A stretch of DNA of 48,760 bases from a virus. Every line of letters begins with the position of its first letter. Positions within the stretch are counted from its first letter, which is position 1. Below the pieces are notes generated by a model. It worked only from the letters and a program-made list of their open reading frames with translations. It did not search any database and had not been told where the DNA came from. Both the position numbers and the translations under genes were made by a program. Shown here piece by piece: positions 1-48,760 of the stretch. The DNA lies in IMG/VR virus record IMGVR_UViG_3300006162_000019, positions 1 to 48,760 of that record; one strand, 5' to 3'.

Positions 1-120
1 GAATGAGACAGAGTCCTGTGAAAATAAGTCCAGAGGGACCAAATTTTGTGACGACAAGATCCGCGATCACGATTGCTGCTAAATAGGTGGCAACTAAAAA
101 CGGACCCATCACTCACCCAT
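1..120. repeat. Left copy of 120-bp terminal redundancy (circle overlap)
   Basis: The first 120 bases are identical to bases 48641-48760. The reading frames continue smoothly across the join: the ParB-like gene stop and the transporter start overlap here. This fits an assembly overlap of a circular or circularly permuted molecule rather than a biological short terminal repeat. Unique length is 48,640 bp. Confidence 0.95.
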
Positions 121-777
121 GATATGATTGTCAGGAGTTTGGGCAAGGACCTGGAGCATTGCCTCAAAAGGCATCACCATTGAAACTTCTTTTGGGTCGT
201 CATCTGGATGAAGTATTTTTTTAAAACGAGTCATCTGCTCATCAAATTGCTCTTTCAGTTCGGCTGGCACCTTAATTTCAATCGTTTCCCACTGTTCACT
301 GTCACCGGACCCACCTCCAGGGCTAGAAGGTAAATTCGCCCAGTCGTCGCTAATTCCAGCAATAATTTGATCAAATTCAAAGTCGTGTACCGGCAAAACG
401 GACAAAATCTCTTCCTTTGACATCGATTCCAATAAATCGGTGTAAAGGTCTTTTAATTTTACTTTATCATCAGTTCCGTTGATTCGGTTGATTTTCTGAC
501 CAAGGAGTTCAGCTCTTTGCCTAGACATGGGCCCAAGGTTATTGACTACGATGGTTTTTTCACCCATCTCGCCCGCGGCCTTCCATCTGTGCTCACCATC
601 CACGATCTCAAGCTCGCCTTCTTCGTTCACCCTCACTAGGACTGGCAGGACTTGGCCCTCATCATGGAGCGAAAGCTTTTGTCTTTCGAAAACAAACTCT
701 GGTTGGACGTTAGGATTCCAAGGATTGGGCTTGATCTGATCGATCGGCAATTCTTGAATGTTGAAGTTTTTTTTCAT
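109..777 (-). CDS. ParB-like nuclease-fold protein of the DNA-modification cluster
   Basis: A 222-residue protein with an N-terminal ParB/Srx-type domain: the DQIKPNPWNPN segment near residue 15, then the GEHRWKAAGEMG signature near residues 62-73, followed by a helical middle and an acidic glycine/serine linker. Such ParB-fold proteins often accompany DpdA in phage 7-deazaguanine clusters; whether it binds DNA or cleaves nucleotides cannot be read here. I start at 777, not the upstream in-frame ATG at 789, because that ATG overlaps the GAGGTG ribosome site. It overlaps the dpdA end by 68 bp, and its TGA shares one base with the ATG of the transporter across the circle junction, so it is probably co-translated with both. 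Confidence 0.8.
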   Translation of the reverse strand: MKKNFNIQELPIDQIKPNPWNPNVQPEFVFERQKLSLHDEGQVLPVLVRVNEEGELEIVDGEHRWKAAGEMGEKTIVVNNLGPMSRQRAELLGQKINRINGTDDKVKLKDLYTDLLESMSKEEILSVLPVHDFEFDQIIAGISDDWANLPSSPGGGSGDSEQWETIEIKVPAELKEQFDEQMTRFKKILHPDDDPKEVSMVMPFEAMLQVLAQTPDNHIMGE

Positions 778-1681
778 GTGGCACCTCATAAGGCTTTTTT
801 GTGTTTAGTTTTAATTGGTATTTTTGAAATGAAGTTGCCGAAAAAACAAGCTGCAAAAAGTAGTCGCGCTGCTTATCCGTCTTGCCGACTAAAAACTCTT
901 TCAGCTCATCGTTCTTTTCAATTAGAAGCTTTGTTTCTTCTTTAAAAAGATCCAAATATTTTTGATCCGATTTTCGGCCAAGATATTTTTGTTGTATCCT
1001 GCCATCCATGTAGAAGTGGCATCTTGCGTGTCGAACACAGTATGTCCATGAAGACGAGTCGCAGCTGTAGGCTGTATTTGTCTCCATAGTTTCCATAACG
1101 GTATTTCCAAGCAAATGAATCTTTGGTACTTTTCCAACATTTTTTTGAATCTTGTAAAGAAGATCATTCACGACATCTTGATATCTTGTTTTTTTATCTT
1201 TGCAAAGGATTCTAATTTCTGGAACCGAAAGAGCGATGTAGTTATATTTTTCAGCAAGTTTAAAAAGACCATCAATTGTCTCTTCTAAATGCCAAACGTA
1301 CAAAGTTGGTATTCCAGAGTCTTCAAAGTGTTTTCGAAACTCCCACAGCTGGTTGATTGGAAGTATTTTGTGTGTGTCCATCTCAACAATCGTTAAACGA
1401 TTTACACCAAATTGTTTTGCAGTTTTTATGTAGTTTTTAGTGTACTCAAGAAGTTCTGAATAAGAGTAGGTCTTACCCTTACCAGCTCCAAACATCATCG
1501 TGAAAAGTCCGGAGTCACAAATCACTTCTTGATCTCTTTTATTCATAAGGCTGAAAAGTGTTTTTGCATCCGACATTTTACTTCCTAAATGATAATAGGA
1601 AAATAAAATATTCTTGATGCCAGCAAAGCTCGACGCTTGATATGGTATCAAACCCTCACAGCCAGCCATAAATATCTTCAT
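710..1681 (-). CDS. dpdA: DpdA-like DNA-guanine transglycosylase (7-deazaguanine insertion into DNA)
   Basis: A 323-residue protein resembling the short phage DpdA enzymes, TGT-related base-exchange enzymes that replace guanine in DNA with a 7-deazaguanine. Seen directly: the N-terminal [10 protein letters not shown] strand, a conserved ICDSGLFTMMFG motif whose Asp56 would bind base or act in catalysis, and a CDSSSWTYCVRHAR segment in the C-terminal half typical of the family. The start overlaps the previous gene's stop as ATGA, indicating translational coupling. Its place after queD, queE, folE and a small T-fold-like gene gives the functional context: the upstream genes make the base and this protein inserts it. 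The exact inserted base and target motif are unknown. Confidence 0.85.
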   Translation of the reverse strand: MKIFMAGCEGLIPYQASSFAGIKNILFSYYHLGSKMSDAKTLFSLMNKRDQEVICDSGLFTMMFGAGKGKTYSYSELLEYTKNYIKTAKQFGVNRLTIVEMDTHKILPINQLWEFRKHFEDSGIPTLYVWHLEETIDGLFKLAEKYNYIALSVPEIRILCKDKKTRYQDVVNDLLYKIQKNVGKVPKIHLLGNTVMETMETNTAYSCDSSSWTYCVRHARCHFYMDGRIQQKYLGRKSDQKYLDLFKEETKLLIEKNDELKEFLVGKTDKQRDYFLQLVFSATSFQKYQLKLNTKKPYEVPHEKKLQHSRIADRSDQAQSLES

Positions 1682-2019
1682 ACTGAAAACTCCACAACAG
1701 CTGAGTTCTCGCCATCCTCAGACACCTCAATCTCCATATCGCGAAATCCGTAAGCGTTTTGAAGAAAAGTCAGGACTTCTTTTGCGATCATTTCGCAAGA
1801 CCATCCATTCATTTCTCCATCTTTAAATCTCTCTTTAAGTTTTCTTTGAACTAAAAAGAATTCAAGCTCTCTGTCGTCATGACTGACTTCGATTTTGGCC
1901 TCGCATTTAAATAAATGGCGGTGATTATGTCTGAGAAATTCAACATCAACAGGAGCATCAGCGTAAAAATGAAACCCTTCAAATTGCCACCTAACTATGA
2001 TTGAAGTCTTTGTCTTCAT
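1678..2019 (-). CDS. Small T-fold (QueD-like) protein of the 7-deazaguanine cluster
   Basis: A 113-residue protein. It looks like a minimal T-fold related to QueD: a [17 protein letters not shown] strand resembles the HGH zinc strand of QueD, a [12 protein letters not shown] helix resembles the PTAENLA helix, and EVSEDGEN near the end resembles the WETSN strand. The zinc and catalytic residues are only partly matched, so it may be a divergent enzyme, a regulatory subunit, or unrelated. It overlaps folE and dpdA by ATGA on both sides, so it belongs to the pathway operon. The T-fold assignment is inference from motif order; a fold search is needed to settle it. Confidence 0.7.
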
Positions 2020-2681
2020 CGAACTACCGTTTTTAAAAATTCAGTGCGCGCTGAGTGATCTGTTTTAAATACACCCCTGACATCAGTCGTGGTGGTCTCT
2101 GATTCCATATCTCTTACTCCACGGCTTATCACGCAATAATGCTTGGCCTTAATATGGACAGCAATATCCTCAGTCTCAAGAATTGCCTCTAAAGCATCAG
2201 CTACTTGTTTCACCAATCGTTCTTGGACTTGTGGTCTCTTTGAAAAGTAATCAACAATTCGATTGATTTTAGAAAGTCCAATCACCTTAGATTTTGGAAT
2301 GTAGGCCACCGTTGCGTAACCATCAATTGTCACAAAGTGATGCTCGCAAACTGAAAGAACTCTGATTCCATTTACTGAAACCATTTCGTTGCACTTCATT
2401 TTATTTTCAATGCAAGTGATCTTTGGGAAGTTTTCAGCTTTCAATCCAGAAAAGAACTCATGAACGTACATCTTAGCGATTCGCTTTGGAGTGTCCTGAA
2501 GTGAGTCATCTGACAAATCAAGCCCCAAGGATTGCATCACTTTTGTCATGTGATGGGTGATTCGAGCGACCTTTTGTTTATCGGTGAGCTTATTGTCCTT
2601 AAAAGGAGTTGGTGTGACTTGTGAAAGCCATTTCTTTACTTGATGTTCACGAACTTGTGAGTCTGAAGACTTACGCGCCAC
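2016..2681 (-). CDS. folE: GTP cyclohydrolase I
   Basis: A 221-residue type I GTP cyclohydrolase, converting GTP to dihydroneopterin triphosphate, the first step towards 7-deazaguanines and also folate. The diagnostic [12 protein letters not shown] motif supplies zinc ligands Cys112 and His115, and [12 protein letters not shown] supplies Cys183. The [17 protein letters not shown] helix is highly typical. The start is GTG at 2681, preceded by AAGGAGAA at good spacing. It overlaps the queE end by 46 bp, and its stop overlaps the next start as ATGA. A phage copy next to queD and queE points to base synthesis rather than folate supply. Confidence 0.95.
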
Positions 2682-3232
2682 TTTGGATTCTCCTTGATAA
2701 ATTGTTCAATTTTAGAAAATGATTCATGTAATTTATTAAATTCAGGACTGAGTGAAAGCCTTGCGTTTGGATTTAAATTCTGATGATTCTCAAAATACTT
2801 TGCATTAGCGAAATCAAAACCATCATCCACAACAAGCTTCAGTTCAGAGCACTTTTCAAGAGCATCTAAATCCACTTGATAGTTACTGTCTCTCTTTGGT
2901 GAAACAGTCACAAAATCAATTCCATCAACTATTGGAAACATCCCATTTGTTTCACAGGCAATTTCAAATCCAAGTTTTTTCAATTGCTCAATAATTCTTG
3001 GTGTCTGCTTATTCATCATTGGTTCACCGCCAGTGATGACTGCAAATTTTGATGGCTCGCCAAGAGCGTATTTTTCAAGATATGACTCTTCGTATTCCAA
3101 AAAAGTATTAAATTCAGTATCACACCAAGTGCATTTTAAATTGCAATACGGAAGCCTAACAAAGAGTGCCCGTCTTCCCCAGTGAGCTCCTTCACCTTGA
3201 AACGTCCAAAAAAGATCAACCAGCCTATACAA
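2636..3232 (-). CDS. queE: 7-carboxy-7-deazaguanine synthase (radical SAM)
   Basis: A 198-residue QueE, which contracts 6-carboxy-tetrahydropterin to 7-carboxy-7-deazaguanine (CDG) using a 4Fe-4S cluster and S-adenosylmethionine. Seen: the [20 protein letters not shown] opening, the cluster triad Cys30, Cys34 and Cys37 in [13 protein letters not shown], and the [11 protein letters not shown] glycine motif that binds SAM. The start codon is TTG at 3232, four bases after a strong GGAGGTG, and it overlaps the queD stop. The length matches short QueE enzymes. Motif agreement leaves little doubt about the reaction. Confidence 0.95.
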
Positions 3233-3650
3233 GTGACACCTCCACGAAGCAATTGCTCGTCTCCCAAAGTTTTATTTTCGTGATGGTGACTGTATCGTTT
3301 CTGAGCAAATAGTTTCCTTGCTCTAAAAGATACGAAGCTAAATTTTCAGCAGTTGGATTGAATGGAACAATGTAAGGCTTTTTAAGGCCATCACACTTTT
3401 GGATGTGAATAAGGTTTGGATCTTGGGCCCAAAGGATCATGTTGTGGTCCCAATGCTCATCAATCCAAGCACCGATCTTTTGTTTTATCACTCCAAAATC
3501 TATGATTCGACCAAGCTCATCCAGTTTATCGGCTTCACAGTAAATCTCAGCCTTGTATTCATGGCCGTGAAGAGTTCGGCACTTTGATTCATGGTTCACA
3601 ACCCTGTGACCAGCATCAAATTTAATTATTCGGACAGCCTGTGTTTTCAT
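3225..3650 (-). CDS. queD: 6-carboxy-5,6,7,8-tetrahydropterin synthase
   Basis: A 141-residue QueD of the T-fold family, turning dihydroneopterin triphosphate into 6-carboxy-tetrahydropterin. Zinc ligands are His15 (FDAGHRV), His28 and His30 (LHGHEYKAEIY), Cys24 is the catalytic cysteine, and Glu130 in KLWETSN is the substrate glutamate. An open frame continues further upstream, but the ATG at 3650 follows GAGG and begins the conserved domain, so I use it. It is the first gene of the modification cluster; about 180 bp separate it from the next minus-strand gene, so a promoter probably lies in 3651-3735. Confidence 0.95.
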   Translation of the reverse strand: MKTQAVRIIKFDAGHRVVNHESKCRTLHGHEYKAEIYCEADKLDELGRIIDFGVIKQKIGAWIDEHWDHNMILWAQDPNLIHIQKCDGLKKPYIVPFNPTAENLASYLLEQGNYLLRNDTVTITKIKLWETSNCFVEVSLV

Positions 3651-3735
3651 TAAAACCTCAATAGTAGTTTGATAGTTTTTAAAGGTTTTCGCAAAAAAGG
3701 CTTTCGCGCAAGACATTTCTGTGTAAAATGGGCTT

Positions 3736-3900
3736 ATGGTATGTAAAAGCTGCAATGGACGAAAAAAGCTGGTTCGCACTCGAAGTGGAGCCTATTTGCC
3801 TAAACGATTAGCAGATGAGCTTGAAGAGTCTCGTCAGCGGATCTCAACACCCAAGCCGTCTGCTGAAAGTGTCACCAAAAAGCCGCCCGCTTCCAAATGA
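3736..3900 (+). CDS. Possible 54-residue Zn-binding-like protein on the plus strand
   Basis: An isolated plus-strand frame inside the only sizeable gap of this region. It opens MVCKSCNGRKKLVRT, a CxxC start reminiscent of small phage zinc-ribbon-like proteins, followed by a basic helical stretch. The last 67 bp are antisense to the 3834-4220 gene. No convincing Shine-Dalgarno sequence was seen; a TAAAAT box lies just upstream at 3724-3729, which would allow a nearly leaderless message. It may be real or chance, and the minus-strand neighbour is the better-supported gene. Confidence 0.35.
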   Translation: MVCKSCNGRKKLVRTRSGAYLPKRLADELEESRQRISTPKPSAESVTKKPPASK

Positions 3901-4220
3901 TCGTGCTTTGATTCCTTCATGTGTTTGTAAAGGGCATCTCTCAATTGCTTGGCGTATTTGATTTCTTGCTCAGCCTTATTTTGGCAAAATTTTGACGACT
4001 GCATAAGCCCACCAGCATTGTTTTCAAGCATCGTGATAGCAAGAGCCACCTCGCCTGGATTTGTTTTTGATTCGTGAGCGAGTAAAGAATCAAACCTGTC
4101 ATTGATTGGCTTCACATGATGGACGATCTCTTCTTTTGGAGTGTTATTCGCAATGCACGTATCAAAGATCATCGCAGCTCCAGCTCTTAGGCCGACAATC
4201 ATATCGTAAAATCTTTTCAT
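3834..4220 (-). CDS. Hypothetical helical protein, 128 residues
   Basis: I do not recognise this protein. It appears mostly alpha-helical, has no signal or membrane segment, and contains scattered histidines and two cysteines. Its ATG overlaps the stop of the DUF5675 gene as ATGA, so it is translated from the same message as the probable lysis genes. It is the last minus-strand gene before the gap that precedes queD. Confidence 0.75.
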   Translation of the reverse strand: MKRFYDMIVGLRAGAAMIFDTCIANNTPKEEIVHHVKPINDRFDSLLAHESKTNPGEVALAITMLENNAGGLMQSSKFCQNKAEQEIKYAKQLRDALYKHMKESKHDHLEAGGFLVTLSADGLGVEIR

Positions 4221-4612
4221 GGATCGACCTGCAAAGTGAATTCATCCGTGTCAGTTAAAGCGTCCATGAATTTTTTAAAAGTCTCTCTTGAATCAAGAAT
4301 CATGTGCTCAGTCCGTCCAGTGCCTAAAAGCACACACCCTTCAGAGTCATTATTGAAATTGCCCCAGTGAAACAAGACATCGATGTGACCAACCACTCCA
4401 GTGATCTCAAAAGTGGTGAAATCTTCAGTCATGTTATGCAATCGATGCTCGCCTTTTTTGCATAAATATGCACCACGAGGAATTTTTGGCATCCAATTTC
4501 CGGCGTAGTTTTGATAGGCGTGTTCTAAGGTGTCAGCGATCTTAGTCCCATCATCTTCAAATAATTCACCGAAAATACCTTGAGCGGTTCGCTCTCGTCG
4601 AACAAGTTTCAT
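4217..4612 (-). CDS. DUF5675 family protein, possible cell-wall-active enzyme
   Basis: A 131-residue protein matching the DUF5675 pattern: a KIPRGAYLCKKGEH stretch, then GHIDVLFHWGNFNNDSEGCVLLG, placing His82 and Cys93 in the arrangement this family shares with L,D-transpeptidase-like folds. DUF5675 proteins are common near phage lysis genes; whether it cuts or links peptidoglycan is not established. I choose the ATG at 4612, after GGGGG, over the upstream ATG at 4630. It lies downstream of a lipoprotein and small membrane proteins, supporting an envelope role. A structured element occupies its upstream leader. Confidence 0.8.
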   Translation of the reverse strand: MKLVRRERTAQGIFGELFEDDGTKIADTLEHAYQNYAGNWMPKIPRGAYLCKKGEHRLHNMTEDFTTFEITGVVGHIDVLFHWGNFNNDSEGCVLLGTGRTEHMILDSRETFKKFMDALTDTDEFTLQVDP

Positions 4613-4649
4613 CTGACCCCCAGAAATCATTTTCTAACAGAAAAGAAAG

Positions 4650-4704
4650 TGATGGGCAATCTCGTCCATGAGAACCGAGGACTTTGTTTGCTCGGTGCCC
4701 ATCA
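4650..4704 (-). other. Three-way-junction inverted repeat in the leader of the DUF5675 gene
   Basis: A perfect 9-bp stem pairs 4650-4658 (TGATGGGCA) with 4696-4704. Two smaller hairpins sit inside: 4660-4663 with 4670-4673 (TCTC/GAGA) and 4675-4679 with 4691-4695 (CCGAG/CTCGG). Read on the minus strand it is followed by a pyrimidine-rich CTTTCTTTTCT tract. It could be a weak terminator or attenuator, a processing site or a protein-binding site. Confidence 0.5.
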
Positions 4705-4721
4705 TTTAAGATTGTAACAGA

Positions 4722-4970
4722 CTATTGCTTTGGAATGGAAGACTCACAATACATTAAAAGCAATTGAGCATCGGTTGGCGATAGGCAGACAAACTTGTCC
4801 ATGCTGGTGATTGGGATAAATCCTTTAGAGTTTTGTTTTTCATCATAGGATTCGGCCCCAATCTTCGGTCCATCGATGATGTAGACGTTCATTGCTAATT
4901 GGTGGCGGCATCCAACTAAAGAGAGTGTGAGACCTAAAATAAGACCGCTAGTAAAGGTGAGCAATCGCAT
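4722..4970 (-). CDS. Small lipoprotein of the probable lysis region
   Basis: An 82-residue protein with a signal sequence ending in a lipobox, LVGC at residues 18-21, so Cys21 should be lipidated and the mature 62 residues anchored in a membrane. The ATG at 4970 follows AAAGGAG at 7-base spacing; an upstream TTG in frame is rejected. The mature part has three further cysteines and no proline-rich Rz1-like tail, so an outer spanin role is possible but not shown. It overlaps the preceding gene by 23 bp. Confidence 0.75.
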   Translation of the reverse strand: MRLLTFTSGLILGLTLSLVGCRHQLAMNVYIIDGPKIGAESYDEKQNSKGFIPITSMDKFVCLSPTDAQLLLMYCESSIPKQ

Positions 4971-5181
4971 CGGCAATCTCCTTTGCGGCCTGTTGTCTTT
5001 CGTCTTGAGTTTGGGCCTGTTGAAGCGTACTCATTGCGCTTCCAAGCCTTACAGTGAAGTTTTTCACTTGATCTGGGTCTGTTCCTTCAATTGCCTGAAG
5101 AAGGTCATGAAGTAGCTGAATAAGTTCGGGAGCGGCCTTGGTGATAGCCAAGACAATCGCCCCCAATAATTCTGGACTCAC
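4948..5181 (-). CDS. Hypothetical helical protein, 77 residues
   Basis: Not recognised. It has an amphipathic N-terminal helix and a glutamine-rich C-terminal helix (TLQQAQTQDERQQAAKE). The start is GTG overlapping the previous stop as GTGA. There is no cleavable signal. It sits among small membrane-associated genes, so a part in lysis is possible but is only positional inference. Confidence 0.7.
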   Translation of the reverse strand: MSPELLGAIVLAITKAAPELIQLLHDLLQAIEGTDPDQVKNFTVRLGSAMSTLQQAQTQDERQQAAKEIADAIAHLY

Positions 5182-5507
5182 GCCTTTAGTGCCTTAAATA
5201 AAGCAGCAAGGTCTGGAAGCATTTTCAAAAGATCATTAATCACAGGGAATGAAGCATCAACAATTGCCTTCATTTTTGAGCTTTCAATTGCCAGATCAGC
5301 GGACATCTCAGCAATTAACGCCTCATAATCAGCAAGCTCAAGGTCTTTGGCTTGTTGAGGAATGCTGCCAAGTTGTGGGAGCATGACGATAATATCTGGC
5401 AATACGTTTTGAAATTTTGCTAAATTCAAAGACCCAGAACTCAAATCATTCACAACGTCCGCAACTACTTTAATCGCGCTTTTCAGTGCTGATAGATCCT
5501 TTGCCAT
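5178..5507 (-). CDS. Hypothetical helical protein, 109 residues
   Basis: Not recognised. Leucine- and alanine-rich amphipathic helices run along its length without a clear transmembrane span. ATG at 5507 follows AAAGGAG. It overlaps the end of the two-span membrane gene by 38 bp and continues into the next gene by GTGA overlap. The similarity in composition to the 77-residue neighbour suggests that the two may interact, which is only inference. Confidence 0.75.
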   Translation of the reverse strand: MAKDLSALKSAIKVVADVVNDLSSGSLNLAKFQNVLPDIIVMLPQLGSIPQQAKDLELADYEALIAEMSADLAIESSKMKAIVDASFPVINDLLKMLPDLAALFKALKA

Positions 5508-5676
5508 TGATTTTCTCCTTTAAAAAAAATGTAATACATAATGTAATACAAACAAAAATAAGTTGAATTTTAGATCCAGCTCCAAGTGGTTTTTTATGAC
5601 CAAGCCACGCCTCAATGATTTCATTGATTCCGATGACAATTGCTCCTGCGATTAAATGTTCATCTGTGCACATCAT
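5470..5676 (-). CDS. Small two-span membrane protein, holin candidate
   Basis: A 68-residue protein with two hydrophobic segments, LIAGAIVIGINEIIEAWLG and IQLIFVCITLCITFFL, joined by a short basic loop, and a charged C-terminus. This size and topology fit a small holin, but no family-specific motif confirms it. Start ATG at 5676 overlaps the previous stop as ATGA; a second ATG at 5673 is possible. Position next to a lipoprotein and the DUF5675 gene supports a lysis role. Confidence 0.6.
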   Translation of the reverse strand: MMCTDEHLIAGAIVIGINEIIEAWLGHKKPLGAGSKIQLIFVCITLCITFFLKEKINGKGSISTEKRD

Positions 5677-5933
5677 AAATTTTCATCCATGATTTCTTCT
5701 CGGATTTTCGGCCATTCATCTTTAGCGATAAGCTTGATCGCAGCATAATATCGTCTCAAATCAGTACGGAGCTTGATAATTTCAGCCTTTAGTTCTGTGA
5801 CACTGATTTCGGTGATATCGGATTTTCCCTTCCAGACACCCCAAGCAAATTCAGCCACTCTAAAAAATAAATGCAGAAGCAGAATGATTCCAACATAGAG
5901 CAGGCCATGTTTTGAACTTAACAGTTCTTCCAA
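5673..5933 (-). CDS. Single-span membrane protein with coiled coil, spanin-like candidate
   Basis: An 86-residue protein: an N-terminal transmembrane span (LLYVGIILLLHLFF) followed by a charged helix rich in Glu, Lys and Arg likely to coil. An inner-membrane anchor plus periplasmic or cytoplasmic coil resembles an inner spanin or a phage membrane adaptor, but the assignment is tentative. The start is TTG at 5933, four bases after AGGAGG. It leads the small membrane-gene group downstream of the last fibre-like gene. Confidence 0.65.
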   Translation of the reverse strand: MEELLSSKHGLLYVGIILLLHLFFRVAEFAWGVWKGKSDITEISVTELKAEIIKLRTDLRRYYAAIKLIAKDEWPKIREEIMDENL

Positions 5934-5945
5934 TGGCCCTCCTGA

Positions 5946-8243
5946 TTAGTTTCCAACTCTAGAAATATTGAACCATGAAACAGATGCAGTGCTTCCAATT
6001 GATGGTGATGTTCCGCCAGCCCCAAGAAGAATTGTGACCTGATCACCTGCCTTAAATGGATAAGCAATAACACATCCAGAAGGAAAATATGTTCCAATGT
6101 TTCCAGACTGCTGAGAAATAATTGAAGCAAGTCCAAGGGTATCTGTGCCATTAATTCCAATATCAGCTTGAACAGATTGGTTTCCAATTGCTGAAAACGT
6201 AGTCACCATTCTGTTTTGTGAGCAAATTGAATATGAACCAGAAACTGGAATTGTGTAAACACCAGTAGTTGTATTGTAAGCATTATGAGTGTCTTTAACT
6301 TTACTTGTGTATGCAACCACCGCTGTTCCAGAAGCTAGAGACCCAGATATGGGAGTTGTATTTGCTGTGGTGTAAAATGCGCTAACACTCTCTGTTGCAG
6401 TCACAACGGCAGGTCCAGAAACCCTCATGATGGAAAGGCTTCCAGAGGTATTAACGGTTGTTGTTGCGCTGATTCTTAATGTGAGCAAGTTACCAGCAGC
6501 AAGACCTGGCAATAAAGCACATCCACCAGTATTATTTCCACCAGCCTGAGAGCCAATTGATCTAAACGAAGATCCATTTAGATAGATTGTCGCGTTCCAA
6601 GAAGTTGAGCCAAGATCTCCAATTGAACTACATCCAATGTAATCACCTGAAACTGGAACAGTGTAGGTGTCAGTCCCATTCCACGCTCCGTGAGAGTCTT
6701 TTGCAACAGAAGTAAAGCTTACGTTTGTCACATTGGCAGTTACAGATTGTGTTGCTGTTTTTGTAACACTTAGGTCAACAACACGGGTGTCTGTGTCAGA
6801 GCTGGCAACTGAATTTGAGCTCCATCCAACGATTGGCCAGATGACCATGAAATCAACGATTGCTCCAGTTCCAATATCCGATCCCAGCATTGCCGTTCCG
6901 GACGCAGAAGATGCGTCAATAAATTGAATTAAATTTGGAGAAGTTACTGTTGGCTGAAGGTTTGGATGAGACGATGAGGTCGACCATCCGCTCGCAGTTA
7001 TTGTTCCAACAGCAATGGTAGTATCCCAGCTAAGGCCAGATGGAAGCTGAACTGTTGCCGTTGCTCCAGTAGTTGTGCCAGTTGTGAATCGGCCTTTAAT
7101 AATAATATTTTTTCCAAGACGAGACCAAGAAACTCCGCTAGTTGTTACTGTTCCAAGTGACGCGCTGTAAGTTGGCGTGTAGCTGACAGGGTCCGACATT
7201 GATGGACCGATTGGCGCAGTCTGAGGCCCGACCGAGAAGTCATCCAAATAAATCGTGGTCGCTCCAGAAGTCGCATTCGCATTGTAGAGGGCGAATCGCA
7301 TGCTTGTTGTCGACGATGCGGTCTGTAGAGTGCCAGTGCAATATCCGACTCCAGATCCCTGCACCATGCAGAAATTTCCAGCAGATGTCAGCCACGCTGA
7401 ATTGGTCGCGTCCCACGCAGCCCAAGCAAACGAGTTGCTGCTTGTTCCTGAGAAGTTGTCATTCGCTGCGCCAGAGTTCGCTGTATAGTAGAACTTAACG
7501 GTGAGGACCTTAGCTTGGTCTTCGGTGTCAATTGTGAACGCGTTTGAGGCCAGCATATTTCCAGCAGTAGTAGCCGCAGAACTGACGTAAGAGAGAGAAT
7601 AGGACCCTGCTATTTGCCCAGAGGAAACTGTAGCAATAGATAAGTTCCCACTGGCCCCTGAACCAAAGGTAGGTGATCCCGTTGGAAGTCCATTTGTAAG
7701 AGTACCGATGGTCCCGAGTGACCACCCAGTCGTAGTTCCAAACTCAAAGTTTCCATTTCCTGTGTTGCCGTTATAGGTAGTGAGGTAGTTCTTGCTCCCA
7801 CCCGTTCCACCGATAACTCCTTTTGAGATCGCCGAAGAGAGTTGCTGGTTTGGGGTTACTGATGTCACCCAAATCTTTGTGTCGTTTATAAGTTGAGATG
7901 CTTGACCACCAAAAGTGATCGTGTCCCCAGTTCCGTTTCCGCCAGCAACCGCCGACATCTGAATCTGACCAGCAGAGCAGGTCCCTGGAAGGCCAACAAT
8001 CGTTGTGCCGCTTGTGATGTTTGCTGGAGTGGTTGAGTCGTAAATAAATTGACCAGCCGAGAGACCAGTTGTCGATCCAGGGCTTGCGATACAAGCATTG
8101 CCGCTTGTTAAGTTTCCAGTGGTTGTTAGGACCGCCGCTTGAATATTGGCAAGAGACTTAACGTCCTCATTTTGAATTTTTGCTTTCACGGCGAAGGCAT
8201 TGGTTGCCGCCAAGGTCGTTAAAAGTATGAGAATTTTTTTCAT
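5946..8243 (-). CDS. Signal-peptide-bearing fibre-like protein with CBM-like and C1q-like domains
   Basis: A 765-residue protein. Residues 1-18 form a Sec signal (MKKILILLTTLAATNAFA). A GNGNFEFGTTTGWSLG stretch around residue 165 resembles a carbohydrate-binding (galactose-binding-fold) module. Two C-terminal repeats each carry a KD(S/T)H-A-N-T...YT(V/I)PVSG(D/S)Y core and cysteines, the pattern of C1q/TNF-like jelly rolls used by trimeric receptor binders. The middle is a Ser/Thr/Gly-rich beta region. Start ATG at 8243 follows GGAGAG. Position after the baseplate fits a receptor-binding fibre, but a cleavable signal is not expected for a virion protein assembled in the cytoplasm. It may be an exported surface protein. 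Confidence 0.75.
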   Translation of the reverse strand: MKKILILLTTLAATNAFAVKAKIQNEDVKSLANIQAAVLTTTGNLTSGNACIASPGSTTGLSAGQFIYDSTTPANITSGTTIVGLPGTCSAGQIQMSAVAGGNGTGDTITFGGQASQLINDTKIWVTSVTPNQQLSSAISKGVIGGTGGSKNYLTTYNGNTGNGNFEFGTTTGWSLGTIGTLTNGLPTGSPTFGSGASGNLSIATVSSGQIAGSYSLSYVSSAATTAGNMLASNAFTIDTEDQAKVLTVKFYYTANSGAANDNFSGTSSNSFAWAAWDATNSAWLTSAGNFCMVQGSGVGYCTGTLQTASSTTSMRFALYNANATSGATTIYLDDFSVGPQTAPIGPSMSDPVSYTPTYSASLGTVTTSGVSWSRLGKNIIIKGRFTTGTTTGATATVQLPSGLSWDTTIAVGTITASGWSTSSSHPNLQPTVTSPNLIQFIDASSASGTAMLGSDIGTGAIVDFMVIWPIVGWSSNSVASSDTDTRVVDLSVTKTATQSVTANVTNVSFTSVAKDSHGAWNGTDTYTVPVSGDYIGCSSIGDLGSTSWNATIYLNGSSFRSIGSQAGGNNTGGCALLPGLAAGNLLTLRISATTTVNTSGSLSIMRVSGPAVVTATESVSAFYTTANTTPISGSLASGTAVVAYTSKVKDTHNAYNTTTGVYTIPVSGSYSICSQNRMVTTFSAIGNQSVQADIGINGTDTLGLASIISQQSGNIGTYFPSGCVIAYPFKAGDQVTILLGAGGTSPSIGSTASVSWFNISRVGN

Positions 8244-8252
8244 CGTCTCTCC

Positions 8253-8687
8253 TTAATATTTCGAGTAAACAGCCAACACAGACTGTCCGGTGGCAGGTGC
8301 AGTTGTCATTGTAATCACAGCTCCAGAGATAGTGTAGTCATAAGATGCTCCAGCAGTCAAAAGCTGCCCATCTAAGTAAACAGTCACACCATTTGTTGAG
8401 GCTGGGGTTGCAGTCATCGTGAAGGCAGTTCCAGATCCGTTTCCAAAAAATAAGTCCTGGTTGTATTGAACGGACACCGGAAGGTTTGAAAGAGTGTTTG
8501 AAGAGCCTGAAATTGTTTTGTTTGTGACAGTTTGGCTTGCTGAGTCTGACAGGATATTCGACCCAGTCGACGGAACTGAAAGACTGGTTCCGCCCGTGGA
8601 GTTCGTTATTGTATCGATCTGCTTCGACGTTGTTGATGACGCAAAAGCAGACCCACTGATAAAAATAAAAAATAACAATAATTTCAT
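8253..8687 (-). CDS. Short signal-peptide-bearing fibre-like protein
   Basis: A 144-residue protein with a Sec signal (MKLLLFFIFISGSAFA), then a module STTSKQIDTITNSTGG...VPSTG...SQTVTNKTISG that is clearly related to the N-terminus of the next fibre-like protein (8697-9815). The C-terminal about 70 residues form a beta module with a VTVYLDGQLL core and a TAPATGQSVLAVY end, the same small domain that occurs twice in the 9817-11241 fibre. ATG at 8687 follows AAGG. It may be a shortened paralogue or a subunit of a composite fibre. Confidence 0.75.
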   Translation of the reverse strand: MKLLLFFIFISGSAFASSTTSKQIDTITNSTGGTSLSVPSTGSNILSDSASQTVTNKTISGSSNTLSNLPVSVQYNQDLFFGNGSGTAFTMTATPASTNGVTVYLDGQLLTAGASYDYTISGAVITMTTAPATGQSVLAVYSKY

Positions 8688-8696
8688 CAACCAACC

Positions 8697-9815
8697 TTAG
8701 TTGCTTCGAGAAACTTCGTTCCAGAAACCATTTCCATCACAAGACAGAAGCAATTGACTATTTAAAGCACTGGTCCAGTTTCCATTCAAGTTCAATTTCG
8801 AACCGGCCAATGCCGAGTTGTCTTGCAGCTTCACTAAGTTGGTGGCCGATTCACCAATAACTGTCAGCATTTGTCCTGCTGCGGTACAAGCTGTGATTGA
8901 AGGAGTTGCAGTCACAGTTGTGGTACCAGCACCAGATGCCTGAATGAAAGCCATGTTCACATAAGTGGGAGTCGTAAGGACCACACCACCACCAGCAGTC
9001 ACAGAAAGTGGTGACCCTTGAGTGCCGCTTAAAGTTGGAGAATTGGATGCTGGAGCACTGCTTGTCCATGTTGATCCGTTTGAAGTAAGGACGTTTCCAG
9101 AAGTGCCTGGAGCAACCAAACTCACAGCAGATGTTCCGTTACCAACAACAACTGAACCAGAAGTCAAAGTGCTTGCTCCGGTACCACCATTTGCCACTGC
9201 CAACTGACCTGTTACGGCAGCTGATTGGCCTACGTTTACCGCTCCGAAAGCAGGAACACCACCAGAACCGGCTTGCAATACTTGATATTGCGAACCAGTC
9301 ACAGAAGTCACTGGCGAAGTACCAGCTCCAACTACGATTCCGTTAGATGTGATGCTTGAAGCACCAGTACCACCGTTTGCAACTCCGAGCTGTCCACTCA
9401 CCGCAGCAGCTTGTCCGAGTTGCAAGGCTCCAACAGTCGGAACACCAGATGCACCAGCTTGAAACACTTGATATTGAGAGCCCGCGGCTGTGATTCCCAC
9501 TGCCGAAGTACCGTTACCATAAACCATACCATTTGAAGTCAAAGTCGAAGCGCCAGTACCGCCATTCGCAACACCCAATTGACCAGACGAAATTGCCGAA
9601 GCAGGAATCGCCGTGAAGGTATTTGAAGCACCTGACATTGATTTATTTGTGAGAGTTTGAGTCGCACTGTCAGAGACTAAATTCGCACCAGTCGCAGGAA
9701 CGGCCAAAGCAGTTCCGCCAGAGGCGTTGATTGAGTCAATCTGCTTCGACGTGGTGGATGCTGATTGGGCTTCGGCCGTAACAGCTAAAGCCAAAATTAA
9801 AAGAATTCGCTTCAT
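8697..9815 (-). CDS. Signal-peptide-bearing fibre-like protein with VANGGTGAS repeats
   Basis: A 372-residue protein. Residues 1-16 look like a Sec signal (MKRILLILALAVTAEA). An N-terminal STTSKQID module shared with the 8253-8687 gene is followed by three repeats of 62-63 residues headed by GQL(G/A)VANGGTGAS, a hallmark of trimeric phage tail fibres, and a C-terminal module ending WNEVSRSN that is related to the end of the upstream 9817-11241 protein. ATG at 9815 follows AGGAG; the longer open frame upstream overlaps the neighbouring gene and is rejected. Probably a fibre or fibre-like adhesin. The export signal is the odd part. Confidence 0.8.
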   Translation of the reverse strand: MKRILLILALAVTAEAQSASTTSKQIDSINASGGTALAVPATGANLVSDSATQTLTNKSMSGASNTFTAIPASAISSGQLGVANGGTGASTLTSNGMVYGNGTSAVGITAAGSQYQVFQAGASGVPTVGALQLGQAAAVSGQLGVANGGTGASSITSNGIVVGAGTSPVTSVTGSQYQVLQAGSGGVPAFGAVNVGQSAAVTGQLAVANGGTGASTLTSGSVVVGNGTSAVSLVAPGTSGNVLTSNGSTWTSSAPASNSPTLSGTQGSPLSVTAGGGVVLTTPTYVNMAFIQASGAGTTTVTATPSITACTAAGQMLTVIGESATNLVKLQDNSALAGSKLNLNGNWTSALNSQLLLSCDGNGFWNEVSRSN

Positions 9816-9816
9816 G

Positions 9817-11241
9817 TTATTGTCTCCTTGTGTTTTCGTTCCAATTGCTACCGTCCCATTCGTAGTCAATTGATTGGTTATCGGTTAAGTTACACATTCC
9901 GTTCTGATTAACGCCATTTCCAGATGCACTGGAAATCTTCAAAAAGTTTATCGGATCAACTCCTTTTAATCTTAATAGTTGACCGAGCGTTGTTCCAGCG
10001 GCAATCGCCGGACTGGACGTTATCAGTTGGGCACCTGGACTGTTTGGCTTAACGTACCATGTCTGATCCATAGACGTTGTGGGGACAATTCCAATGGTTG
10101 GATCTATCAAAATGGGACTGACAAAATTTCCATGAACTTCTTTTGCGCCACCGCCGCCACCACTAGTTGATGGAGCTGTCAAAAGGTTGGGCCAAGAGTT
10201 CATCCAATATTGCACTTCGACTGGAGGTTGACCGTTTGCTGGCTGTGCTCCAGGATTGAATAAAATATAAGACTGCTGTCCAGTTTCAGAGACCAAGGCC
10301 CACTGGTCAGGGCTCACCCATCCGCCATCAACAAAAACATCGACTGCGGCCTGATAAAGTGGCTTTTGAGAGAGAGTGAATTTTTGATTAGTTCCATCGA
10401 CAGCGCCGACAGCCACCTCTGTGATTGCTTGAACTGGATTTTGAGAATTTGGAGAGTTCGCTACATAGGCACACCAAATATCCTGTCCAATTGCAAGTGG
10501 TGAAGAGAAAGAAATTATGTTTGTCGAAAGACTATAACTTCCAACTTCAGCCTTCAAACTATCAACATAGACGATCAAACTTCCATTTGTGATTGGCGAT
10601 TGAGAAAGAGTGTAATTTAAATTCACACCATCAATCGCACCGACTGGAATTTCTCTGACAAAAACTGGTTGCTGTGCAAATCCAAATCGAGAATACAATC
10701 GAACTGAATAGTCATAAAGAATTTCGGTGGCGTTTGTTGCTCCAGCTGGCACTTGAAGACCAGCTAAAATAAATCCAGTTCCAGTGTAGGCGGGATAGGC
10801 AGGACTTGCGTTTGGTATTCCTGGAATTATTTTTAAAATAAAATCATCATGTAAATTTAAATTTACAGTGGTGAGTGGATCAGATGGCTTTGGAATTGGA
10901 GTGTCTCCAACTTGAGCGTATTCAATAACAAGAAGGTCCCATCGTGGAAGTGAACCACCAACAGCGGGAGTGGCAATTGGACTTCCAGTCATTCCTGGCA
11001 AAATTGCAGTCAGATCACCAATAGTATCAAAACCAATTCCGTTTCCGACAGATATTCCCATATCGCCAGCATCAGGAGTGAGCACAAAAGGAGTTGGATA
11101 GATTGAAGTGATGAGGACACCTGGTCCCCACATTGAAACAGAGACAAGATCGATAAGGTCTTGCAAGCCCTGGACAGTAAATTCCATGTCCGTTTTATCA
11201 ACAAGTTTTCGATCTAGCGAGAGCCAATTCCGTTGCAACAT
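9817..11241 (-). CDS. Tail fibre / baseplate-attached fibre protein
   Basis: A 474-residue protein directly after the gpI/gp48-like tail gene, where Mu and P2 relatives carry their fibre. It lacks a signal peptide, unlike the next three genes. Around residues 190-350 there are two tandem modules with the pattern G(A/V).DG.N..(Y/F)TLSQ.P and V.VD, a common phage fibre domain. The C-terminus ends in YEWDGSNWNENTRRQ, matching the C-terminal module of the next protein. ATG at 11241 follows GGAGG. It likely anchors the receptor-binding apparatus to the baseplate. Confidence 0.75.
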   Translation of the reverse strand: MLQRNWLSLDRKLVDKTDMEFTVQGLQDLIDLVSVSMWGPGVLITSIYPTPFVLTPDAGDMGISVGNGIGFDTIGDLTAILPGMTGSPIATPAVGGSLPRWDLLVIEYAQVGDTPIPKPSDPLTTVNLNLHDDFILKIIPGIPNASPAYPAYTGTGFILAGLQVPAGATNATEILYDYSVRLYSRFGFAQQPVFVREIPVGAIDGVNLNYTLSQSPITNGSLIVYVDSLKAEVGSYSLSTNIISFSSPLAIGQDIWCAYVANSPNSQNPVQAITEVAVGAVDGTNQKFTLSQKPLYQAAVDVFVDGGWVSPDQWALVSETGQQSYILFNPGAQPANGQPPVEVQYWMNSWPNLLTAPSTSGGGGGAKEVHGNFVSPILIDPTIGIVPTTSMDQTWYVKPNSPGAQLITSSPAIAAGTTLGQLLRLKGVDPINFLKISSASGNGVNQNGMCNLTDNQSIDYEWDGSNWNENTRRQ

Positions 11242-11290
11242 TTAAAATCCTCCAAACGATTCTTGCAGTATTCCACCGACCATTCAAGCA

Positions 11291-12037
11291 TCAAGTTGGG
11301 GCAGCTGGTGGACTGGCATTGTTCATAATTATGTGCGTACTGCGAGCCGGTTCAAATTTTGTCAAGTCAGCATCCAATAGGGCCAAGGTCGTAGCGTCTG
11401 CGTTTCCATAAATCCGAACTTCATAAGAGTATGCTACGTCTTGGATTTCTGCCATTTGAAGAGCGGTGATTCCTGCCGCTGCATAATCAAGACTGCAATC
11501 CAAAGGCGTAAATCCAACCAAATCACACCAAATTGGATCAATAGTTGAAAGATAGGTGTTCAGACCTAAAGAGCTGTAGCCCAAAATCCAAGCACCAGTA
11601 TTTCCGTCATTATTGACCTGACCAGAAAGTGGCAAAATGGCAAAGCTCAGACCGATTGGGCCCAAAATACCAGCCACGATGCCAGTGATATAAGGAACAG
11701 AAAGGCCACCAGTCGCCCGATATTTTGCCAAAAGATTTTGAATTCTTTGCGTGTAAGTGAGTGACGAATCTTGAATTGCTCCAAAGAAATCCTTCTCCCA
11801 TTGAGAAAGTCCATCAGACATTAAAGTTGTGATGAAGAAATTATTGTAAACAGATTGGCCCTGAGTTTCGAAATTAGAAAGCAAATTTGCATGAGCCCTT
11901 AATTCAGCACTCGAATATGAAATCTTTGTTGGGTCTGGATTGTTTGCTCGGTCCTGTGAATAAACTCCAGCTGGCAACTCACCTAAGAGCAGGTCCAAAA
12001 TTTCTTCAGTATTGAGAAAATATGGATTGAGTCCCAA
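11291..12037 (-). CDS. Baseplate/tail protein, Mu gp48 or P2 gpI type
   Basis: A 248-residue protein in the standard place after baseplate J. Its pattern (a WEKDFFGAIQDSSLTYTQRI segment followed by LLAKYRATGGLSVPYI and a C-terminal VRIYG strand) matches the DUF2313-like / gpI group that finishes the baseplate rim and connects fibres. The apparent start is TTG at 12037, one base before the baseplate J stop region, with GGGGG upstream. It is recognised by order and weak motif similarity, so the subfamily is uncertain. Confidence 0.75.
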   Translation of the reverse strand: MGLNPYFLNTEEILDLLLGELPAGVYSQDRANNPDPTKISYSSAELRAHANLLSNFETQGQSVYNNFFITTLMSDGLSQWEKDFFGAIQDSSLTYTQRIQNLLAKYRATGGLSVPYITGIVAGILGPIGLSFAILPLSGQVNNDGNTGAWILGYSSLGLNTYLSTIDPIWCDLVGFTPLDCSLDYAAAGITALQMAEIQDVAYSYEVRIYGNADATTLALLDADLTKFEPARSTHIIMNNASPPAAPT

Positions 12038-13270
12038 TTACATCGCCCCCACTGTGATTGTGCCTGGCGCTGGCAATTGATTTTGGCTTATCGTGTAGTC
12101 AATCGCTGGTGGATTTAAAGGCAACACTTGCCAGTCTGCCAGTATTGGAATGATGCCATTCAAAACTCCAGTGTTCTGATTCGGCACTCCTGATAACCAA
12201 ATATCAAGCCCGTCTTCAATATCAGCCGCGACAACCCACCCACCAGTCTTGCCTGGCAAGGACCTTCCACCAACGGCGTACTTGTAAAGCACCCTTGAAA
12301 CCTCTCGCTGAACGAGCTGCTGACAATTTAAATTTAAAGGATTGTTCACTGAATCAGAAGGAACACTTGTTGCGGTCAATCCTTGAGCATAAATCACATT
12401 CACGCTGACTGGAATTGTGATCTCAGTTGGTGAAAAAACAAATGGACAATCAGTCAAAGGAACATTGGCATTGTAATAAGCCTGAACCGCATTAATGATG
12501 TCAGTGGTTGGGATTCGGACGATTGATTGTCCAGCAGTCACAGCCGCGTCGATGTCTGTCGTTCCAGCTGTGATGTAAACGCCTACAGTTCCAAGTCCGC
12601 GAACAAATCTGTAAATATTGGCAGACCTAACAGCCGATGAAGCGGCAAAAGCAAAAGCTGGATAGTCAGTTTCATTCCCGCCAGCTGGAGCATTTTGTCT
12701 TCTGGTGAGGAGCCTTGAGCGGTAGCTATCGACTGTTTCAGTGTCAGATCCACCACCAATTGTAACGATGACTGAAGCTGGAGTGGTGACACCAGAAGGT
12801 GGGCTCACAACTGTCAGTGTGTCGGGCTCTGCGATATTGCCTATTTGTCCAGCAGAAAGTGCCTGGACTGAAACCACCAGCACTCCACCAGAAATCGTTC
12901 CGCCAGAAGTGTTCGTGTAAAGGATATTTGTAGGGCCATAAAGGAATGTCAGCTCGCCAGGAGTGATGACAGTCCCATTGGTTCCAGATATTTGAACAGC
13001 ACTGGCTCCCGCGGCTTGAGTGGCTCCTGATTGGGCAATTCCGTAGTCCTGACCAATAATGGTGAGGGCGCTGGGCCTTGCAGTTGAAATAAATGGGTCA
13101 TTATTGATCTTTGCCAAATCTCCATAGAGACCAGACACCACACCAGCGATAACCTTTCCGCGAATCACAAAATCTGAATTGTTATCGTTTGTGTTTAAGT
13201 CTGGCTTGATGGATTTAAGAATCTGAAAATATTGGGCGGCTGATTGGCTTGGTGTTAGAAAAGTTGGCAA
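12038..13270 (-). CDS. Baseplate J-like protein
   Basis: A 410-residue baseplate wedge protein of the gpJ/gp47 family. Typical features: LTIIGQDYGIAQSGATQAAG near residue 75, the VVSPPSGVTTPASV linker, GGSDTETVDSYRSRLLTRRQ near residue 173 and a GTVGVYI strand. This family forms the ring of wedges that opens on contraction. The start is TTG at 13270 preceded by GGGGG, just after the TAG of the gp25-like gene. Neighbours on both sides are baseplate genes. Confidence 0.92.
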   Translation of the reverse strand: MPTFLTPSQSAAQYFQILKSIKPDLNTNDNNSDFVIRGKVIAGVVSGLYGDLAKINNDPFISTARPSALTIIGQDYGIAQSGATQAAGASAVQISGTNGTVITPGELTFLYGPTNILYTNTSGGTISGGVLVVSVQALSAGQIGNIAEPDTLTVVSPPSGVTTPASVIVTIGGGSDTETVDSYRSRLLTRRQNAPAGGNETDYPAFAFAASSAVRSANIYRFVRGLGTVGVYITAGTTDIDAAVTAGQSIVRIPTTDIINAVQAYYNANVPLTDCPFVFSPTEITIPVSVNVIYAQGLTATSVPSDSVNNPLNLNCQQLVQREVSRVLYKYAVGGRSLPGKTGGWVVAADIEDGLDIWLSGVPNQNTGVLNGIIPILADWQVLPLNPPAIDYTISQNQLPAPGTITVGAM

Positions 13271-13271
13271 A

Positions 13272-13646
13272 CTAGACCCCCGTAAAATTCAGTTGGCTTG
13301 ATATTGTTGTGGCAGCAGGAGCAATTGCAATATTATTGGCCGATCCGGTGGGCGTTGTCTCTGTATTTTGAGTATTCACTCCCGAAGCTTGACCAGTTTG
13401 GATCAATTGAGCATTGATTGCGTTCTTTACCATAGTCGAAAAAGTCGCCTCGACCCCAGCATCCCTCATTCTATTTTGCAGCGTGTAAAGAAGTGAGCCT
13501 TGTCCGGCAACAGAATACATCCACTGGCCCTGCGGAACCATGAGGGCAAAATAGGCTTTGTCCAAAACAGTATCGCTGGCAACGGGTGAACCATTCAAAA
13601 CAACGTAGTCCTTTTTTAAAGGATTCATCAATAAATTCTGTGCCAT
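13272..13646 (-). CDS. Probable gp25/W-like baseplate wedge protein
   Basis: A 124-residue protein immediately before baseplate J, the usual slot for a gp25 or Mu gp46-type wedge subunit. It has the feature of an early conserved stretch (DTVLDKAYFALMVPQGQW) and a helix that would follow (LLYTLQNRMRDAGVEA), with a low-complexity Ser/Thr/Asn C-terminus. The family call rests more on position than on motif. ATG at 13646 follows GGAGG. Confidence 0.65.
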   Translation of the reverse strand: MAQNLLMNPLKKDYVVLNGSPVASDTVLDKAYFALMVPQGQWMYSVAGQGSLLYTLQNRMRDAGVEATFSTMVKNAINAQLIQTGQASGVNTQNTETTPTGSANNIAIAPAATTISSQLNFTGV

Positions 13647-13684
13647 CTTGCCTCCATCGTATCAGCCAAAAATCACTTACGCCA

Positions 13685-13888
13685 TCAACTAACAGTGCCG
13701 CCAGACAATGGGCCACCACCGCTTGGGCAAGTCCCATTTGCTACCGCGTTTGCCTGAATGTAATCCACAATAGCCTTCCCCAGTGCGTTACAAAAATTGG
13801 TGAGTTCGGTATCGTTTGCTGGTGCTCCAGACAAAGCAATAATTGCTGCCTTGATTGCTGCGCCCATTCCTGTTTCTGTCATTGCCAT
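13685..13888 (-). CDS. Small baseplate-region protein, 67 residues
   Basis: A short protein, MAMTETGMGAAIKAAI then NALGKAIVDYIQANA, a type often found between spike and baseplate wedge genes of Mu-like tails. Function is unknown. The glycine-rich C-terminus is disordered. ATG at 13888 follows GGAGTG. Its similarity to proteins at the same place in related phages is from memory of the pattern and was not searched. Confidence 0.75.
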   Translation of the reverse strand: MAMTETGMGAAIKAAIIALSGAPANDTELTNFCNALGKAIVDYIQANAVANGTCPSGGGPLSGGTVS

Positions 13889-13891
13889 AAA

Positions 13892-14452
13892 TCACTCCGT
13901 AAATACGACCGACGAGTTCATTGTGTTGTCCTCTATCGGGCTTGCTTTTATTGATTCAAAATCAGCAGCATTGATTGGTGTTCCGGTTGGATAGCCAATA
14001 TTGCCAACATGAGTGTGAGCCAAAATCGCGATTAATAAATTATCAAGAGCAGTTTTTAAAACATCACCAAGTGGAACTGGATGAGCGGCCGTCGAAATTC
14101 CTAAGTGAACCGATCCATCTTTCAAATAAACCTGCTGACCAAACTCATTGTAAATCATCACCTCACCGTCAGAAACGGCAGGTCGATTAGCGTCGAAATG
14201 TCCCACCACATTCACATGAGTTGGATTGTTTCCAATTGGAACTGACAAGGCATCTGTCCCTACAGGAGCCCTTGAGGAAAATCCAAACGGCTGAATATTC
14301 CTTGCGTTTGGAAATTGGGAATCGCTAGATGTTCTTTGAAAAGTGGTTCGCATCTGATCAGCGTTAGAAATAATTTGTGCCATCGCAATTGGAGCAAACT
14401 CTTCTCGGATCACTTGCCTGATGAATCTAATCATTTCCGATTCGCTCATCAT
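13892..14452 (-). CDS. Baseplate spike / assembly protein V-like
   Basis: A 186-residue protein in the position of Mu gp45 / P2 gpV, the central spike that pierces the outer membrane. It has an N-terminal helical part, an OB-like middle (THVNVVGHFDANRPAVSDGE) and a repetitive beta segment (NEFGQQVYLKDGSVHLGIS), followed by a helix with LLIAILAHTHVGNIG containing an HxH pair, possibly metal-binding as in spike tips. ATG at 14452 overlaps the hub gene stop as ATGA; the longer upstream reading is rejected. Confidence 0.8.
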   Translation of the reverse strand: MMSESEMIRFIRQVIREEFAPIAMAQIISNADQMRTTFQRTSSDSQFPNARNIQPFGFSSRAPVGTDALSVPIGNNPTHVNVVGHFDANRPAVSDGEVMIYNEFGQQVYLKDGSVHLGISTAAHPVPLGDVLKTALDNLLIAILAHTHVGNIGYPTGTPINAADFESIKASPIEDNTMNSSVVFTE

Positions 14453-15594
14453 ATTGCTTTTGCTCCACTGACAATCGTATTTAATTTGCAAAGGTGAAGG
14501 CGAGTGAGCATTCCTTGATCCTTTGTCAATTCATAGCTCACGCTATGAGTATACATGGTCTCTGAAACGTCTTCGTCCTCCACTTGGACATTGTAGGTCT
14601 GGTCAATATCATAAATCTCACCAAAGCTATTGATGTGACCCTTTACGACCGCTTCCACCTCAAGGATTTTCATGTTCTCTCTGGCAAGGAGCCTTCTTGA
14701 GTGTTCATATCCAATGTTGTTGTAGTTTCCACTCTGGTTTCCGACTTGATTGATGGTGTTCACCGAATCACCAGCTCCACCATAATCAAAGAATTGATAC
14801 ACAGATCTTCCAACTCCAATTTTAGAAACAGCCACCATATCATCATCACTATTTGTCATAGTGATGGTCCCTGGATCTGTTTTCCCAAGAGACTGAAGTT
14901 GTGTTGCAATCTTTCTGATCGCCTGATTTAAATTCCGCCTCACTCTGCACTCTAAAATATTATTGGAAGGATTGTTTGAAGCAAGCAGTATCAAATCACC
15001 AGAAGTGGCCTGAGCAAAGTCTGGTTTCCCGACAATCACCTGACCATTTTCATCTGACCAAATTAAAAGGTTTGCAAACTCAAGCATTCTCTGAAGAGCA
15101 TTGATCTTTGTCTCTCCGACATTAGATGAAAACAAAAATTGACCATTGGGAGCGTTTGAAAGAGTGAATCCTTGAGGACACCTTGTCCCATTCAAAACGC
15201 TTCCAATGATATTTGTTAGGCTCGCTTTTTCAAAGAAAATCACCTTGTTGTTAGCATCGACAGAAGCATTATCAGCAAGCTGCCCAAGGATGTCTCTGCC
15301 AGTCACCACGTATTCAACTGAATCTTTTCCGATATGGGAATCAGTCTCGTCAATGATTCCAATTGCAATTGGTAGCCTGTCGCCGTCTTTATTGTAAGCA
15401 AAAATTTGAACCATATCACCAGACCTGATGGCAAGCCTTGTTGCTCGATTCACTCCAGGAGCTGTGAAACGAAAAGCTGAAACTGGTGAAGTGATATTTC
15501 TTTCAAATTGATAGCTTGTGAACGTGACAATTTTCTCAACCGCTTGGGTTGGATCTGAGGCGCTGATAAATTCAAGCTCAAGTGGTGTTATCAA
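14449..15594 (-). CDS. Baseplate hub protein (Mu gp44 / gpP, gp27-like)
   Basis: A 381-residue protein matching the hub/late-control-D-like group by order and by motifs such as DMVQIFAYNKDGDRLPIAIGIID and YVVTGRDILGQLADNA, which recur in Mu P relatives. It would form the ring between the tail tube and the spike. The start is TTG at 15594 overlapping the preceding stop; no better ATG precedes the first conserved strand. Its stop overlaps the spike start. Confidence 0.82.
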   Translation of the reverse strand: MITPLELEFISASDPTQAVEKIVTFTSYQFERNITSPVSAFRFTAPGVNRATRLAIRSGDMVQIFAYNKDGDRLPIAIGIIDETDSHIGKDSVEYVVTGRDILGQLADNASVDANNKVIFFEKASLTNIIGSVLNGTRCPQGFTLSNAPNGQFLFSSNVGETKINALQRMLEFANLLIWSDENGQVIVGKPDFAQATSGDLILLASNNPSNNILECRVRRNLNQAIRKIATQLQSLGKTDPGTITMTNSDDDMVAVSKIGVGRSVYQFFDYGGAGDSVNTINQVGNQSGNYNNIGYEHSRRLLARENMKILEVEAVVKGHINSFGEIYDIDQTYNVQVEDEDVSETMYTHSVSYELTKDQGMLTRLHLCKLNTIVSGAKAI

Positions 15595-16892
15595 CTCGCT
15601 GGTACAAGCACCGTAGTGCCAGCCTCCACTCTGTTAACAGAAGGCAAAAATGGATTGAGCGCTTCAATATCATTCTGTCTTTCTGGAGCTAAATTATTTG
15701 CAAAAGCAATTTGTCTAAGGCTCATTGGAATTGTTGGAGTGTAAGAGATCACTTGAGTTTGAGCTTGAGACACACAAGCCTCTGTCAAATCCTGCACCAT
15801 GACTGCCATCTGACGATAATTGAAAATTGTATCGAATGAATAAACTCCAAGATTTGATTCAGCATCAGAGATAGCAGCAGAGATTGATGACCTGATAGAG
15901 TTGGCAGAAAAAATGGCCTGCTGAGTGGTCACTTGGCTTGCGTTCACAAAGGTTGACACCTGAGCTTGTAAAAGAGCTGAAGCCACCGGATCGTAACCAA
16001 CCTGCATGACTGGTGGAAGTTTGCTTGTGGTAGTGGTCCCAGCGTTTGAAACAGTTCCGGAGTTTAGATTTAAAACAGTCACTCCAGCTTGTGCTGCTTG
16101 AGCATTTGCCTTATTTGTAACCGCACTATGAGAAAAGGTGGCCGCATACTGAGCTTGAAGACCAGCGATTGCATCCGTGATTGATTTAAGTTTTAACGCC
16201 ATTGAATTTTGAATCGCTTTTGGAAGCAATAAAATTGCAGTCGCATCCGAGATGGCACTATTGATTGCTGACTGGTATTGAGAAAGTTTTGAAAGACCAT
16301 TTCTGATTGCTTGGTCAACACTTGTTGGCTTTGATGTATTTTGTTTGTCACCATTTAAATTTTGCAATTGAACAGAGTTGTCTTCAATGAAAGTCGCCTT
16401 AATTGTGATTGCATTTGATTCGTCATAACGATGAATGAAATCCCAGTCTCTAAATTTAACAGGGAACACACCACGAACAGGATGAATGATTTGTGCATCG
16501 CCACTGTACTTGGCGACGTTGTCCATAAAATTATCAAATCGTTCTTTGTATTGCAGTCCCCAGAATTTAATATTTACTGTGAACGTCTCACCTTTTCGCC
16601 CAAGGTCTGCCACTTCTTGTCCATCTCGGTACGGGTATTCATAAACAGCAAGCCTTCTCCCGCCAGTGTCGTTGATCTGGTCAACGGCCGTATTGCTTTG
16701 AATATTTTCCGGAATTTGACCAGCAGAGGCTGGAGCGCCCTTTTTTTCAAAAAAGAATACGACTGATCTTTGGACGTTGCCATTGGTGAGCTGCTGGAAA
16801 ATACCTCGCTGTAAATTCCAAAGCCCTTGCGATGGAGCGCCGTAAGGATTTGAGACGTTTGAAATTGAATTAATTAAGTCCGTCAGTCCCAC
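15591..16892 (-). CDS. DNA circularisation-type tail protein (Mu gp43-like)
   Basis: A 433-residue protein. Residues around 75-135 (GGRRLAVYEYPYRDGQEVAD then GRKGETFTVNIKFWG) are the hallmark of the 'DNA circulation protein' N-terminal domain found beside Mu-like tape measures. Despite the name it is a tail/baseplate component. The C-terminus (AFANNLAPERQNDIEALNP then AGTTVLVP) is LysM-like and may contact peptidoglycan or the hub. GTG start at 16892 overlaps the tape-measure stop in TAGTG. Confidence 0.87.
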   Translation of the reverse strand: MGLTDLINSISNVSNPYGAPSQGLWNLQRGIFQQLTNGNVQRSVVFFFEKKGAPASAGQIPENIQSNTAVDQINDTGGRRLAVYEYPYRDGQEVADLGRKGETFTVNIKFWGLQYKERFDNFMDNVAKYSGDAQIIHPVRGVFPVKFRDWDFIHRYDESNAITIKATFIEDNSVQLQNLNGDKQNTSKPTSVDQAIRNGLSKLSQYQSAINSAISDATAILLLPKAIQNSMALKLKSITDAIAGLQAQYAATFSHSAVTNKANAQAAQAGVTVLNLNSGTVSNAGTTTTSKLPPVMQVGYDPVASALLQAQVSTFVNASQVTTQQAIFSANSIRSSISAAISDAESNLGVYSFDTIFNYRQMAVMVQDLTEACVSQAQTQVISYTPTIPMSLRQIAFANNLAPERQNDIEALNPFLPSVNRVEAGTTVLVPAS

Positions 16893-18679
16893 TATCTAGT
16901 CCCCTTTACAGTTGAAGGATTTGTTAGCTGAACAGGCCGCTTCATGTAAGATTTCAGCATTCCAGTCTCAACCGCCTTAGCGAATTGCTCTGGAGTGAGG
17001 CTTGTGCCGTTTCTTTCATTAAAGCTTTGAGACATTTTTGCGTTTTGATTGGCTTGGGCCTCAGACATAGCTTTTTGCTGATCAGGGCCGAAAATATCAA
17101 AAGCCTTATCGCCAGCAGCATCAAGGACCTTTCTGGACGGCTCCCAGTTGTTAAGAGCCTCACCAATAGCCACACCGATTCCTGCGGCTCCTGCGACCGC
17201 CCCAGCCTTGCCAAGAGCACCAAGGGCACCGCCAGCAGCACCGCTGCCTCCACCAATTTCTGAAGCGTTTACCACGTAAACTGGTGTGGCTCCTGCGGCT
17301 TTTGCCATCGCCCCACCTACGGCACCCTTCATCATACCGCCGCCAGGGACATTTTTCATGATCTGACCAAGGCCACCACTCGTCATAAGAGCAGCAAGGC
17401 TCGCAAGCCCAAGGCCACCTGCCAGTGCTCCTTTATTGTCCATCATGGCACCGCCAGCCTGACTTAAAGATCCAAGTCCGCCTTTGAAATTGCCCTTCAT
17501 GAATTCATTGACAGCTTTTGACAGATCGTCCCCGACAATCATCACAGTGCCTTTTAATTTCTCTTTAAAGGTATCAAACTTGGTTGAAAAGTTGTCTGCT
17601 GCCACACCGAACTGATCGGCAGTTTCGTTGGCTCCTTGAGCAACAGCACTAAAATCACCCATGTTGTTTTTAAATGATTCCACCATTCGAGTGAGGTCAG
17701 CTCCACTCGCGCCAGACAATCCAGTCGCCTCACCCATGACAGATTCTGACATCTGACCAAAACGTCCAGTATTGATTTGTCCAAGTTGTGAAGGATCAAG
17801 CTTGCCGTTCTTAAAAAGACTTACACCAAGGATGCCATTTAATTGCTCTTGTCCGGCTTTGGTGGAGCCCTTTTCCATGATCTGTTTCATGACATTCAAA
17901 GAGCCTTCGCCGCCCTTGCTGGCAACGCTCGTAAGCCCTGAAAGGTCTCTTGTGCTCATGCCAGATTTTTTAGCAAAAGATGCCATCTCTTTCACAGCGT
18001 CCGCCATCTCACCTGCGGAGCCAAGAGCGCCCTTCACTCGACCACCTTCAAGAGCATCGAGAGTTTCCTTGAAGGATTTGGCCGTCACTTTCTGTCCTTG
18101 TCTTTGTAAGATTTCGACAACCGAATCAGCCAAGCCCTCAACATTTTCTTTTTCGTTAACGGCTTTGGATTGACCAAGCATTTCTGCAATATCAGCCAAC
18201 TGACCAGCGTCTTTGACATTCCCTTTGGCCGCTACTCGCTCCATTCCTGGCATGATGTTCTTCATCTCTTGCCCAGTGCCAGCGACCTTCATGATGGACA
18301 TTTTTTTGAACTCATTCATTTTATCAACAGAGAGACCAAGACGGGTGTTGAGCCTATCAAAAGCCTTCTCCATGTCAAAAATTTGCTCCACACCTTGCTT
18401 CATGTCCTTGGCAATGTTCATGCCTTCCATGAGGGCGTTAAGGCCCAAGAAGTTTTTCATGTCTTCTTTAAGGCGATTGCCAAGGTTTCGGAACACACTT
18501 GAAATTTTATCGGAAGTTTCCTGAGATTGAGTCTCAAGCTTTTTGAAATTTTTAACAGCTTCTTTACCGAGGGACTCTTCAATCTTTGATGCCATCTCTT
18601 TTGATTGAGAGGCAATTTCATTCAGAGCTGCGATGACTTTCTTTGGGTCTAAGTCTAATTCTAATTTTGTTTCAGACAT
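16892..18679 (-). CDS. Tail tape measure protein
   Basis: A 595-residue protein with a long helical N-terminus, and a hydrophobic glycine/alanine-rich centre (GGLGLASLAALMTSGGLG, then AGAAGIGVAIGEAL), typical of tape measures that set tail length and enter the host membrane on injection. It directly follows the frameshifted tail assembly chaperone, which confirms the role. ATG at 18679 follows TAAGGA. It is short for the family, implying a short tail. Confidence 0.9.
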   Translation of the reverse strand: MSETKLELDLDPKKVIAALNEIASQSKEMASKIEESLGKEAVKNFKKLETQSQETSDKISSVFRNLGNRLKEDMKNFLGLNALMEGMNIAKDMKQGVEQIFDMEKAFDRLNTRLGLSVDKMNEFKKMSIMKVAGTGQEMKNIMPGMERVAAKGNVKDAGQLADIAEMLGQSKAVNEKENVEGLADSVVEILQRQGQKVTAKSFKETLDALEGGRVKGALGSAGEMADAVKEMASFAKKSGMSTRDLSGLTSVASKGGEGSLNVMKQIMEKGSTKAGQEQLNGILGVSLFKNGKLDPSQLGQINTGRFGQMSESVMGEATGLSGASGADLTRMVESFKNNMGDFSAVAQGANETADQFGVAADNFSTKFDTFKEKLKGTVMIVGDDLSKAVNEFMKGNFKGGLGSLSQAGGAMMDNKGALAGGLGLASLAALMTSGGLGQIMKNVPGGGMMKGAVGGAMAKAAGATPVYVVNASEIGGGSGAAGGALGALGKAGAVAGAAGIGVAIGEALNNWEPSRKVLDAAGDKAFDIFGPDQQKAMSEAQANQNAKMSQSFNERNGTSLTPEQFAKAVETGMLKSYMKRPVQLTNPSTVKGTR

Positions 18680-18682
18680 TCC

Positions 18683-19281
18683 TTAGTCCCCTCTGTTCGC
18701 CAACTCCTCTTTAGCTTTCGCGTAGTCCTCGGCTTCAAGTTCGTTAACTGCTTTGTTCATCACTGCCCACCAAAGGAGCTGTCCATCTGTGATGTTTGGA
18801 AGTCCACTCTTTGGATCAAATCCTGAAACGCTAGAAATATTGCCCTGAGTTGCCTTAAAGACAATTCTCTCGAGCCCACCGCGTTTTTTTTTACGGCGTG
18901 AACCAAAGCTTGGAACTCATCAACGCTAATTCTCTCCAGTGAAGGATTCGCGTCGTCCATAATTTTAACGTACTCTTCATAAAGCCACTTCAACTCATCA
19001 CTGGTCATTAAGTTCAACATCGGAAGCGGTAGCTCTTTGCTTGCTAAACAGAGAGTTGACATCTGAATGAAGTTATTTTTTTCAGTCTCATCACCGCCGT
19101 ACTTCATTGCTTCGGCGATTGCCTTTCTGCGAATTTCCATCTCTTCATGTCTTGTTAAAACTCTGAAGTGAATTGAAGATCCACGGAAGGAAACCGACCC
19201 AGCGTACTTTGCGCCTTCACGAAATTTCGCTAGGCGCTCCTCAACAGTTTCAATTCTTTTATGTTCTTGGTTCATCGTCAT
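18683..19281 (-). CDS. Tail assembly chaperone, -1 frameshift extended product
   Basis: A slip of -1 on the heptamer A-AAA-AAC (18889-18883) joins the first 132 codons to a 67-codon frame that has no stop until TAA at 18685-18683, just before the tape-measure ATG at 18679. The extension starts KRGGLERIVFKATQGN and ends EELANRGD. The geometry (canonical slippery site, -1 direction, open extension reaching the tape-measure gene) is that of lambda G/GT-type chaperones. Neither the stimulator structure nor the slip rate can be judged from sequence. The same strand and operon as tube and tape measure support it. Confidence 0.82.
18760..19281 (-). CDS. Tail assembly chaperone, short (unshifted) product
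   Basis: A 173-residue protein between the tail tube and the tape measure, the place of the gpG-type chaperone that coats the tape measure during tail assembly. It is charged and helical. ATG at 19281 follows AGGAG. Near codon 132 it contains an A9 tract read GTA-AAA-AAA-AAC, where a fraction of ribosomes are expected to slip back one base to make the longer product described separately. Confidence 0.85.
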   Translation of the reverse strand: MTMNQEHKRIETVEERLAKFREGAKYAGSVSFRGSSIHFRVLTRHEEMEIRRKAIAEAMKYGGDETEKNNFIQMSTLCLASKELPLPMLNLMTSDELKWLYEEYVKIMDDANPSLERISVDEFQALVHAVKKNAVGSRELSLRQLRAIFLAFQDLIQRVDFQTSQMDSSFGGQ

Positions 19282-19297
19282 GTGGCACTCCTAACGA

Positions 19298-19729
19298 TTA
19301 GCCTTGTAACAAAGAAAGCGAAGTTGAGAACAGAGCCGAATTTCCAACTTGGTCAATGATGTCAGTGGCAAGCATATTGAAAGCCTTTTTGCCTTCAGAG
19401 CCAACACCACCAGCAGATTGATCCGCGTCTACGAAGTCAAGGCCCGTGCAAGTGTAACGGTCACCACCATGAGAGAAAGTGAGAGCTACGTCTTGAGAAT
19501 TGTAATCAATCGACTCAAGCTTTGGTGTTCCCAAGGTCGCTTGAACTGCTACCGCGAAACTCAGATTGATGTCCAAGTTTCCTTTCACAGTCCCTTTGTG
19601 ACGGCGATTGGTTGTCATGGTTGGAACATACTTAGTTCCGTATGACATTTTCAAAGTGATATTCTCAACGTCTAGGACTTCCACGCCGTTGATTGTCACT
19701 CTGCCACGATCAATAAATAAAACGCCCAT
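19298..19729 (-). CDS. Tail tube protein
   Basis: A 143-residue protein following the sheath gene, the standard order in contractile tails. It is beta-rich, beginning MGVLFIDRGRVTINGVEVLD, with KYVPTMTTNRRHKGTVKGN resembling the loop region of Mu-type tubes. It would polymerise as hexameric rings around the tape measure. ATG at 19729 follows GGAGG closely. Confidence 0.82.
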   Translation of the reverse strand: MGVLFIDRGRVTINGVEVLDVENITLKMSYGTKYVPTMTTNRRHKGTVKGNLDINLSFAVAVQATLGTPKLESIDYNSQDVALTFSHGGDRYTCTGLDFVDADQSAGGVGSEGKKAFNMLATDIIDQVGNSALFSTSLSLLQG

Positions 19730-19746
19730 TGAAAACCTCCGTTAAA

Positions 19747-21177
19747 TTAAAGTGTAAACACCGAAGCCGAAACCACTCCCTGAATATTCCCTGCGATAAC
19801 CATGAGGCCAGGAATTACATTCACTGGAATGTAGAAATCAAAACGCCCTGTGCTGTTCACTTGAACAACGAACTGAGAAGCATTTTCTTTCACGTTTTGG
19901 AAAGCACCTTGAGCTTGGAAAAGAAGAGCTTCGCGAAGAACCTCATCTTTAAAAGCCGCTGCAACATCAGCAGATGCCATTGTTCCACCAGGATTGTTGT
20001 TGAATGGTGGATTTTGAGAAATCTGATAAACCACTTCGCGGAAATCATAAAGAGTTACGATTTGCTGCCAATCAAAATAGCTGTTCACTGTAATGTTGGC
20101 TGGAGTGGTTGTGTAGGTTGTGCGAGTTCTGATGAATACAACATTGCCGCCAGGAGCAACAGTCAAAGGCGAAAGGCCAGCTTGAAGAGCCGCTTCCGAT
20201 GCGCCAGCTGGGTCCCAATCAATAATGTCTGAATGTTTTTGTGGAGGCAAAATCCCACCGAGCACAACATTTGCGCGAGGAGTATAAGGAAAAGTTGAAG
20301 CCAATTTTCCAGCCGCCGCTGCCGCTGCAATTAGCTCTGGAGCTTGAGAGACCATGTTTTGGAAACCAATTGCTTCAGACGGCTCAGTGGCCGCGGCCAA
20401 AAGAGCTTGTCCATTTACATCAACCATTGTCACAGTCGAAGAAGTCACTTGACCAACTAAAGCACCAGCAGGAACACCAGTTCCAGAAATTGCAGCACCT
20501 GGATAGATGCCAGCAGTTGAAGCAAGGCCGCTAATCACATTCGTTCCGATAGTCAAAGCACCATTTTGAGTCACAAGTGCTGTGTTTGTGTCCGGAAGAG
20601 ATTCGCACATCACATACTGAGAATTGATATCGTAAGCAAGTTGAGTAGTGAGAGCATCAATGCTTGCCACCTGAACAAAAGATCCAAACTGACCTTTTAA
20701 ATCACGATCTGGACCAGAAATTGTGATCGCTAGATTTTTCAATTTCAAAAGATTGGCTGCATCGCTTGCTGGATAGCAGGAAACTAAAATGTCGCTTCGT
20801 AAATTCTTCACAGCAACTAAGGCTGGATCACCAGCACCACCAAAGCTTGTGTCAGAAAATGCCAAGAAGCAAATTCTGAAGGCTGGATAGTTTGCGTTTC
20901 CAGAGAGCACGTTTGAATTTACAAAAGCCACCGCCATTGCCGAGGCCTGAGAACCAACACCCGCAATTGCATCAATCTCAGTTTTCACCGCTACTGGGTC
21001 ACCGACGTTGATCACGCTGTAGACTTGTCCAGGAATACCACTTCCAGGAACAGCTGCCATGTGAGCAAACAAGGTTGCAAATTTTCGACCAACCGCAAGT
21101 GCCTGACTGCCGTAAGTGATTTGCAAAGGTACGCTCGGTGTAAGTCTTGCTCCGATTGTGTCTAAAACTTGTGCCAT
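19747..21177 (-). CDS. Tail sheath protein (Mu gpL-like)
   Basis: A 476-residue sheath. The C-terminal half carries the typical order: PYTPRANVVLGGILPP, then VVFIRTRTTYTTTPAN, then FDWQQIVTLYDFREVVYQI, and a final beta strand for inter-subunit mesh. An inserted glycine-rich region near residues 215-265 (TLGTNVISGL-like, ISGTGVPAGALVGQV) looks like an extra surface domain. Sheath contraction drives the spike into the host. ATG at 21177 follows GGAGG. Confidence 0.9.
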   Translation of the reverse strand: MAQVLDTIGARLTPSVPLQITYGSQALAVGRKFATLFAHMAAVPGSGIPGQVYSVINVGDPVAVKTEIDAIAGVGSQASAMAVAFVNSNVLSGNANYPAFRICFLAFSDTSFGGAGDPALVAVKNLRSDILVSCYPASDAANLLKLKNLAITISGPDRDLKGQFGSFVQVASIDALTTQLAYDINSQYVMCESLPDTNTALVTQNGALTIGTNVISGLASTAGIYPGAAISGTGVPAGALVGQVTSSTVTMVDVNGQALLAAATEPSEAIGFQNMVSQAPELIAAAAAAGKLASTFPYTPRANVVLGGILPPQKHSDIIDWDPAGASEAALQAGLSPLTVAPGGNVVFIRTRTTYTTTPANITVNSYFDWQQIVTLYDFREVVYQISQNPPFNNNPGGTMASADVAAAFKDEVLREALLFQAQGAFQNVKENASQFVVQVNSTGRFDFYIPVNVIPGLMVIAGNIQGVVSASVFTL

Positions 21178-21190
21178 TTAAAAACCTCCA

Positions 21191-21925
21191 TTAAGAATTT
21201 GAAACCGCTATATCATCCACAACAACGATCTCGGTGTTTCCATCAAGATCTTTTCCGTCATACTCTCCACCAATATTGGTGAGTGGCTTAAGAGTCGTCG
21301 CAAACGGATTGCCTTTTGTTCGCCCCATGAACTCAAGCGCCCTGTACCATGATCTTAAGTCGATTCTGTACTGAACATCAAGAATTGTAACAGGAACGAG
21401 CTCGTCTTCAACAATTCCCTCGACATTGGGCGACCAAGTGAGAGTTTTTCCGTATTCATTGAGCCCATAAACCTTCATCGGCCTATGAATGTAGTAAAGC
21501 TCATCAAGCATTTGTCCAACGTAATCGCTCGAAAAGAAGTTTTGAATGACTCCTTTGAATGCGGCCGGCACCCTTGCCAGGTCTTCGCGTCTCATGTTCG
21601 GAGGCCAAAAGACCTGGATTTGTACCGAGCCGCGTAAAAAAGCTTGGTCCGAATCCTTATTTTCAGAGGCCGCCTCAAACACATTGATCGCTGGGAGCTG
21701 CCTGATGGACCAATCCATTCTCTGATAGTCGGCCCATCGCTGTTGGTTGGAAGTCTTATTTCCATTTGGATCCGAAATATAGGGACCAAAGAGAGTCACA
21801 AAAGCAGGAATCGATGAAAGCTGCAGAAGAGTTTTTGGCACGATGTCTTCGCCAGGACTTGATAAAAAGAGCCCATCGATCGTTTCTTTTTTGATTTGCT
21901 GTCCGTTTATTGCTTTAGGATTCAT
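21191..21925 (-). CDS. Probable tail terminator / tail completion protein
   Basis: A 244-residue protein between the virion morphogenesis protein and the sheath, the place of tail terminators that cap the tube. No diagnostic motif was recognised. It has a mixed alpha/beta pattern with a VQIQVFWPPNMRREDLARVP stretch. ATG at 21925 overlaps the previous stop as ATGA. The function is from gene order. Confidence 0.65.
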   Translation of the reverse strand: MNPKAINGQQIKKETIDGLFLSSPGEDIVPKTLLQLSSIPAFVTLFGPYISDPNGNKTSNQQRWADYQRMDWSIRQLPAINVFEAASENKDSDQAFLRGSVQIQVFWPPNMRREDLARVPAAFKGVIQNFFSSDYVGQMLDELYYIHRPMKVYGLNEYGKTLTWSPNVEGIVEDELVPVTILDVQYRIDLRSWYRALEFMGRTKGNPFATTLKPLTNIGGEYDGKDLDGNTEIVVVDDIAVSNS

Positions 21926-22590
21926 CGGCCACCTGTCAGATATTTAGTCAATACGTCCAGAGCCTTTTTTGCAATGAAAGTATTGAGAGCCGTTTGCCAA
22001 ACCTGGCGAATAACTAAAAACTCTCGCTTTGGAATACCATGAGCCGGATCGCCGTACTGGTGGGCGGCCGCATAGACAAGGTTCGTTCCCCAAATTAAAT
22101 TGGTCCCTTCGACCTTGTAAATATTGGAGCCGGAGTTCGTTTTATTCGTTCCGGTGAATCCTGGAACTGTTGCTGTCTTTTTAAGCAGTCTAGTCTTCTG
22201 AAGGATTTTCCGGTTTGGTTGGAGTTGCTGTTTTCCTTTTTTTTTCAGGTTGGCAGAGGTCCTAGCGTTTCTTTCGTGTGCTACGAGCTGGGTGTTTACC
22301 AGCCTGTTCACTGTCGCCTTCTCGGAGCGGTTCATTGATGAGAATTTTTTGCCGCGGCTGAATCTTTTTTTTAATTTGTTGATGACTGATTTTTTGACTG
22401 AAGCCCGAAGTGTAGCGACCTTTAAAGGAGCCCATCCTGGACCCTCCTTTTCGAAATTATCAGCAATCGCTTGAGAAATAATTGCAGCGACACCTTTCAA
22501 TGACGGAATTTTATTTAGCTCTGCTTTTAAAGCTGGGTCGTTGAATCTTTTAATTAGCTTTTGAAGACCATCCAACCGAACTGAAAGCAT
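21922..22590 (-). CDS. Phage virion morphogenesis protein (Mu gpG-like)
   Basis: A 222-residue basic protein. The ISQAIADNFEKEGPGWAPLK motif near residues 38-57 is typical of the gpG / tail-completion S family that joins head and tail. The central region is very lysine- and arginine-rich, suggesting DNA contact or a disordered linker. Its start codon overlaps the connector gene stop. The order (connector, gpG-like, terminator, sheath) is that of Mu-like tails. Confidence 0.8.
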   Translation of the reverse strand: MLSVRLDGLQKLIKRFNDPALKAELNKIPSLKGVAAIISQAIADNFEKEGPGWAPLKVATLRASVKKSVINKLKKRFSRGKKFSSMNRSEKATVNRLVNTQLVAHERNARTSANLKKKGKQQLQPNRKILQKTRLLKKTATVPGFTGTNKTNSGSNIYKVEGTNLIWGTNLVYAAAHQYGDPAHGIPKREFLVIRQVWQTALNTFIAKKALDVLTKYLTGGR

Positions 22591-23198
22591 CAGCCACCCG
22601 CTCCGTTTGGAAGTCGTCTGGAGACATAGGACTTGGATGGATCATTCATCTGTTCCGCAGCATAAGTAGCAGAGTCGCGGTGACTTGCGTCTGTGTTGAT
22701 GAGCATTCCCTTGTATCCATCGTCTGCCATTTTATTGGTCGGAGCCAATAGCAAATCATCAAGCGGAGGCGAAAAGCGAAACCTGTCACGCTTGGCGTTT
22801 TCACCTTCTTTGTCTCTTCCAAGGAGCCTGTCGATTTCAAGATTGTATCTGTCTTCAATTTGCTTCGTGTAACCTTCAGCATTGATGTGAGAGCCTCGAC
22901 CAAAATCAGTTGAAAGAATCAAAAACTCCGCTCGAAGATCCACCACCTTACGAATTGCTCGCTGTGAATGATCTGGCAGATTGGCGTAACCGCCTTTTGA
23001 AGCAGACTGGAATGGAATCGCATAACGAGAGCGGAGGTCAAGTTCGACATCCGTCTCTGCGTCTCTGATTAGTTGAGTGAGGAGTATGTTTGGAAGTTCG
23101 CCGTCAGCAACTTGATCGCTGCTGGCTTGAAATTGCACCTTGTTGACAAGTTTGACTTTGATCGAATCATAAGTGGTGTACATCAACTTGTCTGACAT
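22590..23198 (-). CDS. Head-tail connector protein (Mu gp36 / DUF1320-like)
   Basis: A 202-residue protein, mainly helical, with the early pattern ELPNILLTQLIRDAETDVE followed by LRSRYAIPF, typical of gp36-like adaptors below the portal. A long acidic/basic C-terminal tail is extra. It sits directly before the gpG-like gene and after a 128-residue head gene. Start ATG at 23198. Family call from helix pattern and order. Confidence 0.75.
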   Translation of the reverse strand: MSDKLMYTTYDSIKVKLVNKVQFQASSDQVADGELPNILLTQLIRDAETDVELDLRSRYAIPFQSASKGGYANLPDHSQRAIRKVVDLRAEFLILSTDFGRGSHINAEGYTKQIEDRYNLEIDRLLGRDKEGENAKRDRFRFSPPLDDLLLAPTNKMADDGYKGMLINTDASHRDSATYAAEQMNDPSKSYVSRRLPNGAGG

Positions 23199-23210
23199 GG
23201 GGCAAATTCC

Positions 23211-23597
23211 TTACTCCGGAGATTGCGCCAACTGTTGACGTTGCTCCAGTCGTGTTTTGCGGGTCTCCGAATTCTTTTTGGTTTCCAAAGCACCAGCTTC
23301 TTGTAAAAACTTTTTGTACTCTGGATCTTCAGGAGTTTTCACGACATTCTTGATTCCCAATTGATCCATGTCTGCTACAGTCAAATTCTCAAGTGGCACA
23401 ACCACTTTTCCTTCCATCGCCTCCATAGCAGCATCGACGATGATTCCCTTAACAAACAACTCGTCCCTGTCAGCGTATCGGACAGGAGTGCAAATTTGTT
23501 TAGCTAAAGTTTCCTCAAGCTCGACAATTTGTCCTGGCGTATAGGCCGCAGTCGGAGTTGTAACGTGTTTCAAAAACTTTACTTTTAATTTTGACAT
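23211..23597 (-). CDS. Hypothetical head protein, 128 residues
   Basis: Located between the major capsid and connector genes. The N-terminal half (VKFLKHVTTPTAAYTPGQIVEL) is beta-rich like small head-completion or decoration proteins; the C-terminal half is charged and helical. I prefer the ATG at 23597 because the AAAGGA ribosome site lies 8 bases before it and touches the upstream in-frame ATG at 23606. Specific role unknown. Confidence 0.75.
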   Translation of the reverse strand: MSKLKVKFLKHVTTPTAAYTPGQIVELEETLAKQICTPVRYADRDELFVKGIIVDAAMEAMEGKVVVPLENLTVADMDQLGIKNVVKTPEDPEYKKFLQEAGALETKKNSETRKTRLEQRQQLAQSPE

Positions 23598-23653
23598 GGG
23601 TGGCATCCTTTCGTCAAAAAATGGGAGCCCCGTGAGGAGCCCCGTTGTTTAAA

Positions 23654-24727
23654 TTAAACTGAAGCAGTCAAAACGTCCATATAACGCTTCAACCGAGGAG
23701 CACCATAAAAACCACCGATCAGATCGATGTATGGGTTGCCCTTGTTGTCTTCGATGTGCTCATCAACCATGACAAACTTGCCTGGAGCTGGATTGTCCAC
23801 TGAACCATTTGAAAGGCTCAGAGTCATAACCATGTCACCAATCTTATTGTTGTCTGGCAATTTCACTTCGAAGAAAATCTTTCCATCAGGAATCATGTAA
23901 ACGGCATCGCTCACAGTGATTTGACCAGTGGTCGCATTCACTGAATCGTTCTGATACCATCCGCCATAGATTTCAATTTCTGGCATACCTGGAACGAGAA
24001 ATCCCATCACCGCATTCACATCGTGCATCTTGTAAGTTTCAGCAGCGAAGCGATATTGGATCAAAGACTGAACACCAGCGTTGTCCAAAATGACTCGAGC
24101 TGTGTTTGGATTCATGATGACTTTTGTAACCTTGTATTTTCTGAATGGAGCGTAACCGCCCAAGATCCAGAAACGCAAATCTTGAACCGGAGTCGATCCA
24201 GGATTGGTCACATAGTTTCCACCGACAACTTGTCCCCAAGGAGTGGTTGGCGAAACTTGGTTTTGAGAAGGAACACCGAAATTGATGGTCTTGCCATCAT
24301 ACGAATAAGAGCCTCCGAAGATCGCTTGCCATCGCAAGAACTCAATTCGAGTTTCGATTCGGTTATTTAAAACCAAAGCGTTCTCGTTTAAGTGCTGACG
24401 AATGCCACGCTTGCTCATGTCATTCAATCCCAACTCACGCAATCGAAGAATGTCACCCTCATTGAAGCGGATGAACTCTTTGTACGCGCCAGGCGCGAAC
24501 TGTTGAGTGCGGAATTGTCTGCGGTTTGAACTTTTTGGATCAGCACCAACGGTGTGTTCCTGAACCATACCGCCGCGAGCTTCAAGCACATCAACGAAAA
24601 CCGTTGTTGATGGGATTTCCACTGTTGGAAGATATTTTACACCCAAGAATTCCGTAGGATCGACTTCGATCTCGCGGATGACTTCTTGGAGGACCCGTGT
24701 GTGCTCTGCTGCGAAAACTGATGACAT
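23654..24727 (-). CDS. Major capsid protein
   Basis: A 357-residue capsid subunit, gpE-type HK97 fold by gene order and pattern: N-terminal VLQEVIREIEVDPTEFLGVK, the VFVDVLEARGGMVQEHTVGAD strand, the PGAYKEFIRFNEGDILRLRE spine helix region and a long P-domain with NPNTARVILDN. No N-terminal prohead leader is obvious. The decoration protein and protease-scaffold genes lie directly upstream, the order of lambda-like heads. ATG at 24727 follows GGAGG. Confidence 0.92.
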   Translation of the reverse strand: MSSVFAAEHTRVLQEVIREIEVDPTEFLGVKYLPTVEIPSTTVFVDVLEARGGMVQEHTVGADPKSSNRRQFRTQQFAPGAYKEFIRFNEGDILRLRELGLNDMSKRGIRQHLNENALVLNNRIETRIEFLRWQAIFGGSYSYDGKTINFGVPSQNQVSPTTPWGQVVGGNYVTNPGSTPVQDLRFWILGGYAPFRKYKVTKVIMNPNTARVILDNAGVQSLIQYRFAAETYKMHDVNAVMGFLVPGMPEIEIYGGWYQNDSVNATTGQITVSDAVYMIPDGKIFFEVKLPDNNKIGDMVMTLSLSNGSVDNPAPGKFVMVDEHIEDNKGNPYIDLIGGFYGAPRLKRYMDVLTASV

Positions 24728-24746
24728 TTAAAACCTCCGTTAAAAA

Positions 24747-25163
24747 TTAGAAACTAAAAATTTGAACGCCTTGCTCTGTGAAAGATCGGCCACCCAAAGC
24801 GCTGATTGCGCCAGAGTCCAAACCAACCAACATTGCTTGAAGCAATTCGCCTCCACTAATCCAAACAATTTCTGAGCCGTTGCCAGAAGCATCTGGAGCT
24901 GCGTACTCAGACAAAACACCAACAGCCACTTGAGAGCCATCAGTTGCGGTAGACAAATACGGCTTGTAAAAACCAGCATCACCACCGCTTGAAGCAAAAC
25001 CCAAAACTGTTCCAGCGTGAACAATCTGACTGTCTTGAGAAGGCCCAAGTCGGCCGCCGTTGAACTTTACTAGATCAGGGCGCTTGGCAATGATCTGTTT
25101 AAAGTTTGAACGACTGTCCTGTGGAATAAACAGTGAATCTTTGTATTCGGGTTGATTTGCCAT
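24747..25163 (-). CDS. Head decoration protein (lambda gpD-like)
   Basis: A 138-residue protein with a HAGTVLGFASSGG turn and GVLSEYAAPDASG core typical of gpD-like capsid stabilisers that trimerise at local three-fold axes. It lies between scaffold and capsid genes. ATG at 25163 follows AAAGGAG. No unusual feature. Confidence 0.85.
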   Translation of the reverse strand: MANQPEYKDSLFIPQDSRSNFKQIIAKRPDLVKFNGGRLGPSQDSQIVHAGTVLGFASSGGDAGFYKPYLSTATDGSQVAVGVLSEYAAPDASGNGSEIVWISGGELLQAMLVGLDSGAISALGGRSFTEQGVQIFSF

Positions 25164-25187
25164 TTGCTTTCTCCTTTAAAAATTAGT

Positions 25188-26093
25188 TTATGCTTTAACA
25201 CCTGGTTGTTGCTCTTGAGGAGCTGGCGGAGCGGATTCAAGTGCTTCACCTTCTTCACTCTCAGAACTCATCAATTCATCAACCATTCCCGCCATGCGAG
25301 CGAGATTTGTTTTCACTTCATCAAGCTCACCTTCAAGATGTTCCATTGCGAGCTTGTAGTCCTCAGACTTCACTTCATCGACACCACTCATGTGCTTTTT
25401 AGCTGCCATGTGATGTTCCATGCAATGCTTCATCAACTCTTCATGGGCTTTTTTTGCTTCTTCAATATTCCCAGCTGCCAAATGCCCATGAACCGCAGCA
25501 AGGTGTTGTTTCAGTTTTTCGATATGCTCTGGAGCTGCACCTGCACGATGTTGCTCTGAAGCTTCATCAGCAAGTTTTTTAGCGCGATGTTCTTCACTTG
25601 CTTCATCCGCCAACTTCTTGCCCATCTCATGGCCCTTGCCATGATCCTGGTCGGCTTCATCGTCAGCAGACTTTAGCTTGGCTCCCATTTTTTTCAGTTC
25701 GCCGCGAACCTCAGCCTTAAGGCGAGTCATCTGTTTGCGCTCGAGCTCTTTTCCAATCCCAGCAAAGTCTACAGTAGCAGAAGGATCAGAAGAGCCGCGT
25801 TGACCAGCGATGATCTTTGGCTCCAAAGCCTCATAAGTAGACATCAGTGTGTCGATTGCCTCAGTTGGAAGAGCAGAGAGTTTTTTCAGATCAATTTTTT
25901 TCACTTCAGCAGGAGTCAATTTTCCAGACTTCATCAATCGAGTGAGTCGGCCAGAAATTTCACCTTGAACTTTTGCCAGACGAACACCTTCACCGGAAGC
26001 AACAAGCTTTGTGCTGAGCTTGGTGAGAGATTCTTTCATGTCAGTGAGTTTTGTGAGTCGTGCCTTTGACGCTGCCAAAGATTTTTTAGACAT
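25188..26093 (-). CDS. Scaffold protein from a nested in-frame start
   Basis: Inside the protease gene the ATG at 26091-26093 (MSKKSLAASKARL) is preceded at 8-base spacing by a perfect AAAGGAG (26102-26108), better than many starts in this genome. It would yield a 301-residue scaffold lacking the protease domain, as Mu gpZ from gpI or lambda Nu3 from C. The coiled, histidine-rich sequence suits a removable internal scaffold. Confidence 0.72.
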   Translation of the reverse strand: MSKKSLAASKARLTKLTDMKESLTKLSTKLVASGEGVRLAKVQGEISGRLTRLMKSGKLTPAEVKKIDLKKLSALPTEAIDTLMSTYEALEPKIIAGQRGSSDPSATVDFAGIGKELERKQMTRLKAEVRGELKKMGAKLKSADDEADQDHGKGHEMGKKLADEASEEHRAKKLADEASEQHRAGAAPEHIEKLKQHLAAVHGHLAAGNIEEAKKAHEELMKHCMEHHMAAKKHMSGVDEVKSEDYKLAMEHLEGELDEVKTNLARMAGMVDELMSSESEEGEALESAPPAPQEQQPGVKA

Positions 26094-26669
26094 TTCGCTT
26101 GCTCCTTTAGAGGTTTGTTTCCCTTTACTAAGTAACATTGCGCCAGGGGCAGCTGGTTCAACCACAGCAGAGGTTTCACCCAGAGTATCAGCATTTTCAT
26201 CAATGCCAACACTTAAATGATACACCCGACCATCTTTCACCTTAGACACATTGTCTTTTCCAAGGAAAGTGAGGTCTGTCACCGCACAAGCTACATTCTT
26301 TCCGACCTTGGGCACATCACGAATTTCAAATCGCAACTTGCTGGTCAATCGGCCAAGAACATTATGAGACGAGTTTGGGTCGTGACTGTCAAGCAAAGGT
26401 GGAAACGCGCCGTCCGGCATCTTGTCCCACCCACCATATTCACCTGCTAATTTTTCAAGCAATGCGTTTTGGTTCTCGACAATTCTTTTAATTCGCTCTG
26501 CGTCGAAGGGCTTTGTTTCCCCATCCATTGATTGATAAGTGACACCTTCGCCTTCGGGTCCTGAGTGAACAAGGATTGCTGGCCTGACGAGCTTTTCATC
26601 TGAATCTTTGCCTTCAGCCAATCGGCTTTCAACAAGTCCAGTTGATTCTTTCATTCTCTTAAAGCTCAT
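25188..26669 (-). CDS. Capsid maturation protease fused to scaffold (Mu gpI-like)
   Basis: A 493-residue protein. The N-terminal 170 residues resemble the Mu I/gp32 serine protease group, with a PPLLDSHDPNSSHNVLGRL stretch (candidate catalytic His). The C-terminal 300 residues are a lysine/glutamate/histidine-rich helical scaffold with a tandem KKLADEASE(E/Q)HRA repeat and histidine clusters. A second start inside (ATG at 26093) would give the scaffold alone. It precedes decoration and capsid genes. ATG at 26669. Confidence 0.85.
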   Translation of the reverse strand: MSFKRMKESTGLVESRLAEGKDSDEKLVRPAILVHSGPEGEGVTYQSMDGETKPFDAERIKRIVENQNALLEKLAGEYGGWDKMPDGAFPPLLDSHDPNSSHNVLGRLTSKLRFEIRDVPKVGKNVACAVTDLTFLGKDNVSKVKDGRVYHLSVGIDENADTLGETSAVVEPAAPGAMLLSKGKQTSKGASEMSKKSLAASKARLTKLTDMKESLTKLSTKLVASGEGVRLAKVQGEISGRLTRLMKSGKLTPAEVKKIDLKKLSALPTEAIDTLMSTYEALEPKIIAGQRGSSDPSATVDFAGIGKELERKQMTRLKAEVRGELKKMGAKLKSADDEADQDHGKGHEMGKKLADEASEEHRAKKLADEASEQHRAGAAPEHIEKLKQHLAAVHGHLAAGNIEEAKKAHEELMKHCMEHHMAAKKHMSGVDEVKSEDYKLAMEHLEGELDEVKTNLARMAGMVDELMSSESEEGEALESAPPAPQEQQPGVKA

Positions 26670-26673
26670 CGGT

Positions 26674-27534
26674 CTATTGTTTCCTTCCGGCGACCCAACC
26701 TGGAGGCAAAGGAGTCACTCTTCGCTTTGATGGGTCTCTTGATGGGTCTTCCAACATCTTACGATTTCCAGGAATGTTTGCAAGTGGAATCAATTCGCTC
26801 CTGCAATTGTAGTGACAAGCTGGGGTGTTCTCTTTCAACTCTTTGGTGCCAGGACGATAGACCAATCCATGTCTCGTCCGGCAAATCCCAGTGGTCGAAC
26901 TGTCCCTGTTTGCTTGAAACAAAAAGCCGATGATGTCTTCATCATCACTGAAAAAGCTCACCTGCACTTTGTTGAAGTAGTTGGTGGTCTCTGTTCGAAA
27001 AAGGGTTTCAACTCGGCTTTTTGTCACTTTCCAAGCCTTTCGGAGTTCATCTTTGACTTCTTTAGGGGACTTTTCGCCAGTTTGTAATTGCGGCCCAATT
27101 TTAGCAAACTTCCGATCAAGCTTTTTAAAATAGGCAGACCGAAGCCGATCGACTATCTTTCGCGATCTCTTTTGGATAGTCCCCCATGTCCGCTTGTCCG
27201 AAAAAAACCTGACCAAAGGTGGTAGCTTGTTCGGTATTCCAAGCGGAAGTTTCGCTAAACTTTTCTTGTCGCTCTGCATCTTTGGCTTTTGAACTTCTTT
27301 GGCTATTTGGCTGGTGTGATAGGCTTGCTCGACAATTTTTCGATAATATCTCTCCATCACAGCGTACATGAGATCTGGATTTGGTTTTGAATAGGAGCCC
27401 TTTTCAATAAGCTCATCGATGGCCTTTTCGAGAAGTCCTTGCATGGCGACTTCCATTTGTCTGAAGGCTCTTAAGGTGAGTTGATCCTGTACGGCCCAAC
27501 TATGTCTTTGAAATCTTTGCTTCCAATTCATCAT
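26674..27534 (-). CDS. Minor head protein (Mu gpF / SPP1 gp7-like)
   Basis: A 286-residue protein. The C-terminal domain is diagnostic: ETLFRTETTNYFNKVQVSFF, then GICRTRHG and TPACHYNCRSELIPL, the gpF/SPP1-gp7 head morphogenesis motif with conserved cysteines and histidine. It is ejected with DNA or aids portal assembly in relatives. It begins MMNW at 27534 just after the portal and an 82-residue gene. Well supported. Confidence 0.9.
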   Translation of the reverse strand: MMNWKQRFQRHSWAVQDQLTLRAFRQMEVAMQGLLEKAIDELIEKGSYSKPNPDLMYAVMERYYRKIVEQAYHTSQIAKEVQKPKMQSDKKSLAKLPLGIPNKLPPLVRFFSDKRTWGTIQKRSRKIVDRLRSAYFKKLDRKFAKIGPQLQTGEKSPKEVKDELRKAWKVTKSRVETLFRTETTNYFNKVQVSFFSDDEDIIGFLFQANRDSSTTGICRTRHGLVYRPGTKELKENTPACHYNCRSELIPLANIPGNRKMLEDPSRDPSKRRVTPLPPGWVAGRKQ

Positions 27535-27603
27535 TCAACCTTAATGGTGATCCGTCTGAGACTCAAACTCAGTGCTGCGAGTGCCACCCCCAACAACCCC
27601 ACA

Positions 27604-27852
27604 TCATGTGGCCGGATCAAGAAATTTTTTGTCTTTAAAAGTTTCAATGTTCTTGAGACAAATTTTGATTCCGTCAGCAACGCCAGCGTAATACTTGTAA
27701 GCCTCTTGATCGCCACTAATATTTTTTTGAGCTGCCATCCGAACATACTCGTTCGCGGCATGAGTAAAGAAGTGCATCAGCATTAAATACTCATCGACCT
27801 TATCAAGCGGGTGAAGGCTTGAGTCGCTCTGGTAAATTTTCTGATTAGACAT
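27604..27852 (-). CDS. Hypothetical protein after the portal, 82 residues
   Basis: Helical protein, MSNQKIYQSDSSLHPL onward, ending KKFLDPAT. The start at 27852 overlaps the last codons of the portal gene, with AAGGTG six bases upstream inside the portal gene; the longer upstream reading would overlap the portal further and is rejected. The 69 bp between it and the gpF-like gene hold no convincing gene. Function unknown. Confidence 0.7.
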   Translation of the reverse strand: MSNQKIYQSDSSLHPLDKVDEYLMLMHFFTHAANEYVRMAAQKNISGDQEAYKYYAGVADGIKICLKNIETFKDKKFLDPAT

Positions 27853-29398
27853 CCTCAACACCTTGGATTGGCTTTTCTGGTTCCATGATGTCCTCAAATC
27901 CTGGAAGTGAATCCACTCCCAATGGTGGACGAGGCTGAGCGGGTTTCAAATTCATTTTCTGTCTCACTCCGTCCATGTCCACTTTTAGATCCGGTCCCAT
28001 GTAACCAGAAGTCGTAAGACTTGAATAAATATTGGCGAGCTTTTCCATGACTTCCGGATCAAACTCCTCAACGATGAAGTCTCCAAGGCCTTCTTTGCGC
28101 CATTCCTTTTCGGGAAAATTGTAAGCAATAATTTTACGAATGAACTGGTCAAGGATGCCCTGTTTGTAAGACTTCAGCTTGCCATCGATACACTGACGAA
28201 AGATTTTGTGGTGTTCTTGACCAAGAGCGAATGATCCGCCGCCGTCCCCGCCCATAATGAGTGGAGGTATAAGCATACCGCGCATGATTGCTTTATTGAA
28301 ATAATCAACCCCGTCCTTGAAAACATTCATGTCTCCTTGGGTCTGGATCGCTTCAATGGCGTACTCCTCATCTTTGCGTCCAGGCAGAACCACAAACGAA
28401 GAGTTGTGAAGCTTTTTGAAAGTCTCTGCCATCGCCAAGTCAGCTCTCATCATTTTCTGACCTGGATTGAGTGGATCATCACTCATATTATTTTGCAGAA
28501 CAGTATCATTCGGAGCGGCCCAACCAACTAAGAGCGGTGTGCCTTTTCTGTCGGCAGCGATAACCCACATTTTAAGGAAGGCATCTTTCGCGACCCAGTT
28601 TTTGTAAATAGCCCTGAAGACCGAGCGGCCGTAGGGACTATCGAACCTTCCAGTGGATGATCCCCGCAAGTGGATAACGTGGTCTTTGGGTATTTTGACC
28701 GTAAGGTACGTAAGATCAGCACTGATACGAATTGGATAAGGATAATCACCAATAGAGGCATATAGGTCTGGACGAAAGCCATCCAATTCTCCATTTCTGA
28801 TTCCATAAACGTAGGAGTTCATGAAGGTCTGATGAAATCTTTGATACTGAAAAATTCCGTCAGGCAAAACTTCACCGTGGCGATTTACCGCAAACACCAT
28901 AGTGAGTGGAGCATAGGTGACTAATTTCTTTGGCAAGAAGGCGGGAGCCCCATCGAAGTCCTCATCGAACTTCCAGACCTGCTCAGTGACAGAAAATCCT
29001 GACCACTCAGCTGAAAACATCTCATCTAAATTCTCATGCCAAGAGCCTTCCATTTGATCTAAGGCTTTTCGGACGAATCTTTGGATCTTTGGAATTGGAT
29101 GGACGTAATCACCAAACCTAGCAATCATCGCAAGGTTCATGAAGTTCACACCAGCATTTAAAGTCTCATCGGTATCAAGCATTCGCTTGAATGTCTCAAC
29201 TGAAACTGTCGAAGGATTGGCAATGAATCTTGAAAGTGATCCATAGAGCTGCGGGACCGCTGTTCCCATTTGAACTTGCTCTTGCTCTAAATGAGTGAGC
29301 TCATCGTAACGATTCTTCAGCTCTGTTTTTATGTTAGGGGCGACATCATCAATCCAGTCCAGCAAAGAACTAGATTGGGTCGTTGGCAATTCTGACAT
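27845..29398 (-). CDS. Portal protein (Mu gp29 / DUF935-like)
   Basis: A 517-residue portal. Matches the DUF935 pattern: DTDETLNAGVNFMNLAMIAR, then LDEMFSAEWSGFSVTEQVW, HVIHLRGSSTGRFDSPYGRS and MLIPPLIMGGDGGGSFALGQ. It would form the dodecameric vertex for DNA entry. Preceded by two small structural genes and followed by an 82-residue gene and gpF-like protein, a Mu-type order. ATG at 29398. Confidence 0.92.
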   Translation of the reverse strand: MSELPTTQSSSLLDWIDDVAPNIKTELKNRYDELTHLEQEQVQMGTAVPQLYGSLSRFIANPSTVSVETFKRMLDTDETLNAGVNFMNLAMIARFGDYVHPIPKIQRFVRKALDQMEGSWHENLDEMFSAEWSGFSVTEQVWKFDEDFDGAPAFLPKKLVTYAPLTMVFAVNRHGEVLPDGIFQYQRFHQTFMNSYVYGIRNGELDGFRPDLYASIGDYPYPIRISADLTYLTVKIPKDHVIHLRGSSTGRFDSPYGRSVFRAIYKNWVAKDAFLKMWVIAADRKGTPLLVGWAAPNDTVLQNNMSDDPLNPGQKMMRADLAMAETFKKLHNSSFVVLPGRKDEEYAIEAIQTQGDMNVFKDGVDYFNKAIMRGMLIPPLIMGGDGGGSFALGQEHHKIFRQCIDGKLKSYKQGILDQFIRKIIAYNFPEKEWRKEGLGDFIVEEFDPEVMEKLANIYSSLTTSGYMGPDLKVDMDGVRQKMNLKPAQPRPPLGVDSLPGFEDIMEPEKPIQGVEDV

Positions 29399-29400
29399 TT

Positions 29401-29784
29401 TTAAACTCCTGCAAATCTCTCCGCGATGACGTTGATAGATTGGGTGGCAATAAAGATTGAATCCTGTCCGCTAATTGTAATGACAATTTGAAGATCACCA
29501 ATCCCAAGAGCAAGTAAAGCAGATTGAGCCTTGGTGTAAAAGAACCGGAGCTGTCCAAGTTGTGCTTTCACAATAGCAACTTGAGCGTTTGTCATTTTTA
29601 ATGTCAAGACTGATGCGTCGGCGTTCAGCATCGAGACTTTTATTTCAGTGGCTCCTGTTAAATCAAAATAAGGATTCGGCGAACCGCAATTTGGTTTTGC
29701 TTTCAGCGTGACGTTCACATATCCGTCTGAATTGGCGTTTATGTTTTTCACTTCTGCCGAACAATCAATTGGGTCAAGTCCCAT
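29401..29784 (-). CDS. Hypothetical structural protein, 127 residues
   Basis: Small, beta-rich; lies directly upstream of the portal. Contains VNVTLKAKPNCGSPNPYFDL and ATEIKVSMLNADASVLTLK strands of immunoglobulin-like appearance. No motif recognised. ATG at 29784 follows GGAGG. Together with the next two genes it forms a three-gene block of small virion-like proteins. Confidence 0.75.
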   Translation of the reverse strand: MGLDPIDCSAEVKNINANSDGYVNVTLKAKPNCGSPNPYFDLTGATEIKVSMLNADASVLTLKMTNAQVAIVKAQLGQLRFFYTKAQSALLALGIGDLQIVITISGQDSIFIATQSINVIAERFAGV

Positions 29785-29800
29785 AGTGCCTCCAAAATAA

Positions 29801-30184
29801 TTAGCTCAATTCAATTATGATTCCCTGTTCTGAAAATACCGCCATGATGTCAGACTTGTATGTGATTAAATTTGCCAGAACATTTAGCAATGAATAATCA
29901 ACCACAAATGATCTTGAGCTTGCCGAGTAGTCAGTATTGGGAGTTGTAAGAGTGTTGTCTGTGAAAACTTTTAATTCAATAATGTAAGGTGAACCATCTG
30001 GTGGTGTCCAAACCGCTCCGTAGGAATTTGTGCCTGGCAGATTTAAGGCGGCCACCGTACTTCCAACCTGTGACCAAGCACCGGATGCGAACTTGTAAAC
30101 TAGCATCCCGACATTGAGTGATGGGGAATCGTAAGTGACTTCCACTGGAACTGGATTTAATGATTGAAGAATTGTCGTCCCCAT
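29801..30184 (-). CDS. Hypothetical structural protein, 127 residues
   Basis: Beta-rich N-terminus (PVPVEVTYDSPSLNVGMLVY), with WTPPDGSPYIIELKVFTDN and a helical C-terminus. An Ig-like or decoration-like domain is plausible but not demonstrated. ATG at 30184 follows AGGAG. The neighbouring genes have similar size and spacing. Confidence 0.75.
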   Translation of the reverse strand: MGTTILQSLNPVPVEVTYDSPSLNVGMLVYKFASGAWSQVGSTVAALNLPGTNSYGAVWTPPDGSPYIIELKVFTDNTLTTPNTDYSASSRSFVVDYSLLNVLANLITYKSDIMAVFSEQGIIIELS

Positions 30185-30193
30185 TTATGCTCC

Positions 30194-30622
30194 TTAGCTC
30201 TTTGCCTTGTACAAATCCCAGTTGATTGCAACCTGCGGAGCCAAAGTCCCAGTTGAATTGTAAACAACTCTCAAACAAAGCCCTGTGATAATTTTGGCGA
30301 CATTCGGAAGGTCTTTATCAAATTTAGTTTGCTTGTCATCACAAACACCAAAGTTTGAAACGAATTGCTGGATCACAAGACCTGCTCCAAATCCCAAGAT
30401 GTTGTTTTTATCAACCACCTGAAGATTGAATGTGTCTCCGAAATTGGCATTCTTCACATTCAACTGACCACCTGCCAGGAAACAATCATCAGCCAAAAGA
30501 TAGTCAATATTTTGTGATGCTTGTCCAGCCACGAGAGTTGCTTGAACTCCTTGGCCGTTGAAGTTCACATTGTCGCGGGTCATGTCTGATAATTTCTCAA
30601 GAGTGAGTGTGCTGTTTTGCAT
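30194..30622 (-). CDS. Hypothetical structural protein, 142 residues
   Basis: Beta-rich protein with NIDYLLADDCFLAGGQLNVK and FNLQVVDKNNILGFG segments. A short jelly-roll-like structural protein is likely, possibly a head fibre or decoration component. Start ATG at 30622 follows AAGGAGAG. It follows the large signal-peptide protein in transcription order. Confidence 0.75.
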   Translation of the reverse strand: MQNSTLTLEKLSDMTRDNVNFNGQGVQATLVAGQASQNIDYLLADDCFLAGGQLNVKNANFGDTFNLQVVDKNNILGFGAGLVIQQFVSNFGVCDDKQTKFDKDLPNVAKIITGLCLRVVYNSTGTLAPQVAINWDLYKAKS

Positions 30623-30631
30623 TTTCTCTCC

Positions 30632-33571
30632 TTAAGGCCCTGTACAATTCAGTGATGAATAAGTGTACGTGACACCAGTTCCAGCCGCTGAAGTGAAAGC
30701 CCTTGTATATTTCGCATTCATGTTTGGAATCAATATCACAGAAGTACCAACTCCAGATGGAGTCACTGTGTAAGTGCTTGTTGCCCAGTTGGAGTTGTCT
30801 TCAGAGAATTGGACAGCAATCGTTGGATTGGTTGTCGCAGCTGATTGTGAATAATAGAAAGCACCAGTGCTGCATCCTTCAGTGTACCAAGTTGATCCAG
30901 CAGACGAAGCTGTTGTTGGGACCATGGTTCGATCAAAAAGGTTGTAATGCTGTCCAGCTGCTACTTGAGAGCCCACCCGCCAAAGAGCCATCGTGAATGA
31001 TGGTGTGGTTCCACCAATCACACAAGAATATTCAAACCTGTTTCCAGAGTTTCGCAATAGCGGAGAAATCAGAGGAGTTGCAAGCACTCCAGTGACACGC
31101 TCAAAAGTGTAAACTGTTCTGGTGTAGTTCGCTGCCGAGTCGAGCGTTTCAATAATTGAGCAGTCCATCGTTTGTCCGGTTCCAGACGATGCAGTCACAG
31201 CCAATTCAAATGCTTGAGAAATTGCTCCAGCAGCAGGAGTGATTGCCAAAGTAAAGGTCGCGGTCTTTGCTACTGATGCCAAATCATTCACAGCGGCGTT
31301 CGTTGCTAAATTGTCAGATGCCACGTTTGTGACTGATGATACAGTCGAAACGGTGGTGACAGTTCCAGATGAAATGGTCGCTGTTGTTGATAAGTTTCCT
31401 GCGGTATTCTGGGCCACCTGAAAAACTGCTGGTGTCCAAGTGGTCTGAGAAAATCTTGAGAATGCTTGGATAGATCCACCAGTGATGGTTGTCACGATCC
31501 TAAGTCTCATGTAGTTGAAAGAAATTGGAAAAGTGTAAATCGATTGAGAGGCTGATGCTGTGATTGCTGTGGTGATCGGAGTACCAGTCAAAATCAATTG
31601 TGAATAAACTGGAATCGATTGGAAGTTCACGTTGTCGTTGGAGCCCTCAAATAGAAACGTGCCTGCGGTACCGGTCGAAGTGACCTGAACAGATCCAGAA
31701 TGAAATCCACCAACAAAAGTTGATGCTGTTCCTGAAGGATTGGTCAAAATATTATTTACAATTGCTGTTTGAGCAGACGCTCCTGTCACTGTCAAATCTG
31801 GAGTGTTTACGTTTGCAATAACTGTTTGCTGAGAAAGAGATCCATCAATCGCTACAGAAATAGTTCCAGAAGTAAACGCTGAAGCCCTCGCTCTGATGTT
31901 GGTGAATCCACCACCAGTGATTGAATAAGTGCCGTTTGTGGTGATGGTTGCAGTTTGTTGATAGGGCAAAATTGACGAAACGATATTGATTGGGAGCTGG
32001 GTCCAGTTGGAATCAGGAGTTTGGCCCTCAATAACTACTGTCGCCGACCAAGTGCCAGTGATAGAAAAGGTTGTGGTGTAAACACCCTGAGCAGAAATAG
32101 AAACAGTTCCACTGACTGCCGTGATGTTCCCTGTGTTTGTGATGTCAGTATTCTGAGCGCCAGTATTAGCTGCAATGGTGGTCAAATATCCAATCTCAGA
32201 GGTTTGATTCGCCGAGGTTGCGGCTCCAGACGGAAGCGGAAGTGATGCCGCCGAAACTGGTTGAGTCGCAGGAAAATTTGAAACGCTAACGCTTGGTGTT
32301 CCAGAGATAGTTGCAGAGACCGATCCACTTACAGGAACAGTCTGGTCAGAAGCAATATTGACTGCCAAAGAATTGGCGGTCGTTTTGGCTCCTAAAGTGG
32401 TTGGGAGCTGTCCAGAGATTTGAGTTTGTAAAGCACTTGTGGCCGCCCCAGATGGAAGTGGAAGGCTCGCTGCACTTACGGGTTGTGTGGCGGGAAAATT
32501 GCTCACACTTACAGAAGGTGTGCCAGAAATGGTAGCTGTGACTGGAATTGAAGATTGATCAGATGCTATCGTCACGGGCTTCGAATTTGCCATTGTCTTT
32601 TGACCAGTCACCGGAGTTGTATTGGTGGCAATAGTTGAAAGAGTGGCGTTTCCTGAAGTCTGAAGAGCTGAGTTTGCAGCACCACTTGGAAGTGGCAAAC
32701 TAGCAGCGCTCACCGGCTGTGTTGCTGGAAAATTCGAAACGGAAACAGAAGGAGTACCAGAGATCGTTGCTGTCACAGATCCGCTCACTGGAACTGTTTG
32801 ATCTGATGCTATATTAACAGGCAAAGAGTGAGCTGTCGTGGCAGCTCCTTGTGATGGTATATTGCCCGTGTTTGTGGCAATCGTTCCAAGTGAAGTCTGA
32901 GCTGTTGCTTGGTTTGCGGAGGTGGCAGCACCGCTTGGCAGAGCACTCGATGTCACAACTACGTTTTGACTTGAAGGAAAATTAGATACAGAAACACTTC
33001 CAGAAATTGGCTGGGTCACTGATGATCCATCAACCTTGATGCCGTTGGCAGAGGTTGTGATCTTTGAGTCAATACTTGCCTGATGAACTCCGTTAGCAGT
33101 TTCGGTTGTATTGATGGTTCCAAGGTCTGTGTGATTGGCCGACTTAAAAGCATTTAAATCGGAATCAATTTGAACTTGATTGGCCGCAGTCGCAGCAGGA
33201 CTCAATAAAGAAGTGAGAAGGCTATTGATGCCAAGTAAATCAGTATGGTTGGCAGACTTAAAACTCAGAAGGTCCGAATCAATAGTTGTCTGAAGGGCTG
33301 ATGTTGAGGCTCCTGTTGGCAATGTGAATGTCCAAGGAGCCTGACCTTGCTGGACCCACCATGAATTGGCTCCACCGCCATTAGGTGATCCTTGATTTGC
33401 TGACGAAGTACCACCACCAGGATTTTCTACATAAACTTTCAAAGCATCAGTGACGTTTCCGATTGGAGTTGCATCGGTGGCACCTTTTAGCTTTACGATT
33501 CCTGGAGGTGGGGTGTCAGCGATAGCGTAAAATGAAAACAGAATTGCCAACAAAATATATTTGAATTTCAT
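30632..33571 (-). CDS. Large repetitive surface protein with signal peptide
   Basis: A 979-residue protein. Residues 1-18 form a Sec signal (MKFKYILLAILFSFYAIA). Residues about 190-490 hold at least three copies of ISGTPSVSVSNFPATQPV followed by SAASLPLPSGA, joined by VNIASDQTVPVSG linkers that are common in phage virion proteins. The C-terminal part has several beta domains (TFSITGTWSATVVIEGQTP, FLFEGSNDNVNFQSIPVY) and paired cysteines near the end. ATG at 33571 follows GAGGAG and overlaps the previous stop. It is encoded among head genes, not tail genes, which makes a head fibre or exported protein possible. Confidence 0.75.
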   Translation of the reverse strand: MKFKYILLAILFSFYAIADTPPPGIVKLKGATDATPIGNVTDALKVYVENPGGGTSSANQGSPNGGGANSWWVQQGQAPWTFTLPTGASTSALQTTIDSDLLSFKSANHTDLLGINSLLTSLLSPAATAANQVQIDSDLNAFKSANHTDLGTINTTETANGVHQASIDSKITTSANGIKVDGSSVTQPISGSVSVSNFPSSQNVVVTSSALPSGAATSANQATAQTSLGTIATNTGNIPSQGAATTAHSLPVNIASDQTVPVSGSVTATISGTPSVSVSNFPATQPVSAASLPLPSGAANSALQTSGNATLSTIATNTTPVTGQKTMANSKPVTIASDQSSIPVTATISGTPSVSVSNFPATQPVSAASLPLPSGAATSALQTQISGQLPTTLGAKTTANSLAVNIASDQTVPVSGSVSATISGTPSVSVSNFPATQPVSAASLPLPSGAATSANQTSEIGYLTTIAANTGAQNTDITNTGNITAVSGTVSISAQGVYTTTFSITGTWSATVVIEGQTPDSNWTQLPINIVSSILPYQQTATITTNGTYSITGGGFTNIRARASAFTSGTISVAIDGSLSQQTVIANVNTPDLTVTGASAQTAIVNNILTNPSGTASTFVGGFHSGSVQVTSTGTAGTFLFEGSNDNVNFQSIPVYSQLILTGTPITTAITASASQSIYTFPISFNYMRLRIVTTITGGSIQAFSRFSQTTWTPAVFQVAQNTAGNLSTTATISSGTVTTVSTVSSVTNVASDNLATNAAVNDLASVAKTATFTLAITPAAGAISQAFELAVTASSGTGQTMDCSIIETLDSAANYTRTVYTFERVTGVLATPLISPLLRNSGNRFEYSCVIGGTTPSFTMALWRVGSQVAAGQHYNLFDRTMVPTTASSAGSTWYTEGCSTGAFYYSQSAATTNPTIAVQFSEDNSNWATSTYTVTPSGVGTSVILIPNMNAKYTRAFTSAAGTGVTYTYSSLNCTGP

Positions 33572-34152
33572 TTCTTTACTCCTCGAGTGCATTCCTTAAG
33601 GACGCTATTCCAAATGTCCTGTGGTGTCACTTCTTTTGTGCCTAGCGTGTGAGTGACGCTCATTGCTTTGGTGTCCATCGGCTTGCCTTTTTGCCAAGCA
33701 AAGTAAACGAGCTTTGAGCAATACCATTTTTTCATTTTGCCCCAACTTAATGAGAAATCATATTCATCACCAAGTTGCTTTTCCAAAAACTCAACCATGT
33801 CTGAAAGCTGCTCTTCTGTCCAATCAGGACCTTGGAGCCTTCCAAGACCAATTCCGTCTTTCATGAAACAAAACTTGGCAAGACTTAGTTTCCTGACTCC
33901 GTGAATTGAAGCCTCATAAACCATTCCGCCAATGTAAATGGCGGCGTGACCATAGAAAGATCCAGTGAGGATTTTCTCCATGATGTTTGATAGCTCCCAC
34001 TCAGTTCTGGTCACTAAGCAATCGCCATCTTTAATCATCCTTGCAATATCATTGTAATCAGCATCAACGATGATTGGTTCAGGTCTTGCGAACTTTGAAA
34101 TAAACCTCGTGATGTCTGCTGTTACATTGCTAAGGATTGATTTGAAGCTCAT
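33568..34152 (-). CDS. YiiX-like permuted NlpC/P60 cysteine hydrolase
   Basis: A 194-residue protein. His69 in SFYGHAAIYIGG precedes Cys145 in KKWYCSKLVYFAW, the circularly permuted order (His first, Cys later) of the YiiX/DUF830 group of papain-like hydrolases. Such enzymes cut peptide or amide bonds, in phages possibly in peptidoglycan. It could be an endolysin, a virion-associated wall enzyme, or a protease. Start and stop overlap neighbours by ATGA. No signal peptide. Confidence 0.8.
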   Translation of the reverse strand: MSFKSILSNVTADITRFISKFARPEPIIVDADYNDIARMIKDGDCLVTRTEWELSNIMEKILTGSFYGHAAIYIGGMVYEASIHGVRKLSLAKFCFMKDGIGLGRLQGPDWTEEQLSDMVEFLEKQLGDEYDFSLSWGKMKKWYCSKLVYFAWQKGKPMDTKAMSVTHTLGTKEVTPQDIWNSVLKECTRGVKK

Positions 34153-34721
34153 AATTTCTCTTGTGCCATTTTCAGATTTTCGATCTCTTGTTTGATCTTG
34201 ACCTGCTTGCCAGAGATGTCATCTGGATCAAGCTTTTTGTATTGTTTGAGTTCTGCCTCAAGATGTTCGATCTTTTCTTTGTCGGCACCTTTTTTAGCTT
34301 CAAGACGTTTCATCCTTCGCTCGATCTCATCAGCAGCTTTGCCAGGCTCACTTGTTGAAAGTCTTTGTGGTTCAGTGGCGTGTGGATCAAAAGCGGTATC
34401 ATCCCCACCTTTTTCAGAACCAGTCATTTGTTTTTTGTCTTCCATTTTAAGTCCTTTCGTATCATCAATAATGTCTTTTGCTGCTTCTTTGGCCTTCCAA
34501 ATATCTTTAAAAGGGCCGTGATATTTTCCAGAGACTTCTGGAACAGCAACAAAGAATTGTTTTTCATCAGTTACAACTTGGAAGGATTTTCCTTCATAAT
34601 TTTCCTTGTAGACTGATCTCATTTTCTCCGCCATGTGTTTACTTTCCTTGTCCCATCGTTTTGCAATTTCTGGTTCGTTAACATGCATCCAACCGCGCTG
34701 CTTATCAGAAGCGTACGGCAT
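34149..34721 (-). CDS. Charged coiled-coil protein, 190 residues
   Basis: Begins MPYASDKQRGWMHVNEPEI, a motif (S-x-x-QR-WM...P-E-I-A-K-R-W) seen at the start of many phage proteins of unknown function. A disordered middle and a long lysine/glutamate coiled coil follow (RRMKRLEAKKGADKEK). The start shares bases with the previous stop in TAATG. Possibly a virion or scaffold-like component. Confidence 0.75.
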   Translation of the reverse strand: MPYASDKQRGWMHVNEPEIAKRWDKESKHMAEKMRSVYKENYEGKSFQVVTDEKQFFVAVPEVSGKYHGPFKDIWKAKEAAKDIIDDTKGLKMEDKKQMTGSEKGGDDTAFDPHATEPQRLSTSEPGKAADEIERRMKRLEAKKGADKEKIEHLEAELKQYKKLDPDDISGKQVKIKQEIENLKMAQEKL

Positions 34722-35404
34722 TAGAATTCACTCCGAAGTTGAATCATTTTCTTTAAAAGTTTTTCGCAATCATCAACAATAGTTTTTGCTTCACTTTCAC
34801 TCAGACCTTCTTCGGAAGCATAATCAATGTATTGCTCTGCCTTGTGCTCGATGTTGGCATAAGCGGTATGAACTTGTCTGGCGAGTGTTGTTAGGTTTTG
34901 AATCCTGCGAACAGTCTCTTTAGAAATCCCATCGCCTTCATTCTTTTTAGCGAGGTGTTTCATTTTCTTTTCAATTCGCTTATCAAGATCATTTGAGTTC
35001 ATTTTTTTGCCTTTCTTGAGTCCATGCTCGTTACGATAAAACTTGTCTTCACTATCAGTTGGAAATTGATCCTTCATCGGCTTGATACCGATATTGAAGT
35101 GACGCTCTGTCTCATCAACCTCATCAAGCATTTCTTGATCGCTTGCGATTCCAGCGGCCGCTAAAGACTTCTGAACTGGAGCCTTATACATAGACGGGAG
35201 CTGGGCTGTGTCTGCTAGGTCGTCGTGCTTGGCTTGGTTGAATGAGGCATCGGTTTTTTTGCCAGGTGATTCTTCAAAGGCTGGTGGCGAGAATTGATCG
35301 GTGAAAACGTCAAGCTTTGACATTCTGGATTCGATCTCTTTTAGGGCATCGCCAGCTTGTCTAGTCCAGCCGCCAGCGAATCCGTCTGATAATTTTTTTG
35401 CCAT
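34721..35404 (-). CDS. Hypothetical helical protein downstream of terminase, 227 residues
   Basis: Charged, helical, no recognised domain. A LKKGKKMNSNDLDKRIEKKM basic helix and an acidic C-terminus are visible. It follows TerL in the packaging-head operon after a 39-bp gap. ATG at 35404 has AAAGGC upstream. A role in packaging or head assembly is only positional inference. Confidence 0.75.
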   Translation of the reverse strand: MAKKLSDGFAGGWTRQAGDALKEIESRMSKLDVFTDQFSPPAFEESPGKKTDASFNQAKHDDLADTAQLPSMYKAPVQKSLAAAGIASDQEMLDEVDETERHFNIGIKPMKDQFPTDSEDKFYRNEHGLKKGKKMNSNDLDKRIEKKMKHLAKKNEGDGISKETVRRIQNLTTLARQVHTAYANIEHKAEQYIDYASEEGLSESEAKTIVDDCEKLLKKMIQLRSEF

Positions 35405-35443
35405 CGCCTTTGATCCTATTAGCTAAAAAAGACCCATGCAAGC

Positions 35444-36925
35444 CTAGAAAATTGTCCCTGATCCATGTCCAGAGAGAGGCATCCTTAGTATTCCACCTTT
35501 TCTCAACTCATCAAGGGCTTGGCTTGTTGCGTCCACTTGGTCATCGTTTGCTCCCGCAGGAAAATCACACAACTCTTTTACGTAGTCTCTCACCCAAGGA
35601 GCAATTTGTGGATCGGGCAAATAGACATTCCTTGATTCAAAGTCAGGGCTTACAGCGTTCAATCTTGCCACCTTATCGCCACGCGGTTCAATCTCAATAA
35701 GTCCAGAGATGGTGTCTTTTAAAGTTTGGACGATAGCCGGACCATTGGCTTTACTTTCGATCAGTTTTTTATGGGCCTGTGGATATTGCTTGGAGACTTC
35801 GATCAGTTTTTGAAGAGCGATCGGAAAAGAGAATCGTCCGCGGACTTGATGGACTAAGTATTTGTTGGCTCCGGTGACACCCCAAACTTGTCCGACTGTG
35901 AAGTCTGAAGTGGTCTTGTCCTTGGTGGCAAAATCCCAAGACTGAATCATCCGATCAAATCTCTGCGGAAGTGCCATGTAGTATTGGATTTGATCGGCCT
36001 TCACGATGTTACCACCTTCAACAGTGGGCTCTTGCTGCCAAAGTGAGTACCAGTCCCGAAGTCCCATCGATTTAATTTTCATCAGGTTTTCGTGATTGAA
36101 CTTATCCTTCCAAAGCGGCTCATTCAGCTCTCGTGGATCAATTGGATTTTTGTCATTTTCTTTGATCGCTGGAAGGCTCACGACAGTCCATTGGTCGGCG
36201 GTCTTATCATTCTCAGCCAAGCGAAGAAGTCTGCTCGCTAAATCATCATCGTGCCACCTTGTGAGCGTGATGAGGATTGATCCCTCACCCTCCATCCTTG
36301 TGCGGAGCGTTGAGGTGTAGAAATTCCAAAGTGTCTCACGAAAGACCTTTGAGTCAGCATCTTCACGATTCTTGATTGGGTCATCTATCAGGGCCCAGTT
36401 CGCTCCACGGCCGGTGAAGGAGCCTCCAACACCGCTTGATTTGTAACTTCCAGTGTACCAGGACCAAAGCTTGTCTGGGTGCTGATAGGGAACAATCTCG
36501 TGCTCAGATCGCGTACGAGAATACTTGCTGCTGCTATTTTGGGCAATTCTGACAGTTGGGAACAGTTTTTGGTACTCTGGAGTCTCCATGATCCGCTGAA
36601 CGTCCACTGTCATGTCTCCGGCCAGCTCCGCATTGTAAGACACCGCCAGGATTTCATCGTTCGGGTATCGGCCGTGAATCAGGGCCGGTAGTCGCCTAGA
36701 CGTAAGCTCAGACTTTCCATGCCTTGGTGGTTGAAAGATCATAAGCCTTCGGATTTCTTTATTTAAAAACTTGTCAAGATAGTTACAGGTGAGCTCATGG
36801 TGCCAGTTCACCTTGTATCCAGGGAATGTGAATTTGGTGAACTCGAGCAAATTCTTTTTTGCCCTCAGTTCAAACAGTTTCCTTCTGACCTGGAGTTCGC
36901 GGAGCAGAATCTCATTCTTTGTCAT
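35444..36925 (-). CDS. terL: Terminase large subunit
   Basis: A 493-residue packaging motor. ATPase: Walker A QPPRHGKSE at residues 65-73, Walker B NWALIDDP with Asp181-Asp182. Nuclease: Asp331 in QSWDFATKDKTTSDFTVGQ and the C-terminal NDDQVDATSQAL, the RNase H-like metal site of the Terminase_6C group. ATG at 36925 overlaps the small subunit stop as ATGA. It packages the concatemer through the portal. All key residues are present. Confidence 0.95.
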   Translation of the reverse strand: MTKNEILLRELQVRRKLFELRAKKNLLEFTKFTFPGYKVNWHHELTCNYLDKFLNKEIRRLMIFQPPRHGKSELTSRRLPALIHGRYPNDEILAVSYNAELAGDMTVDVQRIMETPEYQKLFPTVRIAQNSSSKYSRTRSEHEIVPYQHPDKLWSWYTGSYKSSGVGGSFTGRGANWALIDDPIKNREDADSKVFRETLWNFYTSTLRTRMEGEGSILITLTRWHDDDLASRLLRLAENDKTADQWTVVSLPAIKENDKNPIDPRELNEPLWKDKFNHENLMKIKSMGLRDWYSLWQQEPTVEGGNIVKADQIQYYMALPQRFDRMIQSWDFATKDKTTSDFTVGQVWGVTGANKYLVHQVRGRFSFPIALQKLIEVSKQYPQAHKKLIESKANGPAIVQTLKDTISGLIEIEPRGDKVARLNAVSPDFESRNVYLPDPQIAPWVRDYVKELCDFPAGANDDQVDATSQALDELRKGGILRMPLSGHGSGTIF

Positions 36926-37358
36926 CGCGCAATTTTCTCAGCTCCTCAAGTTCAGCCAATAGCTCTTCTTCAGTCTGAGCCACTTCCTTCACCCCAATTG
37001 TACCGGTCACCTCAAGCTTCGAAGCCTTCACAAAAGCCTCTTGCGTATCACACCAGTACATCATCAGCCTCTCACTTGGTGGCTGTTCGGCCTTTAGTAG
37101 CTTGCCATTCTTGTCATAAACGGCCTCTCGTCCAAATGCTGAATCGTAAAGGGTTTTAAAGACTTTTAACTTGCTGCGTGATCGACCACTGTTAAGTGTT
37201 TGGCGCAAAGTTTCATCAGATGCGAGCATCTCTTGGAAGGTGGGTCTGGATATTCCCAAGACTGTTGCCATGTCCTCTTGTGGAAGTCTGATTGCTGCCA
37301 GATTTTCCAGCATCTTAAGCATTTCGGGTGTGAATTTGACTTTACGTTTTCGTGGCAT
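36912..37358 (-). CDS. terS: Terminase small subunit
   Basis: A 148-residue DNA-recognition subunit. The helix-turn-helix is visible: LPQEDMATVLGISRPTFQEM at residues 35-54, followed by helices (KVFKTLYDSAFGREAVY) for oligomerisation. It binds the packaging site and feeds DNA to TerL, whose gene overlaps its end. ATG at 37358 follows AAAGGGA. Upstream lies a short region with repeats likely controlling late transcription. Confidence 0.87.
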   Translation of the reverse strand: MPRKRKVKFTPEMLKMLENLAAIRLPQEDMATVLGISRPTFQEMLASDETLRQTLNSGRSRSKLKVFKTLYDSAFGREAVYDKNGKLLKAEQPPSERLMMYWCDTQEAFVKASKLEVTGTIGVKEVAQTEEELLAELEELRKLRDDKE

Positions 37359-37427
37359 TTTGTGTCCCTTTTGTACCTATTTTAGGTATTTTTCGGCGGA
37401 ATGAAAGCTGAACTGTACCTATTTGGT
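37359..37427 (-). promoter_or_regulatory. Possible late control region with AAATAGGTACA repeats and a palindrome
   Basis: The gap before the terminase gene holds two copies of AAATAGGTACA (minus-strand sense; 37372-37382 and 37414-37424) spaced 42 bp, four helical turns. The copy nearer the gene is half of a palindrome TACCTAAAATAGGTA. A TAAAAT box lies inside the palindrome. The layout suggests a regulator-controlled promoter or operator for the packaging-structural operon. Confidence 0.45.
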
Positions 37428-37886
37428 TCAATATCCGTCAATTTTGATGATCGTTAGCACCACATCCATAAATCCTGGATGGTCTGTGTTTAAGGCCTTT
37501 TTGTGAAATTTTCCCTGCCAGAAGTAGCAATCATCGATTCCTAGGACTTCAGCCAAGGCATCGTGGGCTATCTTGATACGATTTGAGGTGTCGTTTCGTT
37601 TTGGGTGGCTGGGCTTTTGTTTGGTGGGCTTTGTGAGAATTTTCTCTTTTGGAAACGAAAAGTAGAGATCAACCTGCAGAGCATGGCCTTTTTGGATCCG
37701 AATAGTGAGGTCTCGGGCAAGGCCCAATTGTCTCGGATTGATAAGGCACCAGTGCTTTATCGCCCCTTCAAAGGTGGTATAGTCCTTGGTCTTGAATCTG
37801 CGCCTTGTCCTGAAGTCGGTCCCGTAGGCCGCATTGACACTCGGTGGGATTGGAAGGTCTTTTATGGTCGCGGTGAGTCCTTCCAT
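37428..37886 (-). CDS. rusA: RusA-like Holliday junction resolvase
   Basis: A 152-residue RusA-family endonuclease, resolving branched DNA before packaging or in recombination. Features: LPIPPSVNAAYGT near the N-terminus, then KRNDTSNRIKIAHDALAEVL followed by GIDDCYFWQGKFHKK, which carry the acidic residues (Asp in RND, HDAL, and the DD pair) of the active site. The start overlaps the previous stop as TAATG. Resolvases next to terminase are common in phages. Confidence 0.9.
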   Translation of the reverse strand: MEGLTATIKDLPIPPSVNAAYGTDFRTRRRFKTKDYTTFEGAIKHWCLINPRQLGLARDLTIRIQKGHALQVDLYFSFPKEKILTKPTKQKPSHPKRNDTSNRIKIAHDALAEVLGIDDCYFWQGKFHKKALNTDHPGFMDVVLTIIKIDGY

Positions 37887-38212
37887 TATCTGGCTCTGAT
37901 TGGAGTGAGTGGGGCTTTCATGCGGTCTTGGATTTCGTTTAAGAGTTCTTCTGTGATGTCCTCACCGAATTTGTCTTTGAAGAGCTGGGCGATCTTTGTG
38001 ACGGCTTGTTTCATGTCCATTCCAGAAATCATGTAGGCATCCACCGCGTCGATTGGCTTCATTTTCATTCTTGGTGGTTCGTTTAGGATTTTTGCACGAA
38101 GTATGGCGGATTCGGCTTTTGCCTTGAGTCTTCTTTGAAGAAGTCTTTTCAAGGCCTTTTCTCTTCGTTCTGTGTAACGTCTGTTTTCGCGATTGGGTGT
38201 GGCAGTTCCCAT
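37886..38212 (-). CDS. Hypothetical basic helical protein, 108 residues
   Basis: Lysine/arginine-rich N-terminus (ENRRYTERREKALKRLLQRR), then a helical acidic part. Not recognised. The ATG at 38212 has AAAGGAG six bases upstream; a longer reading would run into the tRNA and is rejected. It lies between tRNA-Asn and RusA and could bind nucleic acid, which is inference from charge. Confidence 0.75.
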   Translation of the reverse strand: MGTATPNRENRRYTERREKALKRLLQRRLKAKAESAILRAKILNEPPRMKMKPIDAVDAYMISGMDMKQAVTKIAQLFKDKFGEDITEELLNEIQDRMKAPLTPIRAR

Positions 38213-38230
38213 TTGTGGCTCCTTTTGAGA

Positions 38231-38306
38231 TGGCTGGACAAGTTGGACTCGAACCAACGACCTTTCCGTTAACAGCGGAATGCACTACCAACTGTGCTAC
38301 TGTCCA
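38231..38306 (-). tRNA. tRNA-Asn (anticodon GUU)
   Basis: A complete 76-nt cloverleaf. The acceptor stem TGGACAG pairs with TTGTCCA (one G-U), D stem GCAC/GTGC, anticodon stem TTCCG/CGGAA with loop CTGTTAA (anticodon GTT), T stem GTTGG/CCAAC with loop TTCGAGT, discriminator G and an encoded CCA. GUU is one of the four queuosine-site anticodons, of interest in a phage carrying 7-deazaguanine genes. Confidence 0.96.
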
Positions 38307-38343
38307 ACATTTAATTTATTTCTCATTCGGCCCGTGTTGCTTG

Positions 38344-38541
38344 TCAAACTTTTCCGAGCAATTGATTCTCAACTATGCTTCTGATGAAGTTGAGTTCACG
38401 CCGTTTTTCTTGAATTTGTTTCATGACTCTAGCATGGGCAGCGTGATAGTTTTCGTTTCGGTCTAATTGCTCTTCCAAGTCTTGGATCTCGACTAACAAT
38501 TCATTGGCACGATCAAGAAGTTTGCCTCGTTTTGTTTCCAT
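38344..38541 (-). CDS. Small coiled-coil protein, 65 residues
   Basis: METKRGKLLDRANELL onward, an almost continuous heptad coiled coil. Not recognised. ATG at 38541 lacks a strong ribosome site. Near tRNA-Asn and a small Zn-finger-like gene. About 36 bp between it and the tRNA hold nothing visible. Confidence 0.6.
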   Translation of the reverse strand: METKRGKLLDRANELLVEIQDLEEQLDRNENYHAAHARVMKQIQEKRRELNFIRSIVENQLLGKV

Positions 38542-38590
38542 CTTGTCAATAGTATCTGCGATGTGTCGTTTTGATGCAATAGCTAATTTG

Positions 38591-38767
38591 TTAGGATTTT
38601 AGGCGGTGTTTGTTTGGTCTCTTTGGGTTGTGCTCGAAGAGCGATTTGCAGAGCTGGGAACAGTTTTTTGATTTCGAGTTTTTAGTCACACGAAAGGTTT
38701 GATCGCAGGTTGCGCACTTTCTTCGGATGAGAGTTATTTGGGGCGGCTTTTGATCTTTTTGTTCCAC
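38591..38767 (-). CDS. Small Zn-finger-like protein, 58 residues (GTG start)
   Basis: A frame too short for usual cut-offs, overlapping the HNH gene end by 34 bp. It reads MEQKDQKPPQITLIRRKCAT and on to CDQTF, then KNCSQLCKSLF: a CxxC plus CxxxC arrangement like the treble-clef/zinc-ribbon proteins common in phages. The basic composition suggests nucleic-acid binding. The GTG at 38767 lacks a clear ribosome site, so coupling to HNH translation is assumed. Alternative frames here do not give a sensible protein. Confidence 0.55.
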   Translation of the reverse strand: MEQKDQKPPQITLIRRKCATCDQTFRVTKNSKSKNCSQLCKSLFEHNPKRPNKHRLKS

Positions 38768-39072
38768 TCTGGGGCATCTTTCTCAACCTGTTCGTTATAC
38801 GAATTAAAGCTGCCAAGGTGTCCAATTGCGAGATGGCAATTAATTCCGTTGTCGTCATCTTCGCACAAAGTAATGAAGTTGGTTGGGTCAAGTTCGAGAT
38901 CAGGATGTAGGTGGAACGGCCTGATATGATGTACATTGAGCTTCCTGGTGCCATCACAGACAGCGCATCTTGGATACGTTTGTAAAAATTCTCTTCTAAC
39001 TGATGGCCATTTTCCAGACCTTGGATGTGCTTTTTCAATTTTCCTCTGGACCAGTTGGTGTTTTTTGTTCAT
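38734..39072 (-). CDS. HNH endonuclease
   Basis: A 112-residue HNH nuclease: CAVCDGTRKLNVHHIRPF gives the zinc CxxC and the catalytic HH, then LDPTNFITLC and INCHLAIGH complete the His-Asn-His set and second zinc pair. HNH proteins close to terminase often assist cohesive-end cleavage in packaging; a free-standing homing enzyme is an alternative. ATG at 39072 follows GGGGT. Confidence 0.87.
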   Translation of the reverse strand: MNKKHQLVQRKIEKAHPRSGKWPSVRREFLQTYPRCAVCDGTRKLNVHHIRPFHLHPDLELDPTNFITLCEDDDNGINCHLAIGHLGSFNSYNEQVEKDAPEWNKKIKSRPK

Positions 39073-39292
39073 GAAGTACCCCGTTGATACAACTTAAAGG
39101 GGAGCGCTCTAATCTGTCCAGCTCTTTCTCGATAGACCTTTTTATGGTGTGATTCAGAACAATGATGTCCCCAACTCCCGCTTGAGAATGAAACCTCACA
39201 TTCATGGTGTTCCCGCGGCGAAAAGCCACCACGATAGCGTCTGGGTCTGTTTCAAGGATTTCATTCAATATCTCTTTCACTTCTTTTATCAT
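39035..39292 (-). CDS. Hypothetical protein, 85 residues
   Basis: Starts MIKEVKEILNEILETD; a central DAIVVAFRRGNTMNVRFHS pair of strands is followed by an IIVLNHTIKRSIEKELDRLE helix. Not recognised. I chose ATG at 39292 because TGGAGC lies six bases upstream; a longer reading adds four residues. It overlaps the HNH gene by 38 bp and the previous gene by 32 bp. Confidence 0.7.
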   Translation of the reverse strand: MIKEVKEILNEILETDPDAIVVAFRRGNTMNVRFHSQAGVGDIIVLNHTIKRSIEKELDRLERSPLSCINGVLHEQKTPTGPEEN

Positions 39293-39527
39293 CGTCAGCT
39301 CCATTTAGGCCAAGTAAGGTGTCTTCGCAAACTTCTTCAAGCCAATCTCTGGCTTGGGAATATCTAGTAAAATCTGCTCGAACTATGTTGTTGTAATTGT
39401 CAAAGGCGGCAATGTCCCACACTTCAACTTTGACTGGTTTATGAGAAATCTGGTTGGTCGCCATTTTAAAAGTGTGAAACATTCCAAGATGAATACCAGC
39501 GATCACGCAATAGGTTTCAAGTATCAT
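39261..39527 (-). CDS. Hypothetical protein, 88 residues
   Basis: Not recognised. Contains VEVWDIAAFDNYNNIVRADF and RDWLEEVCEDTL. Start ATG overlaps the previous stop as ATGA, without its own strong ribosome site, so it is probably coupled. A cysteine and short beta-rich core are visible; no known motif. Confidence 0.65.
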   Translation of the reverse strand: MILETYCVIAGIHLGMFHTFKMATNQISHKPVKVEVWDIAAFDNYNNIVRADFTRYSQARDWLEEVCEDTLLGLNGADDDKRSERDIE

Positions 39528-39652
39528 GGCGATTCAACACAGCCAGGGTATTTGCAAGATTCAATTTTTGTTTCCTGTTCTTCCTTACCAACCTTTTCAC
39601 CATAAAGAAAAGCTCCTGAAAAGAATACAATAATGAGAATTATTTCAACCAT
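39524..39652 (-). CDS. Small membrane protein, 42 residues
   Basis: MVEIILIIVFFSGAFLYGEK is an N-terminal transmembrane segment, followed by a charged tail with two cysteines. ATG at 39652 is preceded by GAGGAGCG at good spacing, so I prefer it to a longer upstream start lying within the Acb2-like gene. It overlaps the Acb2-like gene end. Could be a membrane-acting host-takeover peptide. Confidence 0.65.
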   Translation of the reverse strand: MVEIILIIVFFSGAFLYGEKVGKEEQETKIESCKYPGCVESP

Positions 39653-39884
39653 TTTTTCGCTCCTCTTGAAGTGGCGCAGATCCATTTCGAGCAATTTGTT
39701 CATCGCGAATTGCTTTGCCGATCCACATATAAGCCTCTTCAATTTTCGTCAGCACCAAAGAAGAAGCTCGTCCAGGTTTTAAATTTCTTGTGATTGCAGT
39801 TTCAACTTCTTCAAATAAAGCTTTGAATTGCGCTTGGTCTTCTGCGGCCTTTTCATCATACTTTACATAATCAAATCGACTCAT
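39645..39884 (-). CDS. Acb2/Tad1-hairpin-like protein, candidate anti-CBASS sponge
   Basis: A 79-residue protein. The core PGRASSLVLTKIEEAYMWIG, running into KAIRDEQ, closely follows the helical hairpin pattern of the Acb2/Tad1 group (small phage proteins with S-x-A-L-T-K-L-E-E-A-x-M-W). Acb2 hexamers sequester cyclic di- and trinucleotides and so block CBASS and some related immunity. The assignment is by remembered family pattern, without a search. ATG at 39884 follows TAGGAGAG. It sits beside a PD-(D/E)XK-like gene and membrane miniproteins in an accessory block. Confidence 0.65.
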   Translation of the reverse strand: MSRFDYVKYDEKAAEDQAQFKALFEEVETAITRNLKPGRASSLVLTKIEEAYMWIGKAIRDEQIARNGSAPLQEERKNG

Positions 39885-39978
39885 TTTCTCTCCTATTTAA
39901 ATCTCCAACACCCTTAAAAAATAGGCATAACATGATTACGCCAACAATCCAAACTGTAGAAATTATAGCCCACATCAT
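39871..39978 (-). CDS. Membrane miniprotein, 35 residues
   Basis: MMWAIISTVWIVGVIMLCLF is a single transmembrane segment followed by a short polar tail. The ATG at 39978 overlaps the previous gene's stop (ATGA) and follows AGGTGAAACG; its own stop lies 14 bp inside the Acb2-like gene. Tight coupling on both sides and a clean hydrophobic core support it. Function unknown. Confidence 0.65.
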   Translation of the reverse strand: MMWAIISTVWIVGVIMLCLFFKGVGDLNRRENESI

Positions 39979-40463
39979 CGTTTCACCTCATTCATGTCTT
40001 TAATATTTATCACATGGGAGTTGCTCCTGTACTTGCCACCTTGGGGCATTGGAGAGCCGGCCTCAATAAATTTACTTTTTTCTAAAAAGTCCTTTTTACT
40101 CAGCCATCCGATCAACCATCCATAGGCGAAGCTGTCGTGAACTCCGCAGAAGACATAAAAATCAACATCTTGGTCTGGTCTTGTAAGAAGGATTGCCATT
40201 TCGTATTCGGGCTTTGGTGGGTGAGTAAGTATTCTGGTTTTCACATCCACCTTTCTCTCATTGATAGTAAAATCATAATCATAAAGGTCGTGAAGTTCAG
40301 ATTTAGGAGCATGAATTGAGTATATTTCTTCACCCAAAAGTCCTACGATGTTCCTTTCGCCTGCCATAAAAGACAGATTCAATTTTCCCATTTCGAATTG
40401 TCTCTTGGTTGCTCTAACCATCATTTCAAGTGTGAAGTTAGTTTTTATGAAGTGGGTGCTCAA
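39975..40463 (-). CDS. PD-(D/E)XK-like nuclease fold protein
   Basis: A 162-residue protein. GLLGEEIYSIHAPK gives a conserved Glu, and YDYDFTINERKVDVKTRIL gives Asp then D-V-K, the E-x(n)-D-x(n)-(D/E)xK order of the PD-(D/E)XK superfamily. It may be a nuclease such as a recombination exonuclease or a restriction-like enzyme; no helper is obvious. The apparent start is TTG at 40463, with GGAAAGG 11 bases upstream, so the true start may be internal. Confidence 0.65.
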   Translation of the reverse strand: MSTHFIKTNFTLEMMVRATKRQFEMGKLNLSFMAGERNIVGLLGEEIYSIHAPKSELHDLYDYDFTINERKVDVKTRILTHPPKPEYEMAILLTRPDQDVDFYVFCGVHDSFAYGWLIGWLSKKDFLEKSKFIEAGSPMPQGGKYRSNSHVINIKDMNEVKR

Positions 40464-40504
40464 GTTTTTAAAAACCTTTCCGATGATATTTTACATTCAA
40501 AATG

Positions 40505-40609
40505 GTGGGCCAGCACTCCATACGACATTTCGTAGCTGGCCCACATCTAGTACCCACCACCAAGATCGCAACTCTTGATCCACTGGTCCTAATCGCTTCG
40601 GACTTGGTG
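40505..40609. ncRNA. Structured intergenic element: long hairpin plus three-way-junction fold
   Basis: The 149-bp gap 40464-40612 has two folds. First, a perfect 10-bp stem (40505-40514 with 40535-40544, GTGGGCCAGC/GCTGGCCCAC) with an inner 5-bp stem TACGA/TCGTA and tetraloop. Second, a 7-bp stem CACCAAG/CTTGGTG (40558-40564 with 40603-40609) enclosing two 4-bp hairpins (GATC/GATC and GTCC/GGAC). Read on the minus strand the first hairpin is followed by only four Ts, so a pure terminator is doubtful. It may be a small RNA, a processing site or an operator overlapping a TAAAAT box at 40488-40493. Confidence 0.45.
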
Positions 40610-40612
40610 AGA

Positions 40613-40831
40613 TTATTTTCCTTCCAAAATCTTTCTCATGTCAGCTTTCACTTGGTTGGTGAGATGGCATGATCTAACGTATTCAATTGCTTTTATGGCT
40701 CTTAAATAGGCGTTTGCGACTTGGATCTTTTCAAGGATGTTGGGCGGAACGGCAAGACCTTTATTTGAAAATTCGGCTGCTCTTTGGTTCCAGCTATCAA
40801 TGATGATTTCGATTTCTGTTTTTTGTTTCAT
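40613..40831 (-). CDS. Hypothetical protein, 72 residues
   Basis: MKQKTEIEIIIDSWNQRAAE onward; a helical, charged protein, ending RKILEGK. Not recognised. The ATG at 40831 overlaps the stop of the preceding membrane miniprotein as ATGA and has GGAAAG upstream. It is the last gene before the structured element. A longer upstream reading overlaps the miniprotein in another frame and is rejected. Confidence 0.7.
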   Translation of the reverse strand: MKQKTEIEIIIDSWNQRAAEFSNKGLAVPPNILEKIQVANAYLRAIKAIEYVRSCHLTNQVKADMRKILEGK

Positions 40832-40914
40832 TGAAAATACTTTCCAACTAAAAAAACAGCAATCATTAAAACAAGAAGGCTCAAGCACATCGCAACCAAA
40901 TCATAAATCTTCAT
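40828..40914 (-). CDS. Membrane miniprotein, 28 residues
   Basis: Reads MKIYDLVAMCLSLLVL then MIAVFLVGKYFQ: one hydrophobic span with short charged ends. ATG at 40914 lies 14 bases inside the preceding lipoprotein-like gene and follows GGTGGTG; its stop overlaps the next ATG as ATGA. It is too short for standard gene finders but is coupled on both sides. Function unknown. Confidence 0.6.
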   Translation of the reverse strand: MKIYDLVAMCLSLLVLMIAVFLVGKYFQ

Positions 40915-41152
40915 GATTCACCACCTTCTTGTGAAGGACTTTAACAACAAACTTCCTCAAATAATCAATTTTGTTTTTTAGTTTTTGATTTTCAGCAATC
41001 AATTTTAATCGCTCAGATTCGCACTCTGACACTTCTGCGGTAAGGTCTGGGCAATCCTTAATACACTCTTCTCGCAACTGTTCTTTGATAGTCGGTTGAG
41101 GGTTGGCGTGAGCGCAACTTGAAATTAAAAATAAAATAAGCATGTATCTCAT
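40901..41152 (-). CDS. Small lipoprotein/periplasmic coiled-coil protein, 83 residues
   Basis: MRYMLILFLISSCAHANPQ has a signal sequence whose ISSC could be a lipobox, or AHA a signal-peptidase I site. The mature part is a coiled coil (ECESERLKLIAENQKLKN) with three cysteines. The arrangement is reminiscent of an Rz-type periplasmic protein but position is in the early region, so a superinfection-exclusion or envelope role is as likely. ATG overlaps the previous stop (ATGA). Confidence 0.65.
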   Translation of the reverse strand: MRYMLILFLISSCAHANPQPTIKEQLREECIKDCPDLTAEVSECESERLKLIAENQKLKNKIDYLRKFVVKVLHKKVVNHEDL

Positions 41153-41313
41153 TTCATTTCTTTCATTTTGAGAAGGATTTCAAGGATGATTTCTCTTTCA
41201 ATTTTACTCTCGTCATTCAAAATCCTATCCTTGAGATACGCCTCCAGACACTCCCACTTGATCTGTAACCTTTCCTGATCCGTTGGTGGCACTAGGTCCA
41301 TCTGTGCTTCCAT
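41149..41313 (-). CDS. Hypothetical protein, 54 residues, overlapping two genes
   Basis: Starts MEAQMDLVPPTDQERLQIKW and ends ILLKMKEMK; charged and helical. ATG at 41313 follows AAAGGATTTGAAA. It lies within the end of the 183-residue gene in another frame and its stop overlaps the next ATG as ATGA, leaving no gap. The sequence is sensible protein whereas the 72-bp stretch would otherwise be empty. Function unknown. Confidence 0.6.
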   Translation of the reverse strand: MEAQMDLVPPTDQERLQIKWECLEAYLKDRILNDESKIEREIILEILLKMKEMK

Positions 41314-41776
41314 TTTCAAATCCTTTCATTTGCTTCGCAAGTCCTTGAAGCTTTTGATTGAGTTCGTCCCTTTGTTTTTTAGTCATTGGTGGAGTTGGTT
41401 TTGCTTTGGGCTTATCTGTTGTAAGGTCTGCCCAAGAGATTTCAAATTTTTGAGGAATCATTCTTTCACGCAAATAGCTTTGACGTTTTAAAATAGTGGT
41501 TTGGCCTTCGTGAAGCATTTTGCAATGTTCCTGGACTGCCTCAACTTGCTTTTCAAAATCTTTCACTTGGTCATCAAACTTTGTCTTGTGCTCCATCATG
41601 GTTTTTCGATGAACTGCAAGTGTTTGATGGGCTTCGCCTATTCTCTTATCACGCATTTGAAAGCCACCATTGACTGAACGAAATCTATCCTCAATTGCAT
41701 TGAAGTCTTTTTGAATTAAAACATAAACCAAAATGCTTCCTGCGAATCCTAAAATGCCAGCAACGTATAACTCCAT
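41225..41776 (-). CDS. Membrane-anchored coiled-coil protein, 183 residues
   Basis: Residues 4-21 (YVAGILGFAGSILVYVLI) form a transmembrane segment; a long coiled coil (FDDQVKDFEKQVEAVQEHC) and a disordered glycine/serine tail follow. Not recognised. ATG at 41776 follows GAGGAG. A membrane-tethered scaffold or spanin-like protein is possible; position in the early block argues against lysis. Confidence 0.75.
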   Translation of the reverse strand: MELYVAGILGFAGSILVYVLIQKDFNAIEDRFRSVNGGFQMRDKRIGEAHQTLAVHRKTMMEHKTKFDDQVKDFEKQVEAVQEHCKMLHEGQTTILKRQSYLRERMIPQKFEISWADLTTDKPKAKPTPPMTKKQRDELNQKLQGLAKQMKGFENGSTDGPSATNGSGKVTDQVGVSGGVSQG

Positions 41777-41782
41777 GACTCC

Positions 41783-42010
41783 TCAATTCTTTATTTCAAG
41801 TAGTTTTAAAAGATTGAAAATTCCTTTTCCATGCTCGCCTGTAATTTTGTTTTCAAAAATTCCACTAGATGGATAGAACTCAAAATTTTGAACCAAATAT
41901 TTATTGGACGATTCAACAACAAAATAAATATTTCTCTCAACTAAAATATTTCTATTTCGTTGAATGTTGACTCTATGTTCATCTGAGAAGTCTTGAAGTA
42001 GCTCTATCAT
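41783..42010 (-). CDS. Hypothetical protein, 75 residues
   Basis: A small alpha/beta protein, MIELLQDFSDEHRVNI onward, with IYFVVESSNKYLVQNFEFY strands and a helical end. No signal or motif recognised. ATG at 42010 follows AGAGGAC and overlaps the previous stop (ATGA). Base composition is more AT-rich than the structural genes, as in much of this block. Confidence 0.7.
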   Translation of the reverse strand: MIELLQDFSDEHRVNIQRNRNILVERNIYFVVESSNKYLVQNFEFYPSSGIFENKITGEHGKGIFNLLKLLEIKN

Positions 42011-42705
42011 TTTGTCCTCTGGTCCACGTAATTATTAATCGAGATGGCGTATTCGTTTTCGCCCCTTGAATTCCAATAGGCATTGTTGTTGGTTCCGTTT
42101 GCCCAACCACCAAATTTTAAATAAAGCCTCATCACCCATTTTGGATGAAAAGAAAGCTCGGCGATCATTTGGTTTTGTTCTTCATGGGTTTTAGATCCGT
42201 AAATTGCAAAAAGAGTAAATAAAAGACAGATGGGCCACAGAATGTAAAGTGGGTAGAGTTCCCCACCAAAAATGAGAGGCCACCAATCGTTTGGCAAAAG
42301 TGGGTCTGCAAAGTCGAATGATTTTGAAACTGTTTGTCCATTATTGATATAGGTACTGGGCCAAGGATGCTTCCATGTTCCCACTTGGTCCCTTTGGAAG
42401 TCCTGGCAAAATCCTAGTCGAAGAAAGTGCCAGAGTGCAACCCTTCTGATGATCGCATTTCTGCCAATTGCATTTAGTCCAGCCACAAGTGGAATCAATT
42501 GGTCGCGGGTGAAATTCCATTTATTATTCCAAGGGACTTGAGTTGGGTGTCTTGTGAGCCAACCCCAGCTCGCTTCGTATTTTGTGCAGTCAAAACTGGT
42601 GGAGTTGAAAAGACCCGTCAGAAGGCCCATGCCAGCCCTCATTGAGGAGTCGCCGCCGTCCATGTGAGATTCGACTGGAAATTGGTCCTTGTCTTGATAG
42701 ATCAT
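42007..42705 (-). CDS. Hypothetical membrane-associated protein, 232 residues
   Basis: Not recognised. A conserved-looking N-terminus (MDGGDSSMRAGMGLLTGLF), a tryptophan-rich centre (ASWGWLTRHPTQVPWNNKW) and one transmembrane segment (LYILWPICLLFTLFAIYG) are visible. The HPTQVPWNN and RDQLIPLVAGL stretches look like a real folded family rather than random coil. It follows an HNH gene and precedes small accessory genes. Confidence 0.7.
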   Translation of the reverse strand: MIYQDKDQFPVESHMDGGDSSMRAGMGLLTGLFNSTSFDCTKYEASWGWLTRHPTQVPWNNKWNFTRDQLIPLVAGLNAIGRNAIIRRVALWHFLRLGFCQDFQRDQVGTWKHPWPSTYINNGQTVSKSFDFADPLLPNDWWPLIFGGELYPLYILWPICLLFTLFAIYGSKTHEEQNQMIAELSFHPKWVMRLYLKFGGWANGTNNNAYWNSRGENEYAISINNYVDQRTK

Positions 42706-42708
42706 GAT

Positions 42709-42978
42709 TCACCTCTTGATTCTCTCAAGCACATCATGTCTTCCAGCTCGTTTCAACCATTCTCCGATGGTATGATGTTTTTCTATGGCTTTGCCAAATC
42801 CAACCTTATGAATCAATTGATGGCATGTTCGACACAACGGCATAAGATTTCTGGGTGTATCGCCACCACCAGCGCCCCTTGTTGTGACATGGTGAGCGTC
42901 CCCTCCAACGCCACCACAAGAAATGCACTTCAAAGTCTTAATAAAATTTATCAGCTCTTTATTTTCAACGCGCTTCAT
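42709..42978 (-). CDS. Small HNH-type nuclease domain protein
   Basis: An 89-residue protein. LKCISCGGVGGDAHHVTTRG then TPRNLMPLCRTCHQLIHKVG is a compact HNH/treble clef with CxxC...HH...N...CxxC-H. Such DUF968-like proteins accompany phage recombination modules and may nick or process branched DNA. ATG at 42978 has no strong ribosome site and follows the SSB-like gene stop after two bases. Confidence 0.8.
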   Translation of the reverse strand: MKRVENKELINFIKTLKCISCGGVGGDAHHVTTRGAGGGDTPRNLMPLCRTCHQLIHKVGFGKAIEKHHTIGEWLKRAGRHDVLERIKR

Positions 42979-42980
42979 AA

Positions 42981-43214
42981 TTAGAATGGAATTTCATCCG
43001 ATTCAAAATTAGAAGGCTGTTGTTGTTTTGCTTTTGGCTGAAAGCAACTTATCAGAATTGATCCGTTTTTACTCTGAACTCCAGCTGGATTGAAGGTGGA
43101 TTTCAAAACGATGTAGTCACCTTTTTCTCCATTTAAAAGGGCTCCCACATTTTCCCAGATTGCCTTGCCTTCTTTTGTCTCTCCGGCTTTTACACACAAA
43201 TCATATTTTTTCAT
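42981..43214 (-). CDS. SSB-like small protein with DEIPF tip
   Basis: A 77-residue protein ending SNFESDEIPF, the acidic-hydrophobic tip by which single-stranded DNA-binding proteins recruit partners. The body (GAL LNGEKGDYIVLKSTFNPA with two strands) could be a reduced OB fold. ATG at 43214 follows GGAGG and overlaps the Bet stop. Adjacent to a Bet recombinase, a role in annealing or recruiting host SSB partners is plausible, though the family itself is not identified. Confidence 0.65.
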   Translation of the reverse strand: MKKYDLCVKAGETKEGKAIWENVGALLNGEKGDYIVLKSTFNPAGVQSKNGSILISCFQPKAKQQQPSNFESDEIPF

Positions 43215-44101
43215 TTTCCCTCCAGGGCTTTCATGATGGCTTGAAATTGCCATACTTTTGTTTTCATTGGGTCATTGATTCCCATTTGCAGTAGACGCTC
43301 ATCAACATCTCTCTTTGTGAGCCCTTTCTTTTCTTGGGCTTTGGCGTACATCAAAGCGTAGTCCGTCATGCTTATGGGGCTTTCGTTTCGTGGAGTGTCC
43401 GCCTTGGTTTCCCCAGCAGGAGCCGTCGAAGGTCTCTGTTCATTTCTTGGCTGCTCTGAAGCTGGTTTTTCAACTGAAGATTTTCCTTCAATAACTCCAT
43501 TATCATTTTGTCTTTCTCGTTGATGATGTCCTGTTGGCTCTGCAAGTTTTGGTCCATCAGTGGGCTCCTTTTCTGCTTGTTGCATTTCATCCTGTGAGTA
43601 AATTCCTGATAAGTCATTTGGAAAAGCTTTTCTGAGAGCAAGGGCTTCGGCCACCTTTGCAATCATAAGAGCTGGCATTTTTGCCCACATGAATGTCGGA
43701 TTTCCGTCTTGATACCTTCCACAGTATTCATCAAAAAGAGCTACACCATAAAGTGGTTCGCGAAACTTGTTTTTGTAAACACCAACCCTTGCGGCCTTTG
43801 GTGGCTGTTTGTCGAGCCAAATATCCTTCCACACCCCATCATCACCACACCATTCAGCCTTTGTTTGGCCTTCGTATTTATCAGATCTCTCAGCGACTAA
43901 GCGAAGACCATCAATACTAGAAATGATTGAGACTTTGCCTTTTTTGTCTTTTGTGAAATAGATCTGGCGCGTGAATGGATCAAGACCCGTTCTTTTGCAT
44001 TGGTTTATGAAAAGTGAAAACTCATCGTTGGTGGCTCCGGCTGCGACAGTTCTTTTTAAAAGGTCTGTCTGCTCTTCTGAATAAACGACTAGATTGCTCA
44101 T
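43211..44101 (-). CDS. bet: Single-strand annealing protein (Bet/RecT-like)
   Basis: A 296-residue recombinase. The N-terminal half carries the Redbeta pattern: TNDEFSLFINQCKRTGLDPF, TRQIYF, then SIDGLRLVAERSDKYEGQT and MWAKMPALMIAKVAEALALR with FPNDLSGIYSQDEM. It anneals complementary single strands for recombination-dependent replication. The C-terminal 90 residues are a low-complexity tail then a helical domain. Gp157-like protein, SSB-like protein and RusA complete a recombination set; a dedicated exonuclease is not evident unless it is the PD-(D/E)XK-like gene. Confidence 0.92.
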   Translation of the reverse strand: MSNLVVYSEEQTDLLKRTVAAGATNDEFSLFINQCKRTGLDPFTRQIYFTKDKKGKVSIISSIDGLRLVAERSDKYEGQTKAEWCGDDGVWKDIWLDKQPPKAARVGVYKNKFREPLYGVALFDEYCGRYQDGNPTFMWAKMPALMIAKVAEALALRKAFPNDLSGIYSQDEMQQAEKEPTDGPKLAEPTGHHQRERQNDNGVIEGKSSVEKPASEQPRNEQRPSTAPAGETKADTPRNESPISMTDYALMYAKAQEKKGLTKRDVDERLLQMGINDPMKTKVWQFQAIMKALEGK

Positions 44102-44376
44102 GCCTCACCTTCGAGTGTTCCTTCAAATTCTGTTTCAGAAATCAGAAGTGCGGCTTGATTTTCTGGCATTGGCTTTCGACTTCTTTTTTTTGTCTTCTTG
44201 ATAACAGTTGTCATCTTGGCAATAGAAATAATGTCGGTGCTAAAAATGAAATTGTTTAAAGAAGTCTCTTCATCTAGTTGATAAAAAGTCCCCACCTTGT
44301 TTGAAAAGGTCCCAGTGATGAATCCTGACCTATTGTCTTCTGTTCTGATGAATGTGCCAATTGGAAATTTTTTCAT
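44098..44376 (-). CDS. Hypothetical protein, 92 residues
   Basis: A KKFPIGTFIRTEDNRSGFIT opening and VGTFYQLDEET suggest a small beta-barrel (SH3-like) domain, followed by a basic KKTKKRSRKPMP linker and an acidic end. Not recognised. ATG overlaps the coiled-coil gene stop by 4 bp and its stop overlaps the Bet start. Confidence 0.7.
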   Translation of the reverse strand: MKKFPIGTFIRTEDNRSGFITGTFSNKVGTFYQLDEETSLNNFIFSTDIISIAKMTTVIKKTKKRSRKPMPENQAALLISETEFEGTLEGEA

Positions 44377-44630
44377 ATATTGTCCTTTGTTTTATTTACT
44401 TGTGGAATTTTAATTTTCTCTGTTTCTGTATTTAAAATAGCCACTTGGGATTGATTCATAATTCGATGCATTTCATTTTTCAAATCAATAAACATTTGCT
44501 TGTATAAATGAAAATGAGCCGAAATAGTGTGAAATTCTTGTTCTAATTTCAAATTATTTAATTTCAATTTATCTATTTCTTTTTTTTGGTTGGTGTTTTT
44601 TGTTTTTAATTCTTTTATTGTTTTTTTCAT
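44373..44630 (-). CDS. Coiled-coil protein of recombination operon, 85 residues
   Basis: Begins MKKTIKELKTKNTNQKKEI, a lysine-rich coiled coil. The ATG at 44630 is 12 bases past GGTGG; GTG at 44636 has better spacing and would add two residues, so the start is undecided. No known domain. Between Gp157-like and the 92-residue gene. Confidence 0.65.
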   Translation of the reverse strand: MKKTIKELKTKNTNQKKEIDKLKLNNLKLEQEFHTISAHFHLYKQMFIDLKNEMHRIMNQSQVAILNTETEKIKIPQVNKTKDNI

Positions 44631-44632
44631 TA

Positions 44633-45169
44633 TCACTTTGCACCACCTTTATTTGCTGAAACTCTTAAAGTGTAACCTTGTTCCAAAACAACTCCACCAA
44701 CCTCTTGGCCTTCAAGGACTGCTTTTTTGACAGCATCCTTATCAACTTCAACCAAAATCTTTTCTCGGCAAAAGGTGGCTGGGATTTTTGTTTCATCTAA
44801 AATTACAACCTTTGGAGCGCTATTTGACAGCTTGTATTTAAAGATATTCCCAACGATCTCTTTGGTGTCCATCTCAAGCATGGCGTGTTTCATTCTATCT
44901 TTTAGCGCGTCACTGACTCGATCTAAGGATTTGGCAGCACTTGAAAACATCTTAGCATGGGCCTTAAATTGTTCGATCATGGCTTCCAGGTCCTTTTGCT
45001 TGTACTCATAGGAGTCGGCCTTTACAGCAAGATTAGAACGAATTTCTGCCATCCATTTTGAGACAGTCTGCTCAACTTGCTCTTCGCTTATTTCGCCCCC
45101 AGTTTCCGTCAGAAGCTCATCAAGAGCCCGCCTGTCATCCACTATCTGCATCAAAGTTTTATTTTCCAT
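44633..45169 (-). CDS. Siphovirus Gp157-like protein
   Basis: A 178-residue protein fitting the Gp157 family: a long N-terminal helix (LMQIVDDRRALDELLTETGG), the KADSYEYKQKDLEAMIEQFK hairpin and a C-terminal beta part (GNIFKYKLSNSAPKVVI, then CREKILVEVDKDAVKKAV). Gp157 proteins sit at the head of Bet/RecT operons in many phages; the exact role is unsettled. ATG at 45169 follows GAAGGAG. First gene of the leftward recombination operon. Confidence 0.87.
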   Translation of the reverse strand: MENKTLMQIVDDRRALDELLTETGGEISEEQVEQTVSKWMAEIRSNLAVKADSYEYKQKDLEAMIEQFKAHAKMFSSAAKSLDRVSDALKDRMKHAMLEMDTKEIVGNIFKYKLSNSAPKVVILDETKIPATFCREKILVEVDKDAVKKAVLEGQEVGGVVLEQGYTLRVSANKGGAK

Positions 45170-45193
45170 ACTGCTCCTTCAAAAAAGACTCAC

Positions 45194-45236
45194 CCACCCC
45201 GCGTGTTGATAACCTAATGGTTCGCAGGATGGGTGG
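45194..45236 (-). promoter_or_regulatory. Inverted-repeat element in the leader of the Gp157-bet operon
   Basis: A 6-bp stem CCACCC/GGGTGG (45194-45199 with 45231-45236) encloses GCG/CGC (45201-45203 with 45223-45225) and AACC/GGTT (45211-45214 with 45219-45222). On the minus strand it is followed by GTGAGTCTTTTTT before the ribosome site of Gp157. It could be an attenuator, an operator or both. Confidence 0.4.
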
Positions 45237-45352
45237 CCTAAATAAGTTTAAAATTGGAGTGGTCATCAACTGCAAACTTTCTACGGCCAAAACAGCATCC
45301 AATCAAGAAAATAATTCTCAAAATAAGATGCTCATTACACGCTATATTCGTT

Positions 45353-45381
45353 TATACAAGATTATTGTATTCCAGTATGAT
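45353..45381 (+). promoter_or_regulatory. Candidate sigma70-type promoter for the plus-strand island
   Basis: TATACA (45353-45358), a 17-base spacer, then TATGAT (45376-45381), 43 bases before the first ATG. The -10 matches five of six consensus bases and the -35 four. The whole of 45240-45423 is AT-rich and lies between divergent operons, where promoters for both directions must be. No experimental signal is available. Confidence 0.4.
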
Positions 45382-45423
45382 TTTTATCAATACTTGGATA
45401 TTATGGTATTCATGGAGGACAAA

Positions 45424-45669
45424 ATGAAAAAAGTAAAGACCCCAAGCAAACATCTAAAAGCCGCCAGAAACGAATACGCCAAGTACAGCAAAATGATCGA
45501 TGACCTTAAACAACTAAATTCAGATCTTCAAGATGATCAATTGCCAAGTTTTGCTGATGAGAGATTGAAACTTTCTGAAGGTGCCTCTATTAATCAGGTC
45601 ATTTATTTACTCCAACAGTGTTGTGAGGACCTTGAATCTTGTATCGATGATTTAGAAAACGAGGTGTAA
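45424..45669 (+). CDS. Hypothetical early protein, 81 residues
   Basis: First gene of the rightward island, starting at ATG 45424 after GGAGGA; a longer reading upstream runs back through the control region and is rejected. MKKVKTPSKHLKAARNEY onward; helical, acidic C-terminus with two adjacent cysteines. Not recognised. Confidence 0.75.
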   Translation: MKKVKTPSKHLKAARNEYAKYSKMIDDLKQLNSDLQDDQLPSFADERLKLSEGASINQVIYLLQQCCEDLESCIDDLENEV

Positions 45670-45670
45670 A

Positions 45671-45757
45671 ATGGTTGCCGAAAAGAAATGCCATGTCGTC
45701 ATTATTTGTTGCCAGATTTTAACTTTAATAATGATCACGCTTTTATTTTTAAAATAA
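45671..45757 (+). CDS. Membrane miniprotein, 28 residues
   Basis: MVAEKKCHVVIICCQILTLI onward to LLFLK: one hydrophobic span with cysteines. The GAGGTG ribosome site lies inside the end of the previous gene and the ATG is one base after its stop. The next gene has its own AAGGAG. Size and type match the 28-residue minus-strand miniprotein. Confidence 0.55.
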   Translation: MVAEKKCHVVIICCQILTLIMITLLFLK

Positions 45758-45771
45758 AAAAGGAGAATAAA

Positions 45772-46035
45772 ATGAAGAAAGCAAAATTAGGTTTATCAAA
45801 AAAAGAAGCCGCAGCCTTAGAAATTGCCAAAAAGGTCGCAAATCTTTCAAAGCTGATTCAGGTATCAGAAGGCTTCAAAGAAGTTTACAACGAGATTGAT
45901 CGCCTTACTGTAGAGCTGGCCCAAACAGGAATCATGAATCATGGTTCTGTGGTTATCGTAGACAACTTTGCCACCAAAAATACAGCCTTCAAGACCACTG
46001 CCATTAAAAGGTTTGAAGCAAAGAAGGTGGCCTAA
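45772..46035 (+). CDS. Hypothetical early protein, 87 residues
   Basis: ATG at 45772 follows AAGGAGAATAAA. MKKAKLGLSKKEAAALEIAK onward; basic helical N-terminus, central GSVVIVDNFATKNTAF, basic end. A DNA-binding role is possible from charge only. Not recognised. Confidence 0.75.
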   Translation: MKKAKLGLSKKEAAALEIAKKVANLSKLIQVSEGFKEVYNEIDRLTVELAQTGIMNHGSVVIVDNFATKNTAFKTTAIKRFEAKKVA

Positions 46036-46036
46036 A

Positions 46037-46216
46037 ATGAAGAAAAATCCATTTGGTTGGTCTTATCCAGCGGGTGCAGAAAATGATCCAAATGCTCCGT
46101 GGAACCAAGACGACACAGAATATTGTTCAAAGTGTGATGAAGAAGCAAGTTGTGATGATGATGGGCTTTGTGAGGATTGTGCTGAAAAATTGGAGGTGCC
46201 AGATGAAGAATGTTAA
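46037..46216 (+). CDS. Small zinc-ribbon protein, 59 residues
   Basis: ATG at 46037 follows AAGGTGG at the end of the previous gene. Two CxxC knuckles, YCSKCDEE (30, 33) and LCEDCAEK (45, 48), make a zinc ribbon in an acidic protein. Possibly a modulator of host transcription or a protein adaptor. Overlaps the next gene by 14 bp. Confidence 0.75.
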   Translation: MKKNPFGWSYPAGAENDPNAPWNQDDTEYCSKCDEEASCDDDGLCEDCAEKLEVPDEEC

Positions 46217-46586
46217 AAATGAATTTAGAAAAAAGGAATTTTATCAAGATCGACAAGCTATTGGAACGGAGTCGTATCACAGGATTGGACTTTCTAGAAA
46301 AGTGATCTTTACAGATGGAACTAAGATCATGTTTGAAAAATTAAGTTGTTTTTGGCTTTGTGATATTATTTGTTCATACGCAAGCAAATTGAAGGTTGAT
46401 GAATTTTACACAGTGTATTTTATTTTAGATGAAGAAAAGAGTTCTGGAGTTTTTTACATCACTGATGGTAACTATGATGTGCTTATTGAACAAGTGGTTC
46501 CATTTACAGACATTGAAAGCAACATTCAGATGTTTATTGCTGGCAATGGTGAGTACTTGGTCGGAATGCTCCCAACTGAATATTGA
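46203..46586 (+). CDS. DUF6876-like protein, 127 residues
   Basis: MKNVKNEFRKKEFYQDRQ onward. The features FTDGTKIMFEKLSCFWLCDI, then VPFTDIESNIQMFIAGNG and the closing LVGMLPTEY agree with the DUF6876 family, small proteins of mobile elements and phages with unknown function. ATG at 46203 follows GGAGGTG. Family call is by pattern memory. Confidence 0.75.
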   Translation: MKNVKNEFRKKEFYQDRQAIGTESYHRIGLSRKVIFTDGTKIMFEKLSCFWLCDIICSYASKLKVDEFYTVYFILDEEKSSGVFYITDGNYDVLIEQVVPFTDIESNIQMFIAGNGEYLVGMLPTEY

Positions 46587-46597
46587 AAGGAAATTTT

Positions 46598-46798
46598 ATG
46601 AGTATCAGAGAGAAATTTAAAAAGAAACAGCAGGACGTTCGCACTCTTGTTCAGGTCAAGATTGATCCAGAGTTATTGGTTGATGTTGATTCGCAAATTG
46701 AAATTGATGTGAAGAATGGATTTGAACTTGACCGGACAATTCTCATCACTGCTTGTCTTCAGAATTATTTACAGGAGTCAAAGAAGGCGAAGAAGTAA
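46598..46798 (+). CDS. Ribbon-helix-helix-like small protein, 66 residues
   Basis: ATG at 46598 follows AAAGGAAA. VQVKIDPELLVDVDSQIE then ELDRTILITACLQNYLQE has the strand-helix-helix shape of RHH DNA binders or antitoxins. Possibly an early repressor. The last 53 bp run antisense into the end of the leftward gene 46746-47363. Confidence 0.65.
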   Translation: MSIREKFKKKQQDVRTLVQVKIDPELLVDVDSQIEIDVKNGFELDRTILITACLQNYLQESKKAKK

Positions 46799-47363
46799 AT
46801 TGCCTTCCGTTTAGTAAATTTTTAACAACATCACCAGAGCCAATGAGTCCGTTGGCTCTTTTTTCTTCCAGCATAATTGGCTGTCCAAGCACTCCAAGAC
46901 TCTCCATCTCTAAAATTGATTTCGCAGTGTCCCTTGCTTGAGCATGGAATGTCAGAGGGTTAAGATCCACTCCATGATTTTCGCAAACATACTGCCAGCC
47001 ACCGCACCTTTGAACCACTGCCCATCCAACATCACCAATAAAAGTTTTTGCTTCCTCGAGTCTCCAAAAGCCAAATTTTACGATGCCCTCACGAATCCTG
47101 TTTGCAGCTTCAAGGGCTTTGGAGTCGTTTGAGAGTTCTGGTCTCAAGTATTGACGAAGTTGAGCTGGATTTGGGAATGTCCTGTTTTTTGGATCTTCGG
47201 AATATTTTTTTAATGAAGTGAGATATTCGTTGAGAGTAGCTGGAACAAAATCAATCAACGAAGAAATGAACATGGTGACTTTTTCTCTTGGCAACTCGTA
47301 TCCATACAAAAATGCAATCGATGTCAAAGCTTTGCCTAAAATATCTCTTTCACTTTGATTCAT
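46746..47363 (-). CDS. Replication-associated protein of unknown family, 205 residues
   Basis: A helical protein with KNRTFPNPAQLRQYLRPEL, EAANRIREGIVKFG and FIGDVGWAVVQRCGGWQYV, a pattern recurring downstream of phage replication initiators, so a helicase-loader or adaptor role is a guess. Start ATG at 47363 shares a base with the initiator stop (TGATG). Its end overlaps the plus-strand RHH-like gene convergently. Confidence 0.7.
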   Translation of the reverse strand: MNQSERDILGKALTSIAFLYGYELPREKVTMFISSLIDFVPATLNEYLTSLKKYSEDPKNRTFPNPAQLRQYLRPELSNDSKALEAANRIREGIVKFGFWRLEEAKTFIGDVGWAVVQRCGGWQYVCENHGVDLNPLTFHAQARDTAKSILEMESLGVLGQPIMLEEKRANGLIGSGDVVKNLLNGRQFTSSPSLTPVNNSEDKQ

Positions 47364-48178
47364 CAAAATCCACCAACCTCAGCATCTTTTGCCATTTTTT
47401 CAAAAACCGAAGCTTTCTCAAATCTTCGAATTTCATTTTGTGTAATTTGTTTGCCCGTTTTCCACTGGGTAGCCAAACTTTCTGCATTTGACAACGCCAA
47501 ACCTATGGCATGTGCGGACTTAATAAAAAACGAGTCATTGTGCGCCACATAAAATTTTACAATCTCAATCGCGTCTTCACCCAACCTTTTCCCGATCTGA
47601 GAAATTTTAGCATTGACGCTTCCATTCCTAACAGGTTCAACCCCATACCGAGCGCTGTAAGCGGCTCGATAAGATTCCCAAATTTTTCGGTTCAATTCGG
47701 TGTTGGCTTTTTCACGGACCAATTCCGGTACAAGAACTGGTTTGGGAATTAATATACTCTTATCTTCTTTACTCTTATCTACTATACTCTTATCTCCGCC
47801 GTTTTCAATTCGGACAGACACCCGTCTCTTACCCGTTTTTTTATTATCGTAATGAAGTAAATCCAATAAGATAGGCATTTTTATTTGAAGTGTGTTTCCA
47901 GAAAATTCGTATGAAATTAGACCAACTTCCTGGAGGATGCACAGCAAACGCCGTAGGTTTGTCGGGGAAATGCGCAGCGTTTGCCGTACGATTCTCTGGT
48001 GAAACTGGAACGAACAGTCCGCTTCTTCCAGATTTCGGTCCGGTTTTTGTATGAGTTTTTCAACGCACATTTCGATCAAAAAGTAGTATGAAGCGGGTCC
48101 TAAATGACCCATTTCATCCATCAAATATTGCATCGATCGACCCCTGTGATTATCAGAAAAATGCTTGAACCAGATCAC
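47363..48178 (-). CDS. Replication initiator-like protein with winged helix
   Basis: A 271-residue protein. N-terminus MIWFKHFSDNHRGRSMQYLM then GPASYYFLIEMCVEKLIQK resembles the phage replisome-organiser / O-like N-terminal winged helix, with IVRQTLRISPTNLRRLLCIL as recognition region. A charged linker (KSIVDKSKEDKSIL) leads to a C-terminal helical domain. GTG start at 48178 follows TTGGAG. An origin might lie within or near it, undetected. Confidence 0.75.
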   Translation of the reverse strand: MIWFKHFSDNHRGRSMQYLMDEMGHLGPASYYFLIEMCVEKLIQKPDRNLEEADCSFQFHQRIVRQTLRISPTNLRRLLCILQEVGLISYEFSGNTLQIKMPILLDLLHYDNKKTGKRRVSVRIENGGDKSIVDKSKEDKSILIPKPVLVPELVREKANTELNRKIWESYRAAYSARYGVEPVRNGSVNAKISQIGKRLGEDAIEIVKFYVAHNDSFFIKSAHAIGLALSNAESLATQWKTGKQITQNEIRRFEKASVFEKMAKDAEVGGF

Positions 48179-48236
48179 TGTTTACTCCAATTTTTTGTTG
48201 AACCAAGACCCTGGACTATGCCTTTTTTTTAATCAA

Positions 48237-48749
48237 TTAATGATGCCTCAATCCATTAATTTTTCTTAAAACGGCCACAAAAATGAGCGACCAAATGAAT
48301 CCACCGGCTATTTTTAGGCCAGTTTGGCTTGCGGCAATAAAATAATTTATGGACCCAAAGGCCACCAATTGAAAACAAAATGAGTCAGCCAAAGACGCTA
48401 GGACGTTACTCAGATTCATTTTAACAAGCTTGGATTTCTCGATTAAAACGCTATAGACCGCATAATCGATGGTGCCAGCGATGAGAAAGCTCACCCCGCT
48501 TGCAACGCCTATCCTGCGCGATTCTGGATTGATTAAATAGGCAATCAAACTCCCAGATCCAATTAGGAGTATCATTTTGATCCTTAAATAACCGCCACGC
48601 CATAAATCCTGGAGCTGGTCCCTAGAAATCAAATCAAAAGGAATGAGACAGAGTCCTGTGAAAATAAGTCCAGAGGGACCAAATTTTGTGACGACAAGAT
48701 CCGCGATCACGATTGCTGCTAAATAGGTGGCAACTAAAAACGGACCCAT
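48237..48749 (-). CDS. VUT-family transporter, probable queuosine-precursor importer (YhhQ-like)
   Basis: A 170-residue membrane protein with about five or six hydrophobic segments: MGPFLVATYLAAIVIADL, LIFTGLCLIPFDLISRDQL, IKMILLIGSGSLIAYLI, VASGVSFLIAGTIDYAVYSV and GGFIWSLIFVAVL. The family imports preQ0, preQ1 or queuosine in bacteria. ATG at 48749 shares one base with the ParB-like gene stop; GTG at 48752 is less likely. As the last gene of the 7-deazaguanine operon it may feed precursor to DpdA. A span with FDLISRD and N-L-x-S-L-x-D is family-typical. Confidence 0.83.
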   Translation of the reverse strand: MGPFLVATYLAAIVIADLVVTKFGPSGLIFTGLCLIPFDLISRDQLQDLWRGGYLRIKMILLIGSGSLIAYLINPESRRIGVASGVSFLIAGTIDYAVYSVLIEKSKLVKMNLSNVLASLADSFCFQLVAFGSINYFIAASQTGLKIAGGFIWSLIFVAVLRKINGLRHH

Positions 48750-48760
48750 CACTCACCCAT
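48641..48760. repeat. Right copy of 120-bp terminal redundancy
   Basis: Identical to bases 1-120, closing the circle. It contains the 5' part of the transporter gene and the end of the ParB-like gene. Confidence 0.95.

Follow-up and report, generated by a model that had tools for sequence, protein, structure and literature searches.

The window, that is, the whole stretch of DNA analysed here, is a 48,760-base virus record in which nearly all genes lie on the minus strand. A minus-strand run encodes a T4-like terminase, a Mu-like portal, a Phage_cap_E capsid protein, a sheath-like protein, baseplate genes and a fibre array, and the array is followed by a run of small genes that includes one for a spanin-like lipoprotein. 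A FolE/QueE/QueD-like run was recognised by eye at 2016–3779 and 48237–48752 (both minus strand), together with a Vut_1-type putative transporter whose Pfam score falls just under the cut-off, and the gene at 710–1681, which has no Pfam match, perhaps encodes a transglycosylase. Together, these genes suggest 7-deazaguanine modification of DNA or tRNA.

The fibre array is located downstream of gpJ/gpI-like baseplate genes. Its first gene (9817–11241, minus strand) encodes a non-exported adaptor or fibre of 474 aa that combines two T7-fibre-like domains with a tip domain lacking a Cys pair. Three fibre genes, all on the minus strand and all with predicted signal peptides, lie behind it. Fibre 1 (8697–9815; 372 aa) contains GGTGAS repeats and, at its C-terminus, a tip domain bearing a Cys pair. 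Fibre 2 (8253–8687; 144 aa) carries a T7-fibre-like C-terminal domain, and fibre 3 (5946–8243; 765 aa), with 8 Cys, joins a KIQNEDVK-type N-terminal domain to a CBM-like one and two jelly rolls of the C1q-like type. A fourth signal-bearing, fibre-like protein (30632–33571, minus strand; 979 aa, 4 Cys) is encoded in the head module, between a C92 peptidase gene and the small genes that precede the Mu-like portal. The peptidase gene directly upstream of it (33568–34152, minus strand) encodes a permuted papain-like amidase (Peptidase_C92). The signal-bearing genes thus share their strand and the late structural gene run with virion genes.

The four proteins are rich in Gly, Ser, Thr, Asn, Ala and Val and low in charge, and look like trimeric adhesins, which would make them trimers. 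Fibre 2 matches the tail fibre family phrog_18673 (3.5e-5) and, weakly and below the cut-off, PF03906; these known fibre modules and the position after the baseplate genes identify the array as one of tailed-phage fibres. The AlphaFold monomer of fibre 3 is poor (mean pLDDT 52.5) and good for domain hints only; Foldseek matched this model to chains of C1q and Caprin-2 (target TM of about 0.7–0.77, E down to 3e-12), so that the low-confidence model has the C1q/TNF-like jelly-roll fold, and the CBM-like domain and both C1q-like jelly rolls found by Foldseek have a weak sequence echo. The fibre motifs listed for the four genes in the first-pass annotation were therefore roughly right, with GGTGAS in fibre 1, NKT/NKS in fibres 1 and 2 and the CBM- and C1q-like domains in fibre 3; the head-module protein has ...SVSNFPATQPVSA... 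repeats instead.

Signal peptides on four fibre genes

All six-frame ORFs of at least 60 aa in the window were scanned with a rule-based signal peptide scorer. Applied to 100 kb of E. coli K-12 for calibration, the scorer called 12/12 exported proteins, 3/3 lipoproteins, 0/43 cytoplasmic proteins and 4/21 membrane proteins. The four fibre-like genes scored 7.15–7.77 and provided four of the best five signals. The only other real gene near their level (score 6.84) is 40901–41152 (minus strand), whose 83-aa product carries a signal peptide, the sole other strong one in the window, and a lipobox-like stretch (MRYMLILFLISSCAHA).

Each of the four N-termini has the positive n-region, hydrophobic h-region and AxA-type site near residues 16–25 expected of a Sec/signal peptidase I substrate, and the four lack a lipobox or second membrane helix. 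In fibre 3 the signal peptide (8190–8243, minus strand; 18 aa) ends in ...TNAFA↓V, where the arrow marks predicted cleavage after A18, and reads MKKILILLTTLAATNAFA↓VKAKIQNEDVK. That of fibre 2 (8640–8687, minus strand; 16 aa, ...GSAFA↓S, after A16) reads MKLLLFFIFISGSAFA↓SSTTSKQID and that of fibre 1 (9768–9815, minus strand; 16 aa, ...VTAEA↓Q, after A16) reads MKRILLILALAVTAEA↓QSASTTSKQID. The head-module protein begins with MKFKYILLAILFSFYAIA↓DTPPPG (33518–33571, minus strand; 18 aa, ...FYAIA↓D, after A18). The first-pass annotation had assigned Sec signal peptides to these four genes without giving a strand; all four are confirmed, on the minus strand. It had also taken the signal-free neighbour 9817–11241 as an internal control, which is correct, and each of the eight genomes examined shows the same pattern.

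Wrong start codons were ruled out because a Shine–Dalgarno sequence precedes every start (all minus strand): AAGGAG at 8249–8254 for fibre 3 and at 9824–9829 for fibre 1, and the Shine–Dalgarno-like TAAGG at 8695–8699 for fibre 2 and GAGGAG at 33579–33584 for the head-module gene. Chance hydrophobic ORFs were likewise rejected, as the scan found a signal on 0/23 non-fibre or adaptor structural genes, 9817–11241 included, and the signals are conserved across phages. Independent contigs rule out an assembly artefact.

Conservation of the signals and paired cysteines

The three-gene tail array with signal peptides is present in about ten other environmental phages, which range in GC content from 0.31 to 0.65; several have no relative of the portal, as is true of most of the further phages reached by fibre homology. 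The order is an adaptor without a signal, then tip-type, T7-domain-type and KIQNEDVK-type fibres, each with one. In the IMG/VR capsid relatives the signals lie on the same fibre genes despite divergence to about 35–60% identity, and an unrelated fibre-like gene with a signal peptide recurs in the head module. The trait is all-or-none: every fibre behind the adaptor bears a signal in signal-positive phages and none does in signal-negative phages. Among ORFs with an intact 5' end, 18/19 with the tip domain carry a signal, as do 14/75 with a T7-fibre-like domain (61/75 have none). Eleven of those 14 are members of the T7-domain family found in the array itself; the other three (L148, L183 and L188) come from another group with hydrophobic N-termini. 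Catalogued phages gave no DNA match to the window, and no relatives of the KIQNEDVK domain or of fibre 1 were found among 50,697 phage records.

Fibres of L128, L148, L183 and L188 (at about 3.6–4.2, 2.7–3.3, 3.6–4.2 and 0.7–1.5 kb, respectively) form this second group, in which a hydrophobic segment lies ahead of a fibre start of the form VTQ(I/L)(N/D)LATQV..LP and several members have even cysteine counts; these fibres may have become exported or anchored independently. Separately, a 413-aa protein of L083 (record G026; 10030–11271, minus strand) has a signal peptide, though the tail fibres of that phage have none, and contains a ...VQVSNFPAVQ... motif resembling that of the window's head-module fibre.

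Signal-free homologues of the KIQNEDVK-type fibres start exactly at the cleavage point, as M-AGKIQNEDVKS compared with ...LALA↓KGKIQNEDVKSL. Thus, signal-negative phages (L048, L050, L052, L053, L055, L058–L061 and L066, with the general form M-(A/S)(G)KIQNED(V/I)KS) begin where a signal followed by ↓KGKIQNEDVKS would be cut in signal-positive ones; the signal has been gained by, or lost from, a complete fibre. The adaptors at the head of signal-positive and signal-negative arrays are of shared types (L041/L052, 48% identity; L046/L052, 41%; L042/L050, 42% over the N-terminus), and the docking partner therefore appears unchanged by the signal.

The cysteines point to an oxidising compartment. 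Two columns of the tip domain hold C...C in 12 sequences and G/A...W in 8 and are never mixed (20/20), and the T7-domain family has two other columns that hold both cysteines in 3 sequences and neither in 7. Five genomes have the Cys pair in the exported tip; in these, the tip of the non-exported sibling carries G/W-type residues in its place. Among domain-collected fibres that contain cysteine, counts were even in 22 and odd in 0 of the signal-bearing proteins, compared with 14 even and 19 odd for those lacking a signal; the signal-bearing set takes in the three fibres with hydrophobic N-termini, and the p-value (Fisher, p = 4e-6) is indicative only because the sequences are related. Conserved signal peptides, signal-free homologues that start at the cleavage site and paired cysteines, all sequence features, strongly support export, and we consider export and cleavage of the signal-bearing fibres very probable.

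Possible fates of the exported fibres

What export serves is less certain. The first-pass annotation had proposed adhesive purposes: exclusion, receptor masking or, in a predator host, attachment to prey. Its export claim stands, while the mature N-terminus, which would equal that of signal-free phage fibres, and the shared adaptor types favour virion fibres. We thus prefer, at about an even chance, virion fibres that would reach maturity in the periplasm and join particles at lysis over exclusion or decoy adhesins, because virion-type N-termini are kept, adaptor types are shared, the signal is all-or-none per genome and a head-module gene is included. On this view, the four proteins would be true phage fibres that have acquired a cleavable Sec signal peptide. 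Translated late in infection alongside other structural genes, they would be secreted via SecYEG into the periplasm, where signal peptidase I may trim them to the canonical fibre N-terminus and where they may trimerise and, if cysteines are present, form disulphides. Once holin and endolysin open the inner membrane, mature fibres would meet particles assembled in the cytoplasm; the unchanged N-terminal domains could dock onto the non-exported adaptor 9817–11241, and the 30632–33571 protein onto the head. T4 and P22 particles can take up fibres or tailspikes in lysates, and we know of no precedent for adding tailed-phage fibres from the periplasm. Somewhat more tentatively still, tailed phages that make disulphide-bonded receptor-binding fibres in the periplasm and complete the virion only on inner-membrane break would have a second assembly compartment.

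Besides the missing precedent, two observations weigh against periplasmic virion fibres. In a wider set of signal-bearing proteins that includes the long KIQNEDVK-type fibres, 24 cysteine counts are even and 5 odd. Moreover, each signal-positive phage retains a fibre that is not exported. The C-terminal tip of this fibre is a homologue of the tip of exported fibre 1, and the fibre could be the sole one on the virion and the real receptor-binding protein. The exported fibres would then coat the infected cell or, freed at lysis, act as soluble adhesins that occupy receptors and so exclude superinfection or keep particles from re-adsorbing to debris. Co-evolution between adaptor and exported tips would speak for receptor masking; their similarity within genomes is slightly raised, at a borderline level (permutation p = 0.054). 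Tailed phages do have exported exclusion proteins such as the periplasmic T4 Spackle (PMC7677548). However, the virion-type N-terminal domain is retained behind the signal, an outer-membrane anchor or barrel was not found, and several unrelated exported proteins, one in the head module, seem too many for exclusion. We therefore regard such non-virion adhesins as possible but rather unlikely.

More doubtful is a predatory, Bdellovibrio-type host, in which the fibres would share the route that displays its MAT-like adhesins, reach the predator surface and alter prey or phage attachment. B. bacteriovorus displays signal-bearing, phage-fibre-like trimers, the MAT (mosaic adhesive trimer) proteins, two of which have TNF-like tips and disulphides (PMC10769870), and Bdellovibrio phage phi1422 encodes two fibre-like proteins with signal peptides, gp68 and gp75, when 0/5 of its phiPLPE-group relatives on other hosts have one. 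Against this, the Bdellovibrio phages phi1402 (L190) and MAC3UK (L192) have no signal-bearing fibres, and the trait is therefore not obligatory for Bdellovibrio phages; the idea that all of them export fibres was dropped. In addition, the signal-positive phages cover a wide GC range (0.31–0.65) and the solved MAT structures gave no sequence match. The predator host raised in the first-pass annotation thus gains one positive case and two negative ones and is suggestive, no more.

It is very unlikely that the hydrophobic N-termini are uncleaved membrane anchors or vestigial, leaving the proteins in the inner membrane or cytoplasm: cleavage sites are less clear in L148, L183 and L188, but nearly all members of the signal-bearing families have good AxA-type sites and high scores, cleavage would give back the signal-free N-terminus, and the cysteines are paired. 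Least probable are prophage-expressed lysogenic-conversion (moron) adhesins, as, although exported fibre-like adhesins would suit an altered lysogen surface, integrase and repressor were not seen among the genes scanned, the capsid and fibre 3 profiles had no match in the contigs of 84,980 genomes (two scans) and the genes are part of the late structural run.

Comparison with known systems

Tailed-phage fibres are normally made and folded in the cytoplasm, and signal peptides with paired cysteines on the fibres studied here thus point to a route of fibre assembly or surface display that is so far undescribed; the literature we searched yielded no description of signal-bearing tailed-phage fibre arrays. 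Signals conserved on whole arrays, with covarying disulphides, would represent either a new way of completing virions or a new way of dressing the host in adhesins, and alter the way in which to express and study signal-bearing receptor-binding proteins.

Filamentous phage coat proteins pIII and pVIII are virion proteins with cleaved signal peptides, but belong to membrane-extruded ssDNA virions rather than tailed dsDNA phages. T4 Spackle is likewise an exported phage protein that acts in the envelope, yet it is a small periplasmic lysozyme inhibitor and no fibre (PMC7677548). Ordinary tailed-phage fibres (the T7-like N-terminal domain family PF03906/phrog_18673 and the KIQNEDVK-type of L048, L050 and L052) have the same N- and C-terminal modules and the same gene order behind the adaptor as those of the window; unlike them, they have no signal peptide and unpaired cysteines are common. 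In the "caprin-2 domain protein" of Manatee Spring podophage ct8d5349 (MW202898; 30% identity to fibre 3), a signal peptide precedes CBM-like and C1q-like domains and the gene follows a signal-free tail fibre gene, although this is a podovirus with a single signal-bearing fibre in the stretch examined.

In phi1422, as in the window, a signal-bearing gene (gp68) comes directly after one for a signal-free tail fibre (gp67). However, tblastn gave no significant match between gp68 or gp75 and the window, and gp68 and the fibre 3 family match weakly as profiles (hhalign probability 14%). Both are annotated as hypothetical, and the passages of PMC3391216 consulted here do not mention their signal peptides. 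The MATs of B. bacteriovorus combine a signal peptide with phage-fibre-like modules and TNF/C1q-like tips containing disulphides (PMC10769870). Their genes, however, lie on a predator chromosome, and the signal is followed at once by a conserved, beta-rich domain of ~130 aa. The window's genes, although they too place a signal on phage-fibre-like proteins, belong to the structural run of a virus record and include a KIQNEDVK-type phage-fibre N-terminal domain. Phage arrays whose fibres carry signals are also a possible source of the fibre adhesins with signals in predatory bacteria.
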